The position numbers and the translations under genes are program-made. A stretch of DNA of 64,000 nt from Sabellastarte sp. h YS-2021 (taxonomy: Eukaryota; Annelida; Polychaeta; Sabellida; Sabellidae), in NCBI GenBank assembly GCA_964017235.1, contig OZ024927.1:50225293-50289292 (forward strand), read 5' to 3'. This document shows, piece by piece, positions 1 through 64,000 of the stretch (the stretch's first letter is position 1; the number at the start of each line of letters is the position of its first letter). The notes under the pieces were generated by a model, which searched no databases, was not told the DNA's origin, and saw only the letters and a program-made list of their open reading frames with translations.

Positions 1-761
1 GAAATGTTTATTAGTTTATACCTCTGTTGGATGATTCACCCAAACTGTCTTTTTAAGGCTCCTTAAATAATAAGTATGTCTGATAAAGTCCTTTTCAGGT
101 CGAATTATAGATTAGAACCGTAAGAGTGTCTTTTCCAGTGAAATATACCCGGGTAGATGGAATATTTAGTATAGCATTCTTGAATTTTAGCACACAACAG
201 AGTACAACTAATTATCTCCCTTACAGCCTCAAGAGATAAAAGTGTTTTTGTGTTGATTTAATTCTGGCCAGACAATAAGATCTATGAAAAATTGAAAAAC
301 AACCCAAAAATAACCTATATGACAAAGTTGGGGAAATGAGTGAATACTCTTCCTGTACAAACCTAAATACAAAGCAACCAGCATAATAAATGGGGTTCCA
401 AACTTAATTTGGCTTAACCTTAATTACATTTGTCTGTTATTTCAAATCTCACAGTAAATATATAGTTCTCCTAAATTGGGATTTTTAATATAAACACAAG
501 GTCTTTAGAAAAAAGACCTTTACCTGATCAAAAATTCACTTTTAATTAAAATAAATAATAATACTGACAGGTTACAATTCACTTTGCAAAGCCTGAACCA
601 TAATTACTTTTATGTAATTTTTACAAAATGAAGACCTCATGTGTTGTAAAATGTAGGTGTAGGATAAATGCCTATGTAGTCAAAATTTCATTTGATTTAT
701 GATTTGCATAGATTTGGCACTAAGATTTTTATAAGGTGTACATTTGTTTCTGTATTTTTAG
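1..761 (+). other. Intron upstream of exon a
   Basis: This AT-rich sequence precedes the acceptor at 760-761. No cadherin-like reading frame, tRNA or clear repeat is visible. The exon expected to precede exon a, which in human FAT1 encodes a segment ending in IHPKT, is not present here. Confidence 0.6.
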
Positions 762-823
762 GTCTGATCAGTACAACGAGTAGGACATTGGACAGAGAAC
801 AACAGGAGGAGCACATTCTGGAG
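762..823 (+). CDS. FAT1: Fat-like cadherin, internal exon a (end of a cadherin repeat)
   Basis: This is a 62-nt exon between an acceptor ending TTTTTAG and a donor GTAGTC. After two bases that complete a split codon it encodes 20 residues containing TLDREQQEEHILE. From memory, human FAT1 has LDREQQDEHILE at this place, so it is the LDRE segment of a classical cadherin repeat, roughly repeat 11. The exon ends on a whole codon (phase 0) and the next exon opens with VTVKDNG, as the human protein continues. The product is a giant single-pass adhesion receptor that in other animals acts in planar polarity and actin organisation. The preceding exon was not found in bases 1-761. The gene could be called FAT1, FAT2 or FAT3; invertebrates usually have one Fat-like gene for all three. 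Confidence 0.85.
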
Positions 824-913
824 GTAGTCTGATTAAACTTAATTTCTACTCATTTACAGTTTAAACTTGATCAAGTAGAACCGTCAATTATACTTGGTTT
901 ATGTGGTTGTAAG

Positions 914-1445
914 TAGGGCTGCAACGATTCTTCGGTTACTCGGAAACGAAACGATTCAGTTCAGTACTCGAAGCAAGAAAAGTGAACCGGCTATTCGAAA
1001 ACAACTAAACATAGATGTAAAATCTACTACAAAATTAAATTTTTTTCTCTAATTATATGAAAATATTTATATATTTTACTAATATAAGGTGTTTTCGTTT
1101 CTGTTTTTTATATTTTAAGCATTTACAAACTTTAATATTTTCTGTAACAATGTTTTAATAGACGGCATTTTCATATAGCGTATTTCGAAGACGCCTCAAA
1201 TGTCGCAATATAAAAGTGGTTTAAATTTTATATATTTTGCATTATAAATGCGTATTTTCCCCAAAATTCAATAAATTATCAAAATTCTTTCATGTTGTGT
1301 GCCTTTTAACAATTTTATAAGACGTGATATGTCAAAATATGATGCAGTTTATTTCGTGGGCGATAATCAAGCGAATAACCGAGTCCGAGTCGATTCTTCC
1401 AGAACGAGTAATCGAGGCGCATTTTTGGGCTCGTTTGCAGCCTTA
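914..1445. mobile_element. hAT-type MITE with 8-bp target duplication
   Basis: This is a 532-bp element. Its ends are imperfect inverted repeats: TAGGGCTGCAACGA on the left, and TAAGGCTGCAAACGA read inward from the right. It is flanked on both sides by the same 8 bases, GTTGTAAG (906-913 and 1446-1453), which is the target duplication length of hAT transposons. The subterminal sequence next to each end (CGGTTACTCGG and CGAGTAATCG) is also partly inverted. There is no transposase. The short frames inside it are not credible genes. Confidence 0.88.
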
Positions 1446-2224
1446 GTTGTAAGGAAATATTTGCTGTTGCAGTTGACTTTGAAACCTATTCACATTCACA
1501 AATATCTCAAGCCATAGCCAAAACTGAGCTGACTTTTGTTTCAAATTTAGGATTTGAGTTTTTGCCCAAGTTGAGACTCGTGAAAGAAATCTGAGTTAAA
1601 ACAAAAAACTGTCCATTAATGTCATGAAAGACATTCACTGTATAAAGTGAAATAAAACCACCCTAACATTTGTAAATTTATATGAAAATTTAAGAAGAAA
1701 GCAAGATGGACATCTCTAATTTTTGAATCCACACCCCTCCCAAGTTTTTTCTAACAATTGAAAAAGTGAATACTGATTACTGATGTTGGGTTACTAACAG
1801 CCAATGGTAGTAATGGCCTGTTACTTGAAGTCTATTTCTACACCACAGATTTATACTGTGGTTATGTAAAATTTTTTTTGGATTTTAAAAAATTTTCAAC
1901 AATTTGTTTTAAAGGCATAGCTTCTTGGTTTCAAAACAAAGTTTCACCATTCCTTTGACTACTTTATCAATAAACAAGACATAAATTTTGATCGCAAGCA
2001 TTCCACTACTTACTGATTTCCGGATTGCAGATCACACCCAAATATTATTTTTGTACCAAGGAGAACTGTTTGGCATCAGTGAATGTCTCAATAAGGAAAC
2101 TCTTGAAATTCTCAGATTCCACTCTGGTAGTCTGCTCACCTTGATCACTGGTGAGAAAACACAGACTGAATGAGAAGATGTTTTGGGTTGTCAGAGTTCT
2201 TTGTAATAGAGTAAAAGAGTTTTT

Positions 2225-2400
2225 ATGCCTCAGTGGTCAAGTGGATAACAACTCTGGCTTTTAATCACTGATCTCTCACCTCTGTTGTCATGGATTTGAA
2301 TCCAGTTCTTGGCAATAGAGAATACAAAGAGGTCTTGTCATGATGTTACCTTAGCTGTGTAAAACCACAACAGTGTCAACGAGTTGAAAAGAAATCCCTT
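2225..2400 (+). repeat. tRNA-derived SINE (probable)
   Basis: It has an A-box-like CAGTGGTCAAGTGGATAAC at 2231 and a B-box-like GGATTTGAATCC at 2292. The spacing suits a pol III promoter, and a non-tRNA body follows. The tRNA part would not fold into a complete tRNA, so it is a SINE head and not a tRNA gene. The 3' end is not clear. Confidence 0.55.
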
Positions 2401-3814
2401 ATTGCTTTAATTAAGGCAGCAGTTACACATCCAAGGATCCCCCACGGATATAGGCCACAGTTCCATATATGGTAACTAGCTAGGATCTCCTGCGAATGAA
2501 AGTTTTTTTGTTGTTTTTTTTTGAGGGGGGGGGGGGGGACGCGCCATGGAAAACTCTATGGATAATAAGGATGCCACAAGGATGTTAGGGACGAGTTTCG
2601 CAGTGTTCGAAACTTACGCTGGTCCGTTGGCCCGAGACCACCAACTATAGAGACGGTTCAGTAACTCTTCAGAGTTTGTGGCTCGTCGGTCTACCAAGTG
2701 TTTGAAGGAAGGAATTAAACATATGAACGTTTAAAAATTAAATTATATTAGAACCAGCTAGAAAATGGGAAGTATTTAATCGAATATTTAACAACAAATC
2801 AAATTTTTTCTATTATTGCCCATCGAAAAAGTAGTTTATGAAAGACGCAATTTCATTGGTCAACCTCAAAATCTGCTGGCCAATGGGATTCCTTGACTTA
2901 AACCATCAACACAGATCATTTTTTCTGAATGAACCCTTGGAAATTACGTCACAATGTTCTTTGAAATGGACCATTGAACTAACATATCTGTGATACATGG
3001 GAAGAGATACCCAATTTTAAATATTCAGTATAAAATAACCAGTTATTGAATTGACTTCAAATCTGAATACATAAAAGAACTAGCACTGCCCTATCTGATA
3101 CTTCTTACAAAATAGTATTAAGTTGTGGGTTTGTTGAGATACAGCAATTGAACTTCAGTAAATTTTTATGTTTTACAGAATGTAAAATGACAACATATTC
3201 ATTTATTTTAGATGCATTTTTAACATGTACATTTTCCATGGTCAGAAATGAAATTGACCAAAGTTCACATAAAATCAAAATTTAAAACCCAAAATAATAT
3301 ATCTTTTTTTTTTTTGGAGGGGGAGGGGTGTTATTTCACCTAATGATTCATAATATAATCCCTGGTGACTTATACTGATCAATGATCAGCTTGAACTGAT
3401 TGAACATGGGATCCTAGTTTCCAAAATCTCAACTGTTGATTTAATAGTAATAATTCAATGAAATGTTGAAATTCATTGGCGGGCAATATTCAGTAGCCAG
3501 CACAAATTTTTAATTGGATTTTATCATTTTTATGTATACTGATGTTGAAATTCAACATTCCTGATTCTAACAGCGCAGATTTTTTTATTTGTGACCACAC
3601 AATAATTTTTATGTTTAGTCATGTTACATTTTACTTTCCTTTTGTTGGATTTTATGTAAAATCTGAACATTTACAGCTTCATGCAGCTTGTGTCAAAATC
3701 TCAGACATTTGAAATTGCACTGGATTTTAACAATTAAATATTGGACCAGGAACTTTTCATTAGGGCCATTAAGTTTTTCAAGTTACTGTTCTGTTGGACT
3801 AACAACTATTTTGG

Positions 3815-4330
3815 CTAAGCCGTGAACACTTGAGTTTCGTCACTTGCGGATTATCCGCGGATACACATCTGGACCACCCGTAGTGCAGCAGAAACACCCC
3901 AGGACACGCCAGGACTACACAAGGATGCCCCAGGACGTCTCAAGGACACCCCGGATGGGATTTACGGAAGTTGCTCACACTTGTGGATGGGGTTTAAGGA
4001 CCGTAATTGTTCTTGGAGATGTCAGCTTATCGATAAGGGAGTTTTATGATAACGTTGCAGGTGACGGATGTGTCAAGGATGTTAGGGATGCCACAAGGAT
4101 ATCCCGGATAGGTTTAAGGACATTAGGGACGATTTACAGACGAGTTATGGATATCAATTACAGATAAGATCTGCAAAAACTTTACGGCAAAATCAAACAC
4201 TTTGATTTTTCCGTAGTGTCCTTGCGGACATATCTCATCTGTGGTAGATGCCACAAGGACTTTATGGACGACCTCACGGATGAAAAATAGGATCCGTAAA
4301 TCACTCAACATTTTCCATATTATGAAACCT
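3815..4330. repeat. Unclassified GC-richer repeat-like block
   Basis: The base composition differs sharply from the surrounding intron. Short degenerate phrases such as GATGCCACAAGGAT, TTAGGGACGA and CCCGGAT recur. A related phrase, GGATGCCACAAGGATGTTAG, lies at 2569-2588, so the block belongs to a dispersed family. A 107-codon + frame and a 62-codon - frame inside it resemble no protein I know. No terminal repeats were found. Confidence 0.35.
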
Positions 4331-5317
4331 AGCGCGATCTGGCGGCGATCCTTGGAAGTGTAACTGGGGTCTTATGAGTGGAGGAATAGTTGCGTGGTAA
4401 CTTAGAACTTTTAGACTAAAACTAATTTCTGAAATTTACACAACTGGCAACCAAACTATAAATTTATGAACCATATAAATATTGTGGGTAAAGTCTACTG
4501 GTACCATTGATGTTTTTATATTCAGTCATTTAAGTATGAATTTTATGAAATTGTAGAGGTTGATATCATATACATTGATTGTTGAATTTGTGTTGCTATT
4601 TAGATGAAATATCCATACAAAGGATGTGTTTGACGATGTTTTATTGAGCAGTAATATTTCTTTGGTATTTTTCTATTCGTTCAAGCTCTAGGACAGTTTG
4701 TATTATATAACTTTGATCAGCAAAGCAAGAAAGCTTGTTCACTCTCCTTCTGCAGATTTATTACGCACTGCATATTGATATACAAAATCTGATGGTCATC
4801 CATTCTTATTTCTTGCTATGATACTCCTATTGTTCAATTTCCACTGTTATCTGAATGGTTTATCTCTCTGATGAAAAGAATAAATGCCATTGCTTGCTGG
4901 TTGCACATGAAATAAAGCAACAAGGGAAACTCAGATAGATGTGCTACATAAAACCGCACCATGTATTGTAATTTGTGCAAGTCTGCCTTTCAAGGAAGGG
5001 TGTAACTTTTCTGTCTAAAGGCCATTCTATGTTCTATCTTTGCATACAGCTATGTTGGACAACTGTATTTTCATCAGACTTTTCCCATTAGTTAAAAGGA
5101 AAATGACCATAAGAAAGTTATTTAGTGATTACATGTTTCTGAATCCTCATTGCCAAAGAGAGTTTCCCACTCAATCTTTTGTTTAATTTATATTTATTGA
5201 TTGTTTTACGTCACACTTAATATCTTGTATCAGTTATATTGTGATGAGTAGGTGAAAATGCAGCAGGAACCACTAGATACAGTTGGTCAAGGTTCTGTAC
5301 TGTAAACTGCTGACAAG

Positions 5318-5490
5318 GTCCTCTGTGGTCTAGTTGGTTAGCATCTAATTGCAGGCTGTCACCTCTGTGTGGTTTGAGTCCCATAAGTGGCAATGCTGAG
5401 AACCTGTCCCAATATGACCTAGGCTGTTGAACAGGACATAAAAACTCCAACTTTGACTTTATAAACTGCTCACCAGTGCCATGCAACTAT
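5318..5490 (+). repeat. tRNA-derived SINE
   Basis: The A box TGGTCTAGTTGGTTAGC (5326) and B box GGTTTGAGTCCC (5371) are close to tRNA consensus and about 45 bp apart. A unique body runs towards 5490. A second tRNA-like head in the opposite orientation follows within 100 bp. Confidence 0.7.
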
Positions 5491-5504
5491 CCACTTTCCT
5501 ACTT

Positions 5505-5582
5505 GAGGTCAGGCCAGGATTTGAAATCTCATCCCAGAGGTGGGAAACAAGTGTGTTTTCACTGAGCCACCATGACCCTCTT
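5505..5582 (-). repeat. tRNA-derived SINE head, minus strand
   Basis: Read on the minus strand it starts with A-box-like TGGCTCAGTG, and a B-box-like GATTTCAAATCC follows downstream. With the SINE at 5318 it forms a tail-to-tail pair. Confidence 0.5.
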
Positions 5583-8500
5583 GATGTAGTTTACAAAGTA
5601 CTCCATCAATTGTACTGGGTTACAAATTAATGATTGTAGTTACTATATTGTATTTATGTCCATGTAATTGAAAAAAAGACATTTTTATCTTAGCTGCTAT
5701 AAAATATTATAAAAATACAAATAGCCATTTATTTATTGGTACCAATATAAAGGAAGTAGCAGTTTCCTTGTGAAAGAATTTTGTTGTATCATATACACTT
5801 CAATCTTTTGATATGAACACAAAACATTATTGAATTCAAATATTTCTCGAACCTCTTTTCTACAATAATTTTTACATAAACAATTTAACCGATGCTAAAA
5901 AAATTGCAGCAAGCTATAACTGCTGTATTATTGAATTATTAAGTATCAATTTGTAAAACAAAAATGGGACAATGAAAGTTGACATACGATGTCCATACTA
6001 AAAATACTATAGTCTCAGTCTGCTGTGTTGGTGGTCTATCAGTAAGGCAGGGAAAGTATCCAGTACATGTGACTGGTAATTTACTGGGCTGTTTCAAGTG
6101 GTGCAGTTCCTGCTGTTGAGAGCTCCCAAGTCAGAACCATTAACCCGTATGACCTACAGCCTACAGGGATGGTCACTGGTGGAAAAAATGTCTGCACCAA
6201 GTCTGACTGCAGTCCCTGATGAACTTCCACACAGTGATTTACTGTAATAGTACACAGTAATGAACTCTTTGAAATACAGGCAAAAATAACATCAAGTTAA
6301 TTGTATATGGAAGCCCCAAGTTTAACCATTTCTGATATCTGATATTACATGTCTGATCTATTGGATCTGTGTTTGCAGTGACAATCGCGCATTAAAGATT
6401 TGTTGCTACTTATGTTAACAACTATTAATAGGTTTTGTCAAACTTGTTTTGTGGTTGTTTCCATTTCCACAACTGGTTCTGGAACGTGCAAATTCAAAGA
6501 AACTGTGTGTGTTGATTTAGCAGATGTTCAAAACCTGTACATGATATACAAATATCAACAAAGATCTGCCTTTGGAAACATCTTTTAACCAAATGGCCAT
6601 TTTTTTGATAGAGAGTAATGAAATAATATGGATTTTTTTGTTATTGATTTTTAATCCAAATTAATCTGGACTTTTATAGTGCTTAATCTCCAACTGACAG
6701 AGTGTTAAATGTAGTATTTTGATAAACTTATGTTAAAATAGGGAATATATGAGTAAACTGCCTTCTTCGAGTGAATATTCGTTCATTAAAATATGATACT
6801 GAGATTTAACACTATTCCAACTGTGGTTGATTAGTTGGCTTCTCATGACTTTCCCAAACTCCTTTAGTAAATAGGTTTCTGGTTTACCGTCTTATATGGC
6901 AGGTCAAATAGTTGTAATATATACAGACTGTAAAACTAGAACCTTTTGATGTCTGAAGAATTAAGTTCCAGTTATGGCAACCTTCTAAGGCTTTCACTTC
7001 AGATGTTGGGGACAACAAACTTATTCCACTTATATGTAAATTCTACTTTTGCTATTTGTACTTATACAGCAGAGTCTAGTGCGGTGGTCATGTTGCAAAA
7101 CAGAAACTCTGTTTCTTGTGTAAATTAAAGCCATAGCCAAAAAAAGAAGGGTGGTGACGTTGGGGCTTTGTTTAATGTCGTTGTCGGTTTCAGGATCATT
7201 GAATTAATGACTCTGGCAGGAAGTTGTTTTGAGATAACTATTATTGGGTTTATTGGCATAGAGTCAATATTGCCTGAAAGAACTTAGGTGATGGACTTTT
7301 ATTGCCAAGGGGGTATTATTTTCATGACCGTTTGTATGTTTGTTAGCAGGATTGTGCAAATACAAATGGTTGCATCCTTCTTGGTCCAACGTAGATCCCA
7401 TTAAATTTTGAGAGTGATCTGGAATACTGTCTGGATGCAAATAAATAATCCGGATTTTCCCATTTACTTATTATTCTGAGCCTTTGGCACTGGTATGTGC
7501 ACTGCGAGTGCTCTTGTATTTAACTATTGTATCCTGGTTATTATTAGGTTCTCTTTGAAAAGTGCCAATTTAATTTCAGGCCAAATTTCTGAAGACAGTA
7601 AAAACACTATATAATAAAAGTTTCACATAAAAAATTCACAAGAGATATACAGTGTTTATGCAGTAATACACTACTTTATGTACATAGCTAGACTAAGGTA
7701 GTTCCCTCAACTAAGTCAAGCTCTGATCACTTTCTGTCCCATCTCTCTCTCTCAGATCTGTCTCCTTGTTTCTCTGACTTCACTTGCCTATTTATATAAA
7801 AACACTGCAAGACTGTTAAAGTGTGAGCTTGGAAAATAAAGAAAAATTTATGTAATTTATAACCATAACAATATGTTACTTTGAAGATGTGACATTACAT
7901 GTGTTGTGGGCATCTAAAAAATGCAAGTAATATCTTAGTGAAACTACATCTTATGACCGTGTATAGAAATAGTATTACAGAGTGACTTTCCCACTGTGTG
8001 GGTGAGAATACTGAATTCATCTGTTGATGGTTCTTTTGAATACTAATGTTATCAGTAATTATTTGAAACAACATTTTGAAAAGTCTTCAGGCAGTTTCTA
8101 CAACAGTCTTGGTGCCACAACAGAAAAATACCCGTCGCCCAATTTAGTTCTGATTTTTATGTTTTTAAGCATAAGACCCAAGTAGAATATATTTTTTAAA
8201 CTATCACAGTATAGATGAGATTTATATTACTTATTAGTGACTAAACAAAACAAATTTTGATAGTTGAGAGGTTATATCTTACCAGAACCGCCTCCAAGGA
8301 TGCTTCATTTCTTCCTAGATTTGCTGTATTCATTAGGTTTGACTTGCATGGCTGCTGAAGGGACATGTTTTGTAACTGTCAGTAACAGTAGGACAATAGT
8401 ACTGCACATGTTGGTCAGCGAGAGGCAATCTCCATTAACCTCAAACACACCTTCAGTAGCTGTTGGATGAACATTTGCCACTGAAATAAGAATGAGTTCT

Positions 8501-11500
8501 AACCTTATATTTAATAAACCATGGACCATGCTTTCAGTTACTGTATGAAAAATTTATCTGTGGAATGTCACTGAAATGGATGGACTGGGATGGAGACATA
8601 TATATAAAGGGACGGTAAGAGATGGTGAGTGGCAGTCACTGACATTGTGATGCTCACAGACAGAAATTTTAAACATTTTAAAATTTACGTAAAATGCTAA
8701 AAGAATGGGACGGTGGGCCACTGTATCATAAGAGTAGTAGATAGATCTACTACTCACAAGTTTTTGCGACCGGACGTCAGGCGATAGATAAAGGACAGGG
8801 AAGTTTTAACCCTCGCCTAATAGTGGTGTCACCACTCCAAATACATATTTGATATTGGCTAATCATGAAGTACTATTTGTGCCAACACCGAATAACTATC
8901 AAATTTATAAAACTATCAAAAGTCTTAAGTTTCATATTGTAAAAAGCAAAGAAAAGAAATATATGAAGTAAATGAAATTATACGTCTAATTTAATAGATT
9001 TGCTCTTTTCCTGCGACTTCTGCTTCTTTTATTATGGCGGGAAGTGGGCGATATAAGAAGTAAATGGTACTTCCAGTTTTACGTGAATGCATAAACAATA
9101 CGGAAAACATGGCTGTGGTTGGATTTTAACTTATTTTTTGTGACAATAGGCACATATGTGTTGGACTCATATCTTTTACCTTTTACGACATTAGGCGATA
9201 ATTTGTACTTTAAAATATGACTCGGATACATAGCATTATTCTAACTGTCATTGAATAGTCGGCTAGTTGTCACAGACGGCCCTAATGCCTACTACCGCAG
9301 GGTATTCCACCTGTAGTGTGAAAGGGGTATTAGCAGTTTAGTCTTGGTCTATTCGTGGAATGAGATACGAGTAGGTAACATGACTTTCAGAGAATTTTCT
9401 GTTTGTAGTTTTAATCAATCTGGTTAAAAATTATACTAAATAATGCAGCAAAAGTTTTAAGGTTTTCAGAGTATTAGTTGACTGAAAGACCCCCAGAACT
9501 ATTGAACAAATGTTTGTACATGTAGTTATTTCGGAACTTTACAACTTGGAGAAATTTTAGGTTTGCTAATGATATTCCTTTTTTATTGCTCCAAAAATAA
9601 CAAAAATAACCTGTAAATAGCAACCATGATAAGGAAGTTATCAAATTGTGGAAAAAAAGAAACAATAACAATAAATCTATTATGTAACGGCAGTGTGGAC
9701 ATTTGGAATTTGATTTAATATAAATTATACACCAATTACACACATATTTGTTGTTAATTCATAAGTTGAAGCCCAACTAGACAGGCCTCGGACTTGTCAC
9801 AAGTTGACCTCGTCTGACTTTAAGTTTCACTTGCTGATATTTTCCTGTTCATGCCTTTGTGATAACAAAATATTTGGCCCCTTGTGGGGTTTTCTTTGTC
9901 GGTTGATGACCAATTCATCATTTTGGAATGACACTCATTTGTTTAGCATAATCTGTGGGAGCTGTCTGGCCATATTTGTGTCACTTACAGAAAAAAACTC
10001 CTCCTCAGACTGGTCCCCCAGGCTTGCTGAGTTACTTCTACAGCCACAGAATCTATCAAATTTTTATGGGAGAATTTGGTTAAGCTTACAGATAAAAACA
10101 GTGCTATTTTTGGGCAGCAACTGGCACGCATGAAAATATTTAGTATTGTCAGATTTGTTAAATGATTGATTCTTATAAATATGCTTACAAAATACTGAAT
10201 CAGCACTGAAATATTAAGAGTGAAATTAGATGTAGTTTCTGTTCATCGCTATTATTTCCATATCTGGTCACAACTTGTACTTTTGCTTATTAAATAAGGT
10301 GATAATATTAACTGTCTACAACATCCATTAGCACCCTTCATTGTTAAGTAATGGACTTGTTAACAAGCCAAGATTTTGACCACACAGATTTGTTAGGCTG
10401 TAGACATTGCTAGTTGTTTTCTCCTGATTAGCTTCATTACAGGGAAGAGGCCTCACATGCTACTTGTCCACTATTTATTAAAAGAGCTGGGACACCATCA
10501 AAGTGGCTAATAAATTGCGGAGCCCCGTCAAAATGACCTGAGCATGTAGTTTTTGTATTCAAGAGCAGGGTAGTCCAGTTGACTACCAATAGTTGAGAAA
10601 GGGAGGCTACTGTATCACAAAATACATGCCACTCAATTACCCTGGGCAGTGAAATAAGCCTGATTTGGCTCAGCCATTTAGTATGGATTTGCTCCCCTCA
10701 CTCCAGTGTAGTCCCAGATTGTGCTCTTGCTTGCTCACAGAAAGTCTGTGTTTTCATGTGTTGTGATTTAGTGTTTTGATGTGTATGATATTTTGGCATG
10801 ATTTTGACAATAATAAATGGAATATCCCTCAGTATATCATATTAACATTTTACAACACCTAGAATGAGAGAAGCTTCCTGGTGCCAGATGATTTTCACTG
10901 CATAATCTTGACTGACTAGTTTGCAGTGCTTTGCTCCATCCCCTAAACTACCCTTTCTGACATAACCATGGGAAGGTGTCATTAAACCCAATTCACCCAA
11001 ATCAACCAATTGTTTAAATCTAAGAAAAAGATTGGTATACTTTGAAACATTCACATAGATTGCTGGAAGCCTTGCTTTTATTCTCAAGTGAAGAAAGTGT
11101 ATAACAAGTTTTATCCATAACATAATTAGTGGCAAGCTCTAATGCTCTTTTTGGAGTGACCTATTTGTTCTTCCCATTTGTAGCCATCAGTTAATGGAAG
11201 AGTGATATGCTGCTTCACCAGATATTTAAGGAATCGAATGGATTAGATTTTCTGCTTCCCTGGAATTTCCAACTTGATATTATGTATTTGATATTGTGAC
11301 CATTGAGCAGCCTATAAAATTGTTATTCTGCTGTTTGATAATTATTTAAAAAGTGTATACTTTGAGAAATTGTGTAGAGTTAGTTATGCTATCTGGTGAC
11401 TTTTTTATGACTTTCATCATTTGGTTGCCTTGAGGAATTGTTTGCTCTGTAATCTATGAAAACATATACCATTGATATTGCATGATAGAAACAGAATATG

Positions 11501-12249
11501 GACCACTGTGCATTCAAAGCTCCAGTAGATTAAAAATACAGTATGAGCCATTATGCTCTTTTCCATCAGTAATTTTTGTCTGCAGAGTAAATATCTTCTT
11601 TTCTTTCTTGTCCACTTAGTTAGTCTTGAAGTTTCCATTGACACTGGAAGATGAATAGGACAATGATCATAGTGATGTGGTGACAAATTGTTTGTTGCTT
11701 TGGAGTCATCTCTTTTGACTGATGCATATATATCATCTCTTCTAGGTTGCTCTTGTCTGGATGTTACCTCAGCATTGGTGCCGAGTTCTTTGCCACTGAC
11801 CTATGAAATTAAATTGACCCCAGAGCTTGTTGTGAAGAGTTTGAGGCAATTGGGATCTAATTTTTAAGGGTCGTACTGGTAGTCTTAACTCAATCACACT
11901 TTTACCTATTGTTAAGTCAATGACAGATGAAACGGGGGGTCTCCTTTCAACTAAATGAAGGCCCAGAGGACTGAGCCTGCTTTGAACTGTACTGATTTTG
12001 TCAAGTAAAGGCTGCAAGGGTGTAATTTTCCCTCACTCTGATTTGAAAACAGTCTTAGATTTAGACACTAATAAGTTCATGTTGAAACTTTCCATCTTTC
12101 GCAGACTCCCCATCAAAAGGCAGAAAAAAGGGTTTTGTAAAAGTTAATTGGAATTGCGTACTAATTCTTAGATATGTTATGTTTAAAGTAATTGAGTTCT
12201 ATATATATATTTTTTTTCTAATTTTCTGATTGTAGGGAGGATGAGTTGA

Positions 12250-12722
12250 GCACCAACTCGCGATCGGGAATATCTGGAGATTGTGCTTGCAAGTTTGAGT
12301 TGAGGCAAACATATCGAGATGCGATTCCCATCTCGAGTTTGGGATGCACAAACTTAAGATATTTACCTGGGTTATGATTGGCTAATTAACTGAGGTTTAC
12401 TAATAACTGATTGGCTAAATTTAGTGACCAGGAAAAGAAAAAGTTCAGGCAACACTTAACACAAACAATTTTCTTTGATTAGATAGTCATATTATATTCA
12501 ATAGAATGGTAATCCTTTGCCAAATTATATTTGGAAGCCACACTTGTGGGCTTCCTCTAAATACAGCCATGTTTAGAGCTAATGACAACTTAAGCTACTA
12601 TCATCTTAGTTTGATCACCAACTCGAGATGTTATGCACAATCTCGAGATGTTTGCCTCAATTCAAGATCCCGAGTTTGTGCAAGGACAATCTCAAGATGT
12701 TCCTGATCGCGAGTTGGGGCCT
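12250..12722. mobile_element. MITE with long inverted ends
   Basis: The element is about 470 bp. Its ends match each other in inverted orientation over roughly 80 bp: CCAACTCGCGATC near the left end equals the reverse complement of the right end GATCGCGAGTTGG. GAGATTGT and TTGAGGCAAACAT follow in the same order on both sides. Multiple CTCGAGAT-like palindromes occur inside. No transposase is present, and I could not fix a target duplication, so the outer ends may be off by several bases. Confidence 0.72.
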
Positions 12723-15581
12723 GACAGATGCACTTTTAATACAAAAATTGAGATATATAGTAAAATAATGAAGTGTTAGAGTACAAATGTTTAAAATGTT
12801 TAAAAGTATTTAAAACATTTGCGCAGGTAACAAAAATCAAAATAATTTTTGGTAAGTTGGTAAGGCTGTGATGAGTGGTTAAAATCCACCCCAGTATCCA
12901 AGCTGCCCAAATCACAATTTGGTGTTTGTATGGTTTAATAGTATGCACTGTTTAGAGACCTATTTAATTGTAGAGGTAATGATGCATTGAGAACACTGGG
13001 TTTAAGTTTGATATAAAGAGGGTTATTTGTGCAGTAATTCATCAGGATTTGGTCACCCAGTACACCACTCAATACACAGGGCAATGCTGTAAACGACTGA
13101 CTTTTTTGTGCAGATTTGTCGAAGTGGAGTTTTCCCCTCCAGTCAGTTTCTTTATCTTGTAATGGGACAGATTTTAACGCTTTATTGGACGACTAGAAAT
13201 TAGCTATGGATTAAGATACTTTTTGAATGGGACTAATACAGCATTAAGATTCCCTCTTCAAGGGAGAGTATGTATTCTGAGAAGAAAAAAAAAACTAGTC
13301 TGATAGAATACTGCATTAGTGTTTGTTCCATTTTCTATTAAAGTAGAAGAATAAATAGCTTACAAATCCTTTAAAGTAGAAACTGTTTCAATGTGAGATC
13401 CAGGGTATGTGTAAAACATGAAGTTTATGGAGTGAATATTCATATCCTGAAATGCCCAATTGCATGGAAGGTAATATCTTTGATCTGAAGCCTGTATGTC
13501 TGGCAGTATTGTGAAATAGTGAATTAACTGGGATTATTAAGGAGCCCAAAAGCTGTCTTGTAAGATCCTGGACAGAGACATGTTGACATACACTTTAGCA
13601 ATCGTGCTGCTAATTGAGGGTACATGAAGAAATCTTTGTCACTTTTTCAATATAAGTAATTGCTTCGGCTTTTCTCCATTCAATCAAAAAATGGGTCAGT
13701 ATATTATGACATATAATGTTGGTGTCAGGGGAAGAGTATTATGATTACAAAATATTTTTGTCAATAAAATAAATGTTTTTTGACATTTTCTCACCACTTG
13801 GTGTTGTCAGTGTTCAAATTTTAAAATGCACATTAATGACTAAGTATGTTTTAAAATTAATAAATTAATGCAAAGGGTGTGTTATGAGAGTAAGTAACTC
13901 TTGTGAAATACTGATTATTTTAATCTTTCTTGGCTTAGTTTTAGTCTAAATTGTTATATGGATTTATTAACTTGAAAAAAAAAATATATGCTTCATGTAT
14001 AATTTTTGAAGATATTTTTATATAGTATTTAGAAAAGTTTTTTACCTTTTTTTTTAAAAAAAACCAAAAAAAAAACCAAAAAACCCCCAAAATAACTGGA
14101 AATCCATTTTTAGAAAAGTTAAACTAATTTTTACTGGTAGATACTGATCTTTGTCCAGTGGTTTATTTTCTATTTTATAGAATTGTCACTCAGAAACTGG
14201 GGGATGAAACTGTAGTATTGGTCGAGTTTTAATATACATGTAGTGTCATATGTTTATACAATACAGGAAAGTCATTTTGGGATTTAAACCAGATTCAGAT
14301 TAGACATTCACACTACAATAATGGTCAGAGTTATGGCCAATATGATTTCTTGCAGGTTTGTCAGGGAATTATCATTAATTGGAAATGTTGCTTATTTCTA
14401 CACAAGAGATTCAAACTTTCTGTTAACTTATCACTGATTTGCAGAAGTCTCAGGGCATTTGCAGCCTTACCTTTGTAGTATGTGACTTAGTATAAATACC
14501 ACAGATAATGTTTGATTTTCTCTGTAAACTATTGGCAAAGTGTGTCTTAAATCTTGATGTTCGGCTTATGGTTGACAATTGTTTATTGGCAATCCAATTT
14601 CTCCAACCCAGTATAACCTTTGAGCTTCTTTTGGTATGTGGCAAAACAAGGTCTTGTTATGAGTGGCAAAGGGAATTCTCTGCCAGATGGCATCAGGAAA
14701 TTCTTTCCAATGAATTCTTCTGTGGTTTTTTAAAGCGTGAGCTCTAGCGAGGCTCACACTTCAGGAATCACTCTTTTTTTCCGTTTTTTTTTTGTCTCCG
14801 GACTTTAATGAATTGTGGCGCAGTATGATGAGTATCTGTCTCTTCACTGAAGTTAAGTGGCAATGGGGTAAGTTAATACATGGATGGGTGACCGTCTGAG
14901 ATGGAATTTCTTCTTGTCGCCATACTTTTCATAAATTCTAGTGCACTACTCATGTCTCTGATGGCTGTGCAGCTCACACATGTAGACCAAAAGACTTTGG
15001 CCTTGTTTTTTTTATATGAAGCCTTTTGCAGTGGTACTTGTGTCATTAAATTAATTGCCATGTTTTTAATGGAACTTTGTAGAATAAATGGGTATCTGTT
15101 GTAATTTACGTGTAGTGAGGATTGAGTATGAAAAGTTTGAATTACAAATTAATGTTCTAAGGAAAAGTGGTCATATGGTAATATTCATTGATTAGCATGA
15201 TTTTTTAAGCTTAAAAGTCACACTTTGCTGTTATTATCTGCCCTGCTCTTAAGTTTCTGTACGAAAACTGTATCAGACATAACTCCTGAAAAAGTAAACT
15301 CAGTTTAAGTTTGATGAGGAATGGTTCACTAAAACTGTTAATATTTTTATCCATTTTCTCTCCCTGAGGAATAGCTCTAAACATTTTTTACAAGCATTTT
15401 GAAGGTTCTTCATGAGACACATTGATCATTGATTTAAATATGATCAGCACTAATATTCAGAAAATATCGAAAGACTATCCTTGTATGATCTTCAATTTCA
15501 AATTTACACAAGAAGTGAACTTCGTCAATAAAGAGTTCACGGTGAAGTGTATTGATTTACTTGTACATGTTCTCTGTACAG

Positions 15582-15742
15582 GTGACAGTAAAAGATAACG
15601 GTACACCTTCCCTGTCATCCACCACAAGGGTTGTGGTCACTGTCCTGGATGAAAATGACGAGGTGCCACTCTTTTCTGAAATGACATACCGAGTTAGAAT
15701 ACCTGAAATGCCTGCCAGTTCTTACATCATGCCTCTCTTCAG
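15582..15742 (+). CDS. FAT1: Fat-like cadherin, internal exon b (repeat boundary with DENDEVP)
   Basis: The exon has 161 nt, acceptor TCTCTGTACAG and donor GTAAGAAG, and encodes 53 codons plus two bases (phase 2). It begins VTVKDNGTPSLSSTTR, the last strand of a cadherin repeat. It then has the linker VLDENDEVPLF, a variant of the calcium-binding DxNDNxP motif, and the start of the next repeat (YRVRIPE). Human FAT1 has ILDENDNKPQF then YKIRLPE here; the human protein has a longer charged insert before LYRV than this exon's short PASSYIMPLF. Intron 1 before it is about 14.8 kb and intron 2 after it only 332 bp. The Asn-to-Glu change in the linker probably weakens one calcium ligand. That is inference. 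Confidence 0.93.
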
Positions 15743-16074
15743 GTAAGAAGAAATGTAAAAGTAATGTGATTACCTGTTGTCCTTGTTTATGGAGCTCTGC
15801 TCATAATCTAGTATCTAACATAACATAGGATCAACTAGAGATGAGCAGTGAAAGCGAACTTTTGTGTAACTGGTGTCTCTGGTGAAATTATAGGATTATA
15901 AGTGATGTAACTAAACATTATAAATGATTCAGTTTGTTTGGCAATATGTTTGGATGACCTTAAGACAAATAATGTAATTCACTAGTTTGGTCAGTAGCTG
16001 ATTTTCATCACAGTTAGTTGATTTTGATCACATTCAATTAATACTGATCACAATTGGTTCATATTATTCATCAG

Positions 16075-16228
16075 AGTTCTGGCCGCTGACAAGGATATTG
16101 GTCAAAATGCAGAAATCACCTACTCCATAAAGGCAGGGAGAGGGGACGGTCGGTTTGAAATACACAGAAAGACAGGCATGATCTTCTCAAGGAAAGAGTT
16201 TGTAGCTGGGTCAACGTATGATCTCACT
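16075..16228 (+). CDS. FAT1: Fat-like cadherin, internal exon c (middle of a cadherin repeat)
   Basis: The exon has 154 nt, acceptor TATTCATCAG and donor GTGAGTACC. Its first base completes an Arg codon split with the previous exon, and 51 codons follow. It encodes VLAADKDIGQNAEITYSI, which carries the acidic calcium-ligand motif typical of the second strand of a cadherin repeat, followed by GRFEIHRKTGMI and AGSTYDLT. Human FAT1 reads VIATDKDEGPNAEISYSI and AGEYDILSI in the same order. The exon ends in phase 0. The following intron is almost completely occupied by one tandem-array element. Confidence 0.93.
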
Positions 16229-16640
16229 GTGAGTACCAAATCTGTTTTAAAATATCTGTTATACATCTCAATTATGTTTTAATCACAGAAAACCAAACAA
16301 ATGAATGACCAGCGCCCCTTCATATTTGTCTAAAACTGTTACACAAAAGTACAAAGTTTTATTTAATTGTTAATGCTTAGTTATAATTAGCTGTACACAA
16401 GTTCAATTTTTATATAACAATAAACTCTGTAAAGGTAAAACACCAGCAGCCAAATCAAATTTGTGTAAAATTTAAACCAGTTTTAAGATTCAAATATTAG
16501 AAAAATGCAGTATTTTTGTATGTATGAGTGCCACTTAGCCAAAACTGGAACTAAAGGCTTGTAGATATTGGAGGGTTTAGTTCTACAGAATTAATTAAGC
16601 GTCCCGCAAGGGACGCTTGTTTGTGTATGGGAGAGCTTCT

Positions 16641-16702
16641 GGCTCCGCCGGCTCCGCCGGCTCCGGCGGCTCCGCCGGCTCCGCCGGCTCCGCCGGCTCC
16701 GC
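16641..16702. repeat. GC-rich microsatellite, GGCTCCGCC units
   Basis: About seven near-perfect 9-bp units of GGCTCCGCC with one variant unit lie just inside the left end of tandem-array element 1. Similar GC-rich runs occupy the same position in the other array elements of the window. Confidence 0.9.
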
Positions 16703-17031
16703 ATTTTGTTTTCCTTATAACTCTGTAACCGTTAGGCGGATTCTTTTCAAATTTGGCAGGTTTAGGCAGTAGCCTTGGGGAATTTTTTTGAATATGCTGC
16801 AGTGACATTTCAACCAATCAGAGAGGTCACATGACCAAAAATGTCTTTTTTCGATGGGGAAGCTTGTCCGGATGATAACTTGAAAGGAATTTTATCAATT
16901 CACCTGAAACTTGGCAAATACATTCATTCTATTAAAATCTGGAAATCATTAGATTTTGGCATTGATTGGTCAAGAAATGGCCGAGTAATTAATGATTAAT
17001 TAATCATTACGAATTTTCCAAATAAGGAAAA

Positions 17032-17960
17032 CACAAAAATGCTTATATCTCGAAAACCGTGCTAGATAGAGCGATTTCGACGAAATTTTTGACCCACAGG
17101 GTATCTCTGCGGAGTAGTTTTCCCAATTTTCAAAAAATTTTTGTCTCGCCCAAAATGGCGGCCATTTTGAATTTTCAAAATTTTCGCAAAAATTGCAAAA
17201 CACAAAAATGCTTATATCTCAAAAACCGTGCTAGATAGAGCAATTTCGACAAAATTTTTGACCCGCAGGATATCTCTGCAGAGTACTTTTCCCAATTTTC
17301 AAAAAATTTTTGTCTCGCCAAAAATGGCGGCCATTTTGAATTTTCGAAATTTTCGCAAAAATTGCAAAACATAAAAATGCTTATATCTCGAAAACCCTGC
17401 TAGATAGAGCGATTTCGACGAAATTTTTGACCCACAGGGTATCTCTGCAGAGTAGCCATGCCAATTTTCAAAAAAATTTTGTCTCGCCAAAAATGGTGGC
17501 CATTTTGAATTTTCGAATTTTTCGCAAAAATTGCAAAACATAAAAATGCTTATATCTCAAAAACCCTGCTAGATAGAGCGATTTCGAGGAAATTTTTGAC
17601 CCGTAGGGTATCTCTGCAGAGTAGCCATGCCAATTTTCAAACAAAAAATTTCTCGCAAAAAATGGCGGCCATTTTGAATTTTCGAATTTTTCGCAAAATT
17701 GCAAAACACAAAAATGCTTATATCTCGAAAACCGTGCTAGATAGAGCGATTTCGACGAAATTTTTGACCCACTGGGTATCTCTGCAGAGTAGCCATGCCA
17801 ATTTTCAAAAAAAATTTGTCTTGCCAAAAATGGCGGCCATTTTGAATTTTCGAATTTTTGCGCAAAAATTGCAAAACACAAAAATGCTAATATTTCGAAA
17901 ACCGTGCTACATAGAGCGATTTCGACGAAATTTTTTATCTTCAGGGTATCTCTGCAGAGC
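17032..17960. repeat. Satellite A, 169-bp period, about 5.5 copies
   Basis: Unit starts (CACAAAAATGCTTATATCTC) fall at 17032, 17201, 17370, 17539, 17707 and 17877, a spacing of 168-170 bp. The core CTTATATCTCGAAAACCGTG and the phrase AAAATGGCGGCCATTTTGAA recur. Minus-strand open frames across the array are repeats of the same unit read in shifting frames, because 169 is not a multiple of three; they are not genes. Confidence 0.95.
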
Positions 17961-17972
17961 AGCTATCCCAAA

Positions 17973-20765
17973 GAGCTTTCACTTGGTGAAGTTTCAGACC
18001 CATAGCTAATTGCTCACCTACTCAAAAAGAGTAAATGCGAATTACCTCTAAAAGTATTGCAGATGGCCAATTTTTCTCAAATAACTCATTCACCTACTTT
18101 TGGAAGAGCTTTCACATGGTGAAGTTTCAGATCCATAGCCAATTACTCACCTACTCAAAATGAGTAAATGCGAATTATCTCTAAAAGTATTGCAGATAGC
18201 CAATTTTTCTCAAATAACTCATTCACCTACTTTTGGGAGAGCTTTCACATGGTGAAGTTTCAGACCCATAGCTAATTATTTACCTACTCAAAATGAGTAA
18301 ATGCTAATTATCTGTAAAAGTATTGCGGATACCCAATTTTTATCAAATAACTCATTCATCTACTTATGGGAGAGCTTTCACATGGTGAAGTTTCAGACCC
18401 ATAGCTAATTACTCACCTACTCAAAATGAGTAAATGCGAATTATCTCTAAAAGTATTGCAGATAGCCAATTTTTCTCAAATAACTCATTCACCTACTTTT
18501 GGGAGAGCTTTCACTTGGTGAAGTTTCAGACCTATAGCTAATTACTCACCTACTCAAAATGAGTAAATGCGAATTATCTCTAAAAGTATTGCAGATAGCC
18601 AATTTTTCTCAAATAACTCATTCACCTACTTTTGGGAGAGCTTTCACTTGGTGAAGTTTCAGACCCATAGCTAATTACTCACCTACTCAAAATGAGTAAA
18701 TGCGAATTATCTCTAAAAGTATTGCAGATAGCCAATTTTTGTCAAATTAATCATTCACCTACTTTTGGGAGAGCTTTCACTTGGTGAAGTTTCAGACCCA
18801 TAGCTAATTACTCACCTACTCAAAATGAGTAAATGCGAATTATCTCTAAAAGTATTGCAGATAGCCAATTTTTCTCAAATAACTCATTCACCTACTTTTG
18901 GGAGAGCTTTCACTCTGTGAAGTTTCAGACCCATAGCTAATTACTCACCTACTCAAAATGAGTAAATGCGAATTATCTCTAAAAGTATTGCAGATAGCCA
19001 ATTTTTCTCAAATAACTCATTCACCTACTTTTGGGAGAGCTTTCACTTGGTGAAGTTTCAGACCCATAGCTAATTACTCACCTACTGAAAATGAGTAAAT
19101 GTGAATTATCTCTAAAAGTATTGCAGATAGCCAATTTTTCTCAAATAACTCATTCACCTACTTTTGGGAGAGCTTTCACTCTGTGAAGTTTCAGACCCAT
19201 AGCTAATTACTCACCTACTCAAAATGAGTAAATGTGAATTATCTCTAAAAGTATTGCAGATAGCCAATTTTTCTCAAATAACTCATTCACCTACTTTTGG
19301 CAGAGCTTTCACTTGGTGAAGTTTCAGACCCATAGCTAATTACTCACCTACTGAAAATGAGTAAATGTGAATTATCTCTAAAAGTATTGCAGATAGCCAA
19401 TTTTTCTCAAATAACTCATTCACCTACTTTTGGGAGAGCTTTCACTTGGTGAAGTTTCAGGCCCATAGCTAATTACTCACCTACTCAAAATGAGTAAATG
19501 CGAATTATCTCTAAAAGTATTGCAGATAGCCAATTTTTCTCAAATAACTCATTCACCTACTTTTGGGAGAGCTTTCACTTGGTGAAGTTTCAGACCCATA
19601 GCTAATTACTCACCTACTCAAAATGAGTAAATGCGAATTATCTCTAAAAGTATTGCAGATAGCCAGTTTTTCTCAAATTAATCATTCACCTACTTTTGGG
19701 AGAGCTTTCACTTGGTGAAGTTTCAGACCCATAGCTAATTACTCACCTACTCAAAATGAGTAAATGTGAATTATCTGTAAAGTATTGCAGATAGCCAATT
19801 TTTCTCAAATAACTCATTCACCTACTTTTGGGAGAGCTTTCACTTGGTGAAGTTTCAGACCCATAGCTAATTACTCACCTACTCAAAATGAGTGAATGCG
19901 AATTATCTCTAAAAGTATTGCAGATAGCCAATTTTTCTCAAATTAATCATTCACCTACTTTTGGGAGAGCTTTCACTTGGTGAAGTTTCAGACCCATAGC
20001 TAATTACTCGTCTACTCAAAATGAGTAAATGCGAATTATCTCTAAAAGTATTGCAGATAGCCAATTTTTCTCAAATAACTCATTCACCTACTTTTAGGAG
20101 AGCTTTCACTTGGTGAAGTTTCAGACCCATAGCAAATTACTCACCTACTCAAAATGAGTAAATGCGAATTATCTCTAAAAGTATTGCAGATAGCCAATTT
20201 TTCTCAAATAACTCATTCACCTACTTTTGGCAGAGCTTTCACTTGGTGAAGTTTCAGACCCATAGCTAATTATTCACCTACTCAAAATAAGTAAATGTGA
20301 ATTATCTCTAAAAGTATTGCAGATAGCCAATTTTTCTCAAATAACTCATTCACCTACTTTTGGGAGAGCTTTCACTCTGTGAAGTTTCAGACCCATAGCT
20401 ATTTATTCACCTACTCAAAATGAGTAAATGCTAATTATCTGTAAAAGTATTGCGGATACCCAATTTTTATCAAATACTCATTCATCTACTTGTGGGAGAG
20501 TTTTCACATGGTGAAGTTTCAGACCCATAGCTAATTACTCACCTACTCAAAATGAGTAAATGCGAATTATCTCTAAAAGTATTGCAGATAGCCAATTTTT
20601 CTCAAATAACTCATTCACCTACTTTTGGGAGAGCTTTCACTTGGTGAAGTTTCACACCCATAGATAATTATTCACCTACTCAAAATGAGTAAATGTGAAT
20701 TATCTCTTAATAGTATTGCAGATAGCCAATTTTTCTCAAATAACTCATTCACCTACTTTTGGAAG
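17973..20765. repeat. Satellite B, 133-bp period, about 21 copies
   Basis: Unit starts (GAGCTTTCACTTGGTGAAG) fall at 17973, 18106, 18239, 18372 and 18505, exactly 133 bp apart, and continue to about 20765. Neighbouring units are nearly identical in the middle of the array and more diverged at its ends. Each unit holds the inverted pair TACTCA-AAA-TGAGTA and the phrase GTGAAGTTTCAGACC, which is shared with satellite C. Confidence 0.96.
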
Positions 20766-21130
20766 ACCTTTCACACACGAAAATGAAAAATTGTGAATAT
20801 CTCGGAAAAGCTATTTCTTCTGCTTTAATGCTCGGCGGGAGATACACACCACGGCAGTGGTCTTGACAAAAATTTTTGTCTCCCCAAAAATGGTGGCCAT
20901 TTTGAATTTTCAAAGTTTTTGCAAAACACAAAAATGCTTATATCTCGAAAACCGTGCTATATGGAGTGAACTCAACAAAATTTTGGACCTGCTGGGTATC
21001 TCTGCAGAGTAGCCATGCCAATTTTCAAAATATTTTTGTCTCGCCAAATATAGCGGACATTTTTAATTTTTTTATTTTTTGCAAAACACAAAAATGCTTA
21101 TATCTTGAAAACCGTGCTAGATAGAGCAGA
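20766..21130. repeat. Decayed satellite A units right of satellite B
   Basis: Partial units with CACAAAAATGCTTATATCT recur at about 20927 and 21087, with AATATCTCGGAAAAGC earlier. Satellite A therefore flanks satellite B on both sides. Confidence 0.85.
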
Positions 21131-21326
21131 CTGCGCTGACTTTGGTTGCCACAACAGTATAAGGCTAGAAACGAAGCATTTTCTTAATACTTTAGCACTC
21201 ACCTTTATATCCTTTTTGGGACGCTTTGTTTTTGCTATGCAAAAACATTATCTTTTTTTTTTGCGAGCGATCCTCTAGTTGATATTGGATGTTGAAGATT
21301 ATTAAATGAACTATGTTTCTTTGCAG

Positions 21327-21540
21327 TTGAAGGCTGCAGACAATGGCTACCCCCAACTCAAGTCTAATGCCAGGCTGTTGATGACTGTGGTGCCCAGACC
21401 ATTGAGCTCCCCCAACCATCCTCGCTTCAGGTCAGAGCGAGTCAGTACAAAGGTGGTGGAGACAGACCCAGTGGGTGAGCTTGTGCGTGTCATGGATGCC
21501 ACAGATGATGACGGCGACCAAGTGTGGTACTCTATCGTGG
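21327..21540 (+). CDS. FAT1: Fat-like cadherin, internal exon d (linker without DxNDN)
   Basis: The exon has 214 nt, acceptor TTTCTTTGCAG and donor GTGAGTGAC, and encodes 71 codons plus one base (phase 1). It begins LKAADNGYPQLKS, the end of one repeat. It continues through VVPRPLSSPNHPRF, where a calcium-binding DxNDNxP linker would be expected but is absent, and into the next repeat (VVETDPVGELVRVMDATDDDGDQVWYSIV). Human FAT1 likewise has a Lys/Pro-rich stretch and no DxNDN at this junction, then SDPVAHMIGVISV and LWFDI. The missing motif is therefore an old family trait and not damage. The exon lies only 80 bp downstream of a 4.6-kb repeat element. Confidence 0.93.
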
Positions 21541-22089
21541 GTGAGTGACACTATAACCCAAGCTCCACACTAATTTGGTATTGTTTGGCCAAATAATAAA
21601 ATTAATATTAGAAAATGCCCCATTTTTACTTGAGCAAGGAAACTCCAGTGAAAATAAGGAGCACTTAACCTTACAATCTTAATCTATGCATGATAGACTT
21701 AATAATATCATGTGAAAGGATCTGAGTGTGATTGCTCCTTAAACTATGAAAGTGACAGTAAATTGAAGCTTTGTTTAAACAAAACTAAAATCTATAATAA
21801 GTATTAACAGTATCTGCAACAAGAACTAAAAAATTCAGAAAAAGAAATGCTGCGAAAATACCATCTGAGCCTTAATTGCAGATGTTTATAGTCATTGAAT
21901 GTTAATTCCAGTGACTGCAATATGTGTTTTATTTCAAAGATTTTGCTTCTGCTTTTTACAACTGCAGCTTCCAGCTTGCAGTGATCGATCACCATAAAAC
22001 TAATGCTATTTAATAGAATTTAATTTCATTGTTGGCCCTGGATAGGCCAGGGTGACATTTATATTACAAGCCTTGCATTGCTTTTACAG

Positions 22090-22229
22090 CTGGGAATGAT
22101 GAGGACACATTCAGTATTAATACAGTATCTGGCAGTATTCTGGTAGCAGGAAAACTCAACTGGCTTCACTGTAAAGAGTACAACCTTACTATACAGGCTT
22201 CAGATGCAGTGCACTACACTAGAACATGG
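22090..22229 (+). CDS. FAT1: Fat-like cadherin, internal exon e (repeat core)
   Basis: The exon has 140 nt, acceptor TTGCTTTTACAG and donor GTAAGAGC. Two bases complete the Ala codon begun in exon d, and 46 codons follow, ending in phase 0. The encoded GNDEDTFSINTVSGSILVAGKL and EYNLTIQASDA are the strand E to F part of a cadherin repeat. They align with the human FAT1 order GGNYDSHFDVDKGTGTI..AKPL and NYNLTVEATDG. The usual LDxE is replaced by LNWLH. The exon is too short to stand out as an open frame and was found by splice phase and homology. It is followed by a 7.2-kb intron. Confidence 0.9.
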
Positions 22230-24677
22230 GTAAGAGCAAAATACAGTGTAACCGCATTGACTGAAAATAAAATCAGTTTAAAATAGAATTAGAAGTGAAA
22301 CTCATTTTCTGTTGTATGCATGTAGTATTCTCTTCATGGTAAAATATCCCTGGTATGTGCGATCTTATTTACTGGAGATATTTTTTATCATGTCTGTGTC
22401 TCTTAAATATCATTGTTCAAATTTATTAATGGTATAAAGTATCTGTTATTCCAACTCATACATTTATTATGGCTCAATTTCCAATGACCTGTAAATCTTA
22501 ATACATAAGAATTGTACCATCATTGAAGTTAGAAATCATCTAAAAAATAAACAAGAAAACTTAAAATTCAATGGTATTATGCAAAAGACTAGCGAAATGA
22601 CTAAAAATTGTGTAAAAAATGACATTTGATTCAGTTGACCTGTAATTTAAAATGTCAGTTTGTGAGTTTGGAAATTTCATATTTCTTACATGTATATTTT
22701 TTATCCTGATCCACTAGTGACAAGTTACAGTGTCTGCAGTAATTGCCCTTGGGTTGTTGTGAGAGGGTATTGGTACACTTGTGTATGTTTCTTCAAGTGC
22801 CACTAAGCTAGTGGAAAGGAAATGAGAGGGTCAATTGTAACAGTCCACACTTCCTGTGGGGAGTGAGTGTAACATTATCATATATTCAAGACTTAACTGG
22901 GGAAGTAATTCACGTAATTATGTGAAATAAAGGGAGAAATGTATGAAAAGAGACCAAAGTACAGATTGCTGGTATCAAACATTTGCCATATCTTTGAAAA
23001 AAACTAAGTAGGACTTAAACCCCCTGTTGGAACAAAATGGATTCTATCCAAAGTACAGTGGACTCTATGTATAAGTAGAACCTACTTCCACTTGTATCTT
23101 CAAAATGTCCAAGATACACTCAGTTTTCTGATATTTGGTCCCACATTTATACCTGAGTTTGGCTAACATTGTTGCAGTTGTGCAGAGTCACCTATACTAC
23201 AAATATACTTTCAGTCTGAAAAATTTTGGGTTTTAATATTTTGTGATTTTTTTTTTAATGAAAATCCCCTCATTTTCATAATATCAGTGGGTACACTTTC
23301 AAAAAATATATATATATTTGCAATATTTTTACAGATTCACTAGTACAAGCTCAGTAAAAGTTTTTTAGGATATATATATGATATAATATATTCTATGTAT
23401 GATTTTATTCAAATGTTAGTGTTTGCTGAATTTTTAATTCATTCAAGTAGACTTTGTAAGTGAAAGTTTATTGCCAGTATCATTGAATCTTCTTAACATT
23501 CAAACTTTATGACTAAAAGCTTGCACAGAAAATACTGTACCATACATTGGGTAGTGTGAGTCAACACTTGACAGATTTTGTTCCTTATCTACCTTTTAAA
23601 CCAGTATTTCAACAAACATGCAAGGGTTTATATTGGTAACATTGTCAAGTATTTGTACAGGCATTGAAAGTAAAATGCTGGTTTGTCAGAAGTGACCGCA
23701 TGTGTGTAAAAGCAAGAAACAGGATTTTGTCATATTTCCCCAGACAGGAACAATGACGCATAATATTTGGAGACACTTTCTCTTATTTGTCAGCATACTT
23801 TGTTTGTTTAACATATGGGCAATTTTGTCTTTTGAATCATTCATCACAAATTTACGGCAAACATTTGGATAATATGGCGCTGTTACAGAAGTGTGCCTTA
23901 TAAATAAGCAGACTGTGTCTACTGTGGTATTCACCAGCATGCCAAGTAATGTAGTTAACTTACTCTGTCCTTTAGGATGGCCAATTAACCAATGTTCTTG
24001 ATGCTAAGTAATATGTTTTCCTGCAGATCAAAAATAATTATGATCTTACATCACAGTAAAGGACATTAAATTTAAGTGCTAATCATTTTATTATAAACCC
24101 TTTCGTACATTTAAAACAAACCTTGATAATGTAATTCTCAAATAGGCCTGTTTAATTACACAGCACTTAAAGTCTCCTCTTGTCCTCAATTAGAAGACTT
24201 GAATACACTGTTTACTTGTGATAAGCGGCAAAGTGACATAGTGTTGCATGTCTCTTATGTGTTGGTCTTAGATCATCTACTTCCGCCAATAGAATCATTT
24301 TACTTATGCATATGTACCAAGTGATTTGACACTTTTGTTATGTTGTACACCTGAGGTATAGAATAATTCCTTTGCATAATCTAAGATTTCTGTCAGAGAT
24401 ATTTTGTTGAATATTTTATACCAAGATAGTATTAAATATTCTTCATATGTTTCAAGAATTTCTTCTCCTTTGTTGATTTAAATATTTGGATTTCAAAGTA
24501 TCTTTTTACCTGCTATAGAGATAAAATATTTAGTGTAACTTTAAATTTAAGGTGACAAAAAGCTTGATTAATTCTACTGGAAGATATTAACCATTGAGTG
24601 ACATAAGACTTTTGGTATCTTAAATAAGTTATTCACCTCGGTGTGATGCATTTTGGAGACCCTCTTCACTTTTTTAT
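22230..24677 (+). other. Left part of intron 5
   Basis: AT-rich intron follows exon e. It contains a TATATA tract near 23310 and no recognisable gene, RNA or mobile element. Confidence 0.55.
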
Positions 24678-24718
24678 GTCAGCTGACTTGTCAGTCAGCT
24701 GACATTATGTCGTCACTC

Positions 24719-24752
24719 TGCGGCGTGGGCGTACGCGTACGCGTCCGCGTGA
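24719..24752. repeat. GC-rich alternating run near left end
   Basis: The run is of the type GCGGCGTGGGCGTACGCGTA, with CpG-rich GCGTAC/GCGTCC steps. It sits at the same relative position as the GC-rich microsatellites of the other array elements. Confidence 0.8.
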
Positions 24753-25097
24753 ACAACTTCTCCTCCAAAACTACAAGGCCTAGAGACGTGCTGTTTCTTT
24801 TAAAAGATACCTTATCTATCGAGGATGAAAAATTGTTCAAGGCATGCAAATCTGTCTGTTCGTCTGTTTGCTAGAGACATTACAAGGGGGGTACCCCCAC
24901 CAAAAGTGTGAAAATTTCAACACTTAATCACAATTTTCTCAGTGACTATTGCAGGGATTTCTCTCATATCTTGCATATATGTACAAGGCCAGAGGTAGAT
25001 TCTCTTGTGTGAGTATGAGACCTGGATCTGTCTTACTTTTTTTTTAATAAATTTTTTTAATAATTTTTAATGCATTAAAATTCATGAAATCATGCAC

Positions 25098-27900
25098 AAA
25101 ATCATTTATAACTTGAAAAGTGTTGCATTTAGAGCATTTTGTTAAAATATGTTATTCAGCTACTTTTTTCATAGCTACAATATGGTGAGTAAGTTGGGTG
25201 CCTGTCTCAATAGCTAAGTGAGTAATAGCTACTTTTGGGCTTTTCAGTAACTTCCATTATGAGTAAAATCACTTGTAACTTAAAAACTATTGCATTTAGA
25301 GAATTTCGTATAAATATGTTATTCAGCTACTTTTGGGTCAGCTATAACATAGTAAAATTTTAGACCTGTAGCTCATGGCATAGCTGAGTAATAGCTACTT
25401 TTAGGTTATCACTGTTGAGTAAATCACTTATAACTTCAAAACTATTGCATTTAGAGAATTTCGTATAAATATGTTATTCAGCTACTTTTGGGTCAGCTAT
25501 AACATAGTAAAATTTCAGACCTGTAGCTCATGGCATAGCTGAGTAATAGCTACTTTTAGGTTATCACTGTTGAGTAAATCGCTTATAACTTGGAAACTAT
25601 TGCATTTACAGTATTTTGTTTCAATATGTTATTCACCTATTTTGGGATCAGCTATAACATAGTGAAGTTTCAGATCTGTGGCTCATTGCATAGCTGAGTA
25701 ATAGCTACTTTGAAGTTCTCACTATTGAGTAAATCAGTTGTAATTGGAAAACTATTGCATTTAGAGAATTTCGTATAAATATGTTATTCAGCTACTTTTG
25801 GGTCAGCTATAACATAGTAAAATTTCAGACCTGTAGCTCATGGCATAGCTGAGTAATAGCTACTTTTAGGTCATCACTATTGAGTAAATCAGTTGTAACT
25901 TGAAAACTATTGCATTTACAGTATTTTGCTTAAATATGTTGTTCACCTACTTTTGGGTCAGCTATAACATAGTAAAATTTCAGACCTGTAGCTCATTGCA
26001 TAGCTGAGTAATAACTACTTTGAGGTTCTCACTATTGAGTAAATCAGTTGTAATTGCAAAACTATTGCATTTAGAGAATTTAGTATAAATATGTTATTCA
26101 GCTACTTTTGGGTCAGCTATAACATAGTAAAATTTCAGACCTGTAGCTCATGGCATAGCTGAGTAATAGCTACTTTTAGGTCATCACTATTGAGTAAATC
26201 AGTTGGAACTTGAAAACTATTGCATGTACAGTATTTTGCTTAAATATGTTGTTCACCTACTTTTGGGTCAGCTATAACATAGTAAAATTTCAGACCTGTA
26301 GCTCATGGCATAGCTGAGTAATAGCTACTTTGAGGTTATCACTGTTGAGTAAATCGCTTATAACTTGGAAATTATTGCATTTAGAGTATTTTGTTTCAAT
26401 ATGTTATTCACCTATTTTGGGGTCAGCTATAACATAGTGAAGTTCCAGACCTGTGACTCATTGCATAGCTGAGTAATAGCTACTTTGAAGTTCTCAATGT
26501 TGAGTAAATCACTTATAATTTGAAAACTATTGCATTTAGAGAATTTAGTATAAATATGTTATTCGGCTACTTTTGGGTCAGCTATAACATAGTAAAATTT
26601 CAGACCTGTAGCTCATGGCATAGCTGAGTAATAGCTACTTTTAGGTTATCACTGTTGAGTAAATCACTTATAACTTGGAAACTATTGCATTTAGAGTATT
26701 TTGTTTCAATATGTTATTCACCTATTTTGGGGTCAGCTATAACATAGTGAAGTTCCAGACCTGTGGCTCATTGCATAGCTGAGTAATAGCTACTTTTAGG
26801 TTATCACTGTTGAGTAAATCGCTTATAACTTGGTAATTATTGCATTTAGAGTATTTTGTTTCAATATGTTATTCACCTATTTTGGGGTCAGCTATAACAT
26901 AGTGAAGTTCCAGACCTGTGACTCATTGCATAGCTGAGTAATAGCTACTTTGAAGTTCTCAATGTTGAGTAAATCACTTATAATTTGAAAACTATTGCAT
27001 TTAGAGAATTTAGTATAAATATGTTATTCAGCTACTTTTGGGTCAGCTATAACATAGTAAAATTTCAGACCTGTAGCTCATGACATAGCTGAGTAATAGC
27101 TACTTTTAGGTTATCACTGTTGAGTAAATCACTTATAACTTGGAAACTATTGCATTTAGAGTCTTTTGTTTCAATATGTTATTCACCTATTTTGGGGTCA
27201 GCTATAACATAGTGAAGTTCCAGACCTGTGGCTCATTGCATAGCTGAGTAATAGCTACTTTGAAGTTCTCACTGTTGAGTAAATCAGTTGTAATTGGAAA
27301 ACTATTGCCTTTACAGAAATTTGTGCAAATATGTTATTCAGCTACTTTTGGGTCAGCTATAACATAGTGAAATTACAGACCTGTAGCTCATGGCACAACT
27401 GAGCAATAGCTATTCTCAGGCACTGACTGTTGAGTAAATCGGCTATAACTTGAAAAATATTGCATTTGGAGTATTTTGTTAAAATATATTGTTCACCTAC
27501 TTTTGGGTTAGCTATAACATAGTGAAATTACAGACCTATAGCTCATGGCATAGCGGAGCAATAGCTATTTTCAGGTTCTCACTATTGAGTAAATCAGTTG
27601 TAACTTGAAAACTATTGCATTTACAGTATTTTGCTTAAATATGTTGTTCACCTACTTTTAGGTCAGCTATAACAGAGCAAAAATTCAGACTTGTAGCTCA
27701 TTGCATAGCTGAGTAATAGTTACTTTGAGGTTCTCACTCTTGAGTAAATCAGTTGTAACTTGAAAACTATTACATTTAGAGTATTTTGTTAAATATGTTA
27801 TTCACAGACGTTTTGGTCAGCTATAACATAGTGAAATTGCAGACCTCTATGTCATGGCATAGCTGAGCAATAGCTTCTTTCAGGTTCTCACTGTTGAGTA
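25098..27900. repeat. Satellite C, about 155-bp period, about 18 copies
   Basis: The phrase AAATCACTTATAACTTG or a variant recurs at about 25266, 25424, 25576, 25732, 25887, 26040, 26197 and onward, roughly every 155 bp. Two unit types are visible. One has GAGAATTTCGTATAAAT and TTCAGCTACTTTTGGG; the other has AGTATTTTGTTTCAAT and TTCACCTATTTTGGGG. They tend to alternate. GTGAAGTTTCAGACCTGTAG relates it to satellite B. Confidence 0.94.
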
Positions 27901-28728
27901 AATCATTGTATCCAACCTGTAGGAAATCATGGGCTGGGAATCTGTTAATATGGTCCGATTTGACCTTGGAACCCTCCTTCAAGGTCAAATGAGGATAGTC
28001 AAACATAAAAGTGCTTATAACTCGCTTATTATTGGTCCTAGAGGTTTGGAATGAAAACCAACCTATAGAAAATCATGAGCTGGGAATTTTTTGGTGTGGT
28101 CGGATTTCACCTTGGACCCCTCCTTCAAGGTCAAATGAGGATAGCCAAACTTAAAAGTGCTTATAACTCACTTATTATTGGTCCTAGAGGTTTGGAATGG
28201 AAAACCAACCTATAGAAAATCATGGGCTGGGAATCTTTTGGTGTGGTCGGATTTCACCTTAGACCCCTCCTTCCAAGTCAAACGAAGATAGCCAAACTTA
28301 AAGTGCTTATAACTCGCGTATTATTGGTCTTGGAGGTTTGGGATGGTAAACCAACATATAGGAAATCATGGGCTGGGATTCTTTTGGTGTGGTCAGATTT
28401 GACCTGGGACCCCTCCTTCAAGGTCAATTGAGGATAGCCAAACTTACAATTGCTTAGAACTCGCTTATTATTGGTCCTACAGGTTTGGGATGGTAAACAA
28501 GCTACAGGAAATCATGGGCTGGGAATTTTTTTGTGTGGTCGGATTTGACCTTGGACCCCTCCGTCAAGGTCAAACAAGGATAGCCAAACTTAAAAAGTGC
28601 CTATGACTCACTTATTATTGGTCCGAGAGGTTTGGGATGGTAAACCATCCTAAATTCTTTGGCTGGGAATCTTTTGGTATGGTCAGATTTGACCTTTGGA
28701 CCCCTTCTTCATGGTCGAACGAGGATAT
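27901..28728. repeat. Satellite D, 147-bp period, about 6 copies (first array)
   Basis: The unit contains GGAAATCATGGGCTGGGAAT, TTTGACCTTGGACC, TTCAAGGTCAAACGAGGATA and GTGCTTATAACTCGC. It has the same orientation and sequence as the large array at 60636-63110. The following bases (ATTGCATTTATAGTATTTCT) return to satellite C sequence, so D is nested in C. Confidence 0.93.
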
Positions 28729-29470
28729 TGCATTTATAGTATTTCTCTAAATATTTTTAACCTACTTTTTACACTTAAACAATTACCTTGTTACTTTATT
28801 TCATAATACCATTTGCAGGGCACAACTTTTTTGTCCTTTTCTTCTGTCAGCTTCGGAATATCTTTCGAACATGCTGTTCAGTTACCATTTACTGTATTTC
28901 TGTACAGCCCTTTCCCTGATAATTATGCTTTCCTCTCATTATCACCATCACAAATCAAAAACATTCAGTCAGCTGACACAGTGCCCGTTCACGGGCACTC
29001 TCCTCTTGTCTTGTCAAGATATGGACTTACTCTGGAGCTTCTACTGAAGATTTTGTTAATATTTTTGGTCCTTATTTGTTTACGCTCTATCTATTATAAT
29101 TATATCGATATCAGTGAGCAGAAATGCCATGTTTTATTAAATAAGTGATGACTCTTTATAACCTCCATCTCACTTGTCAACACTTAAATTATTGGAAACA
29201 AACCACATATTTTAAGAAATTGTACACTTTCATCCCATATTTTGTGCATTTTGGGACTTTTGTTGCAATTTCATTAAGAGGAAATGTCCATGTTTAATTG
29301 GGGTGTACTAAATCGGAGCCCTGGAATAGGAACAATGTTGCATTGGTGACCTCCCAATCTACACAATTTTTGACACCGACTCATCCCTACTTACAAGGTT
29401 ATGACATGTTGGCAAATGTGACAGAACAGTTTGACTAAATTAAACATCAGGAATTATAATGTACTTTCAG

Positions 29471-29681
29471 CTACACATCACAGTGATTGACATCAATGAC
29501 AACCGTCCTGAATTTAACCAGAGTACCTATGTGAGGCATATCTCTGAAAACGCAGCACCAGGCACTGAGGTTTTGGTGGTCACAGCAAGAGATTCCGATG
29601 AGGACCAGAGATTATTCTACACAATCCATGCATACAGGGATAGAGAGAGCCAGGGAAAGTTCCAGATCAACTCAGAAACAG
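29471..29681 (+). CDS. FAT1: Fat-like cadherin, internal exon f (canonical DINDNRP linker)
   Basis: The exon has 211 nt, acceptor TGTACTTTCAG and donor GTAGTGTG, and encodes 70 codons plus one base (phase 1). It starts LHITVIDINDNRPEF, a canonical calcium-binding linker. The next repeat follows with YVRHISENAAPGTEVLVVTARDSDEDQRLFYTI and FQINSETG. Human FAT1 has VIDTNDHRPQF, IPEDTAPETEILQISAVDQDEKNKLIYTL in the same order. A DIRS-type retroelement starts only about 124 bp beyond the splice donor, and the next exon is 14.5 kb away. Confidence 0.94.
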
Positions 29682-29822
29682 GTAGTGTGTTGCATGGTTT
29701 GGTTATGGGTACTTTAGTTACATATTTATTACATTTTCTTACCAGTGGTTTTTACCCTCTTTGGACACCAGCACTTTAGAAGATGAGCACCTTACAAATA
29801 CTTCATTTTATTGCGCTACAAT

Positions 29823-29966
29823 AGCTTACCATGTGGGACTGAATGCTTTACTGGTTGCCGCGAGGCACAGACGACCAACGCTCGAGAAAAACAAGCATGT
29901 AGTTGGTTCGGCCTCATAGGTTGTCGTGACGTCATCACTTCCTGTGTATCAGCCTCCTTTTCGTTG
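29823..29966 (+). repeat. Left inverted terminal repeat of DIRS copy 1
   Basis: It matches the reverse complement of 35934-36077 almost perfectly, from AGCTTACCATGTGGGACT to CCTTTTCGTTG. The outermost left 18 bp or so (ATTTTATTGCGCTACAAT) differ from the outermost right sequence, as is usual for DIRS. Confidence 0.9.
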
Positions 29967-30228
29967 GTCGCCGCCATATTGGATGCTCTGCTAAGTTTTC
30001 AAAGCTGTTTTCTATTATATCTCTGGATATATTGTTTGTCATTCGTCCATAATTCGGCTTTTCCTTTGTTTAGCAGTATAGAATCTTATACCCAATTTTC
30101 AGCACTTCCGGTGCTATATTTTGTCAGTTTTTTAACGTCTTCTTAATTCACGTGTTGTGTGCTCGCCACTACACTAGTACTGCTCGAATCTACGGTTCGG
30201 AGTATTTCATATTTTATTGCATTAAAAC

Positions 30229-32324
30229 ATGGCCACCGCCCACCAGTCTTCTAAAGATAAACCCAGATCCAGCAAATGCAATCATTTCTGTCAGCCATTC
30301 GACAGTCATGGCTATTGCCCCTCCTGCAGAGATGCAGGGAAGGGCGATGATCTGTGTGTTACAAAAGCTGGTACTTGTCAAATCTGTGCGTCTTTCACAG
30401 ACGAACAGTCCACTAAAATTGCTAATAGAAGATGATACAAGAAAAAACATCCCACTTCACAGGCATCGGACAAAGATCGGGACGAGGTACTTGGCGATTC
30501 TTTTGAATCGTTTTCTGGATCGCAAGCCGAACTTGAGGCTGCGGCCGATCATTTGTTTACTTCACCTCCACGTCCCAGACCCTTATCTTTCGATCCTTTG
30601 CCTCTTACTACACCAGGGCGTACTGTTCCTCCCACTCCCAGTACAGCCTTACATCATAAAGTCCATTCTTCTGTAGAAAAGTCTTTGGACCACAAATTTG
30701 ATCAGAAATTTGGTGTTTTTCAAGCCAACATCTATGATGCCCTTAAATCTATGCGTGAAGATTTCCTAAAATCTCAACAAGGGCTGGCTGATAAGATCGC
30801 CTCTTCGGCTGTTCGCACCGAACCTCAGACCTCTGTCAGTGCTTCAGAACCCATGGATATTGAATATGGCCCTTCTCTTCCTCCTCGCCTTCAGGCCGAG
30901 CAAGGTTCGGACGTTCGTCTTAGCTCTTCCGAACATACACAGTCTGTTCGCCCCAAGACGTCCACTCACAAGGTTAGCCATGCTCCAATCTCAGGTTCGG
31001 GATCTGATTCCGATCATGATCGCCCTTCATATTCTAGACCTAAAAAGCACTCTGACAAGTCTAAACATAAGTCAAGGTCCGCATATTTGCCCTCATCGTC
31101 AGGGGAGGATCAGTCCCCTAGACGTAGACACAGGTCTCCCAAGCCCCAGAGAATGGCCTCTGATGATCAGGAACATCCTCAAATTGACCTTGATCCGCCC
31201 TACTATAGGGATGTGGCTCTGGCTGACATCCCAAATCAATATGCGGAGGAGGTAGATACTTTTCGACGTATCCTCAAATTACCTGATCCGAGGGATTCAG
31301 TCCCCAGACCTGCTACTGCTATCATAGGTATCGATGACGAGGTGGCCGTCCAAGAGCTGAGACCTACGGGTCCATCAGCTATGTTGCCCCTCAACTCTGG
31401 TATAAGAGATGCCTTTGACAAATTCAACAATGACCTTATGGCTGCAAACCTGGCAGAGGGCAAATACCCAAAGCCCCCCCCCCCCCTTCCACTTCTAAGT
31501 GGTACAAGGTTGGACAACCTTGTTTTTCGGAGAAACTCCAAGATTTAAATGCAGACTTTGCCAAGATCTGTATATCTCCTAAACCTTCGGGGGCCCCTTT
31601 AGGCAAGGTCCCACTCTCTGTCCTCAAGGACTTAGAACAACAGGCAAGGTACAATCTAACCACATTGAATTTCACGACCACTTTTGCCAAGACATCCTCC
31701 TCCTGCAACTCTACCATGAGGAGGTGTCGTTATGGACTAAAAGAAACCTTCAAGAAGGTCAAGTCCCAGGTCAGGAAAGGTGCCGACCCTGAAAAAGCAG
31801 TAAAACGTGGTTATGATGAGGCCTATGACTACTTTGATCTCTGGGAGAAGACCCTCACTATTCAACATAAGGCCATAACCTGCCTGAGCAAATCCCTTGC
31901 CCATATTTTACAAAGGGAACTTTACACAATGGCAACTTCCGGCTTGCTTAGACGCGAAGCCGAAATGTCCCATCTGCAGCCACAATTAGGGGAAACCAGA
32001 TGTCAAGAGCTCAGGAATTCCTCTCTCTGGACTCGTTCCCTGTTCAACTCCCAGTCAGTGAAGGAAGGCGAGGACTTCCTTCTCAAAAAAGGCACCTCAA
32101 AAGATGCTCAGGGTTTCGGACCCTACCAAAATAAGCCCTTTCGTGGTTCCCACCACAATAAGAGAAGAGGCTCCTACAGGAAACGCCCCTTTGGGGGCAA
32201 TTCCTCCCAAAGCAGCAACTATTCGTTTCCCTCTTCTAGAGGAAAACCAAACTTCAGAGGCTCCAGGGGTCGTTTTCGACCCCACAACAAAGGAAAAGGG
32301 CGTGGAAACCCCTCTTCCCAATGA
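30229..32324 (+). pseudogene. gag-like region of DIRS copy 1 (broken)
   Basis: The start has a compact Cys/His-rich segment (CNHFCQPFDSHGYCPSC, then more cysteines) of zinc-knuckle-like spacing. A Ser/Pro-rich low-complexity middle and a helical, Lys-rich part follow, and the tail is Arg/Gly-rich (FRGSRGRFRPHNKGKGRGN) and suited to nucleic-acid binding. The counterpart in copy 2 shows the same order of parts. The region is interrupted about twice. The capsid assignment rests on position and composition, since gag proteins of this order are poorly conserved. Confidence 0.75.
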
Positions 32325-34380
32325 CTCCTATCAAGCCTCAATCAATCCACCAGTAGGAGGTCGCCTCCGTTCTTTCAGGAGAGACTGGCACGCAAACAAT
32401 TGCTCAGCCAACGTGTTAAATATCATCACCAATGGCTACGTTCTGCCATTCCTCTCAAGGCCAAACTTGATAAGATTTCCTCTGATTGTGTCAGAGTACA
32501 AGGCCCCTCAAAAAGACCAAGCCTTGGCCGATTGCATCCAGTCTCTCCTGTTAAAGAATGCTATCGAAAGGGTGGAAAATGTAAAATCTCTCGGGTTTTA
32601 CAGTCGCCTCTTTCTTGTACCCAAGCCTCACCAAAGGTGGAGGCCAGTAATAGACCTAAGCAGGCTCAACACTTTTCTACACGTAGAAAAGTTCAAAATG
32701 GAAACGCCAGAGTCCATCAGGACTTCTCTGATTCCGGGGGAATGGGTAGCGTCAATAGACCTGTCGGACGCTTACCTCCACATCCCCATCCATCCAAACT
32801 CAAGGAAGTATCTAAGATTTTGCCACAGGTCACAGGTGTTCCAGTTCACCTCGCTCCCATTCGGACTAGCCACAGCCCCCCAGGTATTCACCATGGTCGT
32901 CAAAGAAGTGAAGCTCATGGCCCTCAGCAGAGGACTCAGACTTCATCAATACCTGGACGACTGGCTGATCAGGTCTCAGTCCCAGGAGGAAGCATTAGTG
33001 AACACTCGGACAGTGGTAGATCTCACCCAGTCCTTGGGATGGATCTTAAACCAAGAGAAATCAGAACTGAAACCAACTCAGGTGTTCTCGTTCGTGGGCT
33101 ACGAATACCACCTAGATTCAGCCCTTGTAAAACCCACTCAAGAGAGATGGCTCAAACTTCAGGATTTGATCCTACGACTCAAGTCGAAACATGTTTTGAC
33201 TGCAAGATGTTTGATGTCTCTAATTGGGTTGCTAGCCTCAACGGAGAAGATGGTCCCGGAGGGACGCCTTCACATGAGACCGTTTCAGTTTCACCTGAAA
33301 GAGCACTGGAAATTTCCTCAGTCGCTGGACAGCCTCCTTCCCTAGACAGAAGTCATTTCTGCTCATCTGGACTGGTGGCAGAATCCTGCAAAGGTGATGA
33401 TAGGCGCCGACCTTCATCCCAAAGACCACAGTATCCAACTCTTTACAGACGCCTCAAACGAAGGCTGGGGCGCTCACTTAGAACAAAGTTCTACAAAAGG
33501 TCTGTGGTCACCTCAGGAAAAAGGACTTCACATAAACGTCCTAGAATTGAAAGCTGTCTTTCTGGCTTTGAGACACTTCAGAGACCAGTGTCAGGACCAA
33601 ACAGTGCTAGTTGCCACGGACAACTCAACTGTGGTAGCTTACATAAACAAACAAGGGGGAACACACTCGGCGGAGATGTGCGCACTCCTGTGGAGACTCA
33701 TGACCTGGTGCCACCACTATCACATAATCTTGAAAGCCAGACACATTCCAGGGTGCCTGAATGTGATGGCCGACCTACTTTCCAGGTCGAACCAGGTTCA
33801 GTCGACCGAATGGTCACTCCATCCACAGGTGTTCAAACAGATCTGCCGAAAGTGGTTCACTCCCCACGTGGACCTTTTTGCCACTCATCTGAACCACAAG
33901 CTCCCTCTGTACGTGTCTCCTATCCCAGACCCCCAGGCCTGGGACATAGATGCTCTAAACATAGACTGGACGGGTCTCACTGCTTATGCTTACCCTCCAA
34001 CGGCTCTCCTTTACAGGGTGATCCAAAAAATCAGGCAATGCACCTGCCTGATCATACTAATAGCCCCAGGCTGGCCAGGGATGCCCTGGTTCTGGGACCT
34101 AGTGCAGCTCTCAACAGAGATCCCTCTACAACTCCCGGTGTCGACAACACTCCTCAAGCAGTCCCACAACTTCGTGTTCCACAGCTCCCCGCAGCACCTC
34201 AACCTCCACGCCTGGTCTCTAGGAGTGGACAACTCCAAGAACAAGGCTTCTCTGTGGAAGTGGCAGAGAGAATTGCTGCACCTCAGCGGTCTTCAACAAG
34301 GAACATCTACAAATCAAAGTGGGCCCTATTTGAAAAATGGTGCAGAGATAATTCGGTGGATTTCTCCTCACCATCTGTGA
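32104..34380 (+). pseudogene. Reverse transcriptase / RNase H region of DIRS copy 1 (broken)
   Basis: Motifs in order are RPVIDLSRLN, IDLSDAYLHIPI, LPFGLATAPQVFT, the catalytic QYLDDWLI, and then RNase H with LFTDASNEGWGAH, a conserved LELKA and ATDNSTVVAYIN. YLDD-type RT with RNase H directly behind it, upstream of a tyrosine recombinase, is the DIRS arrangement. The 5' end overlaps the gag-like region, and most of it overlaps the recombinase frame, as is known for the family. It has about one interruption. Confidence 0.9.
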
Positions 34381-35297
34381 AGCAAATCTCAGATTTCTTT
34401 ATGTATCTGTACCAAGACCTAAACAGGCGCCCCTCTACCATTGATGGTTACAGGACAGCTATTGTTGACACTCTGGGCCCTACGGCCCAGCATATTGCCC
34501 ATAATGAGGACCTTCACAGGTTGCTCTCCAGTTTTCACAGGGATCGCCCCAAGAGTTCCAGAAACCTTCCTCAGTGGAACCTATCTGTTGTCCTCAATGA
34601 GCTCACAAAAGCGCCCTTTGAGCCTATGAAAGACACAGACCTCAAACATCTCACTCTCAAGACTGCTTTCTTGCTAGCTCTGGCCTCCGGCAAGCGCCGC
34701 AGTGAAATCCACGCCTGGGTCGCAAACAAAGTATCTAATCTAGGCCAATGGGAAAAGGTAGCCTTGTTCCCTTCATCAGATTTTATAGCCAAAAACCAGC
34801 TAGCAAGAGAAGGTTCTCAAAGTGTGTCTCCGGTGACTATTCCTGCCTTGACTACCATTGTAGATAGACAATTCAAAGAAGACAGGACCTTGTGTCCTGT
34901 ACGGGCTTTGAGGTACTATCTGGACCGAACCAAGGACCTGAGAGGGTCCCGGTCTCTTCTTTTCATCTCCTTCAAGAAAGGACATACCTCAGATATCAGA
35001 CCCGCTACTCTCTCTTCATGGTTGAAACAAACCATTCTACTTTGTTATAAGCAAGCAGACCAGCAAGCCTTGGACTTAGTCCAAGTTAAAGCGCATGACA
35101 TTAGGGCCTTCGCAGCCTCTAAGGCTTTTTACGGTGGGGTATCGGTGGACCAGATCATGCAAGCGTGTCACTGGAAAGCTCACAACACGTTTACCAATTT
35201 TTATCTAAAAGACCTTACTTGGTCGGACAACGACAACAACATGTATCTGGGACCAGTAGTAGCGGCTCAACAGGTCCTAGACCCTTCTCCTCAGTGA
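32400..35297 (+). CDS. Tyrosine recombinase frame of DIRS copy 1
   Basis: This long open frame of 965 codons looks whole. The last 350 or so residues are a tyrosine recombinase: an N-terminal core-binding part (KWCRDNSVDFSSPSVKQI), then ASGKRRSEIHA with the first catalytic Arg, AHDIRAFAAS (HxxR box), and CHWKAHNTFTNFYL with the late His/Trp and the probable nucleophile Tyr. The first 600 or so residues overlap RT/RNase H in another reading frame and show Pro/Ser/Arg-rich sequence without a known domain. The true translation start may therefore lie well inside. Confidence 0.82.
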   Translation: MLSQRVKYHHQWLRSAIPLKAKLDKISSDCVRVQGPSKRPSLGRLHPVSPVKECYRKGGKCKISRVLQSPLSCTQASPKVEASNRPKQAQHFSTRRKVQNGNARVHQDFSDSGGMGSVNRPVGRLPPHPHPSKLKEVSKILPQVTGVPVHLAPIRTSHSPPGIHHGRQRSEAHGPQQRTQTSSIPGRLADQVSVPGGSISEHSDSGRSHPVLGMDLKPREIRTETNSGVLVRGLRIPPRFSPCKTHSREMAQTSGFDPTTQVETCFDCKMFDVSNWVASLNGEDGPGGTPSHETVSVSPERALEISSVAGQPPSLDRSHFCSSGLVAESCKGDDRRRPSSQRPQYPTLYRRLKRRLGRSLRTKFYKRSVVTSGKRTSHKRPRIESCLSGFETLQRPVSGPNSASCHGQLNCGSLHKQTRGNTLGGDVRTPVETHDLVPPLSHNLESQTHSRVPECDGRPTFQVEPGSVDRMVTPSTGVQTDLPKVVHSPRGPFCHSSEPQAPSVRVSYPRPPGLGHRCSKHRLDGSHCLCLPSNGSPLQGDPKNQAMHLPDHTNSPRLARDALVLGPSAALNRDPSTTPGVDNTPQAVPQLRVPQLPAAPQPPRLVSRSGQLQEQGFSVEVAERIAAPQRSSTRNIYKSKWALFEKWCRDNSVDFSSPSVKQISDFFMYLYQDLNRRPSTIDGYRTAIVDTLGPTAQHIAHNEDLHRLLSSFHRDRPKSSRNLPQWNLSVVLNELTKAPFEPMKDTDLKHLTLKTAFLLALASGKRRSEIHAWVANKVSNLGQWEKVALFPSSDFIAKNQLAREGSQSVSPVTIPALTTIVDRQFKEDRTLCPVRALRYYLDRTKDLRGSRSLLFISFKKGHTSDIRPATLSSWLKQTILLCYKQADQQALDLVQVKAHDIRAFAASKAFYGGVSVDQIMQACHWKAHNTFTNFYLKDLTWSDNDNNMYLGPVVAAQQVLDPSPQ

Positions 35298-35770
35298 TGT
35301 CTTCTTCGGAAAGAAAAGGGGGGGGGGGCACGTCCGCTACAGCTAAGCCTTCAGGAGTCTCCCCAGGTCTAGGTATAAGCTACCTCATCAGGGTGTTACA
35401 GGTAAGGTCTCACATATTAAATTTACATTAACTTTAAATTCTTGGGACCATAAGGTTGTCTTATAAATAAGGTTGCAAATAGCAATTCTCGAACCTTGAC
35501 CTCATTTCTGACGTCATAGCCCTTAGGGGTTCTTCCTATCTGTGTACTCCGGGTACACAATCCTCCTTCCAAACACCCTACAGTGTACGACACTGTGTAT
35601 TCTCATCAGGTTTTTGGCTCTTTACAAGTCCAACCTTCAGGATTGGGACTCTGTAAATTGGACTCAGACTGGAAATTTTTTGGAACTATTTTTTATTACT
35701 CTCAATTCGAGAAAAACAACATTCAGACCTTCCAGTCTCAGCTGTAATCCCGCCACCGGGCGGTTGAATT
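35298..35770 (+). other. 3' non-coding part of DIRS copy 1 with conserved hairpins
   Basis: No frame is expected here. A long stem with arms TTTACAAGTCCAA and TTGGGACTCTGTAAA lies at 35621-35657. A small CCGCC-ACCG-GGCGG hairpin follows near 35752. Both recur in copy 2 with sequence changes that keep the pairing. Confidence 0.7.
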
Positions 35771-35774
35771 CAGC

Positions 35775-35872
35775 ATTCAGTCCCACATGGTAAGCTATTG
35801 TAGCGCAATAAAATTGAAAATTTTAATTACTTAAATGTAGCTTTTATAAGCTACAAGCTTACCATGTGGGAC
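35775..35872 (+). repeat. Internal complementary region of DIRS copy 1
   Basis: It consists of the reverse complement of the left terminus (CATGGTAAGCTATTGTAGCG) joined to the reverse complement of the right terminus (AAATGTAGCTTTTATAAGCT). This is the circle-junction template that defines DIRS elements. Confidence 0.9.
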
Positions 35873-35933
35873 AGAGAAGAGTCCCACCCTACCTCCCCGC
35901 TGTATTACAGCTGAGGGGACATGGGTTTAATCT

Positions 35934-36077
35934 CAACGAAAAGGAGGCTGATACACAGGAAGTGATGACGTCACGACAACCTATGAGGCCGAACCAACTA
36001 CATGGTTGTTTTTCTCGAGCGTTTGTCGTCTGTGCCTCGCGGCAACCAGTAAAGCATTCAGTCCCACATGGTAAGCT
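35934..36077 (-). repeat. Right inverted terminal repeat of DIRS copy 1
   Basis: It is the reverse complement of 29823-29966 with about two differences. Beyond it, the outermost right sequence ends TTTAAGTAATTAAAATTTTC at about 36119. Confidence 0.9.
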
Positions 36078-36119
36078 TGTAGCTTATAAAAGCTACATTT
36101 AAGTAATTAAAATTTTCAA

Positions 36120-36897
36120 GTTGTTGTCATTAAAAAGTAGAAGGGAAAGTTCCATTTCAAGTGAGATTGATAGGTGTTTTGTTCAATTATTGCTTACAGT
36201 TGCTTAAGTTAGATAGTAATAACCTTTCCTGGCAATGGTCTGAAGAAGACCTTTTTGGATGCCATAAATTTGGTACTATTTGGTAGATGCTTCAATATCA
36301 TTATTATGAGGGAGTGAGGCAGATTTTGTGCTCAGTTTATAGACAGATAATTTTTACAATTAATGCGTGTATAAGTGTTTCCTTTAAACATTATAGCAAG
36401 GGAGGTGTTTCGTAATTACTCCAAGCATAATATTGGTTAGGTAATTTTCTCACAGACTTGGCCTTGAAATGTGAGCTGGAGTAAAATACTGAGAATAATA
36501 TCACGTGTACCCTAAAGACTTCTACAGAAAATAATATGTACTTCTTAGCCAGTGAAGTTCATCATTGAGTAAAGTTCATCAATTGCTTCTTGAAAAAATA
36601 TTAAAACCCTGTTACTATGAATTTTCCGTTTGGCATTATACTGCTTCCTGCCGTAACTTGGCACACTTTGGGCAAAAATTCCTTATTTGTGGTTATTATG
36701 TGTTTGATATCGTGGATTTCTATAAATTATAATCTGCATTGAAACAAGAGCAAACTATAAATATATTTTAACAGCAACAAGCCAAAATAATAAATGTTTT
36801 AGAAGGGTTTTTAAGGGGTGGTTAAATAATTTCTATGTGAAATCAGTGCCTTAATGTGTCAAAATTTGCGTTGGAAACTCTCGAAACCAATTCATTT
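36120..36897 (+). other. Intron 6 sequence between DIRS copy 1 and the next MITE
   Basis: AT-rich intronic DNA in which I see no gene or repeat structure. Confidence 0.5.
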
Positions 36898-38501
36898 GTA
36901 TATGTTACAGTAAATATGCGAAATCAGTAAATACTGATTTGGTCAGTAAATACGCGTATTCCCTAAAATTTTCAGTAAATGCTATTTAAGTAAAAGTATT
37001 TACAGTAAATATGCGAAATCAGTAAATACGCGTATTTACTGAAAATTTTAGTAAATGCGCGTATTTACTGATTTGGTCAGTAAATATGCGTATTCCCTAA
37101 AATTTTCAGTAAATACGCGTATTTACTGATTTATGGCCTGTGTTATTTCACAAGTTTACTGGTTTGACTTTCAGTAAATATGTGAAATGAATCTTTGATG
37201 TTCACTGATTGTAACTATATAATATTAAATGGTAAACCAAACTGTATATTATATTGTAACATTTTTCTCTGTATAATATTTATGGTAAATCAAACTGTGA
37301 ATTATATTGGAACATTTTACTCTATTATGATGACTATTAGAACAAACTAAGCATACTACATTTTAGAGTACATTACATGCAAATATGTGGAAAAAATAGC
37401 ACTGGGCTTTTAAATATTTATTTTTAAAAGCTTTAGATATGTACTTACTGTAGATATTTCATTTAAGCTTATATTATTTTCAATCCCACAGCTACTAAGG
37501 CCCTATGTCATCCCTACAAATAATTAAAGATCATTTAACTTTTCACTATTTTTATGTGACCCACATATAAAAAGCATTTTTATTGGAAATAAATAAAAGT
37601 TTAAGAAATTAATTTAAATTTCTAAATTTTAACATATTTTAACTGTACTTTCATTCAGCAGAAATTTTACCTTATCAGTTAAGACAACATGATTTACACC
37701 CAAACAAATCTGCATGTATTCTTGAAGAATCTATTGTTAAACAGAGATTATTAGTAAGTGGTTTCTTTATTTTATTTCAATCAAGGCTTAATATTTTTCC
37801 ATTTTCTGGTAGATATATGACTTTAATGTAGGTACTGGCTACTTGATCAAAGAATTGTTGTTAGAAACAATGAAAAGGCCAGCTAGTCCTTAATTGGATT
37901 TCATCATAGTCTTTCAGAGTGACTTAATCTCTTTTAAGGCATCAGTGGTTATGGTGTGGGTTCCTCTATTGAAGGGACAACATTAAAGAGACGTTTTATT
38001 CAACCCTAATTACAAATCTAAATTTTATTGGTGACCTTGAATACAGTGAATTCAGTTAATATATCTTAATCATATTACCTTGCTTGTTGTTCCTTATGCA
38101 TAAAACATCATAATTTGATAAATATTTGGATATTTAAATTTGTAAACTTGTCTATTTACATAACATTTTATTTTAAATGAAAAAAAAATATTACAAGTTT
38201 TTATCACATATCACATGCAAATGCTTTTGAAATTATAAAGTGATGTTAAATAATTATCCCAGTGCTGGATTGTAAGCAAGTATCAGACTTTGAATATGAC
38301 AAAGTCATATAAAGTTTGAAATAACTGTTACTATGGAGACATAGCAGGTAACACCAAACTATTTAAGATATAAAGTCTTCATCATGATTTTAGTAAATAC
38401 GCATATTTATTGGACCAAAAAACCAGTAAATACGCATATTTACAGATATTGTCAGTAAATACGCATATTTACTGATTTCACATATTTAGTGTAACATATA
38501 C
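36898..38501. mobile_element. Palindromic-end DNA element with AGTAAATACGCGTATTTACT motifs
   Basis: The left end GTATATGTTACAGTAAATAT is mirrored at the right by the reverse complement of GTATATGTTACACTAAATAT. Each end then carries several copies of the near-palindrome AGTAAATACGCGTATTTACT, three or more on each side. The 1.1-kb interior is plain AT-rich DNA with no protein. It is probably a non-autonomous DNA transposon. The superfamily is not determined. Confidence 0.7.
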
Positions 38502-38750
38502 ATCATCGCTTCGTCGACCTTATATGATATACAAAAATATGCGAGTGTTTTAAATAAAAAACAACAGTTATTAAATATTTTAACTTCTGTTTTGTGCCAA
38601 GATGAGGTATGTGCTATGATAGGCATCAAGCAGTATATGACTCTTGCAAGTATTATTCCATTTACTTAATAAAAAATATTCATCATCCTGAGAGTTTTCA
38701 TGATAGGTGATGAACTTCACTGTTTGAGCAGTATGTAATATAGCATTTTT

Positions 38751-39435
38751 ACCCCACAGCCCTTAAGGGCTGTCAGGGTATTGTTTTCACCCATAGTGTC
38801 CGGATGGGCGGGCGGTCGGGCGGCGGGAAAAGTTTGTCTGGCCTGTATCTCAGAAACTGTAATTTGTAGGAAGTTGGTACTTGGTAGGGACATTGGTTAG
38901 GGGGTGTAGGTGTACAACATCATGGTGTGACCTTGATTTGACCTTTGAGCTTGCCGTAGTGACCTTGACCTATAAAATCTTGTCTGGGCTATATCTCAGA
39001 AAGCGTAAGGTGTAGGAAGTTGATACTTAGTAGGGACATTGGTTGGGGGTTGTAGGTGTGCAGTGTCATGGTGTGACCTTGATTTGACATTTGACCTTGC
39101 CGTAGTGACCTTGACCTTTAAAATTTTGTCCAGGCAATATCTCTGAAACTGTAAAGTGTAGGAAGTTGATAGTTGGTAGGGACATTGCTTAGGGGTTGTA
39201 GGTGTGCATCATAATTTTTAAGTTACTGATTAATGCTGTCACCTTGCTATTGAATTGTCTTGTTTTAATACTTTATCTTTGCATACATTTTGTTTCTCTT
39301 AAATGTTATTTTCTCTACTTAAACATCATTTAGACCTTAATATAACTGACACTGCTCTGAAAGTATCTCGATCTTTGTACTGTTTCACTACTTCTATATC
39401 TGATGGTGTTGAAAACTATTTCCCCAGGCTTTCAT
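38751..39435 (+). mobile_element. Tandem-array element with 146-bp satellite E, short copy
   Basis: The left end ACCCCACAG with a CAGCCCTTAAGGGCTG hairpin and a GGGCGGGCGG run are followed by three 146-bp units (GGAAGTTGATACTTGGTAGG phrase at 38869, 39015 and 39161). A right-hand region follows that matches 60140-60350 of the fuller copy (CTGATTAATGCTGTCACCTT, ATAACTGACACTGCTCTGAA). The expected right inverted end is not recognisable, so this copy is decayed on that side. Confidence 0.75.
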
Positions 39436-39484
39436 TCATAGCTTGGCATTTCTTCCATTGACTCTATTGTTAAGATTTAAGCGA

Positions 39485-39951
39485 ATACCATATTTATCCA
39501 TATTAACGTCCCCCCCCTATTAGTCGCCCCCACCTCCCTCCTGTCTACCTTTGCAAAGTTCATATTTCAGGGTTTTACATCCCTCTCAACAGCCAGCACC
39601 TTTGCGATTCCGGGATTCCGAAAAAAGATGCGTTTTAGTACTTCCCCAATCGAATACCGCTTACAATAAATAAAGAAAGTCACAACAAAACAAAGCAATT
39701 ATGATCATAAACGCAATGAAATCTGCAAAAATATGAGATAAACTTTATAATTTCTTCAAATTTAAGGCTTGTTTCCAATATTTTAAGCTCTCTCGCCATT
39801 ATACATGCTGGCAAGCAAGATCAAAGCTGTAAGTGTCCATTATCGCCCATTGCCACTGGACTCAAGAATTGATTTTTTTTATAGGTAATAGTCGCCCCTC
39901 CTTTTGAAAAATGCATCGCCCCCGGGGTGTTTATACGAATAAATACGGTAT
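39485..39951. mobile_element. MITE with ATACCGTATTTATTCG-type inverted ends
   Basis: The left end ATACCATATTTATCCATATT and the right end, read inward as ATACCGTATTTATTCGTATA, are inverted repeats. A C-rich run (CCCCCCC.. and CGCCCC) sits just inside each end. The element is 467 bp with no coding capacity. The type is common in invertebrate genomes, but I did not determine its superfamily. Confidence 0.7.
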
Positions 39952-42900
39952 ATAGGTTAAAATGGTAATAGAGTCAGTGTAGCAGTTAATATGACTAGTA
40001 TGGCTCAATAAAAATTATGAGGATTACCTACAAATACCAAATGTGATTGATCTCATTTTCACAAAGAACTTTCTGTCTTTCTTCACTGTTAAGTAACATG
40101 CATGGTTGTTGTAAGTGAAATTATATTAGAAAAAAAAAGTGAATTCTTAAACATAATATAATAATGTGGAATAGAGTATTCTGTGCTTGGTAAAGACTTA
40201 ATTCTGTTCATATGAATCCAGGTAGCAAATTTTTGACAAAATTTGTAGATTGGTTGGTAGTCCTTTGCAGGACTGTTATGATGTGCTTTTACATCAAAGA
40301 GACTTTTTTTTTACCTTCATCCCTCATTTTGATTTGGTGTGTTGTTCAAAAGTTCCATTTCTATTCAATCTTTAAATCTTAGTTGCATCTAAAGGTGAAT
40401 ATTGTAGCAGTACAAGTTAACTGTTCTACAAATGTCTGCCATAATGTTGAGCTAAGTATAGGAAACAAGTACTTTACTCATCATATGAATTAATGAAAAA
40501 AATTGAGAAATATTGTCTTTCCCTTACTGAAAAAAAAGCCAAATTTGCAGACCCCCTTTCTCCTGTTATGTTTAAAGAATCTGGTGACTTAGTGAGCAAC
40601 ATACTGGCCTCCCACCTCTCAGGTTCTGGGTTTTATTCCTGGCCTGAAGTGGAAAAGTTGGTAGTTGTTTGCCCATACCCCATAATGGTTTCAGTACAGA
40701 ATATTGACCAATTAGTATACACCGCTTTCCTCAGTCATTTCAACCCCTGCCATGATATGGATCTACACAATGTGTTGAAAACAAGTTCAACCCAAGAAAT
40801 AAAAAAAAAAAATCATATACATCAGTAGTGAGAACGTGTATAACAGAAAAATAAAATAGTTTTAAACCTCTATCTTCCTGTGTACATTGAAAAGATTTTG
40901 TAAAAGTAGCAGTGTATAGATTCTTCTAGTTTGTACTAAATTGCTTTAGTTTTCAAGTATCTTATCACCTAGTTGCCTTGAAGCCATTCACAATTTTATT
41001 GGATGAATTGTTTAAATTTTACCTGTTTATCCAATTATCTAACATGCCTTTGATGTTATAAACTATTACCAGTTTTTCAGCCAATATAAAACTTAATATG
41101 TTTGCGTACAGTCTTAATAATAACATTTTGATACCACCTTACTGCATGACCTTGCATTGATTTTTACATATATAAATTATATATTCAGTTGTCTACAATA
41201 TTATGTCAGTTTAGTTAAGCAATCAATGAACAGTAAAACCTGTGTTAATTTGGCACTGGATGGAGTGAACATATCATTCATAGTGGTACATACTAAACCT
41301 CTTCTACCTTAAAGGTGTAATTTGTTCCCATTAATAAATGGAGATCATACTCTCTTTTAACCATGAATTCTTTGAGGTAAGAACTTTTTTTTAAAATTTT
41401 CTTATGACCTGTTTGCAGATAAAGATGGCAGGTGGACAGGTAAATGTCAACAAAAATCTAATTTAAAGTGCCAATGAATTGCAGTCGCTTCATTTGAAAA
41501 TAATTACCTGTGAACAATTTTAACTGCGCGTCAGTTCAACTCAACACTTGTACTTATTTTCATACACAAAAATCTGATGATATTTCTTGTTTTAGTATTT
41601 TCACTTTATTCCCCTCTTGGTTTGTGTGCTAGATTTTTCTGTTTTATATATATATATTCATGATGTTTTATTTGGTTAGCGGCTAGCCTTTTCTATATTT
41701 TTTGAGGTGAATTATTATTTTGTAGTGTCTAAAAAATTCTATGATTAACTTTGAAATGAACAAATTATTACCTTCGGGTTTCATTTTGCAGTGCTGTGGT
41801 GATGTTGCTCTTTTTAACCCTCTAACACTCAAAGTTTCATTGCAAATCAATAAAAATGTAACAAAGGGCAGTGTGACAGTTTGAGGCATTATTGAAGTAG
41901 AAATATTTAATCTTTAAAATAAACTTAACATTTCACTTCAACCTTTGATAACTCATGGATACAAAATTTAGACTTAGGTTTATCACGATCTTTATAAATT
42001 GGTCACACCTTTCTGTACTGGGGTTATTACAACGAAAAATACAATATATGCTGGTCTGCCTTTGGTTTAGTCTGTTTTGTATTTGGGTAGGACCCATTCG
42101 GACTGATTTGGTGGGATTCTCATTTCAGTAGGATGTGTTTGGGACGATTTGACAAAACTCTGAAAGCAATTGACATTCAGGACTACTTTTGTAAAATGTT
42201 TGAAAAACCTGCTTGGACCTCTCGCAAGCTGTACTACAATATACAAGGAGAAGGGGTGAAGTGGGTGGGGGGGAGTAACTTAGATGTACAGGGTGGCTTA
42301 ATTCTTTAGCCTGTACTACCAAAATGCAAGGTCTTTAGAGCCATAAGGATGAAATCAAATACATAAATGGATAAGACCATCAGAAAAGGTGTGACTTGGG
42401 CATTAATTTATGTTTAACCCACCTAGCTTAGTTCACATATGTACTATATGCCTGAACATGTATACCTGCTTTTAATCTCATGTTAAACTATGAACAGTTC
42501 AATATATATAAATATGTCTCTTTTGTACATAGAAATTGAGTATGTTCAATTGTCATGCATTGAGAATGTCTGAAGTTTGATTTGTTGCACATATTGAATA
42601 TATATCACTGTGATTTACTGGACCTTTCATCCATCATTTGTATAATTCTTGTAGTTCTAACTTGTTATAATATAAATATAGGCTATCTTTCTGCTTGTTG
42701 TCTCACCCAATTTCTCTTTGAAGTTTTTTAAGTGGTCATTTATCACCTGTGTAATTACTTCATTTAACCTTTATGGGTGTGCTTTGCACATATTTGTTTA
42801 GGTTATTAAAACCTCGTTATGTTTTAGCAATCTAAAATGTGCTGGTATTTTTATGGCCTCAGAAAATTGGCAGTTATTTTTTTAGCAAATTTTACAAAAA

Positions 42901-44215
42901 AAAAAAAAAAAAAATGTATATTAGCTTTACCGTTTTCTGATCTGTGTGATTTTTGATCAAATTCCAGCTTATAGCAATTCTTTTGAAATGTCTGTACATA
43001 TATTTGTTTTTTTTTCTTCCGCTTGAAAAATGTTTTGTTATGCTACAATATATTGGTATATTTTATGCCTGAATGAAAAAGAAGTCTTTTCAATATTTAT
43101 ATAATGTGTGGTTTGTAATATGGAGACTCTGGAATGCAGAGATTAGATATCTCACATTTTCTTGCTGTGACGCAGGGACTAATTTTTGGCCTTATTTGCA
43201 TTTTTCTCTGTACATTTTACTAGAGCATGATGCTATTTCTTATCAAACATATACAATTTCAGAATGAAGTACTTTTGCATATAATTTTGGCTGGCTTTAG
43301 TAATCTATTGCATACTTCTACAATCATGAACTAAGTGGTTAGAAATATGCAATGCTTCATGTATTGAACTTGTGGCTTATCAAAGAAATACTTCTCTTTT
43401 ATATCACATATTGCTGGCATTTACTTTGATGACCATTCAACCTTACTTTAAAGAAACTGCACTATTTACTCTGAATTTAATGCCAGTCCTTTATATAGGG
43501 TTTGTAAAATAATATCCCTCTGAAAACTTTGTGTATTGGATATATAAATTGCTAATTACACAGTTGTTGGATTTCTCCTTATGTATTGTAAAACATTAAC
43601 CTCCCACCTCTAAGGTTGGGGTTTGATGCTTGCAAAGCTTGGTTTGCTGCTTGCCAAAACCCCTTGGTTTAAAACCAAGAATCTTTAGCCACTGGTATGA
43701 ACATTTAAAGAACTCCTGATAATTTGGCTGGTATATATATCCAGTAGAATAAGAATTTTAGAAAGAAAGAACATGACAAGTTTCCTGTAAAGATCACCTG
43801 TAAATTACCAAGATAATGAAATTTACATCACATGCAGTGAAACTTACATGAATAAAGGTACAAGAGTTCATTGGTCAATGAGCGAATATCACAGGAAATC
43901 TTATTCAATAAGTAAACCAACTACAAATAAAATAAATCCAATGTATGTTTGAGAGATGAATAAGTGTATATCTGGGTCTCCGATAGTGTGAGAAATTAAA
44001 TGGAAACAATAGTCAGAATCACACTTTCATTATGGATATTAAAATTCAGTCCGCACTATTGATCAGCAGTAAAATATCAACATAAAATCCTGTCCCCAGA
44101 CTTAGACATTTTGAATCTAATGATTTTGATGATCCTTCAATCAAGTTAAAATCAGGTTCAATTTGTTCGTTAATCTGTCTAAATGAAGTCACCAATGATT
44201 TGACTCTTTTATCAG
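39952..44215 (+). other. Right part of intron 6
   Basis: AT-rich intron up to exon g. It holds an A-run near 42896, TATA tracts near 41647 and a weak tRNA-like segment near 40585-40700. A similar CCTCCCACCTCT phrase occurs near 43600. No gene is seen. Confidence 0.5.
40585..40700 (+). repeat. Possible decayed tRNA-derived SINE
   Basis: The TGACTTAGTGAGCAACA and GGTTCTGGGTTTTATTCCTGG segments sit at A-box to B-box spacing with mismatches to both. The CCTCCCACCTCT phrase between them also occurs in the SINE heads near 5550 and the fragment near 43600. Confidence 0.4.
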
Positions 44216-44491
44216 GCGTTATCACCACCACAACAGAGTTAAATCGTGAGGCTATGTCCAAGCATGAACTGACTCTCATGGTGCGTGACCAAGGCTCCCA
44301 GTCCAAGCGCTCACTGACTAGAGTGATCGTGTACATAGATGACCACAATGACCATGCACCGGAGTTCCTCACTGATTCCTACGAAGGATGGGTGTTTGAG
44401 ACAGCTGCCATGGGAACCAGGGTTGTCACAGCGATGGCAATAGATAGGGATAAAGGGAAGAATGCTGAAATCAACTACTCTATCATATCTG
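44216..44491 (+). CDS. FAT1: Fat-like cadherin, internal exon g (LNRE and DDHNDHAP)
   Basis: The exon has 276 nt, acceptor TCTTTTATCAG and donor GTAAGTAG. Two bases complete the split Gly codon from exon f, 91 codons follow, and one base is left over (phase 1). It encodes VITTTTELNREAMSKHELTL, then MVRDQGSQSKRSLTRVIVYI, the linker DDHNDHAPEF, and the start of another repeat. Human FAT1 has TLTVMVRDQ.VPVKRNFARIVV, TNDHAPWF and YESAAVG..LDKDKGKNAEVLYSI at the same place. This is the strongest family match in the window. The exon should continue into one beginning with the rest of a Gly codon, but none was recognised between 44492 and 64000. Confidence 0.95.
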
Positions 44492-47400
44492 GTAAGTAGT
44501 ATAATGCAAATTGAAATAATGTCATAAATGGCTTCAATGAGGCTGTGAGTCTGGAATATGTGTACGAGTCTCGGATTGGCATAGGAGTGTCGGAGTTTGT
44601 AAACAGTCACAGTTAAATCAACTGTGTAAAGTTTTGGTTGTATTTTATAGTTTTATTAGTATTTTTTGAGTAACTTTAAATGATCACTGCAAAACAAATT
44701 CAAATTCTCTTAAACGCTATAGCTGTGAAAGTAAAAATTAAAAATAAATTTTGACAGTAGAATTTTCTACTGTATGAAGGGAATCATGGAAAGTATCAGT
44801 TCATAGGTTTTACAGAGTACCATGATCATACAAAAGAACAGTGTAAGCACACAGTCTTTGGTGTTTTGAAATGTCCATAAAAAGGTGGAGCTTGTGTATT
44901 TTTTGTTGTTTTCAAACGTCACCAAAAATTGTCTGTAGTTTAGGAAGAGATACTATTCCTGGCCTTTTTTATAACCAGGTTTAAAGTAAAAACATTATCA
45001 AGTCAGAGAAACCAAAGGAAAATGGTGGATCAAATTTGTTTTGATATAGTGAAAATACCAGTCTTCAATCTGTCACAATTTATTTGTGTTTAAAATGTTA
45101 AAAATCTGTGAAAATATTACATAATGATTTGTAAAGTAAGTAAAACTATGAAAACATTCCAGAGTCACAGTTTCTGAAGCTTCTTACTTGTCAAGTTACA
45201 GTCTACCCTTGCCCTTTTTATTTGTTTAACTGAAGAAAAATACCCTCCTCAACCAATACTTGAAAAGGGTTGCTTTAGAAAGGTTTTGATATTTTGATAA
45301 TGAAGGTTAAGAGGTCTCTTGCTAGTATAAAACATACTTCGGGTTTACTGTATCTCTTGGTAAGTATTGATGCGTTCCTGGATAAAAAAAATTACACAAT
45401 AGTTTGAGAATGCAGTTGACACCAAACTGAATTGAGATGATGGAACTCTAAACCTCTGACTCAAGTCATCGTAACCTGTTGAATGTCCACATACCAAATT
45501 GCACCTGGCATATGTGTGTTATTGCAACGGCGCCTCCTAAAACCATATTTTTTGTACAATGGTAATGTTTGGGCACCAAGTACTGGAACACTGGGACATT
45601 GAAAGGTAATGAGGAGTTTAAAATTTGCGTGTCTTAAAATAAAATGTTAAAGAAGTATTTGTAGATCTGTACTTTCATATCACAAGCAATGTTTTCAACT
45701 TTTCATGTTATTTTATGGTCAAATGTTTGAAACATTTAAGTAGTCGAGTTGAAGTCTCATTGAAAATCCTTGTTCCTTCATATTTTAAAATTAAACATCT
45801 AGAAAAATAAGGTGAAAGTTGGTCATCCCATGGGCAAGCCAAGTTCTCTACATTGAGCATACTATGACATTACATGGTAATAAGTGATAAGTTTATAAAT
45901 TATGTAGATCATGAAAGTGAATGAAAGTATATGAACATTTAAATCGTGAATAATTGTCACTAGTACATAACATGTGTGTTGCATATATTAAGGCACATAT
46001 TGGTGATGAAAATGTTATGAAAATCACACTTTTTATGGCAGATAAATACATTTGGTGAGGTATTTGTGAAGGAGTAAAATATAAACATTTTCAAGAACTG
46101 GTTCTTCTGACTATAAAGCAATTTTAGCTTCTGTATCACAACTTTTTAAAAGTTCCATATTATGTACTATAGGGATATGCACTGTCTCTAGGAATGATAT
46201 TAATAAACTGAGTACAGTGTATGAAGTTTTACTGGAAAACTTTCCAGGTCCCGATCTGGAACTGGAAAATGTTACAGGTCCAAAATAAGAGTTGCCAGTC
46301 TATTAATATCAACTTTCAAAATTGACCTAGTGGCAAATGGTAAAGAATATATAGTTTAATATTATTTTCTACAATGGCAAGAATATGTTTGAAATATACT
46401 TGAAATTCCCATTAGAAATGAAGGTTTTGGTCCAGGTCTGTATAAATAAATATTGTCACAGACTGTATCTGTTGACATTTTAGCATGTCTGTTTATGTTA
46501 AGGATAATTTATGCTGTGCCTGTTGCAATTTGCAGAGGATTGCTCAATTTGCTAGCCAAAGACAAATATTTAGAGAGACTTCCAACAGAGCTTATTTACT
46601 GTTTTCAGAATTTTTTTCTTGTTGTTGCTTTTTTGTCCAATAAATATGGACTTAAATAGCTTTTTACAAAGACACATTTTTTCCAGAGTTTGACAAAATA
46701 TTTCATCTAAATGCTGGTATATTTATCAAACATGAGACAAAATGTCAGAAGCTTGTTTTCATATTGCATGTGTCATATTTGAAACACTCTTGTGTCACTT
46801 GCCAGATTATGTAACGCATAATATGACCCAAATCAATTACTGAAAGGTGGGAGAGGTGGGTTAAATTTTCATTATCAGCATCTTATGTACAGGTAAACAA
46901 CAAAATGTATATCTTGCACCTGTTTCGTTACCTGGGAGTCACAAAATTGTCTAGTACTGGGATTGTGAAATACATCAGCCAAGACAACCATTGTATTACC
47001 TTAGATTATCAGATTTTCTGTTTTGTTGTAAGTGATTTTTGTAAAAGTTTAAGACTATTTGTCTATTATATTGCAAAATTGCCACTTTTTTTTTGCTGAA
47101 TTGTAATGAGTAGCTCTTGTGATGACGTTTATGCGATGTGATAAATTTTTATTGAACAAATATTCTAAAGATGTAAGACATATAAAGTGCATATGTAACA
47201 TGACATTATTTTATAAGTTAGGTCTGTCTTGCTCCTGGATAAGTAGAATAGATCCAGAGAAGTTGATTGCTAATCTGGATTAATATAAAAGTGTCTTACT
47301 GCCAAAATAAATGACATATGATAAAGCAAGAGTCTATCGATCAGGTCCTTGATCATTAAAAACGCTCCCTATCGATCGGGTTCCCTGTCATATCTTACAA

Positions 47401-50046
47401 GTGAGTATTTGATAATTTACCCGTGAACTTGGATCTAAGGTCACCATGTCCCCCCCCCTTAGTAATCACGTCAGAATGCAATTTACTACATTTCGTGTAG
47501 CAAATATTAATTAATTCAGATAATCAACCAATGAAATTAAAAGGCTAATACATACATACAGAGTTTGGGTAGCCATACTGACAATTTCAGCAATTAGTAC
47601 CCACTTAGTATAAACCAATTAGGTAAGGAACCAATGAAATTAAAGGGCGAGATGAAGCATGCTTACATACAGATCTGTACAAAGAATAAACTGGACCCAT
47701 TCGATAGTAATGTCTTCTATTGACCGGGTCCCTGTTCGTTAGCCACTTCGTATAATAAAATACCTGATTATGTACTGTGAACTTGTTTTTATTTTCTGTT
47801 CTGTGATGCAGAGTTTTGTGGTAGTTTCAGAAAAGGTGTCTTATTTCCCATAAAATAACTTCTATCAAGTAACCTTTCCAATTGTGGTCACTTTATTGTC
47901 CTATCTTCCTCAGTGCATGTTTTTTAAAGAGACCCTCATGATAGTATTTTTGTCCCCTTAAACGGCAGCTGATTTATATTTTGGCTGATTCTTTTTAAAA
48001 GGCTGAGGTCAAGTCATCCATTATTGAGTGGGTCAATTCTGGTGGTCTTGAGTTATAAACAGATAGGCTTCCCCACTGAAACCAGAACCCCCTTTATCCC
48101 CACTGATCTCCTTATAATGGATCCCCAAGGTGTTATACAGTGTTCTTTTGACCCCACTGGTAGGATTTAGTCCTCAGCATGTACCCAGTCTCTGAATAGC
48201 AGAGCTTGTGCGGTTTTTGTAGTGGAAAGGAATAATCGGTGCTTTATTAAGCTGCCAGTGAGGGCCAGATATAAACTGCTAAGTGGCCACTGGGGTAGAA
48301 ACATAAATGGCCATCTTGGGTGTTTTAAGTGGCACTAAAATTATTAAGAAGGAGAATAAAACTGTTAAAAACCAAATTCAGAGGTAATTTAAGTTATTTT
48401 ATTACTATTCAAATTTATTAATATGGGTTCTAGATTGCCTAATTGGAAATTGTCAGACTTACTCTTTTTACATTACCACATCTTTTAAACCCAAAGTTCT
48501 GTGTCACTTGAAATAAATGAAAATTATAAATTCATCTTTACTGATGAATACATTTTGTCTGATATCGCTGTAACAGTGTCCTTATAATGTGTACGAAAAG
48601 TAACATGACTTGAAGATACATTTTACTATACATGTGTATATTTGACAGAGGAGCTGAACACATAAATTGTATGCTCTATCTCTATAGACCATCACTTTGT
48701 GGCTAAAAGTTTTATCAGTTCATAAAAAAAAGGCATCATTCATGAGACAATGGTGATGACAACAAAGCCCGCTTTCTTTTTGCTTCTATGCAAACACATA
48801 AACACTGAGCATATGAATGTCATATAATTTACACATTTTTGTCTGTCATATATTTGAGAATCTTCTTTTAAATTTAACTTCCATCTTCTTTTTATGTATT
48901 CAGGTGTTTATTATATGAGAAAAAAAATAATCTTAATGTATTCTTTGAAAGCCTTCTCAGGTAAATGTGTTTGAAAAACGGGGGTATTGTTGGAGTTTTT
49001 TCTCTGAAGCCTATTGTTTGGCTGTAAGTCATGGAGCTCTCAGCTCTGTATCCTCTGGGTACAGAGTCAAAACAAAACTGATACATTATGCAATCACACT
49101 TCTCTGGCCTTTCTGACTTGGCACAAAATAGAATGGATACCTTTCTGTCAGAACCTGTGAAAACTTATGTCATCCTTCCTCTCTGGTATCAGCCAGTGGA
49201 AACCAAAGTTATTTCTGAAACACTTCACGGTTATTCAGCTTACAAAATCACAAGTTGATAGATATTAGTCTATAGCTTTAAAGTTTTTTTTTTAATATTT
49301 ACTCTAAATGACATAACTTTTCTATTTACAGTTTGGGACGATATGTTTCTCTGTTATATAATTATCAAAAGAATATTCATTTGAAGTAAATATAAACAAA
49401 AAAAAAATGAGGTTTAGTTTGCAAGAAAATAGTGAATTTTATAGTATCAGACAATTGTCCATTAATGTTGCTTGCAAGTAAACAAATTGGCAGCAGTTTT
49501 CTATTGTCTGTAAAATATAAATCAGCTATGAAAACAATATATTAGTTTCAGCATTATCAAAGTTTGATAAAATATTCTTTTTGCAATTTTGCTTATGAAA
49601 GCTTCAAATTTTCAGAAGTCATTCATTTCCTTTTGGTAGTAGTTTTGATCTCACAGATTTCCGTGTAATAGGAAGTATTGATGTGATGATAACATAAAAA
49701 TTTCACTACTTTCTCTCTCATTAGTGGTAGATTGGACATATAATTGAGAAGATTTATTGGGATCAGAAAAAGCAGTGAATTGATGCACCAGATCTAGTAA
49801 TTGGCTACATCAAGGGCAATGGCGAATTCACTTATATAGGCTATTACATTAAAGGGTTTCCTTATTTAGTTGACCCTATTTGTTATGCTTCTCTTCAAAA
49901 TGTAGCCACATTTTCTAGAGTTATCTCCCTTTAAAGTCTTCTTAGCGCTACCATTTCCCCCCATTTGATTTCAAATAATCAGCAGTGTATACTGCTGTAC
50001 ATTAGCTTGTTATGATTTCAATTGTAGTATCCACCTATATTAGATA
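44492..50046 (+). other. Intron after exon g, left part
   Basis: AT-rich DNA without a recognisable exon. Near 47515-47690 a phrase (CCAATGAAATTAAA) is repeated about 110 bp apart, between two GATCGGG/GACCGGG-type segments (47335 and 47730). This may be a decayed repeat. A TG/CT-poor stretch with homopolymers follows. Confidence 0.5.
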
Positions 50047-50354
50047 TAGGGATGTCATCGTGTACCGTCATATCGTCATATCGCCGATGTTTCAAGTCCG
50101 CACACCATATCGAGCTTTGTATTCATAACCTGATTTCCGGGGTTTAGTTACCACATTAGTGAAAATTAAATACGTGGGTGTACATGAACCTGAACTCGTA
50201 ACTGGAAATGGCTCTCAGTTTATTCTAAAATGAAGATCCTTGGATTTTACCCTTAAAAAAGTAAAAATCTTTGTCATTTCAGAGAATTTACAGGGTTTAT
50301 AATCGCCAGCGGTTTTGTTCACGGTATCGAGACTTCTACACGATGACGTCCCTA
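50047..50354. mobile_element. hAT-type MITE with 8-bp target duplication
   Basis: This is a 308-bp element. The left end TAGGGATGTCATCGTGTA and the right end TACACGATGACGTCCCTA are inverted with one mismatch. Both sides are flanked by ATTAGATA (50039-50046 and 50355-50362), the 8-bp duplication of hAT elements. No transposase is present. Confidence 0.92.
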
Positions 50355-50362
50355 ATTAGATA

Positions 50363-52365
50363 TAAGTTCTACATGTAATGTTTGTCTGTGAAAATTTTGA
50401 AGTCTGTAGCTTTAATTTTAAGGTCACCTTAAGCTCGCTAAAATGCCCACAGAAACCCAATTTATGGACTTTTTGCCATTTTTAAGCCCTATAGCTGTCA
50501 TACTATGTGACTGATAGAGCTGAAATCTCATTTGGGAATATATTAGTAGGTTTCAAAACTTGTGCCAAAAATATCAATGCTTTTAAGTAGACATTTAACC
50601 TGCATATGAGGCCCATGAACAATCTACCCAGAGGACTTTTTTTTTAAATTGACACACACACACCCGCACATACACCCCACCCCCCAAAAAATAAAAATTG
50701 TAATAATAGTTTGACCAAAAAAAAAATAAAAAAATTTGGGAATCACACAAAATTGGTGCTCCAAAAATACCGAGTAAATGCCTGTGGCATGAGAGGTGGC
50801 CTGTCTGGGGATATTTGGTGATGAGTCGTCGCAATCTAGTTTTTAACTGTAACAATTTTTTAATGCACAACACATATTTGGAAATAATACTGCAATTGAC
50901 ACTTAATATTGATATAATGAAAACTTGAAAGAACTTGTAATATGTGTGGGATCTAATATAGTAATATGACTTTAAAAGTGATGCTTCTACTGATGTGGGG
51001 ACTTCAACGCTGGTTTACATGTATCTAAATATCAATGTTGTCACAAAAGATTGGTTGTAAACCTACATGATAACATAATCATAATACTATTGTGTACAGG
51101 TGTGGTGTTTTTTAAGTTTTCACAGTTTGAGAAGGTCTTGGAAAAGTTTCCTTTCACAGTGAAAAGTAATAATGGGAAAGTAAAGGATTTTTCATTGAAA
51201 CCCACAAAATAGGTCCTTTAGAAAAGCTGTTTTGCTTCAAGACACCTAAATAGAAATGATCTTCTATAAATATGAATAGATACTTGTTGTATTTATGTGA
51301 AGGCCTCTATGTAATATGTTATAATAATACAAAACAATTGTCCTTGTTCTGGAAATGTGGAGAGTGACACTTGTTACCTGCTTAGGTTCATGTGATTTTC
51401 ATCTTTGAAGGGAACCGTCACACTTGTATTTGATGCCATCCTACCTTGTATTGAACTGCTTATCACAAGGTATATTCTATAAAGAAAAAATATATATATA
51501 TAAGTATCTGTATGATTAGTCTGCCCTTAATGCCAAAACTATTGGTAAGTTTTATCAGATGAACTTTTGAAACTTATTTCAAGGAATTTGTGTGTCAATT
51601 CTGATGATTGAAAGTTTGATATACATAAAATGTACTCAACAAACTATGTCCCACTACGGCCTTCTGTATGCTATCATGATTTCTTTTAGTATAAATACAT
51701 TTTGAAAAGAATAGGAAAAAAAAGCTTTTTTTTTTTTTTTTAAAAGACAGACATCAAAATTGAAAATGTAGATCTTAGAATAGAATGAAAAAAACACCAT
51801 TTTGGGATATTGACAGAGTTCCTAATGATTATATCCTGCAGATATACAAGTGTAGAACTTCAATTACAATGTCTGAATTATTGAAAATTTTGTGTAATAA
51901 GGTGACTGCACAGATGAATAAACACCAATTTTGGGGGGTAATATATATTTACACTGGCTAGATAATATGTAGATTAGCCTATTACATTTGCTTATTCTTT
52001 TGTACAAGTAAGTGTCTGTTTAAATACAAGCCATTTAGTGTTCAGGTTGCAATTAAAACACATACTTCAGAACACAATCTGACCATTATTTATCATGCCC
52101 CAAATCAAGATTCAAAGACTTTATACATTTTAAGGCAGCCATTACATTTGTTCAAAAGACTTTTAATAGGTAAGATTTCAATGAAACTTTTAAGCACAAT
52201 ACTGTTGCAATGATTAAATGGAGTAGGTAAGTAAAAAAAAAAAGCAGGTGAAATTGTCCAGTACCCGACATGTTTAAATAGCTATAAATCTTCAAATTGT
52301 CATTGAAAAAAGTCTGTTGAAGGAAACCCTTTACCCTGTGCTGTAGTCAGTTTCAACAATGACAC
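50363..52365 (+). other. Intron sequence before DIRS copy 2
   Basis: AT-rich DNA with a CA-rich tract near 50652 and a T-run near 51727. No gene or mobile element is seen. Confidence 0.5.
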
Positions 52366-52382
52366 TTTTATTACGCTACAAT

Positions 52383-52531
52383 AGCTTATCATGTGGGACT
52401 GAATGCTGTTCTCGGGTTGCCACACCCGGGGCCAACGTCTTAGAAAAAAAGATCGTTCTTGTTAGCCACCGGATATACTGGTAGTTGTCGTCACGTGATA
52501 ACTTCTGACCAATCGCCCTACTTTCTCGTTG
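52383..52531 (+). repeat. Left inverted terminal repeat of DIRS copy 2
   Basis: It is the reverse complement of 58449-58597 with about two differences. It shares only its outer part (GTGGGACTGAATGCT) with the repeat of copy 1. Confidence 0.9.
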
Positions 52532-52756
52532 GCCACGATGACTGGTAGCAGTTTGTAAATATACAGACATTTTCATTTATTTCTCAGTATTCACGTATTG
52601 TTGGAGGCTAATATTTGGATATTTCTTTAAATATATTTCATAGATTATACTGTAAAATTTTTAATTTCACAACTTAAGTATTTTCCTTACAATCCGCGTG
52701 TTTTGAGTTTTCTCGGTTCAGGCAATTTCAATTGTACGTCTTTTTATTGCGTTAAA

Positions 52757-54905
52757 ATGTCTCTTCATCAAGCAAACTAAGACAAACCGAGAGCTCAGAA
52801 ATGCCGCCATTTTTGCTTCAGTTTTGATACTCATAATTACTGCCCTACCTGTAGGGAGGCTGGCAAGGGAGATGACCCCTGTGTCACTTTTGAAGCACCC
52901 TGCCATATTTGCACGTCTCTCTCTGATGAACAATTGCAAAAAATTCAAAACAGGAAGCGGTACTTAAAAAAGCAAAAAGCGGAAACTAGTTCCAAAGATG
53001 AACTAGATCTCTTGGGTGAAGGCGATGGGGACTCTTTTACTGGTTCTAATGCAGACCTTGAGAGTGCTGCCGATAACCTCTTTACCTCACCCCCCCGTCC
53101 TCAACCTCTCGCCTTCAGTTCTTTATCACTAAAGACCCCAGCCAAGACTGTTCCTCCCACCCCAGGTACTGTTCTACAAAACAAAATTCAAAGAAATCTA
53201 GAGAAATCCCAGGGTGATTCCTTAAATATACATATCCAGCAGCAAATGGGTTCCTTCCAGGCATCCATGTTAGAAGCATTTCAATCACTCCGAGAGGAGT
53301 TGGCAGTTAAAAAGTCTGCCGAGGTTGATCCCTCGCCTCATGCTTCAAAAGCTGGTCCATCCAGCAACTCTGCTGCTCATCTGGACCTACCCCCTCCGAG
53401 GTCAAGTTCTAATGCACAGTCCGAGGCAATGGATGTGGACGTTGGTCCAGCACTCCCTCCTCGACTAGTACTTAACCAAACTTCCTCGGATCAGTACGTT
53501 GCCCCTTCTGAAGCAATACCGAAGGATTCCTCGTACTCACACAAAAAACAAAGCCACAGGCAAACAGTAGCACCGAGCTCTGCCTCGGATCATCTGGATG
53601 AGGATTCCGACGAACCTCGGATCCATCCTAGACCTAAGAAACACTCTGACAAGAGCAAGCATAAATCTAGGTCCAGATATGTGTCATCTTCAGAGGAAGA
53701 TCACTCCCCTGTGGCCAGACACAGGTCTTCTAAGCCCTCTAGGGCTCAGCCGTCAGGCGCAGCTTCTGATCAAGACCTCCCACAACATGATCCAGACCCC
53801 CCTTATTATAGGGAAGTAGCCCTGTCTGACATTCCCTCCCAATACTCTGAAGAGGTAGACACCTTCAGGCGCATTCTTTCTCTCCCTGACCCCAGGGACT
53901 CTATGCCTAGGTCTTCAACTTCAGTGTTGGGTCTGGATGACGAAAAAGGCCGTCAAGAGCTCAGACCTAGAGGTCCTTCCTCTATCCTACCACTTAGCTC
54001 AGTTATCAAGGACGCCTTTGATAAATTTCAACATGATTTCAAAGCTGCCAATTTATCTGAGGGAAAATATGTCAAGCCTCCTCCTTCCACTTCTAAGTGG
54101 TATAAGGTTGGACAGCCCACTTTTCAAGACAAAATCCAGGAGTTGAATATGGACTTTGCCAAGATCTGTATTACTCCTAGACCTCCTGGGGCACCAGTAG
54201 CCAAAGTCCCTATGCCAGTTGGAACATCAGGCTAGACAAAATATCTCAACCCTCAATTTCACCGCTGCCTTTGCCAAAACCTCTTCTTCTTGCAATGCTT
54301 CCTTGGAGAAGTGCCAACATAGCATCAAGTCAACTGTCAAGAAGATAAAGTCTCAGATCCAGAAAGGTGCCAATCCTGAGAAAGCAGCAAAGCGCGGATA
54401 TGAGGAAGTTGCTGAGTACTTGGATTTTTGGAACAAGACGGTTCTTGTTCAACATAGAGCTCTTACCTGTCTCAGCAAATCGCTAGCCCATATTCTCCAG
54501 AGGGAATTATATTCCATGGCTAATACCGGCTTGCTTAGGTGCGAAGCCAAAATGACTCTATTGCATCCCCAGCTAGGGGAAACGAGACGCCAAGAACTTA
54601 GGAACTCGTCCTTCTGGGACTCCTCCTTGTTCGAGTCTCAACTTGTAAAGGAAGGTGAGGACTTCCTTCTCAAAAAAGGCACCTCAAAAGATTCTCAGGG
54701 TTTTTCACCCTACCAGAATAAGCCCTTTCGTGGCCCCCACAAGAAAAGAGGCTCCTACAGGAAACGCCCCTATGGGGGCAATACCTCTCAAAGCAGTAAC
54801 CAGTCCTTTCCCTCGGGAAGAGGAAAATCCAACTTCAGAGGCTCCAGGGGTCGTTTTCGACCCCACAATAGGGGAAGGGGACGTGGAAACCCCCCTTCGC
54901 AATGA
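52757..54905 (+). pseudogene. gag-like region of DIRS copy 2 (broken)
   Basis: Its order of parts matches that of copy 1: a Cys-rich head (CxxxC and CPTC spacing near 52800-52920), a Ser/Pro/acidic low-complexity middle with PKKHSDKSKHKSRS, a Lys-rich helical part, and an Arg/Gly-rich tail (FRGSRGRFRPHNRGRGRGN). About two breaks are present. The best-preserved stretch is the 433-codon frame at 52934-54235. Confidence 0.75.
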
Positions 54906-56961
54906 CTCCTCCAAAGCCTCATTCAGTCCACCAGTAGGAAGTCGCCTCCGTTCTTTCAAGAGAGACTGGCTAACAAACAAATGTTCTCAAAACGTGTTAA
55001 ATATTATCACCAATGGCTACGTTCTGCCATTCCGTTCAAAGCCAAACTTGATCAGTTTTCCTCTGATTCTATCAGAGTACAAGGCCCAACAAAAAGACCA
55101 AGCCTTGGCCACTTGTATCCAGTCTCTCTTGTCAAAGAACGCCATCGAAAGGGTGGAAAACGTAAAATCTCTCGGGTTTTACAGTCGCCTATTCCTAGTA
55201 CCCAAGCCTCACCAAAGGTGGAGGCCAGTCATAGACCTAAGCAGGCTCAACACTTTTCTACATGTAGAAAAGTTCAAAATGGAAACCCCGGAGTCCATCC
55301 GGACTTCCCTGGTCCTAGGGGAGTGGGTATCATCGATAGAGCTGTCGGACGCATACCTTCACATCCCCATCCATCCAAACTCAAGGAAGTACCTAAGGTT
55401 TTGCTACAAGGCCCAGGTGTTCCAGTTCACCTCCCTACCTTTCGGACTGGCCACAGCCCCCCAGGTCTTTACGATGATCGTAAAGGAAGTGAAACTAATG
55501 GCCCTCTCAAGAGGACTCAGAATTCACCAATACCTGGACGACTGGCTGATCAGGTCCCAGTCCCAGGAGGAATCTCAAAGGGACACACAGGCAGTGGTAG
55601 ACCTAACCCAATCCTTGGGTTGGATAATCAACCAGGAAAAATCAGAACTGAAACCTACTCAGGTGTTTTCGTTCGTGGGCTACGAATACCACCTAGATTC
55701 AGCCCTTGTAAGACCCACTCACGAGAGATGGCTCAAACTTCAGGATTTGATCCTACGACTCAAGTCAAAACATGTTTTGACTGCAAGATGTTTGATGTCT
55801 CTAATTGGGTTGCTAGCCTCAACGGAGAAAATGGTCCCGGAGGGACGCCTTCACATGAGGCCCTTTCAGTTTCATCTCAAGGAGCACTGGAGATATCCTC
55901 AGTCGCTGGACAACCTCCTTCCTTGGACAGAAGCCATTGTAGCCCACCTAGATTGGTGGCAAAACCCCTCAAATGTGATGAAAGGCGCAGACCTTCATCC
56001 CAAGGACCACAGTATCCAACTCTTTACCGACGCCTCAAACGAAGGTTGGGGCGCTCACTTAGATCAAAATTCTACAAAAGGGCTGTGGTCAGAGCGGGAA
56101 AAAAGGCTACACATAAATGTCCTGGAATTGAAGGCGGTCTCCCTGGCCCTTCGAGACTTCAAGGACCAGTGCCAGAATCAAACAGTGTTAGTTGCGACGG
56201 ACAACTCAACAGTGGTAGCCTACATCAACAAGCAAGGGGGAACTCACTCAGCAGAGATGTGCGCTCTCCTGTGGAAAATCATGACCTGGTGCCATCACTA
56301 CCATATAACATTGAAAGCCAGGCACATTCCAGGGTGTCTGAATGTGATGGCCGACCTCCTATCCAGGTCCAACCAAGTGCAGTCAACAGAATGGTCCCTG
56401 CACCCTCAGGTCTTCAAGCAAATCTGCCGAAAGTGGTTCACCCCTCATGTAGACTTATTCGCCACTCACCTGAATCACAAACTCCCTCTATATGTGTCTC
56501 CTATCCCAGACCCAAGGGCCTGGAACATAGATGCTCTGAACATAAACTGGACCAACCTCACGGCCTACGCCTACCCTCCTATGGCTCTCCTTCACAAGGT
56601 GATCCAAAAGATCAAGCAATGCCATTGCCTGATCATCGTGATAGCCCCAGGCTGGCCAGGGATGCCCTGGTTTTGGGACCTAGTGCAGCTCTCAACAGAG
56701 ATCCCACTACAACTCCCAGTGTCAACGACCCTACTCAAACAGTCCCACAACTATGTGTTCCACAACAATCCACAACAGCTGAACCTCCACGCCTGGTGTC
56801 TAGGAGCGGACAACTCCAAGAACAAGGCTTCTCTGTGGAGGTGGCAGAGAGAATTGCTGCCCCTCAGCGGTCATCAACAAGGACCATCTACAGGTCAAAG
56901 TGGGCCCTATTGGAAAAATGGTGCAGAGAAAATTCGGTGGATTTCTCCACTCCATCTGTGA
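54655..56961 (+). CDS. Reverse transcriptase / RNase H frame of DIRS copy 2
   Basis: The 768-codon open frame looks whole. It holds RPVIDLSRLN, SDAYLHIPIHPN, LPFGLATAPQVFT, QYLDDWLI (catalytic Asp pair), then RNase H with FTDASNEGWGAH, LELKAVSLAL and ATDNSTVVAYIN. A C-terminal part follows with HVDLFATHLNHKLPLYVS. Almost every motif is identical to copy 1. It overlaps the gag-like tail at its 5' end and the recombinase frame over most of its length. Confidence 0.9.
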   Translation: MRTSFSKKAPQKILRVFHPTRISPFVAPTRKEAPTGNAPMGAIPLKAVTSPFPREEENPTSEAPGVVFDPTIGEGDVETPLRNDSSKASFSPPVGSRLRSFKRDWLTNKCSQNVLNIITNGYVLPFRSKPNLISFPLILSEYKAQQKDQALATCIQSLLSKNAIERVENVKSLGFYSRLFLVPKPHQRWRPVIDLSRLNTFLHVEKFKMETPESIRTSLVLGEWVSSIELSDAYLHIPIHPNSRKYLRFCYKAQVFQFTSLPFGLATAPQVFTMIVKEVKLMALSRGLRIHQYLDDWLIRSQSQEESQRDTQAVVDLTQSLGWIINQEKSELKPTQVFSFVGYEYHLDSALVRPTHERWLKLQDLILRLKSKHVLTARCLMSLIGLLASTEKMVPEGRLHMRPFQFHLKEHWRYPQSLDNLLPWTEAIVAHLDWWQNPSNVMKGADLHPKDHSIQLFTDASNEGWGAHLDQNSTKGLWSEREKRLHINVLELKAVSLALRDFKDQCQNQTVLVATDNSTVVAYINKQGGTHSAEMCALLWKIMTWCHHYHITLKARHIPGCLNVMADLLSRSNQVQSTEWSLHPQVFKQICRKWFTPHVDLFATHLNHKLPLYVSPIPDPRAWNIDALNINWTNLTAYAYPPMALLHKVIQKIKQCHCLIIVIAPGWPGMPWFWDLVQLSTEIPLQLPVSTTLLKQSHNYVFHNNPQQLNLHAWCLGADNSKNKASLWRWQRELLPLSGHQQGPSTGQSGPYWKNGAEKIRWISPLHL

Positions 56962-57914
56962 AACAAATCTCAGATTTTTTCATGTACCTGTACCAAGACC
57001 TAAACAGGCGCCCCTCGACCATTGATGGTTACAGGACTGCTATCGTTGACACTTTGGGCCCAACGGCCCAACACATTGCGCACAATGCAGACCTTCATAG
57101 GTTACTCTCCAGTTTCCACAGGGATCGTCCTAAAAGTTCCAGAAATTTACCCAAGTGGAACCTTTCTGTTGTCCTTAATGAGCTCACCAAAGCACCATTT
57201 GAGCCCATGAAAGACTCAGACCTCAAACATCTTACTCTCAAAACTGCTTTCTTGCTAGCCTTGGCCTCCGGCAAGCGCCGCAGCGAAATCCATGCCTGGG
57301 TCGCTAACAAAGTAGCTAATTTAGGCCAATGGGAAAAGGTAGCCTTGTTCCCTTCTGATTTCATAGCCAAAAACCAACTAGCAAGAGAAGGTTCTCAAAG
57401 TGTGTCACCAGTGACTATTCCTGCTTTGACTACCATTGTAGATAGACAGTTTAAGGAAGACAGGACCCTGTGTCCCGTGCGGGCCTTGAGGTTCTATTTG
57501 GACCGAACTAAAGACCTGAGAGGGTCTCGTTCTCTCCTTTTCATCTCCTTTAAGAAAGGACATACCTCAGACATCAGACCCGCTACACTCTCCTCATGGT
57601 TGAAACAAACCATTCTACTTTGTTATAAACAAGCAGATCAACAAGCCTTGGACTTGGTCCAAGTCAAAGCGCATGACATCCGGGCCTTCGCGGCCTCTAA
57701 GGCCTTTTACGGTGGAGTATCGGTGGACCAAATCATGCAAGCCTGTCACTGGAAAGCTCACAACACATTCACAAATTTTTACCTAAAAGGGGGGGGGGGG
57801 GGGGGGGCACATCCGCTACAACCAAGTCTTCAGGAGTCTCTCCCAGGATCTAGGTATTCCTTTACCTTCAAGATGTTACGGGTAAGGTCATTTTATTTTT
57901 CAATTATCAGGTAA
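54981..57914 (+). CDS. Tyrosine recombinase frame of DIRS copy 2
   Basis: The open frame has 977 codons. The recombinase domain occupies roughly the last third, with KWCRENSVDFSTPSVKQI, ASGKRRSEIHA, AHDIRAFAAS and CHWKAHNTFTNFYL in order. As in copy 1, the upstream two thirds overlap RT/RNase H in a different frame and stay open for about 1.9 kb. The end of the frame differs from that of copy 1. Confidence 0.8.
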   Translation: MFSKRVKYYHQWLRSAIPFKAKLDQFSSDSIRVQGPTKRPSLGHLYPVSLVKERHRKGGKRKISRVLQSPIPSTQASPKVEASHRPKQAQHFSTCRKVQNGNPGVHPDFPGPRGVGIIDRAVGRIPSHPHPSKLKEVPKVLLQGPGVPVHLPTFRTGHSPPGLYDDRKGSETNGPLKRTQNSPIPGRLADQVPVPGGISKGHTGSGRPNPILGLDNQPGKIRTETYSGVFVRGLRIPPRFSPCKTHSREMAQTSGFDPTTQVKTCFDCKMFDVSNWVASLNGENGPGGTPSHEALSVSSQGALEISSVAGQPPSLDRSHCSPPRLVAKPLKCDERRRPSSQGPQYPTLYRRLKRRLGRSLRSKFYKRAVVRAGKKATHKCPGIEGGLPGPSRLQGPVPESNSVSCDGQLNSGSLHQQARGNSLSRDVRSPVENHDLVPSLPYNIESQAHSRVSECDGRPPIQVQPSAVNRMVPAPSGLQANLPKVVHPSCRLIRHSPESQTPSICVSYPRPKGLEHRCSEHKLDQPHGLRLPSYGSPSQGDPKDQAMPLPDHRDSPRLARDALVLGPSAALNRDPTTTPSVNDPTQTVPQLCVPQQSTTAEPPRLVSRSGQLQEQGFSVEVAERIAAPQRSSTRTIYRSKWALLEKWCRENSVDFSTPSVKQISDFFMYLYQDLNRRPSTIDGYRTAIVDTLGPTAQHIAHNADLHRLLSSFHRDRPKSSRNLPKWNLSVVLNELTKAPFEPMKDSDLKHLTLKTAFLLALASGKRRSEIHAWVANKVANLGQWEKVALFPSDFIAKNQLAREGSQSVSPVTIPALTTIVDRQFKEDRTLCPVRALRFYLDRTKDLRGSRSLLFISFKKGHTSDIRPATLSSWLKQTILLCYKQADQQALDLVQVKAHDIRAFAASKAFYGGVSVDQIMQACHWKAHNTFTNFYLKGGGGGGAHPLQPSLQESLPGSRYSFTFKMLRVRSFYFSIIR

Positions 57915-58281
57915 TTTCTATTAAGGACTTAGTCAGTTGTCGTTAATCTCATATTTCAGGTTAAAAATTTCATGAGATGCCCGACCACTGGGTTGGTCAG
58001 TCACACGTGAAGGTCTAATAGGGACCCTTAGACCTTGAAGTGAGCACTGCTGCACTTCCGTCCTACTACCAAACATCTGGACAGTTTTAGCACTGTCCCT
58101 TTTTACTCAAGTTTTTGGCTCGTTACAGGCCCGATCTTCGGGATCGGGGCTCTGTAAAAGGGACTCAGACTGGCATTTCTGGCACTATTCTGTATATATT
58201 AATTCAAATCTTAAAAAAAAAAAAAAAAAAATTACATATCTTCCAGTCTCAGCTGTAATCCCGCCACCGGGCGGTTGAATT
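57915..58281 (+). other. 3' non-coding part of DIRS copy 2 with conserved hairpins
   Basis: The stem at 58122-58158 has arms TTACAGGCCCGATC and GATCGGGGCTCTGTAA with a TTCG-type loop. It corresponds to the hairpin of copy 1 with paired changes. The CCGCC-ACCG-GGCGG hairpin is present near 58261. Confidence 0.7.
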
Positions 58282-58383
58282 CAGCATTAAGTCCCACATG
58301 GTAAGCTATTGTAGCGTAATAAAATTGGAAATTTTAATTACTTAAATGTAGCTTTTATAAGCTACAAGCTTACCATGTGGGAC
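58282..58383 (+). repeat. Internal complementary region of DIRS copy 2
   Basis: Complements of the left end (GGTAAGCTATTGTAGCGTAA) and of the right end (CTTAAATGTAGCTTTTATAA) are joined here. This is the circle-junction template of the element. Confidence 0.9.
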
Positions 58384-58448
58384 TTAGGAGAGTCCCACCC
58401 TGCCTCCCCGCTGTTTACAGCTGAGGGGTAGGTTTAATAAAAAATTTT

Positions 58449-58597
58449 CAACGAGAAAGTAGGGCGATTGGTCAGAAGTTATCACGTGACGACAACTACC
58501 AGTATATCCGGTGGCTAACAAGAACGATCTTTTTTTCTAAGACGTTGGCCCCGGGTGTGGCAACCCGAGAACAGCATTAAGTCCCACATGGTAAGCT
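58449..58597 (-). repeat. Right inverted terminal repeat of DIRS copy 2
   Basis: It is the reverse complement of the left repeat at 52383-52531. The outermost right end follows to about 58639. Confidence 0.9.
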
Positions 58598-58805
58598 TGT
58601 AGCTTATAAAAGCTACATTTAAGTAATTAAAATTTCCAAATTTATACAATTAATGCACCTAGTTTTCAGTATAAAACCCCTTTCACATTTCTATGTTTTA
58701 CTAAATGGGTTTATGTAGGTGAAATGTGGGGAAAAAGTGGCAAAATCTGTACACAAGTTAAAATTGTATATTTTATCATTGAAAACATATAATTCATATA
58801 GTTTT

Positions 58806-60376
58806 TACCCCACAGGGCTGTTGGGGTATTGTTTTCACCCATGGTGTCCGGATGCGCGGGCGGGCGGGTGGGCGGGCGGCCGGAAATAGTTTGTCCGGGC
58901 TGTATTTCAGAAACCGTAAGGTGTAGGAAGTTGATACTTGGTAGGGACATTGGCTAGGGGGTGTAGCTGTGCAACGTCATGGTCTGACCTTGATTAGACC
59001 TTTGACCTTGCTGTAGTGACCTTGAGTTTGAAAATCTTGTCCGGGCTATATCTCGGAAACTGTAAGGTGTAGGAAGTTGATACTTGGTAGGGACATTGGT
59101 TAGGGGTGTAGTTGTGCAACGTCATAGTCTGACCTTGGTTTGACCTTTGACCTTGTCCTATAAAATCTTGTCCGGGCTATATCTCGGAAACCGTAAGGTG
59201 TAGGAAGTTGATACTTTGTAGGGATATTGGTTAGGGGGTGTAGGTGTGCAACGTCATGGTCTGACCTTGATTTGACCTTTGACCTTGCCGTAGTGACCTT
59301 GACCTATAAAATGTTGTCCGGGCTATATCTCGGAAACTGTAAGGCTTGGGAAGTTGATATTTGGTAGGGACATTGGTTAGGGGGTGTAGGTGTGCAACGT
59401 CATGGTGTGACCTTGATTTGACCTTTGACCTTGCCGTAGTGGCCTTGACCTATAAAATCTTGTCCAGGCTATATCTCAGAAACCGTAAGGTGTAGGAAGT
59501 TGATACTTGGTAGGGATATTGCTTAGGGGGTGTAGGTGTGCAGCGTCATGGTCTGACCTTGATTTGACCTTTGACCTTGTCGTAGTGACCTTGACCTATA
59601 AAATGTTGTCCGGGCTTTATCTCGGAAACTGTTAGGTGCAGGAAGTTGATACTTGGTAGAGACATTGGCTAGGGGGTGTAGGTGTGCAGCATCATGGTGT
59701 GACCTTGATTTGACCTTTGACCTTGCCATAGTGACCTTGACCTATAAAATCGTCAGGGCTGTATGTCGGAAACCGTAAGGTGTAGGAAGTTGATACTTGG
59801 TAGGGACATTGGTTATTGGCTATAGGTGTGTACTATCATGGTGTGACCTTAATTTGACCTTTTACCTTGCCGTAGTGACCTTGACCTTTAAAATCTTGTT
59901 GCACCTTTGGGTCTGTCTTTTGATGCAGATTAAGCAAAAGTCATATTAGAATTTATTAAGAATTTTACTTTCATAACTTCCCATTGTAAGAGATAGAATT
60001 TCATCAAGTGAGCCGCAGATTTTACTCCAACACCACACATAAGCATTCATTAAATGTATTACCACTTCTGTATGCATGGTAATATTCAAACCATCTAAAC
60101 CATAATTCGGAAATGCAGATGTATATAAAGAGTGTTGAATTTTAGTTTACTGATTAATGCTGTCATCTTGTCATTGAATTATCTTGTTTTAATACTTCAT
60201 ATTTATACGCATTATCTTTCTTTTAAACATTATTTCTCCATTTAAACATTGTTTGGACCTTTATATAACTGACAGTGCTCTGAAAGTATCCTGAACTTTG
60301 TACTGGTACAGTACTTCTATATCTCATGGTGTTGAAAATATTTCCCAAGGCTGTGGGGTACGGGCATCTCTGATCC
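58806..60376 (+). mobile_element. Tandem-array element with 146-bp satellite E, fuller copy
   Basis: The left end TACCCCACAG is mirrored by CTGTGGGGTA at 60351-60360. A GGGCGGGCGG microsatellite lies just inside the left end (58857-58880). Eight satellite units occupy 58900-59900, and a 450-bp unique part follows. Directly beyond the right repeat, GGGCATC-TCT-GATCC may be a decayed hairpin like those of the other array elements. The short copy at 38751 shares the left end, satellite and unique part. Confidence 0.65.
58900..59900. repeat. Satellite E, 146-bp period, about 7-8 copies
   Basis: The phrase GGAAGTTGATACTTGGTAGG or a variant falls at 58926, 59072, 59203, 59349, 59495, 59641 and 59785. 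The spacing is 146 bp except for one shorter unit. Units contain CTATATCTCGGAAACCGTAA and several TGACCTTG motifs. Confidence 0.95.
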
Positions 60377-60471
60377 TATTTTAATACAATAGAAGTATGG
60401 TGAACCATAGGGTTTTCAGGCTATTAAAAATGATTGCTTTCTGTAAACAGTTAAATTTTCAATATGAATTG

Positions 60472-63182
60472 AATTGTATCCACCGGATTTGGCTTCGTTA
60501 CGCCGCCGCCGCTGCCAACGCAGTGTGTAGAAAGATGTCACCGTTACCCGCTCTAACGAAAAAATATTATAGCTAGCCTTCTCAAATTTGCAGGATATAT
60601 TCATAACCATAAAATCTTACCTGGGAATATTTTGATGGTAAACCAACCTATAGGAAATCATGGGCTGGGAATCTTTTGGTGTGGTCAGATTTGACCTTGG
60701 ACCCCTCCTTCAAGGTCAATCGAGGATAGTCAAAGTTAAAAGTGCTTATAACTCGCTTATTATTGGTCGTACAGATTTGGGATGGTAAACCAACCTATAG
60801 GAAATCATGCGCTGGGAATCTTTTGGTGTGGTCGAATTTGACCTTGGACTTCTCCTTCAAGGTCAAACGAGGATAGCCAAACATAAAAGTGCTTATAACT
60901 CGCTTATTATTGGTCCTAGAGGTTTGGGATGGCAAACCAAGCTATAGGAAATCATGGGCTAGGAATCTTTTGGTTTGGTCAGATTTGACCTTGGACTCCA
61001 CCTTCAAGGTCAAACAAGGATAGCCAAACTTAAAAGTGCTTATAAGTCGCTTGTTATTGGTCATACAGGTTTGGGATGGTAAACCAACCTATAGGAAATC
61101 ATGGGCTGGGAATCTTTTGGTGTGGTCAGATTTAACCTTGGACCCCACCTTCAAGGTCAAACGAGGATAGCCAAACTTAAAAGTGCTTATAACTCGCTTA
61201 TTATTGGTCCTAGAGGTTTGGGATGGCAAACCAAGCTATAGGAAATCATGGGCTAGGAATCTTTTGGTTTGGTCAGATTTGACCTTGGACTCCACCTTCA
61301 AGGTCAAACAAGGATAGCCAAACTTAAAAGTGCTTATAAGTCGCTTGTTATTGGTCCTAGAGGTTTGGGATGGTAAACCAACCTATAGGAAATCATGGGC
61401 TGGGAATATTTTGGTGTGGTCAGATTTAACCTTGGACCCCACCTTCAAGGTCAAACGAGGATAGCCAAACTTAAAAGTGCTTATAACTCGCTTATTTTTG
61501 GTCCTAGAGGTTTGGGATGGTAAACCAACCTATAGGAAATCATGGGCTGGGAATCTTTTGGTGTGGTCTGATTTGACCTTGGACTTCTCCTTCAAGGTCA
61601 AACGAGGATAGCCAAACATAAAAGTGCCTATAACTCACTTATTACTGATCCCAGAGGTTTGGGATGGCAAATCAACCTGTAGGAAATCATGGGCTAGGAA
61701 TCTTTTGGTGTGGTCAGATTTGACCTTGGACCCCACCTTCAAGGTCAACTGATGATAGCCAAACTTAAAAGTGCCTATAACTCGCTTATTATTAGTCCTA
61801 GAGGGATGGTATACCAATCTATAGGAAATTATGGACTGGGAATCTTTTGGTGTGGTCATATTTGACATTGGACCTCTCCTTCAAGGTCAAACGAGGATAG
61901 CCAAACTTAAAAGTGCTTATAACTCCCTTATTATTGGTCGTACAGGTTTGGGATGGTATACCAACCTATAGGAAATCATGAGCTGGGAATCTTTTGGTGT
62001 GGTCTGATTTGACCTTGGACCTCTCCTTCAAGGTCAAACGAGGATAGCCAAACTTAAAAGTGCTTCTAACTTGCTTATTATTGGTCGTAGAGGTTTGGGA
62101 TGGTAAACCCACCTATATGAAATCATGGGCTGGGAATCTTTTGGTGTGGTCATATTTGACCTTGGACCCCACCTTCAAGGTCAAACGAGGATAGCCAAAC
62201 TTAAAAGTGCTTATAACTCGCTTATTATTGGTCCTAGAGGTTTGGGATGGTATACCAACCTATAGGAAATCATGGGCTGGGAATCTTTTGGTGTGGTCGA
62301 ATTTGACCTTGGACTTGGGGCTGGGAATCTTTTGGTGTGGTCGAATTTGACCTTGGACTTTTCCTTCAAGGTCAAACGAGGATAGCCAAACATAAAAGTG
62401 CTTATAACTCGCTTATTATTGGTCCTAGAGGTTTGGGATGCCAAACCAACCTATAGGAAATCATGGGCTAGGAATCTTTTGGTGTGGTCAGATTTGACCT
62501 TGGACTCCACCTTCAAGGTCAAACGAGGATAGCCAAACTTAAAAGTGCTTAAGAGTCGCTTATTATTGGTCGTACAGGTTTGGGATGGTAAACCAACCTA
62601 TAGGAAATCATGGGCTGGGAATCTTTTGGTGTGGTCTGATTTGACCTTGGACCTCTCCTTCAAGCGAGGATAGCCAAACTTAAAAGTGCTTATAACTCGC
62701 TTATTATTGGTCCTAGAGGTTTGGGATGGTAAACCAACCTATAGGATATCATGGGCTGGGAATCTTTTGATGTGGTCTCATTTGACCTTGGACCTCTCCT
62801 TCAAGGTCAAACAAGGATAGCCAAACTTAAAAGTGCTTATAAGTCGCTTATTATTGGTCGTATGGGTTTGGGATGGTAAACCAGCTTATAGGAAATCATG
62901 GGCTGGGAATCTTTTTATGTGGTCAGATTTGACCTTGGGCCTCTCCTTCAAGGTCACATGACCATAGCCAAACTTAAAAGTGCTGATAACTTGCTTATTA
63001 TTGGTCATAGAGGTTTGCAATATGAAACCAACTTATAGGAGGTCATGGGCTGGGAATCTTCTGATGTTTTCAGATTTGACCATGGGCCCCTCCTTCAAGG
63101 TCAAATGATGGTTCACTGGCTTTGGTGAGTTGTCTTTTTGGTGGATACAAATTTGCATCGGTTCTCCGATGCGTAGGTCTAG
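60472..63182 (+). mobile_element. Tandem-array element with 147-bp satellite D, HINE/TR-MITE-like
   Basis: The left AATTGTATCCACC (60472-60484) is mirrored by GGTGGATACAAATT (63140-63153). A perfect 7-bp stem GCATCGG-TTCT-CCGATGC follows (63155-63172), and CTAG closes the sequence at 63179-63182. A CGCCGCCGCCGCTGCC run (about 60503) lies just inside the left end. About 17 satellite D units fill the interior. The 3' hairpin followed by CTAG recalls rolling-circle (Helitron-like) ends. That reading is inference. Confidence 0.62.
60636..63110. repeat. Satellite D, 147-bp period, about 17 copies (second array)
   Basis: GGAAATCATGGGCTGGGAAT recurs at 60653, 60800, 60947 and so on, 147 bp apart. 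Each unit carries TTTGACCTTGGAC and TTCAAGGTCAAACGAGGATA. A partial internal duplication occurs near 62320. Units are more diverged at the right edge. Minus-strand frames across the array are repeat-derived. Confidence 0.96.
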
Positions 63183-63402
63183 TTTAAATTGTAATTTGTA
63201 AAAAGTTTAATCCTACAGAAAAAAAAATTCTATTCAAATTTTAATTCATATTTGAAGAAAAAGGTTTGGAAAACAAAGGGCAAATACAAACAGTTGCTAT
63301 GGGGTTTGATGCCATCCACCGATGAACCAATTTGCAGGTGCTCTGAATTGAAAATTTTAACATTTCTCAAAATATAACTTACATAGCTTAATGTAATTAT
63401 CA

Positions 63403-63720
63403 GTGCCACTGTGGCCTAGCGGGTAGCACACCTATCTAAAAATCTGAGAACATGGGTTCAAACCCAGGTACAGGCAGATACATAGTGCCTCGGATGAACA
63501 CTTAAAATGGCAGTCCTCTGTCATTGGGTCCCATCCCTAGTGGCAGGCTAAAGAACCTCAAGGACATTGATAAATGGTCATCCTTGAGCCTCTATCTTCC
63601 AGTTAGGGGAATGTCAGTTACTTGTGAGTTGGGGCTGTATCTCTGCAGTCAGATGGGTTTAATAGTGTAGTTTGAATCCTGTAGTTTATGGAGATCTTGC
63701 ACTGAGTATAAATACACAAT
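63403..63720 (+). repeat. tRNA-derived SINE
   Basis: A clear A box (GTGGCCTAGCGGGTAGCACA, 63411) and B box (GGGTTCAAACCC, about 63454) are followed by a 240-bp body and an AT-rich tail with ATACACAATACAATATACC. The head would not form a complete tRNA acceptor stem, so it is a SINE and not a tRNA gene. Confidence 0.8.
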
Positions 63721-64000
63721 ACAATATACCCAATATATACCAAGGTGATGGTGTCAGGGGATGGTAAACCAAATTTTCTTAAGTTAATTGTAAGCATACA
63801 TTTATTACATCAAAATCAATATATCCGTTAATAGTACTCTGTAAAGTTGATTTTTCAGTTACATTTTCGTTAAAACATCAAGTGTTAATGAAAAGAAATA
63901 TCAATGCAAGCAAAACTATTGAATATTGTAGTTTAATTTATATGTAAACCCACAGAAATTACAATTTATGAAAACTCCAGTGACACAAAGCATCATAGAT
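63721..64000 (+). other. Sequence to window end
   Basis: AT-rich, presumably still intron of the cadherin gene. Nothing is recognised. Confidence 0.4.

Follow-up and report, generated by a model that had tools for sequence, protein, structure and literature searches.

Helentron-like elements with shared and nested satellite arrays in a window of an annelid genome

Within the 64,000-nucleotide stretch of Sabellastarte sp. h YS-2021 DNA analysed here (contig OZ024927.1; hereafter the window), we identified five elements that we interpret, with a probability of roughly 85%, as non-autonomous, Helentron-type rolling-circle transposons (HINE). All are described on the plus strand: I (16597-21247), II (24677-28999), III (58806-60360), IV (60474-63172) and a fifth element, V (38750 to ~39430), which is a further copy of III truncated at the 3' end, with no 3' subterminal repeat or palindrome. 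Their HINE-like nature is well supported by their anatomy, which comprises a 5' subterminal inverted repeat (subTIR), in most cases an inner inverted repeat, a GC-rich stretch, internal arrays, a 3' subTIR and, in three elements, a 3' palindrome. Along with this anatomy, the window contains two copies of one family, satellites that are shared and nested across elements with differing ends, and a motif common to the satellite monomers. By analogy with published systems, elements I to V are ordinary members of a kind already described, because the same plan has been reported for Cg_HINE in the Pacific oyster as well as for DINE-1/HINE.

An initial annotation of this DNA had proposed a shared plan for four elements with unrelated-looking arrays. 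The shared plan was confirmed, whereas a 3' hairpin in III and the unrelatedness of the arrays were not, and element V and the inner repeat at the left ends had been missed. Four patterns for Rep or PIF1 motifs, which would indicate an autonomous Rep/helicase, had no match in six-frame translations of the window, and searches for Rfam families and tRNAs likewise returned no matches.

Anatomy of the element ends

Complementary 5' and 3' subTIRs were found in elements I to IV, as previously annotated, with arms of 9 bp (I), 12 bp (II), 10 bp (III) and 11 bp (IV), though arm length alone lies within chance in I, III and IV (reached by 435, 269 and 70 of 500 shuffles, respectively, and by 21 of 500 for II). 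Element V has no inverted arm at its ends, its longest pair of 13 bp (12/500 shuffles) being located elsewhere. When an arm of at least 8 bp was considered together with a hairpin within 12 nt at the right end, the combination in I, II and IV was reached by 0, 0 and 2 of 500 shuffles, respectively, and by these same thresholds it is absent from III and V. The subTIR arms reach significance in I, II and IV alone, and there only in combination with the hairpin. A scan of the whole window for an 8-bp arm plus hairpin returned 162 matches on the plus strand and 254 on the minus strand, counts that are inflated by satellites and DIRS-like ends, against a background for both strands together of 61.6 on average and 92 at most in 40 shuffled windows.

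At the left end, the subTIR is typically followed by an inner inverse copy of itself with which it folds into a hairpin, a feature that the initial annotation had not mentioned. This hairpin beats 200 of 200 shuffles in I (subTIR AAGCGTCCC; 16597-16618, -11.1 kcal/mol), in II (12-bp subTIR TGTCAGCTGACT; 24677-24704) and in V (38750-38780), and the weaker one of III, whose subTIR TACCCCACAG has an imperfect inner repeat (58806-58828), beats 193 of 200. The 5' subTIR of IV (TTGTATCCACC; 60474-60484) has no significant inner repeat, as 113 of 200 shuffles fold as well. At the right end, a palindrome is located past the 3' subTIR in I (subTIR GGGACGCTT, palindrome TGTTTTTGC/GCAAAAACA; 21218-21247), II (palindrome AGTGCCCG/CGGGCACT; 28967-28999) and IV (subTIR GGTGGATACAA, palindrome GCATCGG/CCGATGC; 63140-63172), with 0 of 200 shuffles folding as well in each case. 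The hairpin beyond the right repeat, earlier described for all four elements with one copy considered decayed, is therefore present in these three and not in III, where the 3' subTIR CTGTGGGGTA (60351-60360) is followed by no palindrome and the expected site folds to 0 kcal/mol.

A GC-rich stretch is located just inside the left end of all five elements (I, 16641-16702; II, 24720-24752; III, 58854-58883; IV, 60491-60520; V, 38798-38827). Outside two DIRS-like elements, 30-mers with a GC content of at least 0.73 form six runs in the window, five of which are the left ends of I to V and the sixth a poly-G at 2519; the stretch in IV lies just at the cut-off. At its default score, TRF calls a tandem microsatellite only in I (9-bp unit GGCTCCGCC). 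The term microsatellite, applied earlier to the stretches of I to IV, is accordingly loose outside I, while the GC richness and its specificity to left ends hold.

HINE elements insert between T residues with no duplication of the target; in the window, the four bases to the left of the occupied sites read aatt in I, ttta in II, tttt in both III and V, and tgaa in IV. The end sequences differ between elements, as previously noted: across eight flank comparisons, 118, 146, 120, 12, 11, 1, 89 and 136 of 200 shuffles reached the real score, the lowest value (1/200) being that of the left flank of I with that of IV. Elements III and V provided a single pair of copies in which to compare boundaries, the check that the initial annotation had proposed. 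Their left homology boundary coincides, in both copies, with the subTIR adjoining a T run. On the right side, homology ends 2 nt into the 10-nt 3' subTIR of III, and the truncated copy V therefore does not confirm the right end of III.

Internal tandem repeats between short inverted repeats, in elements with no evident coding capacity, are also what would be expected of cut-and-paste MITEs moved by a DDE transposase, and elements of such make-up, the tandem-repeat MITEs of bivalves, were first classified in this way. We consider this improbable given the T run that forms the left flank of III and V, and given that the 3' arm has an extra palindrome past it in I, II and IV and the 5' arm an inner complement in I, II and V and, less clearly, in III; both are the anatomy of a Helentron and not of a TIR-MITE. 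That the window instead contains only independent satellites, i.e., unrelated short arrays with GC-rich and palindromic neighbours that arose by chance, would fit the dissimilar element ends and the arm lengths, which are unexceptional by themselves in three of four elements. This explanation is highly improbable, as it does not account for the joint occurrence of arm and hairpin beyond chance in three elements, for GC stretches found at every left end and, DIRS-like elements aside, at a single further place, or for the left end that III and V have in common as dispersed copies.

Sharing and nesting of satellite arrays

All five elements contain satellite arrays, and the unit lengths of 133-169 bp previously described for I to IV were borne out by TRF, which identified two units each in I (169 and 133 bp) and II (155 and 146/147 bp) and one each in III (146 bp; 58891-59899) and IV (147 bp; 60634-63108); the array of V also has a 146-bp unit (38834-39212). 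The apparent unrelatedness of these arrays did not survive comparison of their units. The 147-bp satellite is shared by II and IV (score 563, against a maximum of 32 in 200 shuffles), and homology also links the 133-bp unit of I with the 155-bp unit of II (139, against a maximum of 36 in 200 shuffles). Monomer identity is 0.880 within II (n = 4), 0.907 within IV (n = 15, one 191-bp piece having been left out for length) and 0.886 between the two. Each of the four II units has its closest relative among the IV units, and such intermingling of monomers is expected if a multi-unit block moved. Exact-pattern scans of viral, bacterial and archaeal collections returned no relatives of the satellites, which says little for an animal satellite, and the only satellite or motif string encountered in PMC text was a generic one in a paper on synthetic decoy oligonucleotides. 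The 147-bp units also contain an inverted repeat, TTTGACCTTG/CAAGGTCAAA, of which both arms are intact in 9 of 19 units.

In both I and II, one array is nested inside another. The outer array of I (169-bp unit, 5.6 copies; 17028-17971) is followed by an inner array of 21 copies of the 133-bp unit (17972-20774), past which 169-bp units resume (20868-21130). The outer array of II (155-bp unit; 25099-27905, with a degenerate first unit at 25099-25246) is followed by the 146/147-bp array (27912-28727), identical in kind to the satellite of IV, and by a remnant of the 155-bp unit (28728-28769). The phase of the outer array in II is nearly continuous, stopping at about position 15-22 and resuming at 28 of 155. 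The phase in I is ambiguous, at 99 and then 106 of 169 if a 93-nt spacer (20775-20867) is counted as inserted, but 9 of 300 shuffles resemble an outer unit as closely as this spacer does; we therefore set outer-array phase aside as evidence.

These results bear on the earlier proposal that the elements form one superfamily that builds and spreads satellites. A superfamily is supported at the level of the plan and by the shared satellites and motif, which go beyond what had been seen. Spread is borne out by the occurrence of the same arrays in separate elements, in II and IV as well as in III and V; that the elements also build satellites is still an inference.

A motif common to the monomers

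A motif of ~30 bp recurs in one orientation in the five monomer families, weakly in the 133-bp family, and four of the five elements also carry it a short distance past the GC stretch. Element I carries a single copy in its leader, close behind the microsatellite (16714-16743), and the first copy of III begins at 58899, within its array. The information content of the motif found de novo is 27.98, compared with at most 25.69 in 60 shuffled sets, and when each sequence was left out in turn, 0 of 1000 shuffles reached the real score for five of eight sequences. The 133-bp unit alone is weak (19/1000, and 244/1000 with a shorter 19-bp matrix), and with this shorter matrix so is the 147-bp unit (29/1000). 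Close behind its GC stretch, II has a weak copy (24756-24785; 9/2000 shuffles); unrestricted tests over the full leader prefer another site (17/1000, and 285/1000 with the 19-bp matrix). The motif was not found in the leader of IV, either on leave-one-out (405/1000) or in the test close behind the GC stretch (1128/2000).

Ranked for conservation among circular 30-bp windows, the motif takes positions 22 of 169, 18 of 133, 130 of 155, 119 of 146 and 132 of 147 (IV). It is more variable than the rest of the monomer in three of five arrays and modestly less variable in two. Present selection on the motif is not supported, because within arrays the motif is no more conserved than the remainder.

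The position of the motif beside the GC stretch suggests one 5' internal segment as the starting point of several monomer families. More tentatively, all of the satellites may descend from one short 5' segment behind the GC-rich microsatellite of an ancestral Helentron-type element, which different lineages would have re-amplified before later trading whole arrays by insertion, so that seemingly unrelated dispersed satellites would be one lineage with a 30-bp signature. The motif might instead have arisen by convergence, or have been retained in unrelated satellites as a binding site for a host protein, with no common descent. Monomer pairs other than 133/155, II/IV and III/V are dissimilar beyond the motif, and conserved motifs in satellite monomers that otherwise differ are discussed as signals for spread in an excerpt of a later review (PMC12628747). 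Such an origin sits poorly with the variability of the motif within the arrays and with the single copy behind the microsatellite of I, outside any array; we regard it as unlikely, if a serious contender. A similar question arises for the nested arrays, as amplification in place of a single-copy stretch within the first array, with no foreign insertion, would produce an array inside an array too. This could apply to I, whose 133-bp unit forms no other array in the window and has only its 155-bp homologue in II, but it conflicts with the situation in II, whose inner satellite forms the whole array of IV, with the units of the two intermixed, and must therefore have existed as an array elsewhere. 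We consider in-place amplification of the nested arrays unlikely.

Proposed mechanism and comparison with known systems

Under the Helentron interpretation, the Rep/helicase of an autonomous element elsewhere would nick at the subTIR end, and one strand would be copied until the 3' palindrome, so that everything between the ends, the satellite included, would be copied along. Arrays may grow by slippage or unequal exchange, and may be exchanged between elements or derive from internal sequence. A new satellite would enter when a block of another array inserts into a unit of the resident one, and in this manner II would have gained its inner satellite from IV or one of its relatives.

The closest published parallel, as judged from excerpts of the report, is Cg_HINE from Crassostrea gigas (Vojvoda Zeljko et al. 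2020, PMC7492417), whose families are mutually unrelated within one genome. The excerpts describe a 5' subTIR, a complementary inner inverted repeat, a microsatellite, a 3' subTIR and a palindrome, as here, with array units of 138-181 bp compared with 133-169 bp in the window; as here, two arrays can occupy one element, and they link no autonomous partner by sequence. The two systems differ in that Cg_HINE is described with one repeat cluster per pair of flanks and with double arrays that are consecutive, whereas here the 147-bp satellite occurs between two unrelated pairs of flanks, and the second array lies within the first. Sharing or mixing of arrays across elements is not new in principle, because the excerpted later review reports for C. 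gigas both one array type spread over different elements and single elements that hold different arrays (PMC12628747). HINE/DINE-1 elements (Thomas, Vadnagara and Pritham 2014, PMC4067079), in the portion of the report drawn on, resemble those described here in their subTIRs, DINE-1-type inner inverted repeat, microsatellite, central repeats, 3' palindrome and, possibly, T-rich target. That study demonstrated T-rich targets, empty sites and an autonomous partner, whereas the elements of the window are likened to HINE/DINE-1 by anatomy.

Within the same excerpts, the oyster work establishes that HINE elements carry satellites and leaves undecided whether the arrays are captured or intrinsic (PMC7492417). 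Two predictions on this question of how dispersed satellites arise and spread, both testable genome-wide, follow from the nested arrays and from the motif past the GC stretch. According to an excerpt of the C. gigas satellitome, several Helitron-associated satellite elements share end boxes, and two share a 156-bp Box 3 between the microsatellite and the central repeats, to which the motif identified here is likened by position only (PMC8268682). The partial account available of pearl elements and of the BIV160/Cg170 satellites of bivalves (PMC5139131) describes diverged monomers with two conserved motifs in common, a likeness to our motif that is drawn by description. As in the window, short arrays are located inside elements of Helentron type, and fragments of other satellites are found beside the arrays (PMC5139131).

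Element ends and their markers

Four elements, at 16597-21247 (I), 24677-28999 (II), 58806-60360 (III) and 60474-63172 (IV), had been described in the initial annotation as sharing one plan, and Tandem Repeats Finder bore out their satellite arrays, I containing units of 169 and 133 bp, II of 155 and 146/147 bp, III of 146 bp and IV of 147 bp. Self-comparison of the window revealed a further copy of III at 38750-39430 (V), which had been missed.

Element ends were searched for from the array borders alone, over 700 bp to the left and 600 bp to the right of each array, as inverted arms 8 bp or longer and a hairpin stem of at least 7 no more than 12 nt past the right arm. The only arm-plus-hairpin matches were the ends proposed for I, II and IV, equalled in 0, 0 and 2 of 500 shuffles, respectively, and the short inverted repeats of these elements were thereby recovered. 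Taken singly, the arm lengths of I, III and IV would fail to convince, being reached by 435/500, 269/500 and 70/500 shuffles (21/500 in II). Folding supported the hairpin proposed beyond the right repeat in I, II and IV (0/200 shuffles each) but showed none in III, whose inverted repeat was recovered as a 10-bp arm of a length within chance and without a hairpin; for V, the end search found neither arm nor hairpin.

At the left end, the 5′ subterminal inverted repeat (subTIR) is followed by its own inverse copy, missing from the initial annotation, so that this end forms a hairpin in its own right. On folding, the hairpin is perfect in I and II and strong in V (0/200 shuffles in all three), weaker in III (7/200 shuffles fold as well) and absent from IV (113/200). 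Both DINE-1 (PMC4067079) and the Pacific oyster elements termed Cg_HINE (PMC7492417) have this inner repeat, described as an IR complementary to the subTIR. Outside two DIRS-like retrotransposons, 30-mers with a GC content of at least 0.73 occur at six places in the window. Five of these are element left ends (I to V, with IV just at the cut-off), and the sixth is a poly-G run at 2519. The GC-rich stretch previously noted inside the left ends of I to IV is a sharp marker of element left ends.

III and V are the sole pair of copies in the window on which boundaries could be compared. Their agreement starts at a T run by the left subTIR, with six flank bases, ATATAG, additionally linked by the aligner over a gap, and stops at 60352/39430, 2 nt inside the 10-nt 3′ subTIR of III (60351-60360), so that V has no 3′ end. 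The check by copies proposed earlier supports the left end but gives no confirmation of the right end of III. About 25 bp past the end of V begins a 524-bp stretch (39456-39979) between 13-bp inverted repeats, CATTGACTCTATT/AATAGAGTCAGTG, that are 92% complementary; it is possibly connected with the missing 3′ end of V. III and IV lie in the same orientation with about 110 bp between them (60360-60474), possibly through repeated insertion into one spot.

Exchanged and nested satellite arrays

II and IV carry one and the same 147-bp satellite (their consensus sequences align with a score of 563; shuffle maximum 32, n = 200), although their flanks show no similarity, the left score being reached by 118/200 shuffles and the right by 146/200, in agreement with the differing end sequences described before. 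After the units were recut in register, mean identity was 0.880 among the 4 units of II, 0.907 among the 15 of IV and 0.886 between the two elements; the unit nearest to each II unit is a IV unit (4/4), and units of II and IV are intermixed in a tree whose support is mostly weak. On these grounds, a block of several units, rather than a single monomer, probably moved.

Homology also joins the 133-bp unit of I and the 155-bp unit of II, which align with a score of 139 (200 shuffles gave at most 36). In I, 169-bp units appear again after the 133-bp array (score 201; at most 31 in 100 shuffles), and in II the 147-bp array is followed by 42 bp left over from the 155-bp unit (score 53; at most 31), the phase of the outer array across the insert being fairly clear in II only. 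These comparisons demonstrate both that elements with different ends share arrays and that arrays are nested in arrays; on the simplest reading, one array would insert into a unit of another. The 147-bp units (27912-28727, 60634-63108) contain an inverted repeat, TTTGACCTTG/CAAGGTCAAA, neither arm of which is damaged in 9 of the 19 units recut, while TGACCTTTGACCTTG occurs in the 146-bp units of III; these sequences resemble nuclear-receptor half-sites.

A motif common to monomers and some leaders

A motif like CTTATAACTCGAAAACCGT-N6-TAGAG is found in one orientation in the monomers of I (169 bp), II (155 bp), III (146 bp) and IV (147 bp), and in the single-copy leader of I, the leader being the sequence from the GC stretch to the first unit. 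With a 19-bp matrix scored leave-one-out, 0/1000 shuffles equalled the 169-, 155- and 146-bp monomers, 29/1000 the 147-bp and 244/1000 the 133-bp monomer; under the full matrix, the leaders gave 0 (I), 0 (V), 3 (III), 285 (II) and 392 (IV) per 1000. A 30-bp matrix built from eight hand-aligned sites, the II and IV leaders among them, and with the homologous 133- and 155-bp units never scoring each other, gave 0/1000 for the 169-, 155-, 146- and 147-bp monomers and for the I leader; the 133-bp monomer gave 19/1000 with its site unchanged, the II leader 17/1000 with a different site, and the IV leader 405/1000. De novo search of seven sequences regained the motif in five, its register shifted by 2 nt, with other sites in the leaders of II and IV; information content reached 27.98, whereas shuffled sets (n = 60) averaged 23.89 and did not exceed 25.69.

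At a cut-off of 14, all window hits of the 19-bp matrix (58/58) fall within the five elements on the + strand, with none elsewhere or on the − strand, and 20 shuffled windows averaged 0.3 hits (at most 2); as the matrix was derived from these monomers, only the absence of hits elsewhere is informative. A degenerate pattern allowing up to 3 mismatches matched 27 times, always in I, II, III or V (0.02 expected), and never in IV or the 133-bp array. In a test designed post hoc, with the alignment already seen, the first 70 nt past the GC stretch held the motif in I (0/2000 shuffles), V (5/2000), II (9/2000) and, weakly, III (44/2000), beginning within about 20 nt of that stretch; it was not found in the leader of IV (1128/2000). 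Compared with the remainder of the unit, the motif shows no clear excess of conservation inside the arrays, which speaks for descent over present function. Searching paper text for the satellite or motif strings yielded no relevant paper.

The elements, once called unrelated-looking, do differ in their ends; given their exchanged or nested arrays and shared motif, they are nevertheless relatives in their bodies.

Class assignment and neighbouring features

Judged by its parts, the anatomy is that of Helentron-associated non-autonomous elements (HINEs): subTIRs, GC/microsatellite and arrays are present, the 3′ palindrome occurs in three of the four elements having both ends, and the inner repeat in 4/5 copies, weakly in III. 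HINEs also insert at T-rich targets without duplicating them; the left flanks in the window end in aatt (I), ttta (II), tttt (III and V) and tgaa (IV). The order of parts is that of Cg_HINE, with similar unit lengths, and that report describes several unrelated families in one genome and elements with two arrays, and links no autonomous partner to them by sequence (PMC7492417). Other work reports similar mixing of arrays among elements in C. gigas (PMC12628747) and two conserved motifs common to BIV160/Cg170 monomers (PMC5139131). Four Rep or PIF1 patterns had no match in six frames of the window. By analogy with the known biology of the group, rolling-circle copying would run from the subTIR end to the 3′ palindrome. 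The initial finding is real, mostly correctly described and of a known kind, to which the nested and exchanged arrays and the shared motif are two refinements.

Among 10 window ORFs scanned against Pfam, two had hits, which give the sequence an animal character. One is a Cadherin-domain exon (44086-44496, + strand), and all five elements are oriented as this gene. The two DIRS-like elements (29800-36120 and 52360-58640) share 83.6% identity along 4.2 kb in the self-comparison and have inverted terminal repeats of 96-97% identity; the second element matched reverse transcriptase and RNase H. Their DIRS label and tyrosine recombinase are presumed, by eye, and the two long frames scanned for the recombinase gave no Pfam hit. 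By eye, tRNA-like A-box and B-box sequences at 63405-63730 and 2220-2600 suggest SINE copies; ARAGORN called no tRNA gene. The ends of 915-1445, GGCTGCAACGA / TCGTTTGCAGCC, also seen by eye and absent from the repeat-search listing, resemble those of a hAT-type MITE. Finally, a palindrome like AGTAAATACGCGTATTTACT is clustered at 36900-37132 and 38387-38502, about 1.3 kb apart, possibly as the ends of another transposon.
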